Source: a virus
IMG/VR virus record: IMGVR_UViG_3300023179_000260
Coordinates: 1 to 37,802 of that record
Reading direction: 5' to 3' (one strand)
Length of the DNA stretch: 37,802 nt
Shown: one piece after another, positions 1 to 37,802 of the stretch
How the letters are laid out: every line of letters begins with the position of its first letter
How positions within the stretch are numbered: the first letter of the stretch is position 1
Notes under the pieces: generated by a model
The model's database searches: none
Seen by the model: only the letters and a program-made list of their open reading frames with translations
What the model was told of the DNA's origin: nothing
Program-made: the position numbers and the translations under genes

Positions 1-471
1 CGACACCTCGTAACCCATTTCTTCCAGATCGCTGACGACTGTGGGGAGTCCCAGCGAGATGTGTCCCTCGACATTTTCGAAGAGGCAGAGGACGGGTCGG
101 CAAAGTCGAATACCATCTGCAATCCAGGGCCAGAGGTGTCGGGGGTCGTCCTTTCCCTTTCGCTTTCCGGCTGCGGAGAATGGCTGGCACGGCCAGCCCC
201 CAGAGATGACGTCCACCAGTCCGTGAAACTTTCCGAAGTCAAACGACTTGAGATTCGACCATATAGGAACTGGGTCCAGGAGTCCCGCTTCCATTTTAGA
301 GACCAGGTTCGCGACGGCGAAGGCTTCGATCTCACAAAAAGCGATTGTGCGCAGATTTCGGACAACTCTTGATAGTCCGAGACCAATTCCACCGTACCCA
401 GCGCACAACTCGATGTGATTGACTTGGGTATTATCCAGCATCCGACCTCGCTCATTCTTGGTGACCTCCAT
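1..471 (-). CDS. DNA (cytosine-5) methyltransferase, 3' part cut off by window edge
   Basis: The first 157 codons of a C5-cytosine DNA methyltransferase are visible; the rest lies beyond the window's left edge. Motif I (ELCAGYGGIGLGL, residues about 21-33) binds S-adenosylmethionine, motif IV (GGWPCQPFS) holds the catalytic Cys, and motif VI (ENVEGH) supplies the catalytic Glu. The start is the ATG at 471, 62 bases after the stop of the upstream nuclease-like gene, with a hairpin in between. In phages such enzymes usually shield DNA from host restriction. The neighbouring PD-(D/E)XK protein makes a modification-plus-nuclease pair possible but unproven. The family call is firm; the target sequence is unknown because the recognition domain is outside the window. 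Confidence 0.93.
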   Translation of the reverse strand, partial: MEVTKNERGRMLDNTQVNHIELCAGYGGIGLGLSRVVRNLRTIAFCEIEAFAVANLVSKMEAGLLDPVPIWSNLKSFDFGKFHGLVDVISGGWPCQPFSAAGKRKGKDDPRHLWPWIADGIRLCRPVLCLFENVEGHISLGLPTVVSDLEEMGYEVS

Positions 472-494
472 TATCGTCCCTCTCGTTCAGAAGA

Positions 495-525
495 GGGCCG
501 GCCGGGAATTTGTCCCGGCCGGCCC
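495..525 (-). terminator. Strong GC hairpin between nuclease-like gene and methyltransferase
   Basis: A perfect 13-bp inverted repeat (495-507 with 513-525) encloses a 5-base loop, 8 bases after the stop of the 533-1147 gene. On the minus strand it is followed by TCTTCT, only a weak U tract, so it may be a partial terminator or an mRNA-stabilising hairpin. Confidence 0.6.
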
Positions 526-532
526 CTGTAAC

Positions 533-1147
533 TCAAGCAATCGCGCGGTGGTTGGTGATCCTGTCCGCGATCAGTACTGCCTTGAAGCGCTGGATGAGCG
601 CGCGGGCCTCTGGCGTCCAATGCTTCCTGAGGACCAACCCCTGCGACTCCATCGACTTGATGAAGGTCATTGAGGGCTGGACGCAGGGCTTGCACCCGAA
701 CGGCTTGAAGTTGTGGATGATGTCGCACCGCTCGAGCATCAGATCCATCGCCTTGGCTCCGTACATGAAGTAGTAATCGAGCTTCGGCACGATGATCAGA
801 GCCCCGTAGTGGAGGCACCCTTTCAGGGCCGACACCTTGAAGGTGTGGAACCTGTTGTGGCCCTCGGGTATGGTCTTGATCTCGACGTACATCTTCCCCG
901 CATGCCCGGGGAACACGTACAACTTGTCAGGGTTGCAGTTGGCGAGCTTGCCGTGGATCACAGACCCCGTGTTGTCGACTCCGCTCTCGGTGACGGAGCA
1001 TAGATTGCCGCGGGCTCCGAACTCCTCTTGGAGGATTTCGCCCCATCGTCTTTCCTTCTCCGTGAACTGGAACATGTCGGTGCGGAAGTCATCCTCCGTC
1101 CTATGATCCATTCTGTGCTTCGTGTAGCGGTCAATATCATCATTCAT
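533..1147 (-). CDS. PD-(D/E)XK nuclease-like protein
   Basis: This 204-residue protein is not one I can name. It shows the layout of a PD-(D/E)XK nuclease core: Glu-rich helix around residues 36-42 (GEILQEEF), Pro-Asp at 73-74, then strand MYVEIKT with Glu89-x-Lys91, and a helix with Lys104 and Lys109 followed by the hydrophobic strand YGALIIV. These are the usual metal and catalytic residues of Holliday resolvases, restriction enzymes and related nucleases. The start ATG has a good AAAGGA ribosome-binding site. A sigma70-like promoter lies about 60 bases upstream, suggesting early expression. It lies directly before a DNA methyltransferase on the same strand, so it could be the restriction half of a modification system, a resolvase, or a host-DNA degrading enzyme. 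Confidence 0.6.
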   Translation of the reverse strand: MNDDIDRYTKHRMDHRTEDDFRTDMFQFTEKERRWGEILQEEFGARGNLCSVTESGVDNTGSVIHGKLANCNPDKLYVFPGHAGKMYVEIKTIPEGHNRFHTFKVSALKGCLHYGALIIVPKLDYYFMYGAKAMDLMLERCDIIHNFKPFGCKPCVQPSMTFIKSMESQGLVLRKHWTPEARALIQRFKAVLIADRITNHRAIA

Positions 1148-1207
1148 AAATCGTCCTTTCTGGTTAAGAAGTTAAGGTTTAGACCCGCGTTTTGCGGGCT
1201 TGCGATC

Positions 1208-1236
1208 AATATAGCGCGATCGGGCTAGACCAGCAA
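1208..1236 (-). promoter_or_regulatory. Candidate early sigma70-type promoter for the nuclease/methyltransferase pair
   Basis: On the minus strand, TTGCTG (1231-1236) and TATATT (1208-1213) are separated by exactly 17 bases. The -10 matches the sigma70 consensus at 5 of 6 positions, the -35 at 3 of 6. The 212-base gap around it (1148-1359) has no gene; it also holds two small GC hairpins, CCCGC/GCGGG at 1184-1198 and a perfect 12-base palindrome at 1322-1333. Confidence 0.4.
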
Positions 1237-1359
1237 GACCACATATTTAGAAAAATACAGCAACCGCTAGACTGCGCAAAAATCGTACTTTTCTTGAGGT
1301 CGAAGCGAAAAGGATAGACCTGCGGGTTCCCGCGCTGCTGAAAGCCGGGAGGAAGTGGG

Positions 1360-3060
1360 CTACCTTCCCTTGTACCTGCTCTCCGCCTTATGTGCCTCCC
1401 ACAGTCCCTTCGCCACTTCCTTCATGCGCCCCACGATGGCGGAGAACTTGGGCGAGTGTCTCAGGAACCGGTGCCATTCTCCCGCGGTCGCATATTTGGA
1501 AGCGGCGGCGGCTGGGTTCTCCGCGAATTCTTCAAGGAATTTCTCCCTAAATCGATCATACGGCAGGCCCTCGCCCTTGGTCTCGTAAGCCTTCCGTACC
1601 ACGGCGTCAAGGTCGTTTCCTTCTGCCTCGTACATTTTCGGAGCGACGTAACGCCTGCACAGTTCTTCCACCTCCTCGTCGGAGAAGGCCCGCCCGCCGG
1701 CCACGGTCATGAACGGCTCCAGGCTGCCGAAGTGGGACTTCCATTCCCTCGCCAGTTCGTCCTTGCCGGCCACGACGCCCCTCTCCTCGTCGCTCATGAT
1801 CTTCTCGACGACCTTGCAGCGGGTCAGCTCGACCGTCGGGATGTTGTTGTTGTACCTGTCGGGTTCCACCCCCTTCACCGTCCCCTTGATCCTAACCCGA
1901 AGCCCCTCGTCGAGGCTCTCCTTGGACGCCTTCCACTTGTAGGTCTGGCCCGCGTCGTCCTTCATGACGTGCAGCGTGGTGACCCCGTAGTCCGTCGACC
2001 AGCTCCGAACCTTCTCGACCGTCAGCACGCCCTCGAACTTGTCGCCCGCCTTGAGCGTCGGGGCGGGAGGAGCCTCGGCGGGGGAGCGGCCGGGCGTGGA
2101 CGACGAAGCCCCGTTGGCCCTGTCGTACGCTGAGGGAAGGCTGGCCATCAGACCCGCAGTCCTGGCGTTGACCGTGAGGCCCTCCGCCGCGACGGACAGG
2201 TTCCAGAGGTACTGCTCGAGGTCGTCGTTTCCGGCGTCCTTCAGCGACCTGGCCCATTCTACCATCTTCTCGGCCCTCTCCCTGTCGTCGGGCCTGCGGG
2301 CGGATTCGACGTCCTCCTTGAATTTCTTCGTCTCCTTGTCCGTGGAGGCGCTGAAGAAGTAGCGCGAGACCTCGCTCGCGGTGGTGGGCTTGTTCCTCTC
2401 CTCCGATATGCGCTTGCTTACGAAGCCGAACTTCCTGATGACCGCGATGGTGGTCGCGAGGAAGTTGACCGTCTCGACCTCGTCGGACCGACGCCCGCCG
2501 CCAAGGCCGTCGAGGTCGCCCTCCATCGAGTCGGTGAGGCTCTTGAGCTCCGAGAAGTAGAGGACGTAGGCCGCGGGGTCGTCAGTTCCGAGGAAGTCAC
2601 GCAGGCAGTTAGTGCCCACCTGCTTGTACTCGCCGGCGTCGCTCTTCAGGACGAAGGTGTCCTTGCGGTTGCGGGTCGACCGGCAGTGTTCGCAGGACGG
2701 CGGGGCTGTCCTGTACTTTGTGGGTACGTCCTGGCCCGGCGAGCCCATGATCATGTTGCCGCCCTCGCCGTGAACTATGCGGGCGACGAACGTCCAGCCC
2801 TTCAGTTTCGGGGCCGCCCCGACGAGCTGCACCTGGGTCGTGGACATCTCCTGCGAGCGCCCGTCCGGGCCGGGGGTCTTCACGACCTTCCTGCCGACTA
2901 TGTCCATCGACACGGGGGGCATGCCGAGCTTGGCCGCCCTGCGGTTGAGCCTCTCCAGCTTCGCCTTCATGACGTCTAGGTCGCGGGTCAGCACCCAGTA
3001 CTTGCCGTCGACGCCCTGTTCCTGGCTCTCCTCGTTCTCCAGCCACTGCCTGAATTCCAT
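1360..3060 (-). CDS. Capsid-targeted candidate with Cys-rich and OB-fold-like regions
   Basis: This 566-residue protein begins MEFRQWLENE, matching the capsid-targeting-like leader shared by eight proteins here. The frame stays open upstream to 3144, but that stretch is a tRNA, so the ATG at 3060 is chosen. It has no ribosome-binding site; a late-promoter box ends 3 bases upstream. Visible parts are a Cys cluster (Cys123-x-x-Cys126 with Cys152, in CEHC and NCLRDFLG), charged helices at about 240-290, a Pro/Ala linker (318-336), and a beta-rich stretch at 337-420 that looks like an OB fold. Together these suggest nucleic-acid binding. Exact function is unknown. If the leader works as in T4, the protein is packed in the head, trimmed after about Glu8-10, and enters the cell with the DNA. 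Confidence 0.75.
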   Translation of the reverse strand: MEFRQWLENEESQEQGVDGKYWVLTRDLDVMKAKLERLNRRAAKLGMPPVSMDIVGRKVVKTPGPDGRSQEMSTTQVQLVGAAPKLKGWTFVARIVHGEGGNMIMGSPGQDVPTKYRTAPPSCEHCRSTRNRKDTFVLKSDAGEYKQVGTNCLRDFLGTDDPAAYVLYFSELKSLTDSMEGDLDGLGGGRRSDEVETVNFLATTIAVIRKFGFVSKRISEERNKPTTASEVSRYFFSASTDKETKKFKEDVESARRPDDRERAEKMVEWARSLKDAGNDDLEQYLWNLSVAAEGLTVNARTAGLMASLPSAYDRANGASSSTPGRSPAEAPPAPTLKAGDKFEGVLTVEKVRSWSTDYGVTTLHVMKDDAGQTYKWKASKESLDEGLRVRIKGTVKGVEPDRYNNNIPTVELTRCKVVEKIMSDEERGVVAGKDELAREWKSHFGSLEPFMTVAGGRAFSDEEVEELCRRYVAPKMYEAEGNDLDAVVRKAYETKGEGLPYDRFREKFLEEFAENPAAAASKYATAGEWHRFLRHSPKFSAIVGRMKEVAKGLWEAHKAESRYKGR

Positions 3061-3063
3061 GCA

Positions 3064-3071
3064 GTATTTAG
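3064..3071 (-). promoter_or_regulatory. Late-promoter box CTAAATAC, 3 bases before ATG
   Basis: The box matches NTANATA(C/G), a variant of the T4 late promoter TATAAATA. Only TGC separates it from the ATG at 3060, so transcription would start at or beside the start codon (leaderless). Confidence 0.55.
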
Positions 3072-3093
3072 CGACGAGCAGGGGATTTTTAAG

Positions 3094-3164
3094 AGCGGGA
3101 TGCGAGAGTTGAACTCGCCTTTCGGCCTTGGAAGGGCCGCACACAGCCGCTATGTCAATCCCGC
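3094..3164 (-). tRNA. tRNA-Gly (anticodon UCC)
   Basis: A 71-base cloverleaf folds with no mismatch in the acceptor stem (GCGGGAT with ATCCCGC). The D stem is ACAT/GTGT with a loop containing GG. The anticodon stem CGGCC/GGCCG carries the loop CTTCCAA, giving anticodon TCC. The T stem GCGAG/CTCGC carries loop TTCAACT. The variable loop is 4 bases and the discriminator base is T; no CCA is encoded. It reads GGA and probably GGG codons. It lies between two minus-strand capsid-targeted genes and may be co-transcribed with the 3194-3874 gene, then released by host RNases. Confidence 0.93.
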
Positions 3165-3193
3165 ATACTGTGAAATAGTGCCTATTTGCGAGA

Positions 3194-3874
3194 TCAAATA
3201 GTCTTCACGGCCTCAAACTTTTTAATGGCGCCATTCAAACGCTTGACCAATGAATTGTTGACCCGCCTGGTGCCGTTGTCGTCGCCCATCGTGGGCAACA
3301 TCTCGCCTATGGTCATGAATTCTTCTTGAACTATCTGCATGAAGTTTAGAAAATTCCTCTTTTGAGTTTCGCTCCCGCGCAAACCAAATACGCCCACGAA
3401 TATCTTCCACGCGGCCTCCAATGACTTGATCAGTCCCTTGTCCTCTGCTTGGTAGGCTCTAAAAAAGTCCTTGGACTTCGCCAGCACATCCTCGGGCTTG
3501 CCCGATACGACGTTCATGCCGGTCTTGAAGGGCAAAGAAGAAACTGCGTTCGCGATCTCCTGCTTGAACAATTCGTAGGCCGCCTTGTAGGCATTATTGC
3601 CTCGCTTGTCCGTGTCGCTCACGCGCCACTTGTAAGGATCAATGCCGGCTGTCTCGCGATCCAATGGGGCAAAGTTCAAACCAACGACCCACGGCTGCAT
3701 CATGCGACCTATGATCGTATTCAAATGGAACCCCCTCGTCAGTTCCCCAATCTGATCCAAGGGAGGCCTGTCAGACAACGGAAGGCTGGCGGTCATATTG
3801 ATGCCCTGGATCCGTTCGCTTTCCTTCTCGTGATCTATGTCCTTATAACTCTCCAACCAACTTTTGAAATTCAT
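3194..3874 (-). CDS. Capsid-targeted candidate of unknown function
   Basis: The product has 226 residues when started at the ATG at 3874, which gives the leader MNFKSWLESYKD; the frame is open to 3949 but the extra residues run through a late-promoter box and do not look coding. I recognise no catalytic motif. The body is mostly helical and charged, with a basic C-terminal end (LVKRLNGAIKKFEAVKTI). The stretch GLNFAPLDRETAGIDPYKW and the following helix may form a small domain. It is followed on the same strand by a tRNA and another leader-bearing gene. By its leader it is inferred to be an internal head protein processed by the prohead protease; nothing else about its role can be read. Confidence 0.75.
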   Translation of the reverse strand: MNFKSWLESYKDIDHEKESERIQGINMTASLPLSDRPPLDQIGELTRGFHLNTIIGRMMQPWVVGLNFAPLDRETAGIDPYKWRVSDTDKRGNNAYKAAYELFKQEIANAVSSLPFKTGMNVVSGKPEDVLAKSKDFFRAYQAEDKGLIKSLEAAWKIFVGVFGLRGSETQKRNFLNFMQIVQEEFMTIGEMLPTMGDDNGTRRVNNSLVKRLNGAIKKFEAVKTI

Positions 3875-3898
3875 TTTGAGCCTCGATTGTGCCGCCCT

Positions 3899-3906
3899 GT
3901 ATTTAT
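3899..3906 (-). promoter_or_regulatory. Late-promoter box ATAAATAC
   Basis: This is the closest match to T4 TATAAATA for the minus-strand gene at 3874. It lies 24 bases before the ATG, leaving a short leader with GAGG as a weak ribosome-binding site. It overlaps the last part of the upstream reading frame's intergenic edge, just before the 3922 stop. Confidence 0.55.
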
Positions 3907-3921
3907 GGGTGAAAGGCAAAT

Positions 3922-5601
3922 TTAGGAGGCTTGGACCTCGTACTCCCATCGGACTTTACCGCAGTCCCAGATTCGCGAAAGACCCCTCTCATTCGCCCAC
4001 TGCAACTCCGTCAGGTGGGAGGGGCACTGTGACTGCTTCTTGCTCTGGCTCTGCTTGCTGAATCTCCTCTTGGGGTTCTTCATGTCGACGTAGTAGTAGT
4101 CCGGGGGGAGGTCGGCCACTTTTTTGAAGCCGAGCCTATCGTAGACGCTTCCGTCACTGTATCTGTTGTCGCTCCATGACAATATTTTGTTGACCCCGTT
4201 CCCCGAGCACCAATCCGAACACGCCTTGAAGAGTTTGTTCGCGCCGCCAATGACCTGTACGCCCGGTCTGAAGCACAATCTCGTGAGGACGGCCTCCTTA
4301 GGATTCTTCTTCCTGTGGTGCCTGCCCATGTCGACCGCCCCGACCAGTTCTTCACCGTGGAAGAGCCCGAAGCACACCTCGCTGAGTTTGTTTGCCCCTT
4401 GTAGGTGATGGAGTTCACAGAACTCCTTCATCGTTTTCTTCGGAATCTCTCTGACTTCGCACTTCCTTCCCTTGAGCCTCCTGTCGAATACGCCTAGCTT
4501 AGAGAGAATAAGGCTCTTGCAGACCTCGTTCCTGTCGCGCCACTCGTCGTCGAATATGGTCAGGAGACGAATTCCCTTGTCCCGGCATCGCTTCCATTTA
4601 TCGTGGTGATAGGAACGGGTCTTGGGGCTGAATGAGTCCTCCGCGTGCCAGAATATCCCGCAGAATTCTATGGCCAATTTGGCGTCGGGGTCATATATGT
4701 CCAGTTCTCTGTTTTCTAGCACAGAAAAATCATTGTTGAATTCGTACCCAAAAGAATTCAGCCAATCTCTTATTTCATTCTGTTGCTTCAGATAAGGTCT
4801 GTTTTCTGGGAGGCACAGAGGGCTTTTAACGCCATACCTTTCCATACATGTGTCATGATACTTCTGCTTGAACGAAGGGTGTTTTGAAAAGCATTCTACG
4901 CCGTACCTCTCCAATAGCGTTTCGACCATCTTTCCTCGTATGGACTCGTTCTGGTGGGGGTGCTCAGTCCCGTACTTGGAAAGACAAGTTTCTTTTCTTT
5001 TTTCCCAATATTCTTCGGTCTGGGTAAAACTTTCCTTTCCGTATTTTTTACGGCATGTTTCCTTGTACTTTTGTTTGACCTCTTCGGATTGCATCGGCGA
5101 TTCGCATCCGTATTTGGCAAGACTTGAGGCTTTGAGTTTTTCTGCATGTTGTTTTGTCTTCGCAAAGTTCTCACAACCATAAAGCTCAAGACACTTGGCC
5201 CTCTGCTTTGCTTTTATTTCTTCATTTTTTAGTGGGCTGTCTGCGCCGTATCTCTCTAGGAGTTTCTTCTTGCGCTTTTCCTTGAAATCTTTGGATGAAA
5301 AGTAGGATTTTGACCCATACTTTTTTGAGTTAGTGTCGTTGGATTTCTCTACAAAGGCTTGGGATGTGAAATAATCTTTGGATCCGAACAGCGCAAGGCT
5401 CACCTCCTCCTTCTTCTTCAGGGTACAGGCCTTGGAGCCACAACTGTCCTTGTCGACCGTCTTATTCAACCTTGCAACGGATTTTTTGACCCTAGTGAAG
5501 ACGGTTCCACAGTAGTCGCACTGGATGTGGATTTTGGTTCTTATTGTGCAATCTTCGTAAGACCTTCCAATCAATTCCAGATTTAGGTCGTCTCTTATCA
5601 T
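3922..5601 (-). CDS. Free-standing homing endonuclease with 23-residue repeats and Vsr-like nuclease core
   Basis: The 559-residue protein has an N-terminal zinc-finger-like Cys cluster (CDYC at 28-31, Cys54, Cys59), then nine tandem repeats marked by Tyr/Phe-Gly at residues 72, 95, 118, 141, 164, 187, 210, 233 and 256, an exact 23-residue period with consensus like KEKrKeT-LekYGvespfqs-E. After it comes a nuclease core (ELDIYDPDAKLAIEFCGIFWH, then HHDKWKRC and LLTIFDDEW), typical of the Vsr/EDxHD homing endonucleases of large phages, and a C-terminal domain often found with them. The repeats probably bind DNA. No intron is visible, so it is free-standing. Its codon use is more AT-rich than its neighbours, fitting recent arrival. 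It separates the gp13-like gene from the capsid-targeted genes. Confidence 0.85.
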   Translation of the reverse strand: MIRDDLNLELIGRSYEDCTIRTKIHIQCDYCGTVFTRVKKSVARLNKTVDKDSCGSKACTLKKKEEVSLALFGSKDYFTSQAFVEKSNDTNSKKYGSKSYFSSKDFKEKRKKKLLERYGADSPLKNEEIKAKQRAKCLELYGCENFAKTKQHAEKLKASSLAKYGCESPMQSEEVKQKYKETCRKKYGKESFTQTEEYWEKRKETCLSKYGTEHPHQNESIRGKMVETLLERYGVECFSKHPSFKQKYHDTCMERYGVKSPLCLPENRPYLKQQNEIRDWLNSFGYEFNNDFSVLENRELDIYDPDAKLAIEFCGIFWHAEDSFSPKTRSYHHDKWKRCRDKGIRLLTIFDDEWRDRNEVCKSLILSKLGVFDRRLKGRKCEVREIPKKTMKEFCELHHLQGANKLSEVCFGLFHGEELVGAVDMGRHHRKKNPKEAVLTRLCFRPGVQVIGGANKLFKACSDWCSGNGVNKILSWSDNRYSDGSVYDRLGFKKVADLPPDYYYVDMKNPKRRFSKQSQSKKQSQCPSHLTELQWANERGLSRIWDCGKVRWEYEVQAS

Positions 5602-5628
5602 GCGTCAATTTTTGCCATATTCGTCCAA

Positions 5629-6522
5629 TCAGTCAAGACTAATGAACGGTAGGTCTCCAAACTTGTAGATGAGGTCTTCAAACCACTTCTGCCTGTCTTC
5701 CCTGGCTTCCTGAATAAGGGCAGATCCGTCCATCGCAACGGCCCCCTGTGCTCCTGGTACGCTTTGATATTTGCTTCTTATTCTTCCTAAAATTTCTTTT
5801 GCATATGTTAACGAACCTTCTTGAATTGCTTGTGTAACTTCTGTCCAATCTTTTTGTTTTTGCAAATAGTGAACCATCACTTTCTGTATTCTATACGGAA
5901 CAGGATACAGCTTGATGGAATTCAGCCCACCGAGGAACTCCCACCCCCCCAGTGCAGAGCTCGTTCTACTATACATCTGTTCGTACTGCCGATACTGAAC
6001 CCACTCCCCCATTTTTCCCCATATGGGGTGAACTGGGTCGATGAGTCCTCCTTGGATTGAGCTGTAGCTGCCGGAGGCGTAGAAGTATTCGATTGGTATT
6101 GCGCCTCCGAGGTCAGAGGCCTGGAAGGCGTAGTTGCCGACCTCCTTGTAGAAGACGTTCCTGACGACGCCGACCTCGGGGGGCATCTGGTAGACGCTCT
6201 GACCGGGGACGCTGTCGAACACGTAGTACTGGAAGTGTTCCCTGCCGGCGTAGTCCTCGAACACCTTCATGGCCTGGTCAACTGCGAAGTCCAAGTTCTG
6301 GGCGTCGAGCTCCAGTTTGACGACGGGGGCTCCGAGCATGTGGAGGCAGTAGTCCTTTATCTGCTCCCTGACCTTCTCCCTCTGCCTCCTGGGGCCGAGC
6401 TGGGCCTTGTTGAGGGGGTCGGCGTGTCCCAGGGCCGTGCAGGTGCTGCTGCACTGGGCGCTGGCCATGCCGCTCATGCTGGGCCTGTTGATCGCGAGGG
6501 TGTTGCTTCCGCTACATGACAT
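5629..6522 (-). CDS. 13: Neck protein, gp13-like candidate
   Basis: The product has 297 residues. After a Ser/Cys-rich N-terminus (residues 1-32) comes a helical region (REQIKDYCLHML), then GAPVVKLELDAQNLDFAVDQAMKVFEDYAG, then VPGQSVYQMPPEVGVVRNVFY. This order (helix, G-x-P-V-V-x-L-E-L, Leu-rich helix ending in a Tyr-rich stretch, PGQ-x-VY-x-(F/M)P) is the one I associate with T4 gp13 and its relatives, which join gp14 on the head portal to form the neck. T4 gp13 is of similar length (about 309 residues). The start at 6522 has a GGAGG site 7 bases away and a palindromic late-promoter box 17 bases upstream. The gp14-like gene is 8 kb away on the opposite strand, an unusual split. The assignment rests on pattern only. 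Confidence 0.6.
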   Translation of the reverse strand: MSCSGSNTLAINRPSMSGMASAQCSSTCTALGHADPLNKAQLGPRRQREKVREQIKDYCLHMLGAPVVKLELDAQNLDFAVDQAMKVFEDYAGREHFQYYVFDSVPGQSVYQMPPEVGVVRNVFYKEVGNYAFQASDLGGAIPIEYFYASGSYSSIQGGLIDPVHPIWGKMGEWVQYRQYEQMYSRTSSALGGWEFLGGLNSIKLYPVPYRIQKVMVHYLQKQKDWTEVTQAIQEGSLTYAKEILGRIRSKYQSVPGAQGAVAMDGSALIQEAREDRQKWFEDLIYKFGDLPFISLD

Positions 6523-6538
6523 AAGTGGTCCTCCGATG

Positions 6539-6546
6539 GTATATAG
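6539..6546. promoter_or_regulatory. Palindromic late-promoter box shared by divergent genes
   Basis: GTATATAG on the plus strand reads CTATATAC on the minus strand, so both directions match NTANATA. It lies between the gp13-like gene (minus) and the 6566 operon (plus), and each side has GGAGG between box and ATG. Confidence 0.5.
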
Positions 6547-6565
6547 GGCTGGAGGCTTGAACTAC

Positions 6566-6811
6566 ATGGGATCGCTCGCCCTGCTCGTGGCCGTGGTGGT
6601 GCTTTCGCTGTGGGCTTTGGCGGCGGGTTCGGTGCTGTTCAGCCTGCTGGGGTTCAGGCGCGTGGGTTTGGCGTTGGGGTTTCTGTCGGCCGCGGCGGGC
6701 GTCTGGCTCCTGTGCGCGCTCCCGCATGTTCCCCTGCTCAGCCTGATCAACATAGCGTGCGGGGTGGTCGCAATACGGCGGCATTTGTCGCAAAGGGAGG
6801 TGGAACGATGA
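6566..6811 (+). CDS. Small membrane protein
   Basis: The 81-residue product is almost entirely hydrophobic, with about three membrane spans (residues 2-24, 30-48 and 52-66) and a basic, cytosolic-type tail (IRRHLSQREVER). The ATG at 6566 is preceded by GGAGG at 6551-6555. An upstream extension of the frame would run into the divergent gp13-like gene, so it is rejected. The stop overlaps the next ATG (ATGA), so it is the first gene of a tightly coupled operon with a second membrane protein and three capsid-targeted proteins. I do not recognise the family. A role in the host membrane late in infection is possible. Confidence 0.7.
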   Translation: MGSLALLVAVVVLSLWALAAGSVLFSLLGFRRVGLALGFLSAAAGVWLLCALPHVPLLSLINIACGVVAIRRHLSQREVER

Positions 6812-7221
6812 CAGATCAAGACAGGCCCATGCCTTTGAAGGATCTGCCGGCCTACCTGGACTCCGTGAGGGAGCGGGGGCAGGGGGACTACGTCCCGGTG
6901 GTGGATATGGGGATGATCGTGGACGACCGCCCCAGGAGGTGGGTCAGGGCCCTGGCCTACTCGTCGGTCGCATGTCTTTTCGTCGCCATCGCGTCTGCGG
7001 GCGTCGCCGTGACGAAGACGCGGAGCATAACCGTGTCGGCCGGGGGGATGGATCCGCGGGCCGTGTCCGAGATAATATCGGAGGAGGGCGGCAGGGTGCT
7101 ATCAGTGACCCAGAACGGGCGCGGCGAGTACGAGGTCAGGGTCTTCACCTTCCAGCGAATGAGCTCCTTCCTTGAGCGCCTGCGGGGCAAGGATGAATTC
7201 AAGAGGGTGGAGGCGAGATGA
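6808..7221 (+). CDS. Single-pass membrane protein
   Basis: The 137-residue protein has a soluble N-terminal part (1-47), one membrane span (about 50-69, AYSSVACLFVAIASAGVAV) and a C-terminal domain outside or in the periplasm (70-137). That domain has an alternating beta/alpha pattern (GRVLSVTQNGRGEYEVRVFTF). The start ATG follows AGGGAGG and overlaps the previous stop; its own stop overlaps the following ATG at 7218. No family is recognised. The pairing with an upstream multi-span protein suggests a small membrane complex, but that is inference. Confidence 0.7.
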   Translation: MTDQDRPMPLKDLPAYLDSVRERGQGDYVPVVDMGMIVDDRPRRWVRALAYSSVACLFVAIASAGVAVTKTRSITVSAGGMDPRAVSEIISEEGGRVLSVTQNGRGEYEVRVFTFQRMSSFLERLRGKDEFKRVEAR

Positions 7222-7835
7222 AGTTCAGGGAGTTCCTCGATTATGACATGGAGGTTACCGACCGCTGGCCGGTCAACAAGGCCACATACGACATGGACGA
7301 CCCCGAGGACAGGTGGAGGTACGAAAGCGACCTGAAGGACAGGCTCGCCAAGATGCAGCGCAAGGTGGTGTCCGACAGAATCGTGGAGGAACCGCACAGG
7401 ATCACGTGCTGGAGGGGTTTCGACATGAGGTCGTTCGAGAGGGACGCCGAAGAGTTGGGGGGAAGGCTATACCTGAATGGAGAAAGAGCGATGAGCGGGA
7501 TGCTGTGGTTCACCTACGACATCCAGCCGGTGCACCACTACGACCCGAGGACCTACGCTCTTGAGCATGCGTACGGTGACGGCTACCTGCTGACTTATCC
7601 TTTGGAGTGCAACAGGTCGTACAGGCTCATCAAGTACGACAACGGATCGGAGTGGAGCGAGTCTCCCGAGGGCGCGAAGACCAACCCCACCGAGCTGGAC
7701 AATATGGCGGTGATTGGCGGGCGGCTTTACGAACTGCCGCGGGGGTGGTACTTCACCTGGCAGGTGGAGAAGAATCTCGGCTTCAAGGGCAAATTGGAGA
7801 TCGACTGGTCGATGCTCCGGAGGGTGAAGGAATGA
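7218..7835 (+). CDS. Capsid-targeted candidate, possibly ADP-ribosyltransferase-like
   Basis: The 205-residue product starts MKFREFLDYD, the shared leader. Inside is HRITCWRGFD, then MLWFTYDIQ, a helix with YALEHAYGDGYLLTYPLE. A strand ending in Arg-Gly, a (W/F)(F/S)T strand and a following Tyr-Ala helix are reminiscent of ADP-ribosyltransferase folds. I cannot place all three catalytic residues, so the fold is a suggestion only. The start and stop both overlap neighbours (ATGA), placing it in one operon with another leader-bearing protein that is more clearly ADP-ribosyltransferase-like. T4 also packages such an enzyme (Alt) in its head. Confidence 0.7.
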   Translation: MKFREFLDYDMEVTDRWPVNKATYDMDDPEDRWRYESDLKDRLAKMQRKVVSDRIVEEPHRITCWRGFDMRSFERDAEELGGRLYLNGERAMSGMLWFTYDIQPVHHYDPRTYALEHAYGDGYLLTYPLECNRSYRLIKYDNGSEWSESPEGAKTNPTELDNMAVIGGRLYELPRGWYFTWQVEKNLGFKGKLEIDWSMLRRVKE

Positions 7836-8707
7836 AGTTTTCCGAGTGGATTCTGCGGGAGGCCCGCACGCCCAAAGTGATCATGTACCACGGCACTGCC
7901 TTCAGGAACCTGCGCTCGATCATGTCCCACGGGCTTCTGCCGAGGGGGAGGAGCAAGGCGTGGGCGGAAGACCCAGACTCTTCGTTCAACAGCGCGAGTC
8001 GGGCCTCTCTCGACGGAATCTACCTGACCAGGAACCTCATGACCGCCCTTTCGGCGGCCACCAACGGGGCGAACCGAAAGTACATGGAGGAGGGGGACCT
8101 CCTGGTGGCGGTGGAGATGCAGCCGAAGACCGCGTTCGCGGACGAGGACGACCTCAACTTCATGGCTACGGTCGCGAACAACGAGATGAAGGTCGCCGAC
8201 CTGTACTCGATGCTCGGCAACCCTTCGTACGAGGAGTACGTCGAGAAGGCTCGGGAGGAGTACAGGGAGCGCGTCTTTAGCAGGACGGCTTCCTACATCG
8301 GTTTGAATCCGATGGCCAAGGAGAGGATCGGGGCGGTTGCGGACGAGGTTTTCGAGGCGGCCTTGAGGAGGCAGGCTGCGTATTCGGATTACTACCTCAA
8401 GAGATACTTCAAAGACATAGAGGCCCCGAACAAGGCCGCCGCGGAGAGGGATTTCATGGCCGCGCGCGAGAGGATGACGAGGACGCTCAAGGGACTCGCC
8501 AACCCGTTCCGCCATTCCAGCGAGCCGTTCAACCTGACGGCCCGTGTGGAGGAGCCGATAGGGTTCAGGGGGACGAACAGGATAGTGTGCGTCCTCCACG
8601 TGCCCTTCGACTACAAGCAGAAGCCGAGGCTTATATACGGGCAGGTTCCCGACGACCTCATTCGGCAGTGGGAGCAGAGGAAGGGCAAATGGACAGGAGT
8701 GGAATGA
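7832..8707 (+). CDS. Capsid-targeted ADP-ribosyltransferase-like protein
   Basis: The 291-residue product begins MKFSEWILRE. Right after it comes KVIMYHGTAFRNLRSIMSHGLLP (residues 15-37), the His-Gly-Thr strand and helix typical of the His-Tyr-Glu type ADP-ribosyltransferase fold. SLDGIYLTRNLMTALSAA (59-76) provides the Tyr64 strand and the next helix, and VAVEMQP-TAFADED (92-106) the third strand and acidic residues. The C-terminal half is helical, with an RRQ-YSDYYLKRYF stretch and a short strand region at the end. Such enzymes transfer ADP-ribose from NAD to proteins or nucleic acids. In T4 the head-packaged Alt modifies host RNA polymerase at injection, so an equivalent role is likely here. 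Start and stop overlap adjacent genes. Confidence 0.75.
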   Translation: MKFSEWILREARTPKVIMYHGTAFRNLRSIMSHGLLPRGRSKAWAEDPDSSFNSASRASLDGIYLTRNLMTALSAATNGANRKYMEEGDLLVAVEMQPKTAFADEDDLNFMATVANNEMKVADLYSMLGNPSYEEYVEKAREEYRERVFSRTASYIGLNPMAKERIGAVADEVFEAALRRQAAYSDYYLKRYFKDIEAPNKAAAERDFMAARERMTRTLKGLANPFRHSSEPFNLTARVEEPIGFRGTNRIVCVLHVPFDYKQKPRLIYGQVPDDLIRQWEQRKGKWTGVE

Positions 8708-9891
8708 ACTTCAGGAAGTGGCTTGAAACGGTTGGGGGAGTGCGTCGCTTAAAGGATGCCGGATGGCAGCCGGAGGGATACCCCAGCGAGATAAGGGGGA
8801 TGAAGACCTCCGTCACGCTTTCCGAACTAGGAACATTCGGATGGTTCCGTGCCTACTCCGCCTCAGACAGCTCGGGCTACGACCCAGAGTGGGGAGTTTC
8901 TCTCTATGGTTCAGACTGGTTCGCCGAAGGATTCGACGGAAGACTGCTGGTGGAGGTCACACAAAGGCTGATGTCCTTGGGCTTCAGGCCCTTGAGGGTC
9001 AGTGTCATATTCCATGGTTCGGTGCCGTCGAAGGACGCCGAGGGCACGCACGAGCCGCAGCTCCATGTGATAAGGGTGAAGAAGGGACTCGACGAGGGGC
9101 GCATGATGCACGTGCTTGCCCACGAGTGGGCTCATGCGGTGTGGAAGTCCATGCCCAAGCAGGACAAGGAATCATTCGAGAAGTACTGGGTCGGGTCGTT
9201 CGGAAGGAGGGGGAGCGGACTTTCCTCGTACGCGTTCACGGGCGGACCCAAGGAGATGTTCTGCGAGATGGTGGCGGAGGCGGTCGCCAACCCTTCGGCT
9301 CTCTCGCGGGAGGAGGCGAAGCTCGTGAGGATGGTCGCAGGCGGTTCGATGCCCGTCCACAGCCTGGGCGAGGCCGTGGTCTCTTCCGAGGACGTCGGGT
9401 CGGCCTTGAGGAAAACCATGGAGATGCAGGTCGAGGGGAGGTGGTCGGATGTGGGCGTGAAGAGGGAGGGACACAATCCTCCCGTGGTGAAGTTCATGGG
9501 CAAGCTCCGCAACGAGAGGACGGGCTACGGCGGCCCCGAGTACTTCTATGTCACCGCCTACGCGATACTGGGTGGCAGGAACGGGTCGCCCCTGTTCTCG
9601 TACGACACCGCCTCGGGAAGCGAAGACCTGAGGATAAACGGGTCCATTCTGTATTTGAACGGACGGGGAGGGTACGCCGAGTTGGGGGTGCGCAGTTCCG
9701 ACCACCACTCTCAAGATTTGTCGTCGTCTTTCGGTCAGACCTTGAGGACGCCCTTCGAATTCGCAAAATGGGTTGAGGCGGTGGTCGGACGATTCGAAGG
9801 ATTCGGGGATTTTGACGACGACGGCGGGGACGACGATGTTGAGCCATGGTCGCCCGTCCCTTCTTCCGGATCTAGACTTGTCCCCGCGTAG
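8704..9891 (+). CDS. Capsid-targeted zinc metalloprotease
   Basis: The 395-residue product starts MNFRKWLETV. A zinc-binding HEXXH motif is clear: HVLAHEWAHAVW with His140, Glu141 and His144. The third ligand is probably Glu184 or Glu188 in GPKEMFCEMVAEA, giving the gluzincin pattern. Before it lies a strand region with HVIRV, and after it a beta-rich C-terminal domain (about 270-370) and an acidic tail (DFDDDGGDDD). The start overlaps the ART-like gene stop by 4 bases. As an inferred injected protease it might cleave a host defence or regulatory protein, but the substrate is unknown; peptidoglycan or capsid processing is less likely since the prohead protease of T4 phages is a serine enzyme. 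Confidence 0.8.
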   Translation: MNFRKWLETVGGVRRLKDAGWQPEGYPSEIRGMKTSVTLSELGTFGWFRAYSASDSSGYDPEWGVSLYGSDWFAEGFDGRLLVEVTQRLMSLGFRPLRVSVIFHGSVPSKDAEGTHEPQLHVIRVKKGLDEGRMMHVLAHEWAHAVWKSMPKQDKESFEKYWVGSFGRRGSGLSSYAFTGGPKEMFCEMVAEAVANPSALSREEAKLVRMVAGGSMPVHSLGEAVVSSEDVGSALRKTMEMQVEGRWSDVGVKREGHNPPVVKFMGKLRNERTGYGGPEYFYVTAYAILGGRNGSPLFSYDTASGSEDLRINGSILYLNGRGGYAELGVRSSDHHSQDLSSSFGQTLRTPFEFAKWVEAVVGRFEGFGDFDDDGGDDDVEPWSPVPSSGSRLVPA

Positions 9892-9892
9892 G

Positions 9893-9900
9893 CTACATAC
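9893..9900 (+). promoter_or_regulatory. Late-promoter box CTACATAC, 4 bases before ATG
   Basis: The box begins 2 bases after the metalloprotease stop, and TTCC alone separates it from the ATG at 9905. There is no ribosome-binding site closer than a weak TAGG in the preceding stop region. Confidence 0.5.
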
Positions 9901-9904
9901 TTCC

Positions 9905-10177
9905 ATGGAACTCAACTCCATGGAACTCGTCGGGTGGGCCGGATCATTGTTGCTCGCGTTCTGCGGGCTGCCGCAGGCCATCGAGTCGTGGAGAACGGGC
10001 TCGTCCTCGGGCGTGACTTGGGGCCTGCTGGCGATGTGGGGCGTGGGCGAGGTTCTGACGCTCGCGTACGTTATGCCCAAGATGGAGATGCCCCTTCTGT
10101 TCAACTACGCCGCCAACATCGTGTTCCTTGTTGTCATCTCATACTACAAGATTTGGCCCCGCGTCAGTCGTACCTGA
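9905..10177 (+). CDS. PQ-loop (SemiSWEET-like) membrane protein
   Basis: The 90-residue product has three hydrophobic segments and one PQ-loop repeat: GWAGSLLLAFCGLPQAIESW, followed by TGSSSGVTWGLLAMWGVGE. The Pro-Gln pair followed by a short polar turn is the mark of the SWEET/SemiSWEET and lysosomal-transporter superfamily, whose bacterial members are three-helix proteins that work as dimers to pass sugars or amino acids. A second ATG at 9920 (MELVGW) is equally possible; the first is used because a late-promoter box sits 4 bases before it. The 3' end overlaps the opposing gene by 14 bases. Such a gene is rarely noted in phages; it may alter solute flow in the infected cell. Confidence 0.75.
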   Translation: MELNSMELVGWAGSLLLAFCGLPQAIESWRTGSSSGVTWGLLAMWGVGEVLTLAYVMPKMEMPLLFNYAANIVFLVVISYYKIWPRVSRT

Positions 10178-11333
10178 ACTTCTCCCTCTTCATCTCCGCG
10201 TCCAGTTCTGGGCTCCATTGGACGGCGGGAGATGCGGTCGCCGATATCCTGTATACCGTTCCCCCTCTGGCCGCGGCGTACGAATCCTTCTCTGTATTGA
10301 AGAGTTTAGTGTCTGGGCTGACCTTCGCGATCAATCCCTTCAGAACCTCTAGGTTGTCCTCTAGTTCGTCTGGCGCCACGGAAGTCAGAGAGATTCGGGA
10401 GTCGCCGTCGAAGTTAGACCTTCCTATCCTGACCGTGCCCCTCGAGGTCGTCCTCGGGGGCTTGAAGTCGTTGGGTTCGGAGTGGAGTTCGGGATCTTCG
10501 TCGAGGTCGTCGAATCCCTCTCCGAACAGCCTCTCCAGAGCCCTCTTGTCGGCGAAGTGGAACCCTGGGTTCGTATGCGCCGCGAGGGCTGCCACGATGT
10601 CGTGCAGCCGAGACTCAGAAAGCCCGTACTTTTTGGAGTTCCTCTTGATCCATTCCGAAAGTTCGTAGGCGTCGCCAGGTTTCGAAGAATGCCCGGTGGC
10701 GAACTTCCTCAGCGACAGTATCTTGTCGACCATCTTCTGGATGTTCGGCGGGAGCCTCACTGAACGACCGAGCGGGAACCTTCTGACCGGGGCGTAGTCC
10801 CCTGATACGAACGCGTCGTGCTTGTCCCTGATCACGAGGTCTTTCTGGTTGTTCGGTCTTGTGGGGTGGAACTGTGCGCTCGTTATGTCGATGTACATTC
10901 CCTCCGCCTCAACCCACCAGTGTTGCTGCGGATTGGTCATGCCCGAGTTCCTTGGCGGGATGGGGTCGTCAAGTCTGATGTCGTACCCTGCGCTGTACCC
11001 GTCTTCCGCATGGCCGTACCACCCGGAGACCTTCCTGGCCCTGAAGCCCTTCTCTTTTAGGAACTTGACCAGACCTTCGGCGGCGTTTGCGCAGGTGAAA
11101 GACATCGGATGGTGCTTGAACGGAACCACATCCAGGCTCCTGTCGTAGTCGGAACCCAGTTCGTCCTCGACGTGCTTTGGGTTCTTGGGGTCGAAGTTCA
11201 TGTTCTTCGGACGGGTGATGTAGTAGCACCTCCTCGCCTCGGGCCTCGTCGACATGTACTCACGAACCGCGGACTCCAGCCGATCTTTTGTTGTCTGCTC
11301 TGATTCCGCGAGCCATTCCGCGAAGTTCTTCAT
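10164..11333 (-). CDS. Capsid-targeted transglutaminase/papain-like protein
   Basis: The 389-residue product starts MKNFAEWLAESE, the closest match here to the T4 internal-protein leader (MKTYQEFIAEA), with predicted cleavage after Glu10. A Cys-His-Asp triad can be read: Cys81 at the head of a helix (CANAAEGLVKFLKEKG), His138 in QQHWWVEAEG and Asp149 in MYIDIT. This order, with helix, strand, His strand and Asp turn, is that of transglutaminase-like papain-fold enzymes, which cleave or cross-link peptides or deamidate Gln. The C-terminal half (about 200-389) is helical and then beta-rich with no known motif. A TnpB element lies directly upstream and separates the gene from its likely late promoter at 12723. 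Confidence 0.75.
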   Translation of the reverse strand: MKNFAEWLAESEQTTKDRLESAVREYMSTRPEARRCYYITRPKNMNFDPKNPKHVEDELGSDYDRSLDVVPFKHHPMSFTCANAAEGLVKFLKEKGFRARKVSGWYGHAEDGYSAGYDIRLDDPIPPRNSGMTNPQQHWWVEAEGMYIDITSAQFHPTRPNNQKDLVIRDKHDAFVSGDYAPVRRFPLGRSVRLPPNIQKMVDKILSLRKFATGHSSKPGDAYELSEWIKRNSKKYGLSESRLHDIVAALAAHTNPGFHFADKRALERLFGEGFDDLDEDPELHSEPNDFKPPRTTSRGTVRIGRSNFDGDSRISLTSVAPDELEDNLEVLKGLIAKVSPDTKLFNTEKDSYAAARGGTVYRISATASPAVQWSPELDAEMKREKFRYD

Positions 11334-11336
11334 ATG

Positions 11337-12718
11337 TTTGTGGGCAGGAAACCCATACTTTTGTCGTCAAAAGTTGGCTCCGCTTCGGAGCCAACCCTTT
11401 AGGGCATGGGAGGAATGCCCACGACAGCAAAAAATAATGTTTTACCCGCTTTTCTCCTTTGTAAAAAATTAAACCATCTGCATATATACGAGTGGTATAT
11501 GAAACAGATACGAACCGTTAAAATACGACTGAAGGTTGCGAACAGTGTGTTCAAGCCGACGCTTGAAGCATACACGAACGCCTTCAACCAAGTATGCAAG
11601 ACCGCTTGGGACAACCAAGAGTTCAACGGAGTCCGTCTGCATCACCTCACCTACAAGCGTTTGAGGGAGGAAACCAAACTCAAATCCCAACTTGCGATCT
11701 CCGCAAGGGTCAAGGCAACAGAGGCTCTGTCCTCCGTCCTTGCGAGGAAGAAGAAGGGGAAGAATGTTTCCTGCCCGCAAAGCAAGTGTTGCGCCATAAG
11801 GTACGATGACCGAAGTCTGACTGTTGATTTTAAGACCAACACAGTCAACATCCTGACCATCAACGGAAGGGTCAAGATTCCGATCTCCGTACCCAAGTAT
11901 TTTGAACAGTACCTTTCCTGGAAAAGATGTTCCGCCGACCTTTTCCAGACGAAGGGAAAGACCTTCCTGCACATTGTTTTTGAGCGGGAAGTTGAGGATA
12001 TTCAGCCTTCCGGCGATTTCGTCGGAGTTGATCGTGGAATAAGGAACCTTGCTGTCACGAGCGACAACAGGTTCTTCGGCGGAAATAGGATCAAGAGATT
12101 GAGCGAAAGATATGAGAGGTTGAGAGGCGAGTTGCAAAGCAAAGGCACTCGCTCCGCAAGGACACACCTGAAGAAGATCAACAGGTGCGAACGGCTCATG
12201 CGGAAGGACATCAACCACTGTATTGCGAAGAAGATAGTTGAGGGGTTGAAACCCGGCACGACGATTGTTCTTGAGAAGTTGACCGGAATCCGTGGCGGAG
12301 CGAGGAAACTCAACGCCGAGGAAAGAAAGGAAGGCAAAAAAACCTTGAGAAAGGCACAAAGGAAGGAAGTCAACAAGTGGAACTTTTTCCAACTTGAGCA
12401 GTTTCTCGCCTACAAGGCTCTTGCAAAGGGCTGCAATGTTGAATATGTGGATGCCCGCTACACATCGCAAGGATGCAGCAAGTGCGGCCATGTCGCAAGA
12501 GGCAACAGGCAGTGCCAGTCCTTTTTCAAATGTAAAAAGTGCGGTTTTCAACTTAATGCAGACCTCAATGCTTCTCGCAATATTGTTCTCAAACATTTGG
12601 ACGCTACATGCCATCCAAACAAGGTAAATGTCAATTTGCCTAACGGCGGTTGTGAAACTGCTAATGTTCACCTTCGGGTTTGAACAAGCCCACTCGCTTT
12701 AGCGGGTGGGTAATTGAC
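11337..12718 (+). mobile_element. TnpB-only element of the IS200/IS605 type
   Basis: A TnpB gene is flanked by structured ends. The left end has a perfect 10-bp stem at 11373-11382/11386-11395 and a 6-bp stem at 11402-11407/11415-11420. The right end has a 9-bp stem at 12689-12697/12702-12710 (one T-G pair) followed by TAATTGAC, which is typical of such elements. No TnpA transposase is present, so mobility would depend on one in trans. Exact ends are estimated to within a few bases: joining the flanks restores a late-promoter box 6 bases before the ATG of the 10164-11333 gene. Confidence 0.7.
11499..12683 (+). CDS. tnpB: TnpB RNA-guided endonuclease
   Basis: The 394-residue product has the split RuvC nuclease site with Asp178 (GVDRGIRNLAV), Glu259 (IVLEKLTG) and Asp355 (NADLNASRNI), and the zinc finger between the last two (Cys326, Cys329, Cys345, Cys348). 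These are all intact, so it is probably active. TnpB cuts DNA matching a guide carried on an RNA made from the right end of its element. The frame is open upstream to 11406, but the ATG at 11499 gives the usual N-terminus (MKQIRTVKIRL). Codon use is less GC-rich than the phage genes, which suits transfer from elsewhere. The strongly biased antisense frames inside it are shadows. Confidence 0.92.
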   Translation: MKQIRTVKIRLKVANSVFKPTLEAYTNAFNQVCKTAWDNQEFNGVRLHHLTYKRLREETKLKSQLAISARVKATEALSSVLARKKKGKNVSCPQSKCCAIRYDDRSLTVDFKTNTVNILTINGRVKIPISVPKYFEQYLSWKRCSADLFQTKGKTFLHIVFEREVEDIQPSGDFVGVDRGIRNLAVTSDNRFFGGNRIKRLSERYERLRGELQSKGTRSARTHLKKINRCERLMRKDINHCIAKKIVEGLKPGTTIVLEKLTGIRGGARKLNAEERKEGKKTLRKAQRKEVNKWNFFQLEQFLAYKALAKGCNVEYVDARYTSQGCSKCGHVARGNRQCQSFFKCKKCGFQLNADLNASRNIVLKHLDATCHPNKVNVNLPNGGCETANVHLRV

Positions 12719-12735
12719 GTTCGTATTTAGGCTCC
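12684..12735 (+). ncRNA. Right-end omega-RNA scaffold tail and guide (inferred)
   Basis: TnpB guide RNAs end in a right-end hairpin followed by 16-20 bases of flanking DNA that act as the guide. Here the hairpin is at 12689-12710, and the guide would begin near 12719 (GTTCGTATTTAGGCTCC). The RNA probably starts inside the 3' part of tnpB, so its 5' end is not defined here. Confidence 0.45.
12723..12730 (-). promoter_or_regulatory. Late-promoter box CTAAATAC separated from its gene by the TnpB element
   Basis: The box points towards the minus-strand gene at 11333 but now lies about 1.4 kb away, just outside the element's right end. Without the element, GAACAT would separate the box from the ATG, similar to the 3-5 base spacing of other genes in the window. 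Confidence 0.5.
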
Positions 12736-12752
12736 GTGTTCTCTTTTAGGAC

Positions 12753-13043
12753 ATGAACCCGTTCGCAGGAAACCCGCACTCGGTCGCCATCAAGAGATAC
12801 CTGTTCGAGGTGCTCAAGGAGAGGTACGCTCGCAACGAGAGGTACATAGAGAGGGTGGCGGCGTCCACTCTGGTGAGGGAGGACTACGAGGGGCTGAGCA
12901 GTCTGGTGGCCGACCTGTTCGAGGCGGGGTTCATGCGAGCCCTCGACCAGTACAAGGAGCAGATCGCCAAGATGGGGCTGAGGGTAGACGTGGTTCCCTC
13001 GCCGACGCCTGCGAAGGGCGAACCGATATTCAGAGAGGACTAG
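12753..13043 (+). CDS. Conserved-looking hypothetical protein
   Basis: The 96-residue product is mostly helical and charged (AIKRYLFEVLKERYARNERYIERVAAS), with a Pro-rich tail near the end (PSPTPAKG). The ATG at 12753 is preceded by AGGA. The gene follows the TnpB element and meets the next gene tail to tail with a 4-base overlap (CTAG). Sequence composition matches the phage genes. No family is recognised; being beside structural genes it may belong to head or tail assembly. Confidence 0.65.
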   Translation: MNPFAGNPHSVAIKRYLFEVLKERYARNERYIERVAASTLVREDYEGLSSLVADLFEAGFMRALDQYKEQIAKMGLRVDVVPSPTPAKGEPIFRED

Positions 13044-13675
13044 TCGCTGAAGTCGGGCTGGAGGTCACTCGGAACGGCGGTGAAGAGCCAGCCGCCCTCC
13101 TTGGACTCCTTGGAGTTGACTCGCCACCATCTGTAGTCGTCGTAGGGAACTCTGTCGTACGACTCCGTCTGCTGGTTGTAGACCTCGTATGTGAAAGGGT
13201 AGACGACGCTCTTATCTGATATCTGCTGCTTGGGGTCGCTCGTCCAGAACTCGATCGAGAGGTCTGTCGACGACATCATGACGCACGGGAACACGAACTT
13301 GGTGTCGTAGTTTACGCGCGTCCAGGTCTCGCCGTACAGGGCGTCCGCCCTCTTCTCGACCTTCGCGGGCAGGCAGTGGCACAGCACCTTGTACTTTATG
13401 AAAGGGAGGTCGAACTCCCTGCGGTCGTCGTTCTTGGTTTCGGGGGCCGCGGGCTCTGCGGCGGGGGGCGGCGCTTGGTTCGTCGGGATCGGCTTAGTCG
13501 GCGGCTCGGGGTCGGCCTTTTTCTCTTTCCTCTCGGCTCTTCCTTTGTGCAGTATTTCGTCCCAGTGGAAGTTGTGAAAAACGAGTTTGGACTTGTCCCA
13601 CGAGACCTGCTTTTCGACGAGCGGGTTGGGTCCCTCCAGGATGTAGACTTTTCCTTCTTTGGTCAAAATGGCCAT
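13040..13675 (-). CDS. Hypothetical protein, structural candidate
   Basis: The 211-residue product has three parts: a short N-terminal beta-rich part that opens MAILTKEGKVYILEGPNPL, a Pro/Ala-rich linker at about 58-78, and a C-terminal beta-rich part rich in Tyr, Trp and Asp (YDDYRWWRVNSKE). The start has GGAGAA upstream and a palindromic late-promoter box 19 bases away, so it is inferred to be a late gene. It faces the 13732 gene from the same box. No enzyme motif is visible. A virion or assembly role is likely from its position only. Confidence 0.65.
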   Translation of the reverse strand: MAILTKEGKVYILEGPNPLVEKQVSWDKSKLVFHNFHWDEILHKGRAERKEKKADPEPPTKPIPTNQAPPPAAEPAAPETKNDDRREFDLPFIKYKVLCHCLPAKVEKRADALYGETWTRVNYDTKFVFPCVMMSSTDLSIEFWTSDPKQQISDKSVVYPFTYEVYNQQTESYDRVPYDDYRWWRVNSKESKEGGWLFTAVPSDLQPDFSD

Positions 13676-13693
13676 GGTTTTTTCTCCAAACTA

Positions 13694-13701
13694 CTATATA
13701 C
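13694..13701. promoter_or_regulatory. Second palindromic late-promoter box between divergent genes
   Basis: CTATATAC on the plus strand reads GTATATAG on the minus strand. It is the same sequence as the box at 6539-6546 in the opposite orientation, and again lies between two divergent genes that both have ribosome-binding sites. Confidence 0.5.
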
Positions 13702-13731
13702 GGTACCGACAAGATTAAGAAGGGGGGCAAT

Positions 13732-14133
13732 ATGGCATTGGTGGTTCCTGACGAGGGCGAGCGCAGGCTTCTGGAGTACATCGTTAACAAGACGGCTCCG
13801 ACGAACCTCGTCCTTCACCTGTACGTCAACTCGGTGAGCCTCATCGGGGAGACCTTCACGGCGTCGAGCTTTACCGAGGCGAGCGCGACGGGGTACGAGT
13901 CGGAGACGCTTACGGGAGCGAACTGGACTGTTTCCACGGTGGGTGGAGTGTCGACGGCGGTCTATGACAGCACAATAACCTTTTCCTTCGAGGTCGGCCA
14001 GAGCGTGTACGGTTACTATGTGACGAACACCTCTGGGCAGATCATGTGGGCGGAGGAGTTCCCCGGCGCCCCTTTCAACCTTCCTGTTTCCGGCGGCGAC
14101 ATATCCGTCCGTCCGCAGGTGCAGCTGAACTGA
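13732..14133 (+). CDS. Virion structural candidate
   Basis: The 133-residue product starts MALVVPDEGERRLLEYIVNK and continues in alternating Thr/Ser/Val-rich strands (SVSLIGETFTASSFTEAS, then TVGGVSTAVYDSTITFSFEVGQ), a beta-sandwich look common in small phage coat or tail proteins. A Gly-rich ribosome-binding site precedes the ATG. It lies upstream of the gp14-like neck gene on the same strand. I have seen similar N-termini in phage structural gene clusters but cannot name the family, so the role is inferred. Confidence 0.65.
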   Translation: MALVVPDEGERRLLEYIVNKTAPTNLVLHLYVNSVSLIGETFTASSFTEASATGYESETLTGANWTVSTVGGVSTAVYDSTITFSFEVGQSVYGYYVTNTSGQIMWAEEFPGAPFNLPVSGGDISVRPQVQLN

Positions 14134-14149
14134 TTGCGCTTCCCCGGGC

Positions 14150-14157
14150 CTACATAG
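14150..14157 (+). promoter_or_regulatory. Late-promoter box CTACATAG
   Basis: The box lies 13 bases before the ATG at 14171 and leaves room for a strong AGGAGGGG ribosome-binding site, unlike the leaderless cases. Confidence 0.5.
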
Positions 14158-14170
14158 TGTAGGAGGGGAC

Positions 14171-14722
14171 ATGCTGAGGAACCCGGACGGAACGCCATAC
14201 AGGTTGACTGGTAGTCTTGAGCAGTTCGACCCGGACAACCCGGAGCGTTGCCTCTGGAACGAGTGGGACGCCGAGTGGATCAAGATATACGGCTCCCCCA
14301 TATTCTACTACGAGGTCTTCATACAGACCGGGTCGCTTGACCGCCTGTATCGCGAGGACAGGGGCAAGTTGTGGTCGAACAACCCGGTGACCCTCTACGC
14401 GAGCTACGAGCCCGTGGTCGGCCAGAACTACCAGAGCGCGTTCGGCATTGACTCGCCAGACGAGGTGATATTCGACCTCAACTACAGGGAGGTCATCCAG
14501 AAGGTGGGTCACCCGCCGAAGATCGGTTCGCGCATACACAGCCCGCACAGGGGAGAGGACTGGGTCATCATCCAGCTGAACATGGGCGAGACGATGCTGT
14601 GGAGCAGGATGAGGCTTCAGATACTCTGCCAGAGGTTCCAGGAGAGCGTCACGACGGGCGAGGGCAAGGTGACGCAGAAAAAGCCAGACTTCGACCTCAA
14701 CGACCTGAACAACCGGTCATGA
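14171..14722 (+). CDS. 14: Neck protein, gp14-like
   Basis: The 183-residue product resembles T4 gp14 in order: an EVFIQTGSLDRLYREDRGKLW stretch, then a YEPVVGQNYQSAFGIDSPDEVIFDLNYREV segment, then PPKIGSRIHSPHRGEDWVIIQLN. In T4 gp14 the corresponding parts are an acidic EDL stretch, an EGYEGQNSFFSKFG-type segment with DEV, and a G-D-x-I-Y-x-P turn. Gp14 binds gp13 and joins head to tail. T4 gp14 is longer (256 residues), so the C-terminus is shortened or replaced by a Lys/Asp/Asn-rich tail. The gp15 gene follows about 600 bases on, on the same strand, supporting the call. Confidence 0.75.
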   Translation: MLRNPDGTPYRLTGSLEQFDPDNPERCLWNEWDAEWIKIYGSPIFYYEVFIQTGSLDRLYREDRGKLWSNNPVTLYASYEPVVGQNYQSAFGIDSPDEVIFDLNYREVIQKVGHPPKIGSRIHSPHRGEDWVIIQLNMGETMLWSRMRLQILCQRFQESVTTGEGKVTQKKPDFDLNDLNNRS

Positions 14723-15136
14723 TTTTGGATTCAACGGAACCTTGAACAAGACTTGGAAGCCGTCCGGCTTCGCGGCTCCGTAGTTGTATTCCTTGCCCCT
14801 GTACTCGAACGAGACATGGTGCCGGAAGTCGTCCCCGACTCTCACGACGAAGTTGGCGACTCCATCCCTGCTGGATTTCGGCTCGGGCGCCTTGATCCAG
14901 GGAACGTGCTTGCTCGCCCAAAACCTCTTGTACTGGTCCATCTTCGACGATATTTCGTGGGCAGGGGCGGGCTCGTATCCGAAACGCTCCGCAAGAGCGG
15001 ACGCGATCTCGTAGCAGTCCTGTCCGGACTGGTTCCAAGCTTTGGCTCCCCTGACCAACCCCAACTTGTCAGACATTTCGTGGCCGACCTTGTTGACGTG
15101 CGGGGCTTTGGACTCCATCCACTGGGAGAATCTCAT
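14717..15136 (-). CDS. Capsid-targeted candidate, possible cysteine peptidase-like
   Basis: The 139-residue product starts MRFSQWMESK. Cys41 sits at the start of a helix (DCYEIASALAERFG) and a later strand carries His106-His107 and then Asn118 (FRHHVSFEYRGKEYNYG). A Cys helix followed by a His strand and an Asn or Asp turn is how small papain/transglutaminase-like folds look, like the longer protein at 10164-11333 but much shorter. This reading is tentative. The gene lies between gp14 and gp15 on the other strand. A late box ends 3 bases before its ATG, and the stop of a 57-codon gene overlaps the ATG. Confidence 0.7.
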   Translation of the reverse strand: MRFSQWMESKAPHVNKVGHEMSDKLGLVRGAKAWNQSGQDCYEIASALAERFGYEPAPAHEISSKMDQYKRFWASKHVPWIKAPEPKSSRDGVANFVVRVGDDFRHHVSFEYRGKEYNYGAAKPDGFQVLFKVPLNPKS

Positions 15137-15306
15137 TCCCTATTTAACGCTCTGGACGGCTTTTCTTTCGGCCGTCCAGTCTTGTGGGCGTCCCACATGA
15201 CTACCCTCGGGAAATTGGGCTTCGGCATGGTGGTTCTCACGCCTTCGGGCACAAAAGTCTTTCGTCGTCGTTCGGAGCTCTTCTTCTTTACGCGGAAGTG
15301 CCTCAT
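15133..15306 (-). CDS. Small basic protein overlapping the following gene start
   Basis: A 57-residue frame runs from the ATG at 15306 to a TGA that overlaps the next ATG (ATGA), the same coupling seen between genes throughout the window. The product is very basic (MRHFRVKKKSSERRRK), then has PKPNFPRVVMWDAHKTGRPK. Third positions are GC-rich as in neighbours. An in-frame stop lies 24 bases upstream of the ATG, fixing the start; the ribosome-binding site is weak. A 9-bp hairpin (15152-15160/15171-15179) and a late-promoter box lie inside its 3' end. It could be a DNA-binding or head protein. A 60-codon frame overlapping it looks less likely. Confidence 0.5.
   Translation of the reverse strand: MRHFRVKKKSSERRRKTFVPEGVRTTMPKPNFPRVVMWDAHKTGRPKEKPSRALNRE
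15140..15147 (-). promoter_or_regulatory. Late-promoter box TTAAATAG, 3 bases before ATG
   Basis: GGA alone separates this box from the ATG at 15136. The AGGGA beside it is too close to the ATG to act as a ribosome-binding site. A 9-bp hairpin with a 10-base loop lies just upstream. Confidence 0.55.
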
Positions 15307-15324
15307 GTTTTTTCCATTCCACTC

Positions 15325-15332
15325 CTAGATAG
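15325..15332 (+). promoter_or_regulatory. Late-promoter box CTAGATAG for gp15
   Basis: The box lies 16 bases before the ATG at 15349, with AAAGGAG between them as the ribosome-binding site. Confidence 0.5.
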
Positions 15333-15348
15333 CCTAAAGGAGATATGC

Positions 15349-16329
15349 ATGCCCGTTAATCCGGGGAACTATCAGAACAAAAGCTTGGACGACTGCAAGC
15401 CGAACAGCCCCGTGGAGACCAGCAGGGACATAGAGCCTCCTTCTAGGGATTGCCCCGGCCCGGCCGGCATGGGCGACGGATGGCTGGAGCGGGGGGGGTC
15501 GTCCAAGGTGAGCGTCGGCAGGGAGGCGCAGTGCGACCCCATGCAGACGGGCCAGATCGTGGAGGACATGAGGAACCCCGAGAGGGAGGTCCTTTACAGG
15601 TACTCCAAGAGCCTGCGCGGGTGCGACGAGGCGATGCTCGACCTGTTCAGCAACATAGTCGTGATCGACGAGGACGGCAAGGCGCACAAGGTTCCGATAA
15701 TATGGGGGACTCAGGAACGTGCCGTCGCGTGGATCCTGCAGGACAACACGCGGAAGGACGGGAGCCTTGTGGTCGAACGGATCAGGCTTCCGATGATGGC
15801 CATCTACTCTTCCGGCACCGAGTTCGACCAGACAAGGTACACGTACCACAAGGCCTTGGACTTCATGAGGAAAAGCGGGGACGGAGGAAGGCCAGGCTTC
15901 CACATAAAGGAGAAGGTGGACAGGGACACGGTATTCGGAGTCGCAAGGGGAATACCGGTAAACAAGACCTATACCCTTCTGGCGTGGACGACCTACATGG
16001 AGGACATAGACCAAATTCTGGAGCAGGTTCTGGTAAAATTCTCACCAGTTGCATATATAACGGTGCGAGGGGTCAGGTGGGAGACAATAGTCACACTCGA
16101 CTCCGTAGCAAACAACGTGGATTACGAGCCCGGCGACCAGAATCAACGAATCATAAAGTTCGAGTTTAATCTGACCGCCAAGTCGTATATACCGCAACCG
16201 ATAGTTCGGAAAAAGTCCGTGCTGGCCACGAAGGTCGACCTTCACAACAGCGTGGAAGAGAACGAAATATCGGATGTTTTGGGAAGGATAGAGACCAGCG
16301 TCGAGAACATAGAAAGGCAGATGGGATGA
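15349..16329 (+). CDS. 15: Tail terminator / sheath stabiliser gp15
   Basis: The 326-residue product has a low-complexity N-terminus with several Pro, Ser and Gly residues (about 1-75). It then follows T4 gp15: LYRYSKSLRGCDEAMLDLFSNIVVID with PI-W-x-Q-E, a VERIRLPMMAIY stretch, and a C-terminal part with YTLLAWTTYMEDIDQILEQVLVKFSP and IIKFEFNLTAKSYIP (compare T4 FTRYEDDMFQIVEQILPYF and RIEWSLTFEVNGWMYP). Gp15 caps the finished tail tube and sheath and contacts the neck. It is longer than the T4 protein (272 residues) because of the N-terminal extension. The start ATG at 15349 follows AAAGGAG by 6 bases; its stop overlaps the next ATG. Confidence 0.88.
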   Translation: MPVNPGNYQNKSLDDCKPNSPVETSRDIEPPSRDCPGPAGMGDGWLERGGSSKVSVGREAQCDPMQTGQIVEDMRNPEREVLYRYSKSLRGCDEAMLDLFSNIVVIDEDGKAHKVPIIWGTQERAVAWILQDNTRKDGSLVVERIRLPMMAIYSSGTEFDQTRYTYHKALDFMRKSGDGGRPGFHIKEKVDRDTVFGVARGIPVNKTYTLLAWTTYMEDIDQILEQVLVKFSPVAYITVRGVRWETIVTLDSVANNVDYEPGDQNQRIIKFEFNLTAKSYIPQPIVRKKSVLATKVDLHNSVEENEISDVLGRIETSVENIERQMG

Positions 16330-16550
16330 TCGAGATCAAAAACAAGACCAAAAGTCCTGTACAGCTGCTTGTAAGGTCAAGGAAGTCGCCGAGGTCGTTC
16401 ACGACGCTGAACATACCGGGGGTGGGTGCTGGAAACAACATCTTCATCCTGGAGGACGAGAGAAACACGGAGTACGTCGGGCGGGCGGAGCAGATGGGGC
16501 TCATCTCGACGAGACACATCACAAGCAAAGAATTGAACAAGGGAGAATAA
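16326..16550 (+). CDS. Small protein between tail terminator and sheath genes
   Basis: The 74-residue product (MIEIKNKTKSPVQLLVRSRK) reads as a small beta-rich protein with IPGVGAGNNIFILEDE and a basic C-terminal helix. The ATG overlaps the gp15 stop and the gene ends 4 bases before the sheath start, so it is translated between gp15 and gp18. I do not recognise a T4 homologue; a minor virion or assembly role is likely. Confidence 0.75.
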   Translation: MIEIKNKTKSPVQLLVRSRKSPRSFTTLNIPGVGAGNNIFILEDERNTEYVGRAEQMGLISTRHITSKELNKGE

Positions 16551-16554
16551 CGTC

Positions 16555-19356
16555 ATGGCAATCCTAAAGGGCTTTCCACCCTCGAACACAATTTCGCCCT
16601 CGGTCAGAATAACCGAGAAGGACCTGAGCTTCATCGCTCCGGAGCAGTCCTTCCACCGAGCGGGCCTTGTGGGCTTCGCGAGCAAGGGTCCGATCAACAT
16701 CCCGACGGTGATACGCTCGCGCAGGCAGCTCAACACAGTGTTCGGGTATCCGCACCCAGAGGCCGGCGACCCCTACCTCATCTACGCGGCCGAGCAGTAC
16801 CTGCTCGTCGCCAACGAACTGTACGTGGTTCGCGTGGCGGACACCGACCCGGTGAGCTGGGAGCGGGCAAAGACGGCGAGCGTGGACGCCCCGTCGGCGG
16901 GCGGCCAGGTGACGATGGTTTCCGACGCGGCCGGCCCCTACAGCCTCGACAAGGACATGTACTTCCGTTGGAGACTCAACGGCGTGCTTTCCTCGAAGAC
17001 CCTCGTGGCCCTCGCCGACGAGAACCACCCGGATCCGAACGTGAAGAACGACGGGTACAGCGCGTCGCAGCTCGCAGAAGACCTCAACCTCCAGATCGAC
17101 CCTGCGGTCGACGGCATCGAGTTCTTCTCGACTACGGAGCAGATCAGCTTCGTCGAAGCAGAGGAAGTTACCACATCGCAGACAGACACCGACGCAACCT
17201 TCCAGCTAAAGTCGTCGGTGGCAGGATTCTGGAGCACGCGAGACATAGTGGCCGGAACCATCACTGGCCGCGTCATGGTCAACGGCGTGGTCGTGCAGTC
17301 GTTCTCCGTGAACGACCAAGGCGACTTCAGCTTCCGCCAGGTGGTCAGTTCCGCGGTCAAAGCGATCGGCGGCACAGTCAACCTTTCGTCTGGCCAAGTT
17401 ACGCTGGAGTACAACGCAAACCTGCCTGCCTCGACCTCATCGTCGTCGGCAGGAGCGAACAAGATTTATGTGGACTACAAATACAAGTCCACATTCGCGA
17501 CCTCAAGGATCGGCGTGAGGACGACTTTCTCGTTCGGACCGACCGCCAGCCTCGAGCTAGTTTCGGTCGCTGACGCGCTCTACGGGCCGACCTCGGTCGA
17601 CCCCGGCAGCAAAGTCCATGTCGGACCTACCGGCCTCGGAACCGGCATGACCGTTGCCCAGACGACGGGAAGCGCGGAGGAGAACTACGACTTCACATCG
17701 CTGTCGTCGTTCGACCTTCAGGTGGTTGTGGACGGAACGGACAATGTGCTGATCGACAATGTCGTTCAGGTTATTGACCTGTCCGAACTCAGCTCTGAAT
17801 CGGCCGCCACGGCTTCGGACGTGGTCGACGAGATCAACGCCAAGATAGCGGATGGGGATGTCCCCGGCGGGTTTGAGGCCGTAGAGGTCGGCGGGTACGT
17901 TTCAGTTCGTACGCTCCACGCGGGCAACGACGCAAGGCTCCTCGTGAAGAACGAGAGTTCCGTGTTCGAACTTCTCGGGTTCGACGCCCCGCTCATCGAC
18001 CCGACCAATCCCACCATCCTCAACGAGCCGGGTGGGACGAACCAGGGCTTCTACATCACCGCCGAGGGCGACTCGCCGGAGGGAGTGAGTGGCGACGCTT
18101 CGATTGCCACTTACGGCCTCGTGAATGGCGACAGCAACCGATACGGCGATGTGTCGCTAACCTTCACGGCCGACTCGGCTGGCATCGATGGCAACGCGAC
18201 CCAAGTCGTCGTCAAGAACAACATCCGAGAGGGAAACTTCGTGCTGGAGGTCTACAACAACGGCGTTCAGGTCGAGTCTTGGGGCAACCTGTCCAAGGAC
18301 GAGACGAGCCGCTACTACGTTGAGACCTTCCTCACGCTGGTCTCCGACTACGTGAGGGCCACGGACAACGCGGCCAACCCGGCTCCCCCGCTCGACGGCA
18401 CCTACACGCTGTCGGGCGGTTCGGACGGCATACCGGCCGATCCGGACGACCAGGACTACTTCCTCATCGGAAACCAGAGGGGCTACACGGGCATTTACTC
18501 CCTCAGCGAGCCGGAGCAGATCGACCTCGACCTCGTGGCCATACCGGGTCACAGCTCGACGAACGTCGTGCTCGCCCTAATCGACATGGTGCAGAACCTT
18601 AGGACGGACGCCATGGCGATCATCGACGCTCCCTTCGGGCTCACCGTAAGGGAGATCGTGGCGTGGCAGAACGGTGCTCACCCGCTGAATACCACTCGCT
18701 TCGACTCTGACTTCGCGGCCCTTTACTGGCCGTGGGTCAAAATCCGCGACGCCTTCAACAACGTCGACGTGTGGGTTCCGCCGTCAGGTTCCGTGATGGC
18801 CGTTTACGCTCGCAATGACGCTCTCGCCGCACCGTGGTTCGCCCCGGCCGGCGTGAACAGAGGAGTGGTGCCCGGCATCACAGACGTGTTCAGCCGTCCG
18901 ACCCTAGAGGAGAGAGACCTGATGTACGGCAACAGGAACGCGATCAACCCGATCGTCCAGTACGCCGACTTCCAGGACTTCGTGGTTTGGGGCCAGAAGA
19001 CGCTGCAGCGCAGGCCTACGGCCCTCGACCGCGTGAATGTTCGCAGACTGATGTTCGTCATCGAGAAGAGGATTCGTGCCGCTTCGCGGGCGCTCCTGTT
19101 CGAACCGCACGACGAGCTCTTCCGCGCCAGGTTCGTGGACTTAGCCACGGCTATCCTCCAGGACATCAAGGTGGGTCGCGGACTCACGGCCTTCATCATC
19201 AAGGCAGACGAGGAATTGAACACGCCGGACGTGATCGACAGGAACGAGTTCCGTGCCAGAATCGGCGTGCAGCCGACGAAGGCTGTCGAGTTCATGTTCA
19301 TAGAGTTCAGCATCCACAGGACGGGGAGCTTCGAGGCAGGTTCGGACACCTTCTGA
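16555..19356 (+). CDS. 18: Contractile tail sheath protein gp18
   Basis: The 933-residue product is a tail sheath protein. The N-terminus (SPSVRITEKDLSF, then GFASKGPINIPTVIRSRRQLNTVFGYP) and the C-terminus (ALDRVNVRRLMFVIEKRIRAASR, LFEP, then NEFRARIGVQPTKAVEFMFIEFSIHRTG) carry the conserved core handshake domains; APAGVNRG and the LDLVAIPG-type segment lie between. T4 gp18 has 659 residues, so this protein has about 270 extra. The excess lies in the middle third (about residues 200-620), which is rich in Thr, Ser, Val and Asp and would lie on the sheath surface. A GGGAG ribosome-binding site precedes the ATG. The tube gene follows directly. Confidence 0.95.
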   Translation: MAILKGFPPSNTISPSVRITEKDLSFIAPEQSFHRAGLVGFASKGPINIPTVIRSRRQLNTVFGYPHPEAGDPYLIYAAEQYLLVANELYVVRVADTDPVSWERAKTASVDAPSAGGQVTMVSDAAGPYSLDKDMYFRWRLNGVLSSKTLVALADENHPDPNVKNDGYSASQLAEDLNLQIDPAVDGIEFFSTTEQISFVEAEEVTTSQTDTDATFQLKSSVAGFWSTRDIVAGTITGRVMVNGVVVQSFSVNDQGDFSFRQVVSSAVKAIGGTVNLSSGQVTLEYNANLPASTSSSSAGANKIYVDYKYKSTFATSRIGVRTTFSFGPTASLELVSVADALYGPTSVDPGSKVHVGPTGLGTGMTVAQTTGSAEENYDFTSLSSFDLQVVVDGTDNVLIDNVVQVIDLSELSSESAATASDVVDEINAKIADGDVPGGFEAVEVGGYVSVRTLHAGNDARLLVKNESSVFELLGFDAPLIDPTNPTILNEPGGTNQGFYITAEGDSPEGVSGDASIATYGLVNGDSNRYGDVSLTFTADSAGIDGNATQVVVKNNIREGNFVLEVYNNGVQVESWGNLSKDETSRYYVETFLTLVSDYVRATDNAANPAPPLDGTYTLSGGSDGIPADPDDQDYFLIGNQRGYTGIYSLSEPEQIDLDLVAIPGHSSTNVVLALIDMVQNLRTDAMAIIDAPFGLTVREIVAWQNGAHPLNTTRFDSDFAALYWPWVKIRDAFNNVDVWVPPSGSVMAVYARNDALAAPWFAPAGVNRGVVPGITDVFSRPTLEERDLMYGNRNAINPIVQYADFQDFVVWGQKTLQRRPTALDRVNVRRLMFVIEKRIRAASRALLFEPHDELFRARFVDLATAILQDIKVGRGLTAFIIKADEELNTPDVIDRNEFRARIGVQPTKAVEFMFIEFSIHRTGSFEAGSDTF

Positions 19357-19390
19357 TCGAGTTTGAAAGATAACATAGGAGAACAAGAAA

Positions 19391-19981
19391 ATGCCGATTA
19401 ACATGGGTATTGGCCGCTTGGGCGGCAACGACGTCATCCACAAGCGCAAGTTCCGTTGGACTTTCGCGGTGGAGCGCGACGGGGGCAAGAGAGTCCCCGC
19501 CAGCTTCGTGAAGGTGGCAGCTCGTCCGCAGATCGAGATCGAAGAGACGGAGATCAACTTCCTCAACGCCAAGACCTACATCCCCGGCAAGGGCGTGTGG
19601 CAGTCCATCACCGTGACCTACTACGACGTCTCCGTCCTCAGCGGCGGCGGCAACGAGGAGCTGTGGTCGTGGCTTGCCAGCGTCTACAACTACCTCGACA
19701 ACGAGGCTCTCACTCAGTCCTCGGTCAGGCGTTGCTACGGCGGAACGGGCGTCATAACCCTGTACGACGGTTGCGGCACGGAGCTTGAGGAGTGGAGGCT
19801 GTACGACTGCTGGCCGCAGGCCGTGAACTTCCAGGAACTTGACTACGCCTCGTCGGACGAGATGACGATCGAGGTGACCATGAGGTACTCGAACGTCAAG
19901 TACACGAACAGGTGCGGTCCGAACCCGAATGCTCAGTGCTGCGGCTGCGGCAACGGCATCGGTGGGTCGGCCGTCAACTGA
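19391..19981 (+). CDS. 19: Tail tube protein gp19
   Basis: The 196-residue product follows the sheath gene, as in T4. KRKFRWTFAVE near the N-terminus, a VWQSITVTYYDVSV strand and WRLYDCWPQAVNFQELDYASSDEMTIEVTMRY at the end fit the gp19/Hcp-like tube fold (T4: LFQVEI, then W-x-V-T-V, then GLWPTNVGELQLDWDSNNEIQTFEVTLALDYW). It has an unusual number of Cys and Gly residues at its C-terminus (NAQCCGCGNGIGG). AGGAG lies before the start. A strong terminator follows, then a paralogue. Forms the inner tube through which DNA passes. Confidence 0.92.
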   Translation: MPINMGIGRLGGNDVIHKRKFRWTFAVERDGGKRVPASFVKVAARPQIEIEETEINFLNAKTYIPGKGVWQSITVTYYDVSVLSGGGNEELWSWLASVYNYLDNEALTQSSVRRCYGGTGVITLYDGCGTELEEWRLYDCWPQAVNFQELDYASSDEMTIEVTMRYSNVKYTNRCGPNPNAQCCGCGNGIGGSAVN

Positions 19982-20000
19982 TAATATTGGCGACAAAACT

Positions 20001-20034
20001 GGCCGGCGGGCGCTCCCCGCCGGCCTTTTTTTTT
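20001..20034 (+). terminator. Rho-independent terminator after the main tail tube gene
   Basis: A perfect 10-bp GC stem (20001-20010 with 20016-20025) with a 5-base loop is followed by nine T residues. It lies 20 bases after the tube stop codon and before the second tube gene, so it would lower expression of that gene. Confidence 0.93.
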
Positions 20035-20067
20035 GGTTTGGACTAGGATATCTGTGGGGAGGGTCAC

Positions 20068-20577
20068 ATGGGCAGAAACATGGGAATGGGCGTGCTCGGG
20101 GGCGGCGACGTCTGCTTCAAGCGCAAGTTCCGGTGGATGTTCCGAGTCGACGGCGTGATTGGGGAGGGGGCCAACATGCTCCCTCCGGACAAGGGCGCGC
20201 GACCCAGCCTGAACTTCAAGGAGATCGATGCCCAACACCTCAACGAGGTAATATACTTCGCCGGCAAGCCGGAGTGGAAGCCGATACAGGTGACGCTTTT
20301 CGACCTCAAGAGAAACAAGAACCCGATATTCGAGTGGCTCAAGAACCAGTACGACACCTGCGACGACAGGGCGGAGTGGAAGAGGCCGGGAGCCAACTGG
20401 AAAAGGACGGCCAATATCGAGCTGTACGACGGGTGCGGAAATATCGTGGAGAAATGGGTGATACGAAACGCGTGGCCTAACAACATAGAGTGGGGCGACC
20501 TCGACATGGGCGAATCTGCCTATGTAGTGGTGGAACTCACGTTGAGATACGACAGGGCCTGGATAGAGGGATGCTAG
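20068..20577 (+). CDS. Second tail tube-like protein, gp19 paralogue
   Basis: The 169-residue product is clearly related to the preceding tube protein. The N-termini align (MGRNMGMGVLGGGDVCFKRKFRW against MPINMGIGRLGGNDVIHKRKFRW), as do the EWKPIQVTLFDL strand and the C-terminal NIELYDGCGNIVEKWVIRNAWPNNIEW-x-DLDMGES region. It lacks the Cys-rich tail. Its ribosome-binding site is GGGGAGGG. Because a strong terminator separates it from the first copy, it should be made in smaller amounts. This would suit a tube-end or tube-initiator role (as with T4 gp54 or gp3), or a variant subunit; both ideas are inference. Confidence 0.88.
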   Translation: MGRNMGMGVLGGGDVCFKRKFRWMFRVDGVIGEGANMLPPDKGARPSLNFKEIDAQHLNEVIYFAGKPEWKPIQVTLFDLKRNKNPIFEWLKNQYDTCDDRAEWKRPGANWKRTANIELYDGCGNIVEKWVIRNAWPNNIEWGDLDMGESAYVVVELTLRYDRAWIEGC

Positions 20578-20798
20578 TCCATGTCTCGCTTGAGGATGTC
20601 TCTCATTTCCGAGAGCATGTCCTCGAGTTGCTTGGACTTCATGTTGAGCCTTCGGCAGGCTCCGCTCTTGTTAAGTCGGCCCTTCTTTGTGTAGACCTTT
20701 TTCTCGTCCTCAAGTAGGGCTTTAACAACTTCGCCATATCCGTTGGCTATCAGCTTGTTTATAAGCTCTTGTCTTTCCAGGTGTTCTATGCCGCTCAT
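20574..20798 (-). CDS. Small helix-turn-helix-like protein next to late sigma factor
   Basis: The 74-residue product is all helical: ELINKLIANGYGEVVKALLEDE, then KKGRLNKSGACRRLNMKSKQLEDML, which looks like a helix-turn-helix. It ends with a charged tail (RDILKRDMD). It lies just downstream of the gp55 gene on the same strand, 31 bases apart. It may assist late transcription (T4 uses the small gp33 beside gp55 and gp45), but it shows no gp33-like clamp-binding tail, so the role is open. The ATG at 20798 has no ribosome-binding site; a CTATATAA box lies 7 bases upstream. Confidence 0.7.
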   Translation of the reverse strand: MSGIEHLERQELINKLIANGYGEVVKALLEDEKKVYTKKGRLNKSGACRRLNMKSKQLEDMLSEMRDILKRDMD

Positions 20799-20805
20799 GG
20801 GATCA

Positions 20806-20813
20806 TTATATAG
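20806..20813 (-). promoter_or_regulatory. Late-promoter-like box CTATATAA, 7 bases before ATG
   Basis: The box points at the small helix-turn-helix-like gene. Seven bases (TGATCCC) separate it from the ATG and there is no ribosome-binding site, so a leader of at most about three bases would be made. Confidence 0.4.
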
Positions 20814-20829
20814 AATTTGCTAGATAAAA

Positions 20830-21366
20830 TCAATGGTGTCCGTTGGGGTCGAACATCTGTCGTCCGTTCTTGAAGGAGGAGCTTCCCTCCATGAACTGTA
20901 TGTGGTTGAGGTACTTTCTTTTAAGTTCGTTGTAGTTCCTTGCCGACCTGTACAGCTGGCGGAAGTGGTTGAGTATGCAAGTGGTCATGTAGTTGAAGGC
21001 CTTGCCCTTTCGCGAGTCGAACCTGTCGATCTTGTCGAAGCATATCATGACTCCCTCCTGTATGGCGTCGTCCGAGTCTATAAGCTGGAATTTGGCGTAT
21101 CTGACGATGTTCTCGGAGAGGGTGAAAAACGCCGTGGCCAGCTTTTGTTTTGAGTCGTCGTAGGTCGCGGAGCACTCCTTCAGGGACAGGTTCTTGAGGA
21201 TCAGGCAGTCCTCGTTGGAGGAAGAATCTATATCTCTGCTCTTCTTCCTGGCTATCGTGTCCCTGATGTCTCCTATTATCATCGCCAGGCGGTCTTGTTT
21301 TCTTTTTGACTCCTGAAACGAATTTATGAGGCGCTCCAGGGTCTTGTTATTCAGATATTCGTTCAC
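20830..21366 (-). CDS. 55: Late-transcription sigma factor gp55
   Basis: The 178-residue product matches T4 gp55 (185 residues) in size and in the sigma region 2 core: DSDDAIQEGVMICFDKIDRFDSRKGKAFNYMTTCILNHFRQLYR (residues 98-140), the part that binds the RNA polymerase clamp and melts the -10 element. Gp55 has no sigma regions 3 and 4, and neither has this protein, so it reads only a -10 type box. T4 gp55 reads TATAAATA; the NTANATA boxes throughout this window are probably this protein's targets. The start overlaps the end of the glycosyltransferase gene. Confidence 0.92.
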   Translation of the reverse strand: MNEYLNNKTLERLINSFQESKRKQDRLAMIIGDIRDTIARKKSRDIDSSSNEDCLILKNLSLKECSATYDDSKQKLATAFFTLSENIVRYAKFQLIDSDDAIQEGVMICFDKIDRFDSRKGKAFNYMTTCILNHFRQLYRSARNYNELKRKYLNHIQFMEGSSSFKNGRQMFDPNGHH

Positions 21367-22232
21367 TTTCCTCCTGTTTCGGATGACTTCCAGAGTTCTA
21401 TGCGCGACTTGGCTTTATCCATGGCGTCCTTGAACCATTCAGAGGCAACCCTGTGATAGTCGGGCGCGTAGAGAAGTCCTAGGGTAATGCTCCTGGCGTG
21501 GTCGATGTTCTCGTCGGTGTTCCTGCTGAAGTTGGACTCCGAGCCTATTATTTTGGTGCGAACCCCGTGCTCCCTGAGAATCATGTTCCCCAGCGTCTCG
21601 GTGTCGGGCCAGTTCGGACGTTCGGGGTGCGGCTCTTGGTTCCGCAGCCCGCACATGGAGGCAAGCCTCCTCATGCTCCATCCGAATCCGATCCTGTCTA
21701 GCGTCGGCACGTGGTACATGGTGGCCGTGTGGCTGATCATTCCTTTCCAGTCGTCGTGGTTCCTAGGGCTGATCTCGTATCCGACCACGGGGCACAGGCC
21801 GGAGTCCTCTTCGCCGCACATCGAAAGCATCCATTCGACGAAGTCCCTTCTCATCAGGAAGGCGTCAGAGTGGGTCGAGAACATGTATTCCGTACGGCAC
21901 ATGCTCTGCGCCGTGTCCAGAGCCACGCACACGGGGTCTGACGGATGGAGCATGCCGTTTTGCCTTATGCAGTGGACTTCCAGATCGTCCGAGTGCATCT
22001 CCAGAGTGCGCTCCAGGTTTTCGGGTTCGCTTCCTGTGTCCACCACTATTATGTAGGGTCTCTCTGTCTGAAGCCTCAATATCTCGACGCAAAGTTCCAG
22101 GGACTCCGGCGTGTCCATGGTGGGAACAACAGCCGTGACCTTGTATTCCCAAGGCTTGCGGGGGCACGAGCCCCTCCAGGGGGCGTCGTTGACATTTCTG
22201 TTGCGTAGCGGGGCGCAATTTTTGAACTTCAT
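21363..22232 (-). CDS. Glycosyltransferase family 2 protein
   Basis: The 289-residue product has the GT-A fold nucleotide-sugar region: YKVTAVVPTMDTPESLELCVEILRLQ (residues about 30-55) and RPYIIVVDTGSEPENL. The acidic site is probably HSDAF (MFSTHSDAFLMRRDFVEWM), and later PNWPDTETLGNMI may hold a catalytic acid. A Cys-rich stretch near the N-terminus (APWRGSCPRKPW) is unusual. It ends by overlapping the gp55 ATG. It could add sugar to phage DNA, to capsid or tail proteins, or to host surface polymers; the acceptor cannot be told from sequence. Confidence 0.8.
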   Translation of the reverse strand: MKFKNCAPLRNRNVNDAPWRGSCPRKPWEYKVTAVVPTMDTPESLELCVEILRLQTERPYIIVVDTGSEPENLERTLEMHSDDLEVHCIRQNGMLHPSDPVCVALDTAQSMCRTEYMFSTHSDAFLMRRDFVEWMLSMCGEEDSGLCPVVGYEISPRNHDDWKGMISHTATMYHVPTLDRIGFGWSMRRLASMCGLRNQEPHPERPNWPDTETLGNMILREHGVRTKIIGSESNFSRNTDENIDHARSITLGLLYAPDYHRVASEWFKDAMDKAKSRIELWKSSETGGK

Positions 22233-22276
22233 TGCTCATATAAGATAGGGTTGTAGACCATTTTTCAGAGGTTCAA

Positions 22277-22495
22277 ATGTCTTTAAGACACACTACGATT
22301 ACCGTCGACGGAAGGTGTATAGACCTCCTTTTGACGGACGACGAGATATCCACTGCTCTAGAGAGGGCACTGAGAGAAGAAAACCAGCAGTTCATAGACG
22401 AGAAGGAATGTTGCTCGTGCTGGCCGATTAACCCGCCGCCGGAATGCCCGTTCTGGAGGCGTATATTGGGCGTTTGTAGGGAATGCGACCAATAG
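22277..22495 (+). CDS. Small Cys-rich protein
   Basis: The 72-residue product has a charged N-terminal helix-like part (LLLTDDEISTALERALREENQQ) and a Cys/Pro-rich end (ECCSCWPINPPPECPFWRRIL, then CRECD) with six Cys residues that could bind a metal. The ATG follows AGAGG. Its 3' end overlaps the next start (22483). It is divergent from the glycosyltransferase gene. No family is recognised. Confidence 0.6.
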   Translation: MSLRHTTITVDGRCIDLLLTDDEISTALERALREENQQFIDEKECCSCWPINPPPECPFWRRILGVCRECDQ

Positions 22496-22695
22496 AGCGG
22501 GCAGCAACCGCCCTAGAGTTGATAGTGGACAAGCCGTGGGCCAGAAAAGGGTACGAAGACCTAGCCGCTTGCTATCAATCCGCGGGAATGAAGGAAGAGG
22601 CGGAGGTTTTGAAGTCCCTCGTTTTGGAGAGGTTCAGTGCCGAACATACACATCCTGACGAGGGACAATTGCAAGACAATAAGGGCCTGTCTTGA
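22483..22695 (+). CDS. Short TPR-like protein
   Basis: The 70-residue product carries one tetratricopeptide-like hairpin (ARKGYEDLAACYQSAGMKEEAEVLKSLVLERF, residues 20-51) followed by a polar tail. It overlaps both neighbours: 13 bases of the Cys-rich gene before it and 59 bases of the glycosyltransferase/TPR gene after it. The extra overlap is in a different frame, so the tail (EHTHPDEGQLQDNKGLS) may be constrained. It is probably a partner of the following TPR glycosyltransferase, perhaps once part of the same protein. Confidence 0.5.
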   Translation: MRPIERAATALELIVDKPWARKGYEDLAACYQSAGMKEEAEVLKSLVLERFSAEHTHPDEGQLQDNKGLS

Positions 22696-23566
22696 GTCCG
22701 CTTCGCGTGTGGGCGGCCGTATCGTGGTCGGGGACATGGGGTCCCGGGACGGCACCCCCGAAATAGTGCGAGAATTCGGGGCCGACCTGGTGCACGTCGA
22801 TTTCGACGGCGACCTTTCCGCGGCTCGGAACGGGCTCTGCTCGGCCGGCCAGAACATGTACCTTGAGCCTTGGGAGAAGATAGTCAAAGGGGCCGAGGCG
22901 ATAGGATCGATGGTTGGAGGGCGCTCCTTCTACGTCATCGGCGGAGGCGTTGTTTCAAAGCAGGTGCGCCTATGGGACAAGGGAAAATTCGAAAACCCAG
23001 TGTTCGAAACGGTGGTCAGCTCCGAAGCAGTGGTGGACCCAAGGGTCGTCATTCTGGCTGACGGCCAGCCCGACAACCGAGCCGCGAACACGGAGGCATG
23101 CAGGGTCTGGGCCGAGAGGAAGCCCACTTCCCCCGATCCTCACTACTACTTGGCCTGCTCTTTGTTGGCCGAGGGCAGGGGCAGGGAGTTCATGTCCGAG
23201 GCCAGGAAGTACCTATCGCTGGTTTCCGTCGGGGATGAGTCTTACATTCTTATGAACTACTACCTTGCCAGGCAGGAGTTTGCTTTCGGGGAGGCTACGC
23301 AGGCTTACCGCCGGGCCGCTGAGTGCTTGTTCAGGCATCCTTCGTTCGCGGAATTCTGGTGTCTGATCGGGGATATGCTCTTTTCCCGCGGCCAGTACGA
23401 AAGGGCGATGGGCATGTACGAGAACGCCCGGATAGCAGGGGCAAAACGCAAGAGCGACGACCACTTCCCGATAGAGATATCCAAATACGACGCATACCCC
23501 CGTCTCATGGAAGAAAAGTGTCGAGAATCCATGGGGGCGTCTCTCCTGATGGCTCCGAAACGATAG
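22637..23566 (+). CDS. Glycosyltransferase-like protein with TPR repeats
   Basis: The 309-residue product starts with GTG at 22637 (GGAGAGG upstream). Residues 1-75 resemble the GT-A domain of family 2 enzymes (IHILTRDNCKTIRACLESA, VVGDMGSRDGTPEIVREFG, then LSAARNGL). Where related enzymes have the metal-binding Asp-x-Asp-Glu, this one has YLEPWEKIV, so the usual metal site is missing. Residues about 155-265 form three or four TPR hairpins (HYYLACSLLAEGRGREFMSEARKYL, then YYLARQEFAFGEATQAYRRAAECLF, then EFWCLIGDMLFSRGQYERAMGMYENARIAG). It could be an inactive, binding or altered transferase. Confidence 0.75.
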   Translation: MPNIHILTRDNCKTIRACLESASRVGGRIVVGDMGSRDGTPEIVREFGADLVHVDFDGDLSAARNGLCSAGQNMYLEPWEKIVKGAEAIGSMVGGRSFYVIGGGVVSKQVRLWDKGKFENPVFETVVSSEAVVDPRVVILADGQPDNRAANTEACRVWAERKPTSPDPHYYLACSLLAEGRGREFMSEARKYLSLVSVGDESYILMNYYLARQEFAFGEATQAYRRAAECLFRHPSFAEFWCLIGDMLFSRGQYERAMGMYENARIAGAKRKSDDHFPIEISKYDAYPRLMEEKCRESMGASLLMAPKR

Positions 23567-23622
23567 GCCGGCACGTGAACTACCCACCCCCTAAAGGGAC
23601 TGGGTTTTCTGGCGGGAGGCAC

Positions 23623-23630
23623 ATAAATAA
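23623..23630 (+). promoter_or_regulatory. Late-promoter box ATAAATAA
   Basis: This box nearly equals T4 TATAAATA and lies 26 bases before the TTG start at 23657 with a GGGAGG ribosome-binding site in between. Confidence 0.5.
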
Positions 23631-23656
23631 ACAAGGATGTGCACAGGGAGGTTGCA

Positions 23657-23905
23657 TTGCCGAAGTTCAAAATTTTGGTCCGATACAGAAATCCCTCGTA
23701 CGAGGATACGGTCGAGATAGAGGCTAACAATTCCTCGGAGGCCCAGTCTGCGTGCTCTTCCATGATGGAGTCGTGGGAGGCAAGGAGGGCGGACATGGAG
23801 TCGAAGAACGTCTACCTGAGTCGTTGGGTCGAGTCATGCGATCTCGTCCCGAGAACCAGACAGCAGGAGATGGAGGCCCTCAAGTTCCTAGAAGGCGATG
23901 TCTAG
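23657..23905 (+). CDS. Small hypothetical protein, TTG start preferred
   Basis: The 82-residue product (from TTG, reading MPKFKILVRYRNPSYEDTVEI) alternates beta and helix: a strand pair, then SSEAQSACSSMMESWEARRADM, then a strand and helix, like a small alpha/beta sandwich. The GTG at 23639 would add six residues but has only AAGG 2 bases before it. The TTG has GGGAGG with 5-base spacing, so I prefer it. The 3' end overlaps the convergent gene by 18 bases. No family is recognised. Confidence 0.65.
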   Translation: MPKFKILVRYRNPSYEDTVEIEANNSSEAQSACSSMMESWEARRADMESKNVYLSRWVESCDLVPRTRQQEMEALKFLEGDV

Positions 23906-24271
23906 TTCGTTGATTACGACCGTTACTTGGTCTTCCCACCTAGCGACGTCCATTTGTTTCCTGCCGGGCCCTAGTTTGGCGAGTCTGGCCTCGAGTTCGT
24001 CGATGTGGCAGTTTATGACCATCCAGTGGTTTTCGGAAAGTCTTCTAATGTCCTCGTCGTGATCGGGCACCCGCATCCCGGGGAAATACCTCGACAGCTG
24101 TTCTGAGCAGTCCTTGAGTATTCTCCTGTAGAGCGGGGTGTGGCACGCGCACCCCGGGTTGTTGAGGAACTCTTCCACCTGTGGGCCGAGTTCCTTCGGG
24201 AGCGAGAGCCTGAAGCGAGAGTCCTTGAGGGCGTTCTTGACATCCTGTAGCGTTATCTTATTCGTTGGCAC
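23888..24271 (-). CDS. Conserved-looking hypothetical protein with Cys/His motif
   Basis: The 127-residue product begins at GTG 24271 (AAGGAG 8 bases upstream); the ATG further up would overlap the previous gene by more than 50 bases. It contains NNPGCACHTPLYRRILKDC, a Cys-x-Cys-His with a later Cys that might bind metal, and a helical C-terminus (WMVINCHIDELEARLAKLG). It belongs to a four-gene overlapping minus-strand run (25244 to 23888) of small phage genes. No function can be assigned. Confidence 0.65.
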   Translation of the reverse strand: MPTNKITLQDVKNALKDSRFRLSLPKELGPQVEEFLNNPGCACHTPLYRRILKDCSEQLSRYFPGMRVPDHDEDIRRLSENHWMVINCHIDELEARLAKLGPGRKQMDVARWEDQVTVVINELDIAF

Positions 24272-24548
24272 CCTCGGACTCCTTGGCGAAGCTGGCGCTG
24301 AAATCGATGGCATCCTTGATGAAGGACTCGTTCTCCTCTTTCATTCTGGCGTCTTTGATCTTGCGGTCGACCTCCGACTGCGGGTCGGGGTGCTTCCTCG
24401 GGGCGATGGCCCGGCCGCACCCGGGGCACCTGAACTTCCTCGAGCTCATGGAGTCGTTCTTTAGTTCCAGAAGCCCGGAGGAGTCCGGGTCGCAGACCCT
24501 CTTCCACCCGCAGTGCTGGCACAGCAGTATGGACTTGGAGCTAGCCAT
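24258..24548 (-). CDS. Small zinc-ribbon protein
   Basis: The 96-residue product has two Cys pairs, CQHCGWKRVC near the N-terminus and CPGCGRA at about 41-45, which together would form a zinc ribbon. It ends in a charged helical tail. It overlaps both its neighbours (8 and 14 bases) in a compact operon. Zinc ribbons in phage proteins of this size often bind nucleic acid or proteins; no more can be said. Confidence 0.7.
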   Translation of the reverse strand: MASSKSILLCQHCGWKRVCDPDSSGLLELKNDSMSSRKFRCPGCGRAIAPRKHPDPQSEVDRKIKDARMKEENESFIKDAIDFSASFAKESEGANE

Positions 24549-24867
24549 TTTCGTCCACGCCGACTATGCTTTTGGCCTCTAAGTAGTTCGCGTAAGTGGC
24601 CGACATCGTCGCCAGGTAGCTTCCCGCCATGCCGCAGGCGAACACTATCTCTGGGCGGTCGCTCACTATGAGGTACCCGCACAGGAAGCCCACCCAGGTC
24701 CCTGAGCACTGGTAGCACGAGACGAGCTTGGAGAGCCAAGGAACTCCGATCTTGTCCACGAGGTCGCGCAGCGGCTGCATTATGGTCGCGGGGTCTACTA
24801 TCATGTTGGTCAGGCCCACGGTCGCCAACGCAAAAACCACTATCCTCGACATGTCCGACATTTTCAT
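24541..24867 (-). CDS. Membrane protein with CxxC-GTWxG motif (DUF1360-like)
   Basis: The 108-residue product has hydrophobic segments at about 8-26 and 48-68 and perhaps 74-92. The motif CYQCSGTWVGFLCGY between them is that of DUF1360-type small membrane proteins found in Bacillus and in many phages. Their function is unknown. Start ATG overlaps the stop of the previous gene; a second ATG two codons on is also possible. Confidence 0.72.
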   Translation of the reverse strand: MKMSDMSRIVVFALATVGLTNMIVDPATIMQPLRDLVDKIGVPWLSKLVSCYQCSGTWVGFLCGYLIVSDRPEIVFACGMAGSYLATMSATYANYLEAKSIVGVDENG

Positions 24868-25244
24868 CTCCAGAAGGTCAAATACAGAGCGTTGCCCTTG
24901 CGGTACGAACCCATCCCCGAAAACCTCGACATTTCCTCCATGTCTGGGGGGCAGTCGATTTCGAAGTGCGTGTTGAGGACGCAGTTCCTACCGACCTTAT
25001 CGATAGTAACTTCTCTGCCGAAGTGGGCAGAAAGGACTTTCTCGACCTCCTGGTCGGCGGAGTCTAGGAAGTCAAGGATGGCGGCTCGTCCCGTGGGCCG
25101 CAGGTCGGGGCTTATCTTGCTTACAGACCACTGGTCCCGGAAACGCCTCATATGGGGCATTTTCCTCCACGCGACGGGGTCCTCGAACACCAAGGCCTCG
25201 ACGTTCTTGACCCCGATCCTGATGGGCTCGCTGTGTTTTTCCAT
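24864..25244 (-). CDS. Hypothetical protein, first gene of a four-gene run
   Basis: The 126-residue product has an alpha/beta look with IRIGVKNVEALVFEDPVAWRKMP, a mid helix (ILDFLDSADQEVEKVLSAHF) and TIDKVGRNCVLNTHFEIDCPPDMEEMSRF near the end. No known motif is seen. It is the first gene of the minus-strand run 25244-23888, all overlapping. No ribosome-binding site is visible before the ATG, and the gap to the divergent gp26-like gene (25245-25349) holds no clear late box. Confidence 0.65.
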   Translation of the reverse strand: MEKHSEPIRIGVKNVEALVFEDPVAWRKMPHMRRFRDQWSVSKISPDLRPTGRAAILDFLDSADQEVEKVLSAHFGREVTIDKVGRNCVLNTHFEIDCPPDMEEMSRFSGMGSYRKGNALYLTFWR

Positions 25245-25349
25245 GAGAATAGTTTTGGGCTTGCGCCACTAATGTAGTTGATAGACCGCCGGTTAGGACG
25301 AAGTCCCCCGTCGGACGTCACACACCAACCAGATAAAGAGAGGGACAAA

Positions 25350-26447
25350 ATGGCCGAAGACTCGTTCAGACCACAGAAGAGGCAGATATCGCAGGATGAG
25401 ATTTCGCAGGATTCGTCCGCAGAGGGGGCCACGGAGCAGCTCGAGGCCATGGCGGCCATGAGGAGAAGGGCCTCCGAAGAGATCAACGAGGACTTCCAGG
25501 AGCCGCAGGGCGAGCTGGCACAGCGGGTCAAGGGCAACGTTCCGGAGGTCTTCAAGAGGGCCGCCCGCAACCAGTCGGCCGCGCCGGCTCCGCAGAAGAA
25601 CCAGGACATGAGGGTCACGGGGAGCGGCAAGCTCGAGGAGCTCATCGCGGGAATCGGTACGCGTGGCAACATGGTCTTCGAAAAGATAGAGCTGCCCTCC
25701 AAGGGCAAGTTCTACAACGGCGAGGACGGGCCGACGGACGGGGTGATCCACATCAGGCCCATGACGGGCGAGGAGGAGGAGATTCTCGCCACTCCGAGGT
25801 TCGTCAAGAAGGGCCAGGCAATCAACATGATCTTCAACCGATGCATGAGGGAGAGCTACGACTCGGCCAACTTCCTCACCCAAGACCGAACCTACATGCT
25901 GATCTACCTGCGGGGCATATCGTACACCCCGGAGTACGACGTCGAGGTGAGGGACCCCGAGACCGACCAGACATTCGCGACGACGATCAACCTCAACGAC
26001 CTGTTCGTGGACTACTGCAGGTCGGACTTCGGGGCAGAAAACCTGGAGGACGTGTTGCCGGTCACGGGGTACCGTTTTAGGTACCGCCTTGCGGTCGGCA
26101 AGGACGAGCAGTTGATACAGGACTACCGCGAGCGTCGGGCCAAGAACTTCGACCTTTCGGGACAGGCGGACGACACCCTGCTCTACCGCACGGCTCACCT
26201 GATAGAGGAGATAGAGGGGCTCGGCGACAAGAGCGAGATTCAGACCCTCCTGAAGAAGCTTCCCATTCAGGACGTGGCCTACCTGAGGACGGTGGTGAAC
26301 GAGCCTCCGTTCGGGGTGGACACGAAGATTTCCATCACGAACCCCTATAGCCTGCGGGACTTCGAGATCGAGCTGCCGCTAGAGTCGAATTTTTTCTTCC
26401 CTCGGGCAAAGAAAAAGGCGACGGCGGTATCGAAGACGCAAGTCTAG
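25350..26447 (+). CDS. 26: gp26-like baseplate hub / tail assembly protein
   Basis: The 365-residue product (start ATG at 25350 after AGAGAGGGAC; the open frame upstream is not coding-like) has an N-terminal charged region, then FEKIELPSKGKFYNGEDGP and HIRPMTGEEEEILATP, then INMIFNRCMRESYDSANFLTQDRTYMLIYLRGISY. This order is that of the T4 baseplate family including gp26 and gp51: LPSKG-(K/L)-Y, RPMTG-(E)-E, LL-DR-x-x-L-x-x-LR-x-SY. These proteins help assemble the baseplate hub and tape measure. The 3' end carries the run AAAGAAAAAG and a reading frame in -1 continues for 70 codons past it, so a longer frameshift product is likely. Confidence 0.8.
   Translation: MAEDSFRPQKRQISQDEISQDSSAEGATEQLEAMAAMRRRASEEINEDFQEPQGELAQRVKGNVPEVFKRAARNQSAAPAPQKNQDMRVTGSGKLEELIAGIGTRGNMVFEKIELPSKGKFYNGEDGPTDGVIHIRPMTGEEEEILATPRFVKKGQAINMIFNRCMRESYDSANFLTQDRTYMLIYLRGISYTPEYDVEVRDPETDQTFATTINLNDLFVDYCRSDFGAENLEDVLPVTGYRFRYRLAVGKDEQLIQDYRERRAKNFDLSGQADDTLLYRTAHLIEEIEGLGDKSEIQTLLKKLPIQDVAYLRTVVNEPPFGVDTKISITNPYSLRDFEIELPLESNFFFPRAKKKATAVSKTQV
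26408..26417 (+). promoter_or_regulatory. Candidate -1 frameshift site AAAGAAAAAG
   Basis: Within the last 14 codons of the gp26-like gene, the in-frame codons AAG AAA AAG follow an A, giving two A-AAG tetramers and a G-AAA-AAG heptamer. The -1 frame is open from 26402 to 26629 and contains the small 54-codon frame. Confidence 0.55.
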
Positions 26448-26464
26448 AGCTCTGGGATGGGCTC

Positions 26465-26629
26465 ATGGAGGAGATGTTCTTCTTCATGTACCACATGCGC
26501 CAGAGCAGGGACAACTTCCTGTCTTTGCCCATAAACGAGAGAAAGTGGATGATAGACCGCTTCATCAAGCAGAAGGAACGAGAGAGCGAAGCCATGGAAT
26601 CGGCCAAGAAGAAGGCCAAGAGGAGGTAG
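26465..26629 (+). CDS. Tail assembly chaperone extension, made by -1 frameshift or separate start
   Basis: A 54-codon frame reads MEEMFFFMYHMRQSRDNFLS and then LPINERKWMIDRFIKQKERE, with a very basic C-terminus (SAKKKAKRR). A Met/Phe-rich helix, LP-x-x-x-R-x-W-(M/L)-I-(D)-R-(F/Y) and a charged tail is the form I associate with the downstream partner of tail assembly chaperones. The ATG at 26465 has no ribosome-binding site, and the frame continues openly upstream into the gp26-like gene, so fusion by -1 frameshift at 26408-26417 is the likelier route. Its stop lies 1 base before the TTG start of the next gene. Confidence 0.65.
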   Translation: MEEMFFFMYHMRQSRDNFLSLPINERKWMIDRFIKQKERESEAMESAKKKAKRR

Positions 26630-26630
26630 T

Positions 26631-27380
26631 TTGGCGATCAAGGAAAGACACCAGAACCCGGTTGTGGGCGACGAGGTGAGCCTGCGGCTGTTCACCTACA
26701 ACTCGAACCAGAGGCAGGCCGTGGAGTCCGTGGACAAAGTGTCCATATACCATCTCGACAAAACGTCGGCCACGGAGGACAACCCGGAGGGGCGAAGGCT
26801 CGTGCTGGAGGTCGCGCCCGAAGACATAGAGGAGGTCGAGGACCCGTTCGGGGGGCACTACCGAGTGGCGGTGTCCCTCGAGTCCGAATTGTTCCTGGTG
26901 GGCACCTACCTCGATGTCTGGGACGTCAGGTTCAGCGAGAACCAGTCGGGCACCGTGACCAACCAGTTCGTGGTGCTCTCGGAGCTGTGGTACGCGTCCG
27001 ACATGCCCGTCGTGTACGACTTCTCGTACGGGTTTCGGCCGAACAGGGTCAGGAAGGGCGAGCGTAGGTGGCTCACCGTGGAGGTCGTGCCCAATGTCCC
27101 GAGAGCCTCCGACATGGACCGTTACTACATGAACTTGGCGGTCGCCAGCCCCATCACGGTGTCGATAGAGAAAGCCTGCGGGGATTGTGTCCCGAAGGAG
27201 AGAGACCTCAGGATGATCGTGGAGGGCGCCCCGGTCGAGTACCGCAGGGACTCTGAGGCGTACTTCTTCCTGGACACCGTGGAACTCGGGATGGACTGCG
27301 GAATCTACAACGTGTGGTTCGAGCTCCAGTTTGGCGAGAACAAATTTATCTCGGAAAACCTGCAGCTCCAGATATACTGA
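26631..27380 (+). CDS. Virion structural candidate
   Basis: The 249-residue product starts at TTG 26631 (AGGAGG 4 bases upstream). It is mostly beta-strand in character (VGDEVSLRLFTYN, YRVAVSLESELFLVGTYLDVWDVRF, FVVLSELWY, WLTVEVVP) and has acidic loops, with Cys at CGDCVP and CGIYNVWFELQFG. The shape suggests immunoglobulin-like or other beta-sandwich domains typical of baseplate or head decoration proteins. It follows the gp26-like gene and precedes a terminator, so it is the last gene of that late unit. No family named. Confidence 0.7.
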   Translation: MAIKERHQNPVVGDEVSLRLFTYNSNQRQAVESVDKVSIYHLDKTSATEDNPEGRRLVLEVAPEDIEEVEDPFGGHYRVAVSLESELFLVGTYLDVWDVRFSENQSGTVTNQFVVLSELWYASDMPVVYDFSYGFRPNRVRKGERRWLTVEVVPNVPRASDMDRYYMNLAVASPITVSIEKACGDCVPKERDLRMIVEGAPVEYRRDSEAYFFLDTVELGMDCGIYNVWFELQFGENKFISENLQLQIY

Positions 27381-27437
27381 TGCGGTGGAAGCGGGCACCG
27401 GCCTTGGGCCGTGCCCGAAGGGGGAGGTGTGTCGGCG

Positions 27438-27468
27438 GGAGGGGGAGGGGAGACCCTCCCCCTCCTTT
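27438..27468 (+). terminator. Rho-independent-like terminator
   Basis: A perfect 12-bp stem of G and A paired with C and T (27438-27449 with 27454-27465) and a GAGA loop is followed by only TTT. It lies 58 bases after the 26631-27380 gene and just before a sigma70-type promoter, marking a transcription boundary. Confidence 0.8.
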
Positions 27469-27504
27469 GACGCATTCCTCGAAGATTCCGACGCGGGAAA
27501 TTTG

Positions 27505-27532
27505 TTGACGATCGGGCTTTCCGGCGTATAAC
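27505..27532 (+). promoter_or_regulatory. Sigma70-type promoter for the 27578-29153 cassette
   Basis: TTGACG (27505-27510) and TATAAC (27527-27532) are 16 bases apart, 5 of 6 matches in each hexamer. This is the best host-type promoter in the window and lies 45 bases before the ATG at 27578. It suggests early expression of the downstream three genes. Confidence 0.7.
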
Positions 27533-27577
27533 CTCATGTAGTCGCATGTGGGATTGCAAAACGCAAGGAAAAGAACT

Positions 27578-28204
27578 ATGGCATCGCCAGAGACCGTCCA
27601 GCTGATTTTCGAGAGTTCCATCCGAAGGTCGGAGAAGAAGATCACCAACCCGACCAAGGCACTAATGGTGAACGTCCTCGCCGAAGCGGGATTCGAAGGC
27701 GTGTGGGAGCTGAAGGACTCGCGCAGGATCAAGAAGAAGGGTAGGGAACGCTTCGGAGCCATCCGGCTGGAGTCCCGTGCCGGTGCTCAGAGCATCCGCG
27801 TGTGGTGCAAGCCGAGGGGGAACGACACGGCGTTCGAATATTCGCTGATCCCGCCCGCGGGGACGGACCTGCAGATGGCATTTGCGGTACTGAAGCGGGT
27901 GAGCCCCATCACTCTACGAGTAGCCGAATCGCCCGTGCTCCCATTGGCGGTGAAGGCGAGAGTTCTACTGGACGCCCCACCTCTTCCGCCTTTGCAGAGG
28001 GAGGAGCAATTCTTCGAGGTGGCCGACGACCCGACTGCCGTGCCAGCGAAAGACGCTGAATCCGCGGAGGTGGAGGGGCTTCCGAAGAGCGAGGAGCCGG
28101 AGGCGAGAATGGTCGCAGAATCGCCGAAGACGCCAGATTTCGAACGAATGGAACTCAAGGGCACCGAGATTCTTCCGACCAGTCCGCAATGGACAGAGCA
28201 CTAA
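27578..28204 (+). CDS. Hypothetical early protein with basic N-terminal half
   Basis: The 208-residue product begins at ATG 27578 (AAGGA upstream). The first 110 residues are basic and helical (FESSIRRSEKKITNPTKALMVNVLAEAG, DSRRIKKKGRERFGAIRLES), perhaps with a strand region (SIRVWCKPRGNDTAFEYSLIPP). The second half is acidic and Pro/Glu-rich, low in structure. The next gene overlaps by 16 bases. It could bind nucleic acid. No family is recognised. Confidence 0.7.
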   Translation: MASPETVQLIFESSIRRSEKKITNPTKALMVNVLAEAGFEGVWELKDSRRIKKKGRERFGAIRLESRAGAQSIRVWCKPRGNDTAFEYSLIPPAGTDLQMAFAVLKRVSPITLRVAESPVLPLAVKARVLLDAPPLPPLQREEQFFEVADDPTAVPAKDAESAEVEGLPKSEEPEARMVAESPKTPDFERMELKGTEILPTSPQWTEH

Positions 28205-28941
28205 TGGCGATCGGGTTCGTGGCGGAGTTCGGTTACGCGAAGAAGACGGAGGCCTCGTCCAGCATCATAAGGAACCTCGGGATGAAGAGGTTCGTCTCCG
28301 GAATGAGCCCGACCTACACCTCGATCGAAGGGGCGATGCGTGCGCTAACCATGGCCCTCAGGAAGAAGGGCAGGTACATCGAGAGGATCAGGTGCGACCC
28401 GCAGGGCGGGAAAGGCGTCAGCGACGGCGTCAGGGGCTACAAGCTGACCCCGGCGGGGGAGCTCAGGCTGGAGTCGGTAAAGGGCAAGTTCGGCCCAGAG
28501 GCAGAGGCCCGCCTGAACCCGCTGTGGCGTCGTGGGTCTCCCCAGCCGAGCCGGCAGGAGACCGTTCCGCCCATGGTCGCGGCAGAGGCGGGGGCCTCCG
28601 TGTCCCCCGTTTCGATCGGCCGCCTCAAGGACCTACTGGCCTCCTACGAGGAGTCCCAGCGGCAGGTGGAGGAGATCGACGGCCTGCTCGGCCAGATGGA
28701 GGACGACATGAAGAACCTGCGACTCGACATAGAGGCTCTGGAGCTCGCGGAGCGGGAGAAGATGCGCCAGATCGAATCAATCAAGGAGGAGGCCGAGCGG
28801 ATAGCCTCCAAAAAGGCCGAGGCCCAGAGGAAGCTCGCCCAGAAGGAGTCCGAGCGAAAGGAGTGGGAAGACTTGAAGAACCCGCACCAGAAAGAGAAGG
28901 ACAGGATCGGTTCGATGCTCTCCGTTCTGGAGGGGCGGTGA
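28189..28941 (+). CDS. Protein with winged-helix-like N-terminus and long coiled coil
   Basis: The 250-residue product has an N-terminal region (about 1-95) with SIEGAMRALTMALRKKGRYIERIRCDP and GVRGYKLTPAGELRLESV that looks like a winged-helix DNA-binding domain. A Pro-rich linker follows (about 120-145). Then a continuous coiled coil of Glu, Lys and Arg runs from about 150 to 235 (QVEEIDGLLGQMEDDMKNLRLD through RKLAQKESERKEWEDL). It is likely dimeric. With its early-type promoter it may be a regulator of host or early genes. The stop overlaps the next ATG. Confidence 0.72.
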   Translation: MDRALMAIGFVAEFGYAKKTEASSSIIRNLGMKRFVSGMSPTYTSIEGAMRALTMALRKKGRYIERIRCDPQGGKGVSDGVRGYKLTPAGELRLESVKGKFGPEAEARLNPLWRRGSPQPSRQETVPPMVAAEAGASVSPVSIGRLKDLLASYEESQRQVEEIDGLLGQMEDDMKNLRLDIEALELAEREKMRQIESIKEEAERIASKKAEAQRKLAQKESERKEWEDLKNPHQKEKDRIGSMLSVLEGR

Positions 28942-29153
28942 TGGTGATAGTCCCCGTGAGGCTGGTCGGCAGGAAGGGCGGCGGCGTGCTGTGCCGGCTC
29001 GGAAGCGAGCCCCTTCAGGACGCCCCCGTGGAGTTCCTGTCGCCCGAGTGCGTCGAGAGGATCGTCGAATCGGAAGGGTCGGACCTGGCCGTCGTGGTTC
29101 TTAACCCGAACCGGGTGCCGGATTCGATCAAGGGGCGCTTGGGGCTGGGCTGA
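28941..29153 (+). CDS. Small hypothetical protein
   Basis: The 70-residue product reads MVIVPVRLVGRKGGGVLCRLG, then ECVERIVESEGSDLAVVVLNPNRVPDSIKG. It has the alternating strands of a small beta-barrel or SH3-like protein. It overlaps the previous gene by its start (ATGA) and the opposing nuclease gene by 26 bases at its end. Nothing more can be said about its role. Confidence 0.65.
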   Translation: MVIVPVRLVGRKGGGVLCRLGSEPLQDAPVEFLSPECVERIVESEGSDLAVVVLNPNRVPDSIKGRLGLG

Positions 29154-29697
29154 AGAAGAAGTCGTCCTCAAGGGAGACTAGGTCCTCCATGGATATCGCC
29201 GTCCACTGGCCGTAGCGGAGCATGCAGGGGAACTCCCTGCCTTTGAGGTCGGAGGACTTGAGGAAGGCGAGCCTCGGCTTCCTGTCCTTCTTCCACAGGA
29301 GGAGTGGCATCCTGCCGCACCTCGCGGAGTCGTCGCTGACCTGCTTTAGGAAGGAATCGAGCTCGGCCTGCCCGCCCGAGAAGACGGTGCACAGGTCGAT
29401 GTCGTTGTACCCGCCCTTGCTCTCCAGGACGAACAGGAAGCCCTCCGGACACACGATGTCGCCCGAGTAGGTGTCGGAGGCGGCCTTGGACAGGTGAACC
29501 CTTTGCCCCCAGCGGGTTCCACTTCCCACAGACCTGCTGAAGGACCCGCACCCTGGGCGCCCAGCGATGGCCTCCCTGAACCTTTCGTTGAGCCTCTTTA
29601 TAAGGTCAAGCTCGACCCTCTTGCCCTTTCGGCCAGACTTTATCTTCTTGGGCTTGCTCTTGAGAATGTCCTCTATTTCCGAATCTTCTTCTTCCAC
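29128..29697 (-). CDS. PD-(D/E)XK Holliday junction resolvase-like nuclease
   Basis: The 189-residue product has KGKRVELDLIKRLNERF with Glu29, then SFSRSVGSGTRWGQ, then YSGDIVCPEGFLFVLESKGGY with Asp80 and Glu92-x-Lys94. This is the layout of RecU-like and other phage resolvases, where the FSRS-x-GSG stretch also is typical. It would cut recombination junctions before packaging. The start is GTG at 29697, unusual because a late box ends 5 bases before it and no ribosome-binding site is present. Overlaps the 28941-29153 gene by 26 bases tail to tail. Confidence 0.75.
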   Translation of the reverse strand: MEEEDSEIEDILKSKPKKIKSGRKGKRVELDLIKRLNERFREAIAGRPGCGSFSRSVGSGTRWGQRVHLSKAASDTYSGDIVCPEGFLFVLESKGGYNDIDLCTVFSGGQAELDSFLKQVSDDSARCGRMPLLLWKKDRKPRLAFLKSSDLKGREFPCMLRYGQWTAISMEDLVSLEDDFFFSPAPSAP

Positions 29698-29702
29698 AAA
29701 GT

Positions 29703-29710
29703 GTATGTAG
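29703..29710 (-). promoter_or_regulatory. Late-promoter box CTACATAC, 5 bases before GTG
   Basis: Identical to the box before the PQ-loop gene. ACTTT alone lies between it and the GTG start of the nuclease at 29697. Confidence 0.5.
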
Positions 29711-29741
29711 TGCGGAAGAAAAAATTACCAAAAAACAAAGG

Positions 29742-30098
29742 CTATTGCTCTTCCGATGCGAGCGAGTTCGTGGGTTTATCCTGATTGCCCGCCATGGCCT
29801 CCATGTGGGCTTGGCAGGCCTTCAAGACGCCCGAGAGGTCGTCCTTCTCCTCTATTGCCCTCATAATGGCCACACCGCATTTCTGGAGGGTCTTTAGACC
29901 CGGCTCCTCCCTTTGGGGCCAGTGGGTGTGAACGACCCTCCTGATCTGATTTACGATGCCTTGGGCGTTCGACACGAGGTGCCTTGTACCCATGTCGCCC
30001 GCGCTGTCGTTGAGGTCCTGGAGGGCCTCCAGGATGCCTGAGACCCTTTGTGCGAAGTACTGGTCGGTCTCGGCCAATATGAAGTCCTTGAATTCCAT
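29742..30098 (-). CDS. Capsid-targeted candidate, small helical protein
   Basis: The 118-residue product starts at ATG 30098 with MEFKDFILAETD, a close match to the capsid-targeting-like leader (cleavage likely after Glu10). The frame is open to 30455 but that part lies inside the next gene. The body is helical (VSGILEALQDLNDSAG, GIVNQIRRVVHTHW, LKTLQKCGVAIMRAIEE, VLKACQAHMEAMAG) and ends in a polar tail. A late-promoter box lies 4 bases upstream with no ribosome-binding site. It could be an internal head protein like T4 IP proteins. Function otherwise unknown. Confidence 0.72.
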   Translation of the reverse strand: MEFKDFILAETDQYFAQRVSGILEALQDLNDSAGDMGTRHLVSNAQGIVNQIRRVVHTHWPQREEPGLKTLQKCGVAIMRAIEEKDDLSGVLKACQAHMEAMAGNQDKPTNSLASEEQ

Positions 30099-30102
30099 GC
30101 GC

Positions 30103-30110
30103 CTATCTAG
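30103..30110 (-). promoter_or_regulatory. Late-promoter box CTAGATAG, 4 bases before ATG
   Basis: Same sequence as the box of gp15. GCGC separates it from the ATG at 30098. The previous gene's stop lies 6 bases upstream. Confidence 0.5.
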
Positions 30111-30115
30111 GCCTT

Positions 30116-30466
30116 TCAGCCGACGTTCCAGGTGGCAACGGGTCTTTTTAGGGGGTTTTTCGGGGGCCTGACCCCCTTGCAGGCATTGGCCACCGCCTCC
30201 GCCGACGCCTTGGCCTGTCTGGCTGTTTCGGCGGCGCCGGATTGCTGCAATTCCTTCGCCGAGCAGAGGTTCTGGCAGGAGTAGGGGAGTTCGATGTCCT
30301 CGGCCACGGACCCGTCCTTGTTGTAGGTCTGCTCGCTCGTCTTGGGGACAAAGTAGCAGGTGAAACAAATGGAGGGGTAGTTCTTGCCGTCCACGAACGG
30401 GGCGTTCTTGTGGGACGAGGTCCAGATGTCCATTTTCTGGCCGCAGATTGGGCACGCCTTCTTCAT
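30116..30466 (-). CDS. Small zinc-ribbon protein
   Basis: The 116-residue product has CPICGQKMD near its start and CFTCYF at about 34-39, four Cys that would bind one zinc, and two more Cys (SCQNLCSAKEL). The rest is an Ala/Lys-rich helix (ETARQAKASAEAVANACKG). The start overlaps the SET-domain gene stop by 4 bases. Many small phage zinc-ribbon proteins have no known role; possibly nucleic-acid binding or a partner of the SET protein. Confidence 0.7.
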   Translation of the reverse strand: MKKACPICGQKMDIWTSSHKNAPFVDGKNYPSICFTCYFVPKTSEQTYNKDGSVAEDIELPYSCQNLCSAKELQQSGAAETARQAKASAEAVANACKGVRPPKNPLKRPVATWNVG

Positions 30467-30846
30467 GTCGCGATTTTATCCATGCCCCTCGAGGGGAACC
30501 AGTCCGGTCCGTAGTTCACGGTTATCTGCTCGCCGGCCTTGATGTCCCGCAGGGCCATGATGGCGATGAGTTTGTCGTGGAAGTTCATGGAGAACGCACA
30601 GTTGTTGTTGTCGCTGTGGTTGTAGATCATGGTCCAGCCGAGCGGCACGGCCAGCCGGTCCTGCCAGGCTATCACATACCTCATGAGGTTGTCGTCGACC
30701 TGGCAGGCGGGCAGGAAGTCGATCACGGGGGCTATCTCTACGAATTCCTGGCTTCTGATTTCTCCCCTGGTGAACACGCAGTGGCCCATACGGTCGTCCC
30801 ACCCGATGTGCAGTCGCTCGTCGAGGAAGGGAGCGAACTCTTTCAT
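30463..30846 (-). CDS. SET-domain protein, putative lysine methyltransferase
   Basis: The 127-residue product is a minimal SET domain: HCVFTRGEIRSQEFVEIAPVI (22-42), LGWTMIYNHSDNNNC (69-83) with the knot motif N-H-S, and ALRDIKAGEQITVNYG (98-113) with the second knot motif and the catalytic-site Tyr112. It has no pre- or post-SET parts. SET enzymes use S-adenosylmethionine to methylate Lys residues. In a phage the target could be a host or virion protein. It lies in an overlapping run with the zinc-ribbon and dUTPase genes, both on the minus strand. Family identification is secure, substrate is unknown. Confidence 0.85.
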   Translation of the reverse strand: MKEFAPFLDERLHIGWDDRMGHCVFTRGEIRSQEFVEIAPVIDFLPACQVDDNLMRYVIAWQDRLAVPLGWTMIYNHSDNNNCAFSMNFHDKLIAIMALRDIKAGEQITVNYGPDWFPSRGMDKIAT

Positions 30847-31316
30847 TTTCCGGTGGAGCCGAACCCGCCCGCGCCCCTGTTGGACTCCGCAAGTTCTTCT
30901 GACCTAGAGAAGTCGAAGTTGAAGTGGCTCTCGAAGATGATCTGCGCGATCTTGTCACCCTTCTCAACGAAAAAGGTGTTGTGCCTGTCAGTGTTCAGGA
31001 GAACCACCTTGATCTCCCCCCTGTAGGAGCTGTCGACCACGCCTGCGAGCACATCTATGCCGTGCTTGCTGGCGAGTCCCGACCGCGGGGCGACCCTGCC
31101 GTAGAAGCCGTTGGGTATTTCCATGGCAATCCCTGTGCCGACCGTCTTGCGCTCTCCTGGTTGGATCATGAGGTTTTCGGTGCTAAACAGGTCTGCCCCG
31201 GCGTCGGAAGGGTTTGCCCTGGCGGGAGCCTTGGCGTCCTTTTCCAAGAGTTTGACTTTAACCCTCGGGAAGTCCTCGTCTTCTGTCTTGTAGAACCACT
31301 TGGCCAAGAAGTTCAC
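30843..31316 (-). CDS. dut: dUTP diphosphatase
   Basis: The 157-residue product shows all five dUTPase motifs: SDAGADL (37-43), RSGLA (78-82), GVVDSSYRGEI (92-102) with Asp95 and Tyr98, KGDKIAQ (119-125) and RGAGGFGSTG (147-156). It is a trimeric enzyme converting dUTP to dUMP, keeping uracil out of DNA. The first 17 residues (MNFLAKWFYKTEDEDF) are an extension; they resemble the capsid-targeting leader only partly. Overlaps the SET gene ATG, and the RNR large subunit ends 1 base upstream, so nucleotide genes form one unit. Confidence 0.95.
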   Translation of the reverse strand: MNFLAKWFYKTEDEDFPRVKVKLLEKDAKAPARANPSDAGADLFSTENLMIQPGERKTVGTGIAMEIPNGFYGRVAPRSGLASKHGIDVLAGVVDSSYRGEIKVVLLNTDRHNTFFVEKGDKIAQIIFESHFNFDFSRSEELAESNRGAGGFGSTGK

Positions 31317-31317
31317 T

Positions 31318-33399
31318 TCACGCCTCGCACGAAGAACAAGTGAGTATGGAGCGGGCGAGTTCCTGCGCCGGGTTCGCCGACCTCTGGTAGTAGAATGTCT
31401 TGACTCCCATCTGCCAACCCTCGATGAGCAGGCTGTTGACGTCCTTTGGGGAGGTCGAAGGGGGAACCATCAGGTTGAGGCTCTGCGACTGATCTATGTG
31501 CTTCTGCCTCTGGGCGGCCTGGATGACGACCTCCTTTTGCGATATCTCGCCGAAGGTCTTGAAGACGTCCTTCTCCTCCTTGGTCAGGAAGTCCAAGTGC
31601 TGGACGGATCCGCCCTTCACGAGGATGCTCTTCCACGTCGCCTCGTCGTTCCTGTCGTACTTCTTCAGGACTTCCTTGAGGTACGGGTTCTTGTATGTGA
31701 ACTTGCCCTTGGCGAGGTTCTTGACGAAGTAGTTGCTGTTCAGGGGCTCGATGCTCGGACTGACCTGCCCGAGGATGAAGCTGCTGGATGTCGTGGGGGC
31801 TATGGCGAGGGTGGTGACGTTCCTGCGTCCGTATCCCTCGAGCAGGGGCGGCTCGCCGTAGTCCTTGGCCATCTGTTCCGTGGTTTTGTCGGCCCGCTCG
31901 CGCACTGTCTTCCATATCTCCGCGTTCTTCATCTTCGCCTCCATGCTCTCGAAGGCGATCATCTTGCTTTGAAGATAGGAGTGCCACCCGAGAGCCCCGA
32001 GCCCCAGGGCTCTTTGTTCCATTGCGAACTTGCGGGGGGCTTCCATGTATTTGACGCCCTCCGTCTTGCGGATGAACTCCTCGCAGACCGAGTCGAGAAA
32101 CATGACCATTGTCTCGACCGCGTCAGTTTCGACCATCTCGTCCCAGTGCAGCAGGTTGAGGCTGGACAGAACGCACACGAACGAGTTGTTCTCGTCCGAG
32201 AACAGCTGAATCTCCGAGCAGTTCCCGGTGAGGACGCCGTTGAATACGGCCTTGTGTTCTTTCGGCTCGTTGACGCAGTAGGTGTCGCTTTTGCCCGCAG
32301 GGGCGATTTCGATGACTTCCGTCCTGACCAGCCTTCCTCTGCTGTCCGTGAAGCGGAGAAGTTCGTCGCCCGGCTTGAGGTCGGCGGCCCTGACCTCCGT
32401 TCCGTCCTTGAGGTAGAACTTGTGGTACTCCGTGGTCTTGAGGCTAGGGAACTTGAGGGACTGCGTGTCGTCGTCGTCCAATTCCCTGACCACGACCTTT
32501 ACTTCCAGAAGTGCCTGGTCCGATCCGGTCTTGCGGATCACGGTCTTAGACCACTCCTTGCCGTTCCAGACCTCAACCTCCTTGCCTTCGTGCTCGCCGA
32601 TCGCGATCTCTCCCTCTCGGGTGAGGAGCATGGTGTCCGGGGAGACGCACAGGTTGCTCGCCTTGATCTTAAGTTTCTTTTCCTTGTAGACCTTGGGGGC
32701 GTTCTTGTTCGCGGTGTCGACGAACATAATGTACGGATATCCGGTTTCGAACCGCTTCTGGATGACCTTGGCCCAGATGGCCCGCTTCTCCTTGTCGCCC
32801 TCGATGAGGTCTTTCATGAACTTGTCGGTGACCGTCACGCCGATGCTCATGTTCTGGATGCTGTGTCCCTCGCTCCTGATCCTGAGGAACTCCTCTATGT
32901 CGGCGTGCTCAATCGGCATGTAGGCCGCGAACGATCCGCGGCGTGCGCTACCTTGGCTGATGACCTCGCTGATCTTGTCGAATATCTCCATGAAGTGGAC
33001 GGCCCCACTGCTCTCGCCGCCCACGCTGATCTTCGTGCCCCTCGGCCTGAGGGCACCGAAGAATCCGCTCGTGCCTCCGCCCATCTTGCTCATGATGCCG
33101 ACCTCAGCCGCCTTCGTGAGGATGCTCTCCATCTTGTCCTCGACGAAGCTGCCGAAGCAGCTGACCGGGAGCCCTCTCTTGTTCCCGAAGTTGCACCAGA
33201 CCGGGGTCGCGAGGGAGTAGAAGCCCCGCTTCATGTATCCCTCGAACTTGTCAGCGAAGCCCTTGACCTTGAGGATGGACTCGGCGTTCTCCGCTATCTG
33301 TCTTATCCGCTGCTCAGGGGTCACCCCCGGCTCAAGGTAGCCACGCTCTAGGAAGAGGCGGCTGTGGGAGTTGAGCCAATAATAGTCCTTGCTGTTCAT
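31318..33399 (-). CDS. nrdA: Ribonucleotide reductase large subunit with intein
   Basis: The 693-residue precursor is a class I NrdA. Cys81 (GLPVSCFGS) and Cys394 (NCSEIQLF) are active-site Cys; the motif Asn-x-Cys-x-Glu (SNLCSE) is rebuilt only after removal of residues 251-393. The C-terminus has the redox pair CSSC. The N-terminal ATP cone is missing, so the mature protein (about 550 residues) may escape dATP control. It converts ribonucleoside diphosphates to deoxy forms with NrdB, which is encoded next upstream. The start has AAGG before it. Antisense frames over this gene are shadows. Confidence 0.95.
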   Translation of the reverse strand: MNSKDYYWLNSHSRLFLERGYLEPGVTPEQRIRQIAENAESILKVKGFADKFEGYMKRGFYSLATPVWCNFGNKRGLPVSCFGSFVEDKMESILTKAAEVGIMSKMGGGTSGFFGALRPRGTKISVGGESSGAVHFMEIFDKISEVISQGSARRGSFAAYMPIEHADIEEFLRIRSEGHSIQNMSIGVTVTDKFMKDLIEGDKEKRAIWAKVIQKRFETGYPYIMFVDTANKNAPKVYKEKKLKIKASNLCVSPDTMLLTREGEIAIGEHEGKEVEVWNGKEWSKTVIRKTGSDQALLEVKVVVRELDDDDTQSLKFPSLKTTEYHKFYLKDGTEVRAADLKPGDELLRFTDSRGRLVRTEVIEIAPAGKSDTYCVNEPKEHKAVFNGVLTGNCSEIQLFSDENNSFVCVLSSLNLLHWDEMVETDAVETMVMFLDSVCEEFIRKTEGVKYMEAPRKFAMEQRALGLGALGWHSYLQSKMIAFESMEAKMKNAEIWKTVRERADKTTEQMAKDYGEPPLLEGYGRRNVTTLAIAPTTSSSFILGQVSPSIEPLNSNYFVKNLAKGKFTYKNPYLKEVLKKYDRNDEATWKSILVKGGSVQHLDFLTKEEKDVFKTFGEISQKEVVIQAAQRQKHIDQSQSLNLMVPPSTSPKDVNSLLIEGWQMGVKTFYYQRSANPAQELARSILTCSSCEA
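32221..32649 (-). other. Mini-intein within NrdA (143 residues)
   Basis: Residues 251-393 of the precursor interrupt SNL/CSE. It begins with CVSPDTMLLTREG (block A), has KTTEYHKFYLKDG (block B-like) and ends VFNGVLTGN before Cys394. No endonuclease is present. The penultimate residue is Gly, where most inteins have His. Splicing should join Leu250 to the catalytic Cys394. Confidence 0.93.
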
Positions 33400-33445
33400 C
33401 GTGTACCTTGGATGAGATCGGTGTGATACTAGAGTCTGGGAGCTT

Positions 33446-34417
33446 TCAGAACAGGTCTTCGACTGCGAAACATTTTCCGGCCCTGGAGTACTCCACCGGT
33501 CTGGAGTGGAAAAAGTCGCTCTGGTTGTTCCCCAGAACCTGCTCGTCGAACCAGGCGGTCTTGGACAGCGCCTCCTCGTCGATTTCGAACATCGTCCCGA
33601 AGCCGATCTCCTTGAGGGACTCGTTCATCCTGTTCTTGACGAACTCCTTCAGCACTTCGGAATTGAGCTTTTCTGACTGGTATCCGTTGACTATCCACTC
33701 GATGATCTGCATTTCGTACTTGACGGCCTGTTCGGCCTCGTGACGTATCTTGGCCTCCAGCTGCTCGTCGAAGAGTTCCGGGTGCTCTTTTCTCATGACG
33801 TTGATCAGCTTCATGCCGATCATGGCGTGGAGGTTCTCTTCCCGGCTGGTGTATTCCACCTGCTTGTTAGTGTCCTTAAGCAAGTTCTTGTAACGACCGA
33901 ACCAGCTTATTGTGTAGAACTGGCTGAACAGGGCTATATTCTCGACAAAAAGCGTGAACAGTATGAGGGAATAGACGAACTGCTTTCGGTTGTCCGAATG
34001 AAACTTGTGGAGGTGCTTGCGCAGGTAGTTCACACGTCCCTTGATGATGTCGAGTTCCAAGGTCTTCTCGAAGGCGTCGTCGATCCCCAGTACTTCTAGC
34101 AATCTCTCGTAGGCGTCCCCGTGGATCACCTCCGTGTTCGCCATGACGTACCCCATGTCGTTGATGCTGGGGTGCGGGAGGTTGTCGCCGAGCTTCGCCC
34201 AGAACTTCTTGACGGATATTTCAAGTTGGCCGATGGTGGCGAGGGCCCTGACTATGATCTCCCGCTCTTGTTCGTCCAGGGACACCATGAAGTCCTGTTT
34301 GTCGCTCTGGAAACTGAATTCCTTGTCTGTCCAGAAGCCGTTGTGCATGGCCTCTATGAAGTCCTGCGTCCATGGATAATGGTCTGGTTTTCTGCTTATC
34401 TGCTCTTCAAATATCAT
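33446..34417 (-). CDS. nrdB: Ribonucleotide reductase small subunit
   Basis: The 323-residue product has the metal ligands of a class I R2 protein: Glu66 (GQLEISVK), Glu96-x-x-His99 (TEVIH), Glu159 (FVENIA) and Glu194-x-x-His197 (EENLH). A Tyr sits at His+4 (Tyr103), the radical Tyr position of class Ia. The first ligand is Glu where E. coli has Asp. The C-terminus (AGKCFAVEDLF) resembles the peptide that docks on NrdA. ATG follows AAGGAAC, and a TTACATAC box lies 34 bases upstream. The start of nrdA follows 46 bases on. Confidence 0.95.
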   Translation of the reverse strand: MIFEEQISRKPDHYPWTQDFIEAMHNGFWTDKEFSFQSDKQDFMVSLDEQEREIIVRALATIGQLEISVKKFWAKLGDNLPHPSINDMGYVMANTEVIHGDAYERLLEVLGIDDAFEKTLELDIIKGRVNYLRKHLHKFHSDNRKQFVYSLILFTLFVENIALFSQFYTISWFGRYKNLLKDTNKQVEYTSREENLHAMIGMKLINVMRKEHPELFDEQLEAKIRHEAEQAVKYEMQIIEWIVNGYQSEKLNSEVLKEFVKNRMNESLKEIGFGTMFEIDEEALSKTAWFDEQVLGNNQSDFFHSRPVEYSRAGKCFAVEDLF

Positions 34418-34451
34418 GTGTTAAGTTCCTTTGCTTCGTTCAAACGCAGGG

Positions 34452-34459
34452 GTATGTAA
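34452..34459 (-). promoter_or_regulatory. Late-promoter-like box TTACATAC upstream of nrdB
   Basis: The box sits in the 47-base gap after gene 46 and points at nrdB. It is a weaker case because a nucleotide-metabolism gene is normally early; it may be a chance match. Confidence 0.25.
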
Positions 34460-34464
34460 GTCTA

Positions 34465-36474
34465 TTAACCAGAATTTTTCAGGCGTGTGAATCCGCCTTT
34501 CTTCTCCAGCGTTATTACCTCGCAACCCCCCAGCATTTCTAGGAGATTATGGTCGTGCGTGGTGATAAAAACCTGCCTGTCCTTCGCAAGTTCCATTATC
34601 ATGTTGTATACCCCAACCACCCCCATTTGGTCAATATTAGTGGTCACCTCGTCAAGGAAGACGAGGCTCGGGTGGGTGCCGGAGTTGAGCATCATGACGT
34701 GCGCAAAGGCCTGGGACACGGCGAGGTTGAGCCTGCGGCGCTCGCCGCCGCTCATGGCGTGGTATACGAAGGGGTCGCCGTCGTGCGGGCGGCGCTCAAT
34801 CTTCTCCTCAAGCTCGTTGTCGAACTCCAGTGATATCCGCCCGTCGATGAGGAACTGCAGCCAGTGGGCGATCCGGGCGTTGAGGGCGGGCATGATGCCG
34901 TCTATCACGAACTTCCTTATCCCTGCGTCGCCGAAGCCGACGCACCAGAAGTCGTAGTAGGGCATCTCCGCCTCTATTGACTTGAGTTCGGACTCTTTCA
35001 AGGCGAGTTCCTCTCTCCTCGCGGCCAAGTCGTCGGACAGCGAGTCGATCATGGACTTGAACGGGGAGTCACCGTCGAGCTGCTTTATCTTTTCGGAGAG
35101 CTGATCCGTGAGAGCCTTGATCTGTCCCTCGACGACCCCGGCTCGGTCATCTTCCGTCCTGGGCCGCTCTACCTTGCCGAGTTCGGACAGCTCAAGCCTC
35201 ATCTGCTTTATGGACGAGGAAACGGAGGAGATCGACGATTTCGCGGTCGAGACGGCCTCGGTCATCGACTTGATCTTGGCCTCGGCGGCAAGGGCTTTTT
35301 CTTCGGCGGTGGACTTCTTTGAGAGAATCCCCTCCGCTTCGGAGCGGATGCCGGCGGCCTTCTCCGTCATCTGATCGGCATATTTCCTGAAATTGTCCTT
35401 CGAGATCCTACCGAAACAGTACTTACAGGTGCCTCCCTCGCTCTTCTCAAGCCTGCTGACCTCCACCTCGTGGTCTTCCGCGAGTTCGACGAGTCTTTTG
35501 GCCTCGGCCGCCGCGGACTTCGCCTGCATGGCTATTTCGTCCTTGGATCGCCTCGTCTCGGCCAGTTTTTCCTGCGCCCTCTCCAGCATTTCCTCAAGCT
35601 TCTGCCTCTTGCTCTCCAAGGACGGCAGTTCCGAATTTATTTCGGAGATGCGAGAAACGGCTTCGTTGTACCTGTCGGCTCCTCCGTCGCCCGACGGGGA
35701 GGACAGGGAGGACTTCAGGGCTTCTATTTTCGACTTGATCTGCGACGTTTCCGCCTCGGCCTTCGATCTCCAAGAAGACTCCTCGTCCTTGGCTATCTTG
35801 ATCCTGGATTCGGCCTGGGACACCTGCCTCGCTATGGCGCCGGCCTCAGACTCGATTAGTTTGGACTGGTCCTTCTTTTCTTTCTTCAGGGACTTTGCCG
35901 TGTCCGCGAATCCCTTGTACTTTTCTAGAGAAAGGAGGTTCTCTACTATGTCTCTCTTGCTTGTCGAGTCGCACTCGAGGAAGCTGCCGGAGTTGTTGTC
36001 GGTGAACACCACGACGTTCACGAAGGTTTCGTAGTTGAGTCCGATCTTTTCTTCTATGAGCTTCTGCGTGGCCGGCTGGCCCCCGAGCGTTATTTCCGTG
36101 GAGTCGTCCCAGACGCCTTCCTTGCTCTCCCAGAGTCTGAGGCCGTCGGGCTTGCGCGTCCTGACCACCCTATAGTCGCCCCACCTCACCTCCGTTTTTA
36201 GGCCCTTGCCGACGGAGTTGTTGATGACGTCTTTGTGTCCGATCTTTTTGGGGTGCTTGATGGTCTTCCCAAACAGAGTGTAGACGATTATCTCCGGTAT
36301 GGAGCTTTTGCCGGCCCCGTTGCTCGCGGCGGCGGACTCGCCGTCCTGAACGTCGAGGTTGAGCCCCCTGACGAGCACCACATTGCCCTTCTCCGTAAAG
36401 TCTATCTCCACCTCGTCGGGGCCGAAGCAGAGGAAGTTCTGTGCCTTGGCGTACTTTATATCTAGGTTTCTCAT
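34465..36474 (-). CDS. 46: Recombination endonuclease subunit gp46 (Rad50/SbcC-like)
   Basis: The 669-residue product has Walker A SNGAGKSS (51-58), two coiled-coil arms (about 185-345 and 360-500) joined by a zinc hook Cys350-x-x-Cys353, the ABC signature MSGGERRR (574-581), Walker B LVFLDEV (604-610) and the switch TTHDHN (638-643). T4 gp46 is 560 residues, so the arms are longer. With gp47 it resects DNA ends for recombination-dependent replication. The start overlaps the gene 47 stop by 4 bases (ATGA). Confidence 0.96.
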   Translation of the reverse strand: MRNLDIKYAKAQNFLCFGPDEVEIDFTEKGNVVLVRGLNLDVQDGESAAASNGAGKSSIPEIIVYTLFGKTIKHPKKIGHKDVINNSVGKGLKTEVRWGDYRVVRTRKPDGLRLWESKEGVWDDSTEITLGGQPATQKLIEEKIGLNYETFVNVVVFTDNNSGSFLECDSTSKRDIVENLLSLEKYKGFADTAKSLKKEKKDQSKLIESEAGAIARQVSQAESRIKIAKDEESSWRSKAEAETSQIKSKIEALKSSLSSPSGDGGADRYNEAVSRISEINSELPSLESKRQKLEEMLERAQEKLAETRRSKDEIAMQAKSAAAEAKRLVELAEDHEVEVSRLEKSEGGTCKYCFGRISKDNFRKYADQMTEKAAGIRSEAEGILSKKSTAEEKALAAEAKIKSMTEAVSTAKSSISSVSSSIKQMRLELSELGKVERPRTEDDRAGVVEGQIKALTDQLSEKIKQLDGDSPFKSMIDSLSDDLAARREELALKESELKSIEAEMPYYDFWCVGFGDAGIRKFVIDGIMPALNARIAHWLQFLIDGRISLEFDNELEEKIERRPHDGDPFVYHAMSGGERRRLNLAVSQAFAHVMMLNSGTHPSLVFLDEVTTNIDQMGVVGVYNMIMELAKDRQVFITTHDHNLLEMLGGCEVITLEKKGGFTRLKNSG

Positions 36475-37562
36475 GAATCGCAGACCTTGGAGCAGATTCC
36501 CTTGCCTATACGAACTAGAGCGTCCCGCTCCAACCCCTCCGGCGCGACCTGATCTACATACCTTTCTATCATCTGGTCTTCGTTCTGCAGTATGGCCTTG
36601 GCGTCGTCCACGACATGGGACTCGTCCCTAGAGGACTGCTTTATCTCAAGCGTCGCGACGCCGCACGATTCGACGAGTTTCTGGCGCAGTTCCGACATGC
36701 GCTTGTCGGCGATGTTGTCGACCTCTAGTCGGACGAAGTTTCCTGCGAGACTTGAGGATTCGACCTGGTCTTCGCTTATGATGAGGTGGGTGGGGCTGAA
36801 GTCGTTGGCTATGTACTCGGAGGTGTCGTCCTCGGTGTCGTAAACGAGCAGGTGCTTTTCCTGGTCGGCCTCGCCGAAGCTGAGTTGGAGGGGGGAGCCG
36901 ACATACTCGACCCTGTCGTCCATTCTCTGGGCGGCGTGGTAGTGGCCCAGGAACACGCGGTCCCAACGGCGGAATATTTCAGGGCCGACCCTGACCATGT
37001 CGCCCTCGTGTTCGACCGTGACCTCTGATATCGTCTTGTACCGAGAGTTCCACACCGCCCCGTCCACCGCTATGTGGCCCCCGAGTATTTTCGGCTCGTG
37101 CTTGGGCACCTCCGCGTCCCACCTTTCCTCGATCTTCTTGATGTCCTCGGCGGGCGAGTGGGTGTATGGCAGAAAGCCCATGTGGAAAGAGTCTCGGCCG
37201 TCCGATATGCGCTGGACGGACGGTTCGGACACGACAGTGACGCCCGGGAGGGTTCTCAATGGGTTGACGCTTGATACGTCAAGTCGTTCGTAGTGCCAGA
37301 GATCGTGGTTGCCCAGCAGCAGGTGGAGCCTCAAGTCGCCCTTGGAGAGGTGTCTCTCCATGATTTCGAAGGTTCTCTGGTAGGCGAGCACGTCGATCTT
37401 CTGCCTGTCGTGGAACAGGTCGCCGAGGAAAACGAGGTTGGAAATTCCCCTTTCCTCTGCGGTTCTGAATGCCCATTCAAGCGCCTCGAGGCAGTCGTCG
37501 AGCCTTGACGAGGACTTCTTATGCGGATGTATATGGATGTCGCTGAAGACGAGAATTTTCAT
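36471..37562 (-). CDS. 47: Recombination endonuclease subunit gp47 (Mre11/SbcD-like)
   Basis: The 363-residue product is a calcineurin-fold nuclease with SDIH (7-10), GDLFHD (47-52), GNHD (84-87), GGHIAVDG and FLGHYH, the metal-binding motifs of Mre11/SbcD. T4 gp47 has 339 residues. It is the nuclease partner of gp46, whose gene follows with an overlap. There is no clear ribosome-binding site; the ATG follows a short gap after a Gly/Pro-rich gene. Confidence 0.96.
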   Translation of the reverse strand: MKILVFSDIHIHPHKKSSSRLDDCLEALEWAFRTAEERGISNLVFLGDLFHDRQKIDVLAYQRTFEIMERHLSKGDLRLHLLLGNHDLWHYERLDVSSVNPLRTLPGVTVVSEPSVQRISDGRDSFHMGFLPYTHSPAEDIKKIEERWDAEVPKHEPKILGGHIAVDGAVWNSRYKTISEVTVEHEGDMVRVGPEIFRRWDRVFLGHYHAAQRMDDRVEYVGSPLQLSFGEADQEKHLLVYDTEDDTSEYIANDFSPTHLIISEDQVESSSLAGNFVRLEVDNIADKRMSELRQKLVESCGVATLEIKQSSRDESHVVDDAKAILQNEDQMIERYVDQVAPEGLERDALVRIGKGICSKVCDS

Positions 37563-37577
37563 TTGTGTTAGAAAACA

Positions 37578-37802
37578 CTATACCTTTCGGCCGTCTTCCT
37601 GTCCATCCTTCTTGTGCTTCATCGACTTTTCTAGGGCAGTCCACACATCCGTGGCCTTCACCTTCTGAACCTTGTTGGGTGCCGAAGAGGAGCCGTCGCC
37701 ACCGGGCGGTACTCCGGGAGGTCCTGGCGGCATGCCGGGGGGACCACCAAGTGATGGTCCTCCACCAATCGGACCGGGTGGCGGCCCACCGAGAGGCGGC
37801 CC
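37578..37802 (-). CDS. Gly/Pro-rich protein, C-terminal part only
   Basis: A minus-strand frame of 74 codons runs in from the window's right edge to a TAG at 37578. The visible part starts with Gly-Pro-rich sequence (GPPLGGPPPGPIGGGPSLGG, then GMPPGPPGVPPGGDG), and ends with a charged helix (KVKATDVWTALEKSMKHKKDG). The Pro/Gly tract looks like a flexible linker. It is upstream of gene 47 and probably transcribed with it. No function can be assigned because the main body is outside the window. Confidence 0.65.
   Translation of the reverse strand, partial: GPPLGGPPPGPIGGGPSLGGPPGMPPGPPGVPPGGDGSSSAPNKVQKVKATDVWTALEKSMKHKKDGQEDGRKV

What the first reader, a model, noticed from the sequence alone, without database searches (positions are those of the whole stretch)
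1360..30098. Eight proteins share a T4-type capsid-targeting-like leader: a possible injected effector arsenal
Starts at 3060, 3874, 7218, 7832, 8704, 11333, 15136 and 30098 read MEFRQWLENE, MNFKSWLESY, MKFREFLDYD, MKFSEWILRE, MNFRKWLETV, MKNFAEWLAE, MRFSQWMESK and MEFKDFILAE. T4 internal proteins start MKTYQEFIAEA, which targets them to the prohead and is cut off by the gp21 protease after Glu. The bodies are unrelated, so the leader was spread to many proteins. Their recognisable folds (ADP-ribosyltransferase, HEXXH protease, transglutaminase-like, Cys cluster with OB-like fold) are those of injected host-takeover proteins. A whole panel of enzymes tagged this way appears undescribed for this phage.
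Basis: partly seen in the sequence, partly recalled or inferred. Interest (0 to 1): 0.9.

Follow-up and report, generated by a model that had tools for sequence, protein, structure and literature searches.

The report
Capsid-targeting tag on many unrelated proteins
An uncultured, T4-related lineage of very large phages puts the same short "pack me into the capsid" tag on dozens of unrelated proteins, often with a late-promoter-like box right at the start codon, which looks like a general system for loading proteins into the virus particle for delivery to the next host.

Summary
All eight starts are real ATG genes, and a leader profile finds exactly these eight among 51 window genes. The leader, M-x(1-2)-F-x-E-[WF]-L-x(1-2)-E, is not chance: about 7.7% of gene starts carry it against 0.4% of internal methionines. 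It sits on 56 unrelated families in seven relatives plus the window, and on 42 mutually unrelated genes of a 595-kb relative, LR756511. It is kept in every ortholog recovered. One outside body family (protein 3060) lacks it, so it is an add-on.

It resembles the T4 capsid-targeting sequence (IPII/IPIII MKTYQEFIAEA), and a gp21-type site [LIVM]-x-E ends it in 29/56 families (slid control 2.3). Relatives encode gp21, gp22 and gp23.

New here: 37% of leader genes, against 3.7% of other genes, have a T4-late-type box TA[ATG]ATA exactly at -12 to -9, almost always without a Shine-Dalgarno. This suggests leaderless late mRNAs. T4, cyanophages and controls lack this.

"Effector arsenal" is only partly supported. 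One ADP-ribosyltransferase-type fold is supported; the protease folds are weak. Cargo in relatives includes helicases and a DnaJ protein. No virion proteomics exist. Best reading: an expanded T4-type packaging system.

The parts
1360..3060 (-). Leader gene (566 aa): MEFRQWLENEE + Zn-cluster/OB-like body (phrog_2319), related to a protein annotated RecT-like ssDNA annealing in Tunturi_5; outside homologs lack the leader
3065..3070 (-). Proximal box TAAATA at -10 of gene 3060 (CTAAATACTGC-ATG), no Shine-Dalgarno
3194..3874 (-). Leader gene (226 aa): MNFKSWLESY + body of unknown function
7218..7835 (+). Leader gene (205 aa): MKFREFLDYD + body with ART-like motif (CWRGF / YHGF in G003, GMLWFT, YA); fold not confirmed
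7832..8707 (+). Leader gene (291 aa): MKFSEWILRE|A + KptA/PARP-like ADP-ribosyltransferase-type body; H20, Y64, E241 invariant; ATGA overlap with the gene before
8704..9891 (+). Leader gene (395 aa): MNFRKWLETV + body with HEWAH (HEXXH) motif, putative metallopeptidase; ATGA overlap with the gene before
10164..11333 (-). Leader gene (389 aa): MKNFAEWLAE|S + transglutaminase/YunG-like body (C81, H138, D149 invariant in three orthologs)
14717..15136 (-). Leader gene (139 aa): MRFSQWMESK + small body with Cys/His, function unknown
15141..15146 (-). Proximal box TAAATA at -10 of gene 15136 (TTAAATAGGGA-ATG)
29742..30098 (-). Leader gene (118 aa): MEFKDFILAE|T + small body; leader kept in every ortholog recovered, with a hydrophobic-x-Glu end
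30104..30109 (-). Proximal box TAGATA at -11 of gene 30098 (CTAGATAGGCGC-ATG)
37578..37802 (-). C-terminal part of a ninth leader gene, cut by the window end (Gly/Pro-rich protein; G001 homolog begins MITFHQFLVSEAGPP)
20830..21366 (-). Late sigma factor (phrog_234, sigma-70 region 2), T4 gp55 type; candidate reader of the boxes
15326..15331 (+). TAGATA box upstream of an AGGAGA Shine-Dalgarno before the tail-sheath stabilizer gene 15349 (conventional spacing, for comparison)

Best explanation
The leader is a T4-type capsid-targeting sequence (CTS). Late in infection each tagged protein is made, often from a late-type promoter box placed so close to the ATG that the mRNA would be leaderless. 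The N-terminal peptide F-x-E-W-L docks the protein in the prohead core, the gp21-type protease removes the peptide after [LIVM]-x-E where that site exists, and the body stays inside the head with the DNA and enters the next cell with it. Adding a short upstream box plus about ten codons turns an ORF into cargo, so unrelated proteins have been recruited many times: about 40 per genome in a 595-kb relative. Shown by sequence: the shared leader, its spread, its retention, the cut-site enrichment, the head module in relatives, and the box. Inferred: late expression, packaging, cleavage, injection, and protective or takeover functions of the bodies.
For: T4 IPII/IPIII read MKTYQEFIAEA, with the same F/Y-x-E-F-I-x-E geometry. 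Profile hits: 8 in the window, 6-21 in each of seven relatives, and 42 in LR756511, an independent genome where 0 of 2012 internal methionines pass; those 42 are 42 separate families. [LIVM]-x-E sits at the leader end in 29/56 families against a slid control mean of 2.3 (max 5), with no shuffle of 2000 reaching it; replicated 15/41 against 1.5. The leader persists in the orthologs found, including 30098 orthologs down to 32% identity. Glu10-Ala11 is invariant across 7832 orthologs including jumbo phage CM1, which has an S77 protease. Relatives carry gp21, gp22-like and gp23 with sites such as RLINE|SST and RLMNE|AST. The leader is absent from outside homologs of 3060. Box at -12..-9: 35/94 leader genes against 36/986 others, Fisher 2.6e-21; LR756511 24/42 against 42/982. 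T4 CTS biology: PMC3012670, PMC5694885, PMC9391042; P1 DarB CTS: PMC9024508.
Against: No virion proteomics or cleavage data. The window is a fragment without a head module, so gp21 in this very phage is inferred from relatives. About half of the leaders, four of them in the window, lack a clean cleavage site. Tagged helicases and DnaJ would also fit a tag for some other phage complex. The profile was trained on pattern-selected sequences, although the acidic positions, cut site and box were not selected for. Gene calls are home-made.
Confidence: 0.82

Rival explanations
1. The leader docks proteins to a phage replication or repair machine (sliding clamp, SSB or replisome), like a clamp-binding peptide, and has nothing to do with capsids.
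For: Some tagged bodies are helicases, DnaJ and a Zn/OB ssDNA-type protein; an aromatic-acidic-hydrophobic short peptide is the usual make-up of clamp-binding motifs (own knowledge).
Against: Near identity to T4 internal-protein leaders; a protease-type [LIVM]-x-E end enriched more than tenfold and the most conserved part in the 7832 family; late-type promoters at leader genes.
Confidence: 0.1
2. The proteins are packaged, but mainly as structural or DNA-organising head components, not as effectors that act in the next host.
For: Several tagged proteins are small, Pro/Gly-rich or coiled (for example G004 46787, the window right-end gene) and the family of 30098 is conserved across the lineage.
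Against: Most bodies are patchy and lineage-specific, several are enzymes, and T4 and P1 internal proteins act after injection (PMC3012670, PMC9024508).
Confidence: 0.25
3. The leaders are convergent, low-information amphipathic N-termini that look alike by chance.
For: The peptide is short; a few chance fits exist (SET protein 30846, PrkA-like MSFSEYL).
Against: Internal-methionine and shuffled controls, ortholog retention, and independent association with the -11 box.
Confidence: 0.02

Closest known systems
T4 capsid-targeting sequence of internal proteins IPI/IPII/IPIII (Mullaney and Black; PMC3012670, PMC5694885)
   Same: N-terminal peptide of about ten residues with the same aromatic/acidic/hydrophobic spacing and a Glu-ended protease site; unrelated bodies share only the tag; gp21/gp22/gp23 head module in relatives.
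   Different: W-L replaces F-I in most; the cut Glu is one residue further in many; 8-42 tagged genes per genome or fragment, against a handful in T4; larger enzyme bodies; a late-type box abutting the ATG.
[quoted passage not shown]
   Same: An N-terminal signal sends a large enzyme into the head for delivery with the DNA.
   Different: P1 Dar proteins share no N-terminal consensus; here one consensus is shared by dozens of proteins.
SPN3US/phiKZ-type giant-phage ejection proteins with propeptides (PMC5694885)
   Same: Many head proteins trimmed by a prohead protease and ejected.
   Different: Those propeptides are mostly more than 100 residues and not a common short tag.
T4 Alt ADP-ribosyltransferase
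   Same: A head-packaged ADP-ribosyltransferase with a short N-terminus ending in a Glu site (MELITELFDE), comparable to 7832.
   Different: Different ART family (7832 is KptA/PARP-like) and a different leader sequence.

Membership tests
T4-type capsid-targeting sequence (CTS) | Short N-terminal peptide shared by otherwise unrelated proteins | tested here: met
   56 families in the window plus seven relatives; 42 in LR756511
T4-type capsid-targeting sequence (CTS) | Sequence similarity to the IP leader MKTYQEFIAEA | tested here: met
   T4 read directly; same spacing, F/Y-x-E-[FW]-[LI]-x-E
T4-type capsid-targeting sequence (CTS) | gp21 cleavage consensus [LI]-x-E at the end of the leader | tested here: inconclusive
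   Strongly enriched (29/56) but present in only 3 of the 8 window leaders
T4-type capsid-targeting sequence (CTS) | Cognate head module: S77 protease gp21, scaffold gp22, gp23 | tested here: met
   In relatives G002, G003, G008 and LR756511; the window fragment itself does not reach it
T4-type capsid-targeting sequence (CTS) | Leader sufficient for incorporation into proheads and removed in the virion | not testable with these tools
   Needs virion proteomics or a fusion assay
T4-type capsid-targeting sequence (CTS) | Late expression of the tagged genes | tested here: inconclusive
   TA[ATG]ATA box at -12..-9 in 37% of leader genes against 3.7% of others; late sigma in the window; no transcript data
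ADP-ribosyltransferase (KptA/PARP-like), for 7832 | H-Y-E type active-site residues in conserved context | tested here: met
   H20, Y64, E241 invariant in six sequences, including one at 31% identity
ADP-ribosyltransferase (KptA/PARP-like), for 7832 | Significant profile match to the family | tested here: inconclusive
   PTS_2-RNA E=0.007 below cut-off; PDB 6e3a E=0.0038
HEXXH metallopeptidase, for 8704 | Family-level profile match beyond the HEXXH motif | tested here: not met
   DUF6782 E=0.019, below cut-off; no PDB match
Transglutaminase-like, for 11333 | Profile or fold match plus Cys-His-Asp | tested here: inconclusive
   C81/H138/D149 invariant in three orthologs, but Pfam hits below cut-off and a poor model

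The most novel reading that the evidence does not exclude
A portable module of roughly 45 bp (late promoter box placed directly on the ATG, giving a leaderless late mRNA, plus about ten CTS codons) converts arbitrary ORFs into packaged cargo. Huge T4-related phages use it to load about 40 or more different proteins per virion type, a protein-delivery system with one shared signal, comparable in scope to the effector set of a bacterial secretion system.
Probability: 0.5. Interest if true: 0.92.

Novelty: new variant of a known kind. Interest (0 to 1): 0.8.

Why it matters
If true, the leader is a readable signal. It would let anyone list, from sequence alone, the proteins that large uncultured T4-related phages carry into their hosts: dozens per genome, nearly all of unknown function and likely rich in anti-defence and takeover activities. 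It would also show a simple evolutionary route by which a phage recruits new cargo, and the proposed leaderless late transcription of that cargo would be unusual in T4-type phages.

Tried and rejected
Chance resemblance: rejected by internal-methionine, shuffle and slid-window controls. SET protein 30846 and PrkA-like MSFSEYL genes as further leaders: rejected, since the SET protein does not reach the profile threshold and its SET domain begins at residue 21, and the MSFSEYL start belongs to a conserved 669-aa protein found in four relatives. Structure prediction of 7218 and 11333 with four and three sequences gave poor models (pLDDT 59 and 56) and meaningless fold hits. Deeper families for 8704, 11333, 15136 and 7218 were not found in viral contigs. 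The SseI match of 7218 in the PDB (E=0.66) is not significant. Copying of leaders as DNA between unrelated genes: only one clear neighbour pair, G002 61973/63130 with 23 identical bases, so I do not claim recombination as the mechanism. PHROG matches of the 11333 leader to phrog_535 and phrog_2280 were not followed up.

Full report
The window. It is a 37.8-kb IMG/VR virus fragment of a T4-related contractile-tailed phage: head-tail adaptor, tail-sheath stabilizer, sheath, nrdA/B, and gp46/47-like genes (gp46/47 and nrdB are my own reading of the sequence). The sheath finds many uncultured relatives at 56-95% identity but only about 27-38% in the best matches among public phage records. The major capsid protein of relative G002 is 79% identical to that of LR756511, an uncultured 595-kb phage, so the lineage includes very large genomes and the window is probably a small part of one.

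The leader is real. The eight starts are ATG starts of open frames and all eight frames survive codon-trained gene calling. Near-start methionines fit the pattern in 7.7% of 882 genes, internal ones in 0.37% of 4042. Clustering gives 56 unrelated families among the window and seven relatives, with consensus F-[K/S/R]-[E/D]-W-L-x-x-E-E/S. The acidic positions were not part of the selecting pattern. A profile from these families finds exactly the eight in the window and 6-21 in each relative, against 0-3 in T4, S-PM2, P-SSM2, KVP40, phiW-14, CP39, SPO1 and NCTB. The profile undercounts T4 itself, whose IPI, IPII and IPIII leaders are known and visible. In LR756511, not used for training, 42 genes pass and none of 2012 internal methionines does; the 42 are mutually unrelated. 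A DNA-only search for box plus leader codons in IMG/VR returned 11 loci, all opening frames, on contigs up to 459 kb.

It is an add-on that is kept. The leader is present in the orthologs recovered for each of the eight, for 30098 down to 32% identity (of the rows flagged '-' there, most show variant leaders on reading, one is a locus cut at its end, and the 8704 row in G002 is a partial C-terminal match whose own gene call carries a leader). The body of 3060 is a widespread phage protein; homologs in Aeh1, Zuko, Tunturi_5 and RpAliso start without the leader.

It looks like a prohead-targeting and protease signal. T4 IPII and IPIII begin MKTYQEFIAEA. [LIVM]-x-E ends the leader in 29 of 56 families, against a mean of 2.3 in slid windows and a shuffle maximum of 24, and in 15 of 41 in LR756511 against 1.5. 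In the 7832 family the Glu-Ala at this point is invariant, even in Stenotrophomonas phage CM1, whose leader is otherwise different and which has an S77 protease. Relatives carry S77 protease, gp22-like coiled-coil and gp23 genes in T4 order, with gp23 sites such as RLINE|SST and RLMNE|AST. Packaging, cleavage and injection are inferred from T4 (PMC3012670, PMC5694885, PMC9391042), where the internal proteins are diverse and only the CTS is conserved, and from P1 DarB (PMC9024508).

A late-type box sits on the start codon. TA[ATG]ATA starts at -12 to -9 in 35 of 94 leader genes and 36 of 986 others (Fisher 2.6e-21), and boxed genes almost always lack a Shine-Dalgarno: 4 of 71 against 509 of 1009. 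LR756511: 24 of 42 against 42 of 982. In T4, S-PM2, P-SSM2, KVP40, phiW-14, CP39, SPO1, NCTB and LR756508 the position is not enriched. In the window, genes 3060, 15136 and 30098 have it, while the tail-sheath stabilizer gene 15349 has the same element further upstream with a Shine-Dalgarno. A late sigma factor is encoded at 20830-21366. The simplest reading is a T4-type late promoter giving leaderless mRNA; this has not been measured.

What the cargo is. 7832 is most likely an ADP-ribosyltransferase-type enzyme: H20, Y64 and E241 are invariant, with KptA/Tpt1 profile hits that are suggestive but weak. 7218 may be a second one, by motif only. 8704 has HEXXH with no significant family; 11333 has a conserved Cys-His-Asp with sub-threshold transglutaminase/YunG hits. 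Structure predictions were too poor to use. In relatives the tag also sits on an SF2 helicase, a UvrD-like helicase, a DnaJ protein and DUF5872. 'Effectors' is therefore one part of a mixed cargo.

Limits. Everything here is sequence inference. The gene calls are mine. The window lacks the head module. Half of the leaders lack a clean cleavage site. The literature search is limited to open-access papers: I found no description of this expansion, which does not prove there is none.

Noticed in passing
L096 (G002):4475-5599: An AAA+ ATPase gene (GDPGTGKST, BCS1-like by eye) lies next to a leader gene and the head module; PMC7824862 speculates that phage BCS1 proteins translocate folded proteins into heads.
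   Followed up: no
window 31318-33399: nrdA with an intein-like insertion (Intein_splicing E=0.0005, below cut-off) inside the reductase barrel domain.
   Followed up: partly
window 30463-30846: SET-domain protein (E=2.5e-13) in a phage, conserved in relatives G001, G002 and G006.
   Followed up: partly
window 9905-10177: PQ-loop membrane protein, SemiSWEET-like by eye, beside the leader-gene operon, also in G001 and G002 with its own proximal TATATA box.
   Followed up: no
window 11499-12683: TnpB/Cas12f-like gene (IS605 OrfB) without an obvious partner transposase.
   Followed up: no
L134:9921-10670 (G007): Leader followed by ELYHGSN, an ADP-ribosyltransferase-like start on an unrelated body; no Pfam match.
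   Followed up: partly
L279, L283, G002:132875, G007:81533, LR756511:580680: Leader fused to a related body with an HHPEG..H motif (HD-domain-like), recurring across distant contigs.
   Followed up: no
window 3093-3164: tRNA-Gly(TCC) directly upstream of leader gene 3060 on the same strand.
   Followed up: no
G002:139296, G004:111236, G006:10611, G007:90461: About 669-aa genes starting MSFSEY that look PrkA-like (serine kinase, by eye), conserved in the lineage.
   Followed up: no

What the first reader, a model, noticed from the sequence alone, without database searches (positions are those of the whole stretch)
10164..12730. TnpB element splits a capsid-targeted gene from its late promoter and its guide reads that promoter
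The element lies between the ATG at 11333 and a CTAAATAC box at 12723-12730. Removing it rejoins the box and ATG with a 6-base spacer, like the other leaderless genes. The guide starting near 12719 (GTTCGTATTTAGGCTCC) covers the box, so TnpB could cut co-infecting phage DNA that lacks the insertion, acting like a homing endonuclease. The downstream gene may now be silent or use another promoter.
Basis: partly seen in the sequence, partly recalled or inferred. Interest (0 to 1): 0.75.

Follow-up and report, generated by a model that had tools for sequence, protein, structure and literature searches.

The report
Phage TnpB element docked at start codon
A small RNA-guided DNA-cutting mobile element sits exactly between a phage gene's start codon and its late promoter, so its guide RNA matches the uninterrupted site; this is how such elements normally read their flank, but copies of this family land against start codons more often than chance would suggest.

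Summary
A TnpB-only IS200/IS605-type element occupies 11334-12718 of a T4-like phage fragment. Copies in five unrelated contexts fix both ends: TTCAT before the left end, TTGAC (TTGAT once) as the right end. A related phage (L025) has the same genes without the element and keeps the joined architecture GGAGCCTAAATA-N4-ATG, against GGAGCCTAAATA-CGAAC-ATG when the window is rejoined. TnpB keeps its catalytic motifs, is under purifying selection (dN/dS 0.11) and has a covarying omega-RNA scaffold ending at the guide. A 92%-identical copy in a much more AT-rich relative sits at a different gene, so the family moves.

That the guide "reads the promoter" is not special targeting. TTCAT is the complement of ATGAA, so insertion against a start codon puts whatever lies 5' of that gene into the guide. 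Four of six copies abut start codons (6-14% expected); capsid-targeted genes start ATGAA three times as often as others. Many genes of this phage group, this one among them, carry the promoter box 4-5 bases from ATG without ribosome sites, so insertion probably silences the gene. Homing between co-infecting phages is plausible but untested; no cleavable empty site was found.

The parts
10164..11333 (-). Gene with a capsid-targeting-like N-terminus (MKNFAEWLAE), cut off from its late promoter; orthologues in L025 (72%) and L086 (63%); possible papain/transglutaminase-like Cys81-His138-Asp149
   Evidence: weak Pfam YunG and Transglut_core hits; triad is inference
11329..11333 (+). TTCAT, the transposon-associated motif; its CAT is the complement of the gene's start codon
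   Evidence: same 5 bases at the left flank of 6 of 6 copies
11334..12718 (+). TnpB-only IS200/IS605-type element, 1385 bp
   Evidence: ends fixed by comparison of copies and by the element-free relative L025
11339..11422 (+). Left-end structured region (GTGGGC..GCCCAC stem enclosing variable hairpins)
   Evidence: alignment A2 and folds
11483..11488 (+). TATATA box 10 bases upstream of tnpB, a TATA-like box also present in the other copies; possible promoter
   Evidence: alignment; function inferred
11499..12683 (+). tnpB, 394 aa; RuvC motif residues D178, E259, D355 and zinc ribbon intact; dN/dS 0.11 against L002
   Evidence: Pfam PF07282 1e-22 and PF01385 7e-10
12630..12718 (+). Predicted omega-RNA scaffold: GUCAAUU/AAUUGAC stem closing three hairpins, overlapping the end of tnpB
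   Evidence: fold and covariation
12688..12711 (+). Right-end hairpin (CCCACTCGC TTTA GCGGGTGGG)
   Evidence: compensatory changes
12719..12734 (+). Guide GTTCGTATTTAGGCTC, taken from the flank
   Evidence: follows the right end directly; 16-nt length by analogy with ISDra2 (PMC8612924)
12723..12730 (-). CTAAATAC late-type promoter box, now pointing into the element (antisense to tnpB)
   Evidence: conserved in L025
12741..12748 (+). CTCTTTTA, divergent promoter box of gene 12753, 4 bases from its ATG, untouched by the insertion
   Evidence: orthologous boxes in L010, L021, L025, L086
12753..13043 (+). Downstream gene, 96 aa, unknown function, syntenic in about 30 related loci

Best explanation
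This is a TnpB-only element of the IS200/IS605 kind that moved into a T4-like phage by inserting 3' of TTCAT. That motif is the complement of the start ATGAA of a capsid-targeted gene, so the element landed exactly between the start codon and a promoter box that lies only 4-5 bases upstream. Shown by sequence: the ends, the motif, the element-free arrangement in a relative, TnpB under purifying selection, the scaffold RNA structure, and presence of near-identical copies at other sites. Inferred from studied TnpBs: the right-end RNA carries the 16 bases 12719-12734 as guide, and TnpB cuts motif plus guide, which exists only in DNA lacking the insertion (a site after excision, or an element-free phage genome in the same cell); repair copies the element in. 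Inferred: the interrupted gene loses its leaderless late transcript and is little expressed, and the displaced promoter now transcribes antisense through the scaffold RNA and tnpB.
For: TnpB family hits and solved TnpB/Cas12f relatives; identical motif and ends in six copies with different flanks; element-free relative L025 with the box, near-identical spacing and gene order; 92% identical element at the gp33-like gene of a 37%-GC relative of this 58%-GC phage, dN/dS 0.11; covarying scaffold closing just before the guide; box-adjacent genes lack ribosome sites, 2 of 40 against 439 of 825, p=2e-10. Homing of TnpB elements was proposed for ISDra2 (PMC8612924) and reported as a gene drive between plasmids in a preprint (PMC11870625).
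Against: No RNA or cutting data. L025 carries GACAT, not TTCAT, so the exact pre-insertion allele was not seen. No TnpA in the window or in the related records searched, so the moving enzyme is missing or acts from elsewhere; these records are fragments. The full-length transcript from the displaced promoter could still express the gene weakly.
Confidence: 0.75

Rival explanations
1. Ordinary insertion-sequence retention only: TnpB re-cuts the site after excision within one genome and plays no part in spread between co-infecting phages.
For: No motif-bearing site in the held relatives matches the guide closely; the role proposed for TnpB is re-cutting the donor joint (PMC8612924).
Against: No TnpA in these phages, so excision from within is unlikely to be frequent; near-identical copies lie in diverged phages. 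In phages many genome copies share a cell, as in the plasmid drive (PMC11870625).
Confidence: 0.4
2. The guide-promoter match is functional regulation: TnpB with its RNA represses or cuts the late promoter of rival phages, like TldR repressors derived from TnpB.
For: The guide covers the promoter box of the split gene; phage-borne RNA-guided TldR regulators exist (PMC13418256, seen).
Against: The nuclease motifs are intact, whereas TldRs are known as nuclease-dead (own knowledge). Sister copies have guides reading other kinds of sequence, so the promoter match follows from the insertion site.
Confidence: 0.07
3. The element is harmless because the gene is still expressed: the displaced promoter reads through the element, or the left end supplies a new promoter or start.
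For: The promoter still points towards the gene, with about 1.4 kb of leader; the gene is intact with no stops.
Against: No box or ribosome site in the 40 bases before the ATG; the leader carries strong hairpins.
Confidence: 0.25
4. Start-codon docking is coincidence of a small sample plus selection against insertions inside genes.
For: Only six copies with both ends; one (L003) is inside a reading frame and one (L004) is unclear. Selection would remove harmful insertions.
Against: 4 of 6 at starts against 6-14% of TTCAT sites, binomial p about 1e-4 to 5e-3; in the relatives other noncoding TTCAT sites are more common than start sites, yet no copy was clearly placed in one.
Confidence: 0.45

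Closest known systems
ISDra2 TnpB (IS200/IS605), Deinococcus radiodurans (PMC8612924)
   Same: TnpB nuclease, right-end RNA with about 16 bases of flank as guide, 5-base motif at the left flank (TTGAT there, TTCAT here), insertion 3' of the motif
   Different: No TnpA; phage-borne; the motif equals the complement of a start ATGAA
TnpB gene drive in plasmids (PMC11870625, preprint)
   Same: TnpB cutting element-free copies of the replicon in the same cell would bias inheritance
   Different: Reported for plasmids, not for co-infecting virulent phages; not tested here
ISCaje elements, mostly TnpB-only, of T4-like Campylobacter phages CP220/CPt10 (PMC2853527)
   Same: TnpB-only elements, at different places in related T4-like phages
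   Different: Reported target ATTTT for two of them; the passages read describe no start-codon or promoter relation
T4 homing endonucleases such as SegB (cited in PMC2853527)
   Same: Would work alike: cut the element-free allele during mixed infection
   Different: Protein-recognised sites against an RNA guide copied from the flank; different nuclease family
TldR RNA-guided repressors (PMC13418256)
   Same: TnpB-derived, phage-borne, RNA-guided
   Different: Nuclease-dead regulators; here the catalytic residues are intact

Membership tests
IS200/IS605 TnpB-only element | TnpB with OrfB and zinc-ribbon/RuvC domains | tested here: met
   PF01385 and PF07282 above cut-off; PDB relatives
IS200/IS605 TnpB-only element | Subterminal hairpins at both ends, no target duplication, insertion 3' of a short motif | tested here: met
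   joined site against L025 shows no duplication
IS200/IS605 TnpB-only element | No tnpA in the element | tested here: met
   No Y1 transposase (PF01797) in the window or eight related records
Active TnpB nuclease with omega-RNA | RuvC D-E-D residues intact and purifying selection | tested here: met
   D178, E259, D355 invariant among the five copies, assigned by motif; dN/dS 0.11
Active TnpB nuclease with omega-RNA | Structured RNA at the 3' end of tnpB ending at the transposon end | tested here: met
   Covarying scaffold ending TTGAC
Active TnpB nuclease with omega-RNA | RNA-guided cutting of motif plus guide | not testable with these tools
   Needs biochemistry
Homing element between phages (works like) | Cleavable element-free alleles exist | tested here: inconclusive
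   L025 element-free but without the motif; best other motif-bearing match has 2 mismatches
Homing element between phages (works like) | Biased inheritance in mixed infection | not testable with these tools
   Needs crosses
TldR repressor | Loss of the nuclease active site | tested here: not met
   Catalytic motifs intact
HEARO/IscB | HNH/IscB protein and HEARO RNA | tested here: not met
   Only a weak antisense HEARO match, 21 bits against 83; protein is TnpB
T4-type capsid-targeted internal protein | Short N-terminal targeting sequence | tested here: inconclusive
   Motif M-x(1-2)-F-x-x-[WF] shared by about 8 window genes and following only 0.2% of internal Met codons; that it equals the T4 CTS (PMC3012670) is by resemblance
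T4-type capsid-targeted internal protein | Packaged and processed in the head | not testable with these tools
   Needs virion proteomics

The most novel reading that the evidence does not exclude
A TnpB element family whose insertion motif (TTCAT) is the complement of the start ATGAA and so docks between a gene's start codon and its control region. It leaves coding sequence intact, favours capsid-targeted phage genes, switches leaderless late genes off, and carries a guide against the control region of element-free rivals, acting as an RNA-guided homing element in phage populations.
Probability: 0.3. Interest if true: 0.75.

Novelty: new variant of a known kind. Interest (0 to 1): 0.55.

Why it matters
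If true, RNA-guided homing known from insertion sequences and plasmids would extend to virulent phage populations with fully predicted targets that can be tested directly. It would also give a simple rule, motif equals complement of start codon, for how a selfish element spares coding sequence, and a natural switch-off of a probable virion-packaged protein. The supporting finding, a leaderless late-promoter class in this T4-like phage group, is testable by RNA mapping.

Tried and rejected
Search with the interrupted protein alone found no relative; the tail sheath search did. Left-end pattern search gave mostly unrelated hits. The phage records hold no DNA-level match to the element. HEARO and Atu_C8 Rfam matches are below threshold and antisense. 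A search of 29 genomes around the archaeal MAG found no further usable copy. Structure prediction of the interrupted protein was too weak to use (pLDDT 56). The reading of L004 was not resolved, so its site stays unclassified. L099 lacks its left end and was not counted.

Full report
What is there. The window is an IMG/VR virus fragment of a T4-like myovirus: tail sheath, head-tail adaptor, a gp55-like late sigma factor and a ribonucleotide reductase are recognisable. On the plus strand, 11499-12683 encodes a 394-residue TnpB (PF07282 E=1e-22, PF01385 E=7e-10). Its RuvC motif residues D178, E259 and D355 and its zinc ribbon are invariant among the five copies aligned; the assignment of these residues is by motif.

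Ends of the element. Near relatives L002, L003, L004 and L005 (75-92% identity) and a broken copy in an archaeal MAG contig, L009, lie in unrelated flanks. Aligned, all six have TTCAT immediately left of the element, and all end in AATTGAC (L005 AATTGAT) before the flanks diverge. In the window this gives 11334-12718, 1385 bp. No Y1 transposase is found in the window or eight related records, so this is a TnpB-only element.

The element-free arrangement. The tail sheath search recovered 80 related phage loci. L025 has the same gene order (PQ-loop gene, the capsid-targeted gene at 72% identity, gene 12753) with 33 bp between the two divergent start codons and no element. Reading towards the interrupted gene, the rejoined window gives GGAGCCTAAATA-CGAAC-ATG, and L025 gives GGAGCCTAAATA-TTGC-ATG. 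L025 has GACAT in place of TTCAT, so it should not be cut. L086 has, upstream of gene 12753, another capsid-targeted gene with CTAAATA-TCCCC-ATGAAG. L021, the closest relative, lacks the gene at this place.

Why the guide reads a promoter. TTCAT is the complement of ATGAA. When the element inserts at a start codon of that form, its right flank, and hence its guide, is whatever lies 5' of the gene. With the flanks compared across copies: the window copy abuts the start of the capsid-targeted gene; L002 the start of a gp33-like gene; L005 the start of a capsid-targeted-like gene (MKTFKDF) that overlaps the upstream stop codon as TAATG, with both frames kept; L009 the start of a DNA methyltransferase-like gene. 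L003 lies inside a reading frame and L004 is unclear. So 4 of 6 copies abut starts, while only 14% (window) or 6% (relatives) of TTCAT sites lie at called starts; binomial p about 1e-4 to 5e-3. The sample is small and selection against insertions inside genes contributes. Capsid-targeted-like genes begin ATGAA in 19 of 39 cases against 130 of 841 for other genes (p=2.5e-6), which makes them natural landing sites.

Leaderless late genes. Among 865 distinct genes of the window and relatives, boxes of the form TA[ATC]ATA end 4-5 bases from ATG in 35 cases, against a background of 4.3 per position. Only 2 of 40 box-adjacent genes have a Shine-Dalgarno-like motif, against 439 of 825 others (p=2e-10). 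T4 late promoters have an 8-bp TATA box about one helical turn upstream of the start of transcription (PMC2988020), so these transcripts should begin at or next to ATG. This is inference; no RNA data were available. The insertion puts 1.4 kb between box and ATG. The 40 bases now upstream hold neither a box nor a ribosome site, so low expression is expected, and the displaced promoter points antisense through scaffold and tnpB.

Is it functional and mobile? The element is 92% identical in nucleotides between this 58%-GC phage and the 37%-GC relative that holds L002, where it sits at another gene; dN/dS of tnpB is 0.11. The 3' end of tnpB and the right end form a predicted RNA with a GUCAAUU/AAUUGAC closing stem and three hairpins; the right-end hairpin and the first hairpin show compensatory changes. 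This supports an omega-RNA whose scaffold ends at 12718 and whose guide begins at 12719.

Mechanism. For ISDra2, TnpB uses about 16 flanking bases as guide, cuts the motif-flanked element-free joint, and was proposed to cause transposon homing (PMC8612924). A preprint reports TnpB acting as a gene drive between plasmid copies (PMC11870625). The same logic in co-infecting phages is the best explanation of how an element without TnpA would spread between alleles; reaching new sites needs a transposase from elsewhere. No cleavable element-free site was found in the held DNA (best match 2 mismatches), so the homing step remains inferred.

Comparison with the known. TnpB-only elements at different places in T4-like phages were described in Campylobacter phages (PMC2853527). 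TldR repressors are excluded as a family by the intact active site; HEARO/IscB by the protein and the weak antisense match. Searches for TnpB with start codon, TTCAT, homing or co-infection terms showed, in the titles and abstracts listed, no report of the start-codon relation; that library is partial.

Noticed in passing
window 1360-3060, 3194-3874, 7218-7835, 7832-8707, 8704-9891, 10164-11333, 14717-15136, 29742-30098: A set of genes with capsid-targeting-like N-termini; one weakly resembles an ADP-ribosyltransferase/KptA (7832-8707, PF01885 E=0.007) and one a metallopeptidase (8698-9891, E=0.02). The phage may package several proteins with its DNA.
   Followed up: partly
window and L010-L089: Two gene classes: box 4-5 bases from ATG without ribosome site (leaderless type), and genes with ribosome site and box further upstream.
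   Followed up: yes
window 31318-33399: NrdA-like protein appears to carry a mini-intein (CVSPDTMLLTREGEIAIG ... GVLTGNCSE).
   Followed up: no
window 3922-5601: Long protein with repeated KYG-type units, possibly another homing-endonuclease-like gene.
   Followed up: no
L057:8131-8766, and records holding L003 and L005: Distant second TnpB genes (24% or weak matches) in related phages.
   Followed up: no
L009: Broken copy of this element family on a contig binned to a Candidatus Altiarchaeales MAG; the contig may be a misbinned virus.
   Followed up: partly
L005:4188: The element keeps the upstream gene's stop codon because its reversed right end begins with A after TA.
   Followed up: partly

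Follow-up and report, generated by a model that had tools for sequence, protein, structure and literature searches.

The gp26-like gene of this virus very probably encodes a PF12322-family tail assembly chaperone that is made in two forms, the longer one by a -1 slip on T TTT TTC. The window (IMG/VR virus record IMGVR_UViG_3300023179_000260, analysed over its whole length of 37.8 kb) carries T4-like genes for the tail sheath, sheath stabiliser, tube and SbcC/SbcD-like exonuclease subunits, together with genes for both ribonucleotide reductase subunits. The gp26-like gene sits 5.4 kb downstream of the tube gene, and no tape measure gene was recognised beside it in the window. Its product matches PF12322 T4_baseplate (E = 2.5e-10; 40.9 bits, exceeding the curated cut-off of 24.5) and phrog_150 (E = 7.3e-13), placing it in the family of T4 gp26 and gp51. 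A programmed -1 frameshift yielding a long chaperone form had been proposed in the initial annotation of this DNA, and comparative sequence now strongly supports it, with several corrections of detail. The gp26-like frame, previously taken to end at AAG AAA AAG (26409-26417), continues for ten more codons. The end assigned to the -1 frame was right, as was its translated product (MEEMFFFMYHM...WMIDRFIKQK); its opening lies at 26351 rather than at 26402. Across the junction, third-position GC shifts into the -1 frame.

Table 1 Features of the gp26-like locus, in window coordinates
Feature	Position	Strand	Details
gp26-like gene, short putative chaperone form (TAC-N)	25350..26447	+	ATG 25350 to TAG 26445-26447; 365 aa
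-1 open frame, stop to stop	26351..26629	+	Ends TAG 26627-26629
AATTTTTTCTTCCC, nearly invariant element surrounding the putative slip	26388..26401	+	From comparison with relatives
Slippery heptamer T TTT TTC, putative -1 slip site	26390..26396	+	In register (AAT TTT TTC)
C-terminal extension (TAC-C), as read after the putative slip	26396..26629	+	77 codons plus stop; conserved protein sequence
First ATG of the -1 frame	26465..26467	+	Not conserved; many relatives have an Ala or Leu codon here; inside first predicted helix

T TTT TTC is the only canonical in-register heptamer within the overlap of the two frames. All 34 distinct sequences of the initial IMG/VR relative set, in which the window is counted, carry it in register, 39-57 nt upstream of the 0-frame stop. 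A wider scan recovered it in register in 72/72 -1 loci checked, a sample biased by the degenerate patterns used to find the loci (one pattern covered the NFFFP residues, in degenerate codons), and no second in-register copy occurs in the last 1,000 nt of these 72 genes. When 35 sequences are aligned by codon, exactly 3 of the 83 conserved degenerate columns are synonymously invariant, and these three are the TTT TTC TTC of the putative slip site. As a bare string, TTTTTTC occurs in the window about as often as expected (5 observed, 4.9 expected); it is the register, position and synonymous fixation of the heptamer across relatives of ~45-87% protein identity that are not due to chance. A search for a slippery site at the same position in relatives, suggested in the initial annotation, thus returned T TTT TTC. 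A conserved 3' stimulatory RNA structure was not found among the relatives, the consensus being weak (-5.7 kcal/mol); the single-sequence fold after the slip has z = -3.0, mostly from a hairpin beginning ~50 nt downstream. In three loci (L122, L124 and L131), the 0-frame stop comes 105 nt past an unchanged heptamer, and the overlap of the frames thereby reaches deeper into the extension than elsewhere.

Read through the slip, the fusion would run ...ESNFFLPSGKEKGDGGIEDASLELWDGLMEEMFFFMYHM... and total 426 aa, compared with 365 aa for the short form. In the predicted structure of the extension (pLDDT 83), a first helix begins at residue 13 after the slip and is followed by a turn and then a long helix. 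No ATG, GTG or TTG occurs in the -1 frame until ATG 26465. As the initial annotation had observed of the small frame, a ribosome-binding site is lacking: no Shine-Dalgarno-like sequence precedes that codon in the window. Coupled re-initiation at this ATG, which would make the small frame a separate gene, is physically possible, the codon lying 18 nt past the gp26-like stop, and an ATG follows close behind the stop in many near relatives too. We nevertheless regard this alternative as improbable. Of 68 distinct relatives, 27 lack an ATG between the slip site and the FFFxYH core and have Ala or Leu codons instead, and 14 of the 68 have none of ATG, GTG and TTG there. A Shine-Dalgarno-like tetramer precedes the ATG in 8 of those relatives that have one, so no ribosome-binding site is conserved, and the finding named at the outset as one that would speak against a frameshift was not made. 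The -1 frame also holds conserved residues (SLxLW) upstream of the first ATG, and the first predicted helix begins 13 residues before it; initiation at 26465 would, according to the model, remove half of that helix. Re-initiation furthermore leaves the frozen T TTT TTC without an explanation. The arrangement of the locus, with a second overlapping frame in shifted phase at the 3' end that lacks its own conserved start, and with a slippery site (T TTT TTC) in register at a conserved position, is that expected of a TAC-N / TAC-NC pair.

Other origins of the two frames fare no better. Slippage of RNA polymerase on the run of six Ts would give mixed mRNAs and hence a fusion of transcriptional origin. 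Six Ts are short for transcriptional slippage; moreover, the codon register is kept exactly across relatives, and many members of the family with a +1 layout lack a long run (TTT CTT TGG, TTC TTT CGT), which fits slipping tRNAs, and we consider the transcriptional route slightly less probable still than re-initiation. A slip at AAG AAA AAG, the position proposed in the initial annotation, has in its favour that this sequence is A-rich and within the overlap. It contains no heptamer of the X XXY YYZ type, a -1 shift would re-pair AAA to GAA with a mismatch, and the sequence varies among relatives, whereas the conserved candidate T TTT TTC lies ~19 nt upstream; a slip at the A-rich run is accordingly very unlikely. 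Homopolymer runs are prone to sequencing and assembly errors, and the T run is one, so that a single long gene could in principle have been broken artificially. The frames recur, however, in dozens of independently assembled contigs as well as in phages that were isolated and sequenced, such as RaK2, 121Q, PA5oct and Atu_ph07, which refutes this and reduces its probability to practically nil.

Under the favoured -1 slip, the majority of ribosomes would yield the short form and a minority would step back by one nucleotide at T TTT TTC, the tRNA-Phe on TTT and that on TTC both being able to re-pair with TTT. Slipped ribosomes would bypass the 0-frame stop and produce the long form, which would end in a helical C-terminal domain. 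If the two forms are analogous to lambda G and GT, their common part would coat the tape measure protein, with tail tube protein recruited by the C-terminal domain. Sequence directly shows the site, the constraint on it, a -1 coding frame whose start is not conserved, and homology to T4 gp26 and gp51 through PF12322; the slip, its rate and the chaperone role are inferred.

A chaperone role is also suggested by structure and gene order. In the AlphaFold model of the gp26-like protein, residues 224-321 have two tail assembly chaperones as their top two structural matches, 3klu (B. subtilis YqbN; Z = 6.6) and 2ob9 (HK97 tail assembly chaperone; Z = 5.3), both of modest score (Z < 8) and aligned over ~80-90 residues of the core at 8-10% identity. 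YqbN is a phage chaperone homologue that belongs to the XkdN type. Plain Foldseek with the same model gave no match at E = 0.001, and a sequence search of solved structures returned nothing for the gp26-like profile and noise for the extension. The extension (window 26459-26620) matches PF20546 DUF6760 at 21.4 bits, below the cut-off of 27; this DUF family may be a chaperone C-terminal domain family. In SP-15, LIS04 and immuto the genes run sheath, tube, gp26-like, extension, tape measure, which places the gp26-like gene and the extension as lambda G and T are placed. Mel-JY01 probably shares this order, its extension being followed by a further small ORF and then by a long unnamed ORF. T4 gp26 and gp51 have been listed as hub assembly chaperones (PMC3004832). 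For the gp26-like protein, the mechanism of chaperoning would be that of its analogues.

Every distant PF12322 phage member examined has, at the same FF position, a second frame in shifted phase. The layout is -1 in LR756511, XacN1, RAS14, Atu_ph07, Phosso, Vibrio 2.275.O, PA5oct, Munch, CBB, 121Q, RaK2, SCTP-2, XaC1 and two cyanophages, and +1 in SP-15, LIS04, GXN1, Mel-JY01, immuto and LR756508, the +1 contexts being TTT or CTT TGG C and TTT CGT. In Escherichia phage 121Q, T TTT TTC stands 12 nt ahead of the stop. Within the SP-15/immuto branch, the +1 frame encodes the domain, at the homologous site, in 106 of 106 classified loci, according to automatic calls that take the longest shifted extension. 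At least 600 IMG/VR stretches encode proteins related to the immuto-type chaperone. Those examined are all +1 and share a conserved TTT or CTT ahead of TGG CCT GAC, a context that resembles known CUU-type +1 shift sites. No confirmed relative was found in cellular genomes by pattern scan, and none in plasmids searched with the SP-15 protein.

In the family tree the -1 and +1 kinds are interleaved, with at least three gains or losses of the -1 label, two of which are required by branches with good support. The T4 rows are long, and where they belong in the tree is unsure. T4 gp26 and gp51 are both full-length PF12322 proteins, and gp51 alone has an extension of ~48 aa. This gp51 tail scores above all 2,000 shuffles against the extension family profile, with a low score, a weak match to the frameshifted domain; direct hhalign comparison of the profile with T4 gp26 or gp51 is also weak, PF12322 serving as the bridge. 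In contrast to the gp26-like locus, T4 has two separate genes and no frameshift. We think it reasonably likely that the PF12322 chaperones descend from one ancient recoding locus, at which the direction of slipping switched on more than one occasion between -1 (T TTT TTC or T TTT TTT) and +1 (TTT or CTT TGG C, or TTT CGT) at the same residue position and which T4 resolved into two genes.

Frameshifted tail assembly chaperones of this kind have been described before: according to citing papers, Vladimirov, Gautam and Davidson (2022; doi 10.1016/j.virol.2021.11.003) identified those of T4-like phages. Their account reportedly names T4 genes 26 and 51 and describes frameshifting as retained in several T4-like groups, with which the present analysis agrees. 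T4 has long been given as the exception among long-tailed phages, in which G-T frameshifting is otherwise conserved (PMC5009743). As later papers cite Vladimirov et al. 2022, poly-T -1 signals occur in T4-like TAC-N genes (PMC12846349), and some T4-like phages have separate short and long genes that replace the frameshift (PMC10885494). The kind is therefore already known, and the view expressed in the initial annotation, that the T4 gp26 family lacks good descriptions of frameshifted chaperones, is out of date. In the same cited descriptions, T4-like chaperones have short and long forms and poly-T -1 signals, as at the gp26-like locus; the present lineage of huge phages, with its element T TTT TTC, comes from this analysis. 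The heptamer of lambda gpG/gpGT is different from T TTT TTC. The chaperone of the Vandenendeviridae phage Adele (PMC12846349) is similar in its -1 shift, in a conserved poly-T (GTTTTT) and in an extension annotated as a separate gene, although Adele belongs to a different phage family from the huge phages with gp26-like genes. What appears to be new, as far as checked, is this lineage of huge phages, how strongly its site is constrained, and the switching of direction within one family.

These results correct the annotation of many jumbo phage and cyanophage genomes, in which the small frame is called a separate hypothetical protein or a 'baseplate hub assembly catalyst', and they support the reading that T4 divides the lambda G/GT design between gp26 and gp51. 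In cultured phages of this family, three ways of making one protein pair (a -1 shift, a +1 shift and two genes) can also be compared. The name 'baseplate hub assembly catalyst', given to the cyanophage extension, is the one used for T4 gp51. Small ORFs annotated in public phage genomes as SP15_046, KNV73_gp038 and the cyanophage 'baseplate hub assembly catalyst', located at L052 (4896-5015), L057 (4827-4937), L151 (3121-3258) and L152 (3136-3240), resemble internal fragments of the frameshifted C-terminal domain.

Several other features of the window were recorded. The tail sheath gene (16555-19356, +) encodes 933 aa, over residues 11-924 of which the general sheath profile of 496 positions is spread, and the sheath therefore contains large insertions. 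The large subunit of ribonucleotide reductase (31318-33399, -) has a weak match to an intein splicing domain, below the cut-off, at residues 317-592. A homing-endonuclease-like protein with strong PHROG matches is encoded at 3922-5601 (-), and a gene of the IS605 OrfB / Cas12f1-like (TnpB-type) kind at 11406-12683 (+). A tRNA-Gly (TCC) gene at 3093-3164 (-) overlaps the GTG-started end of the ORF at 1360-3144, the start of which is therefore probably further in.
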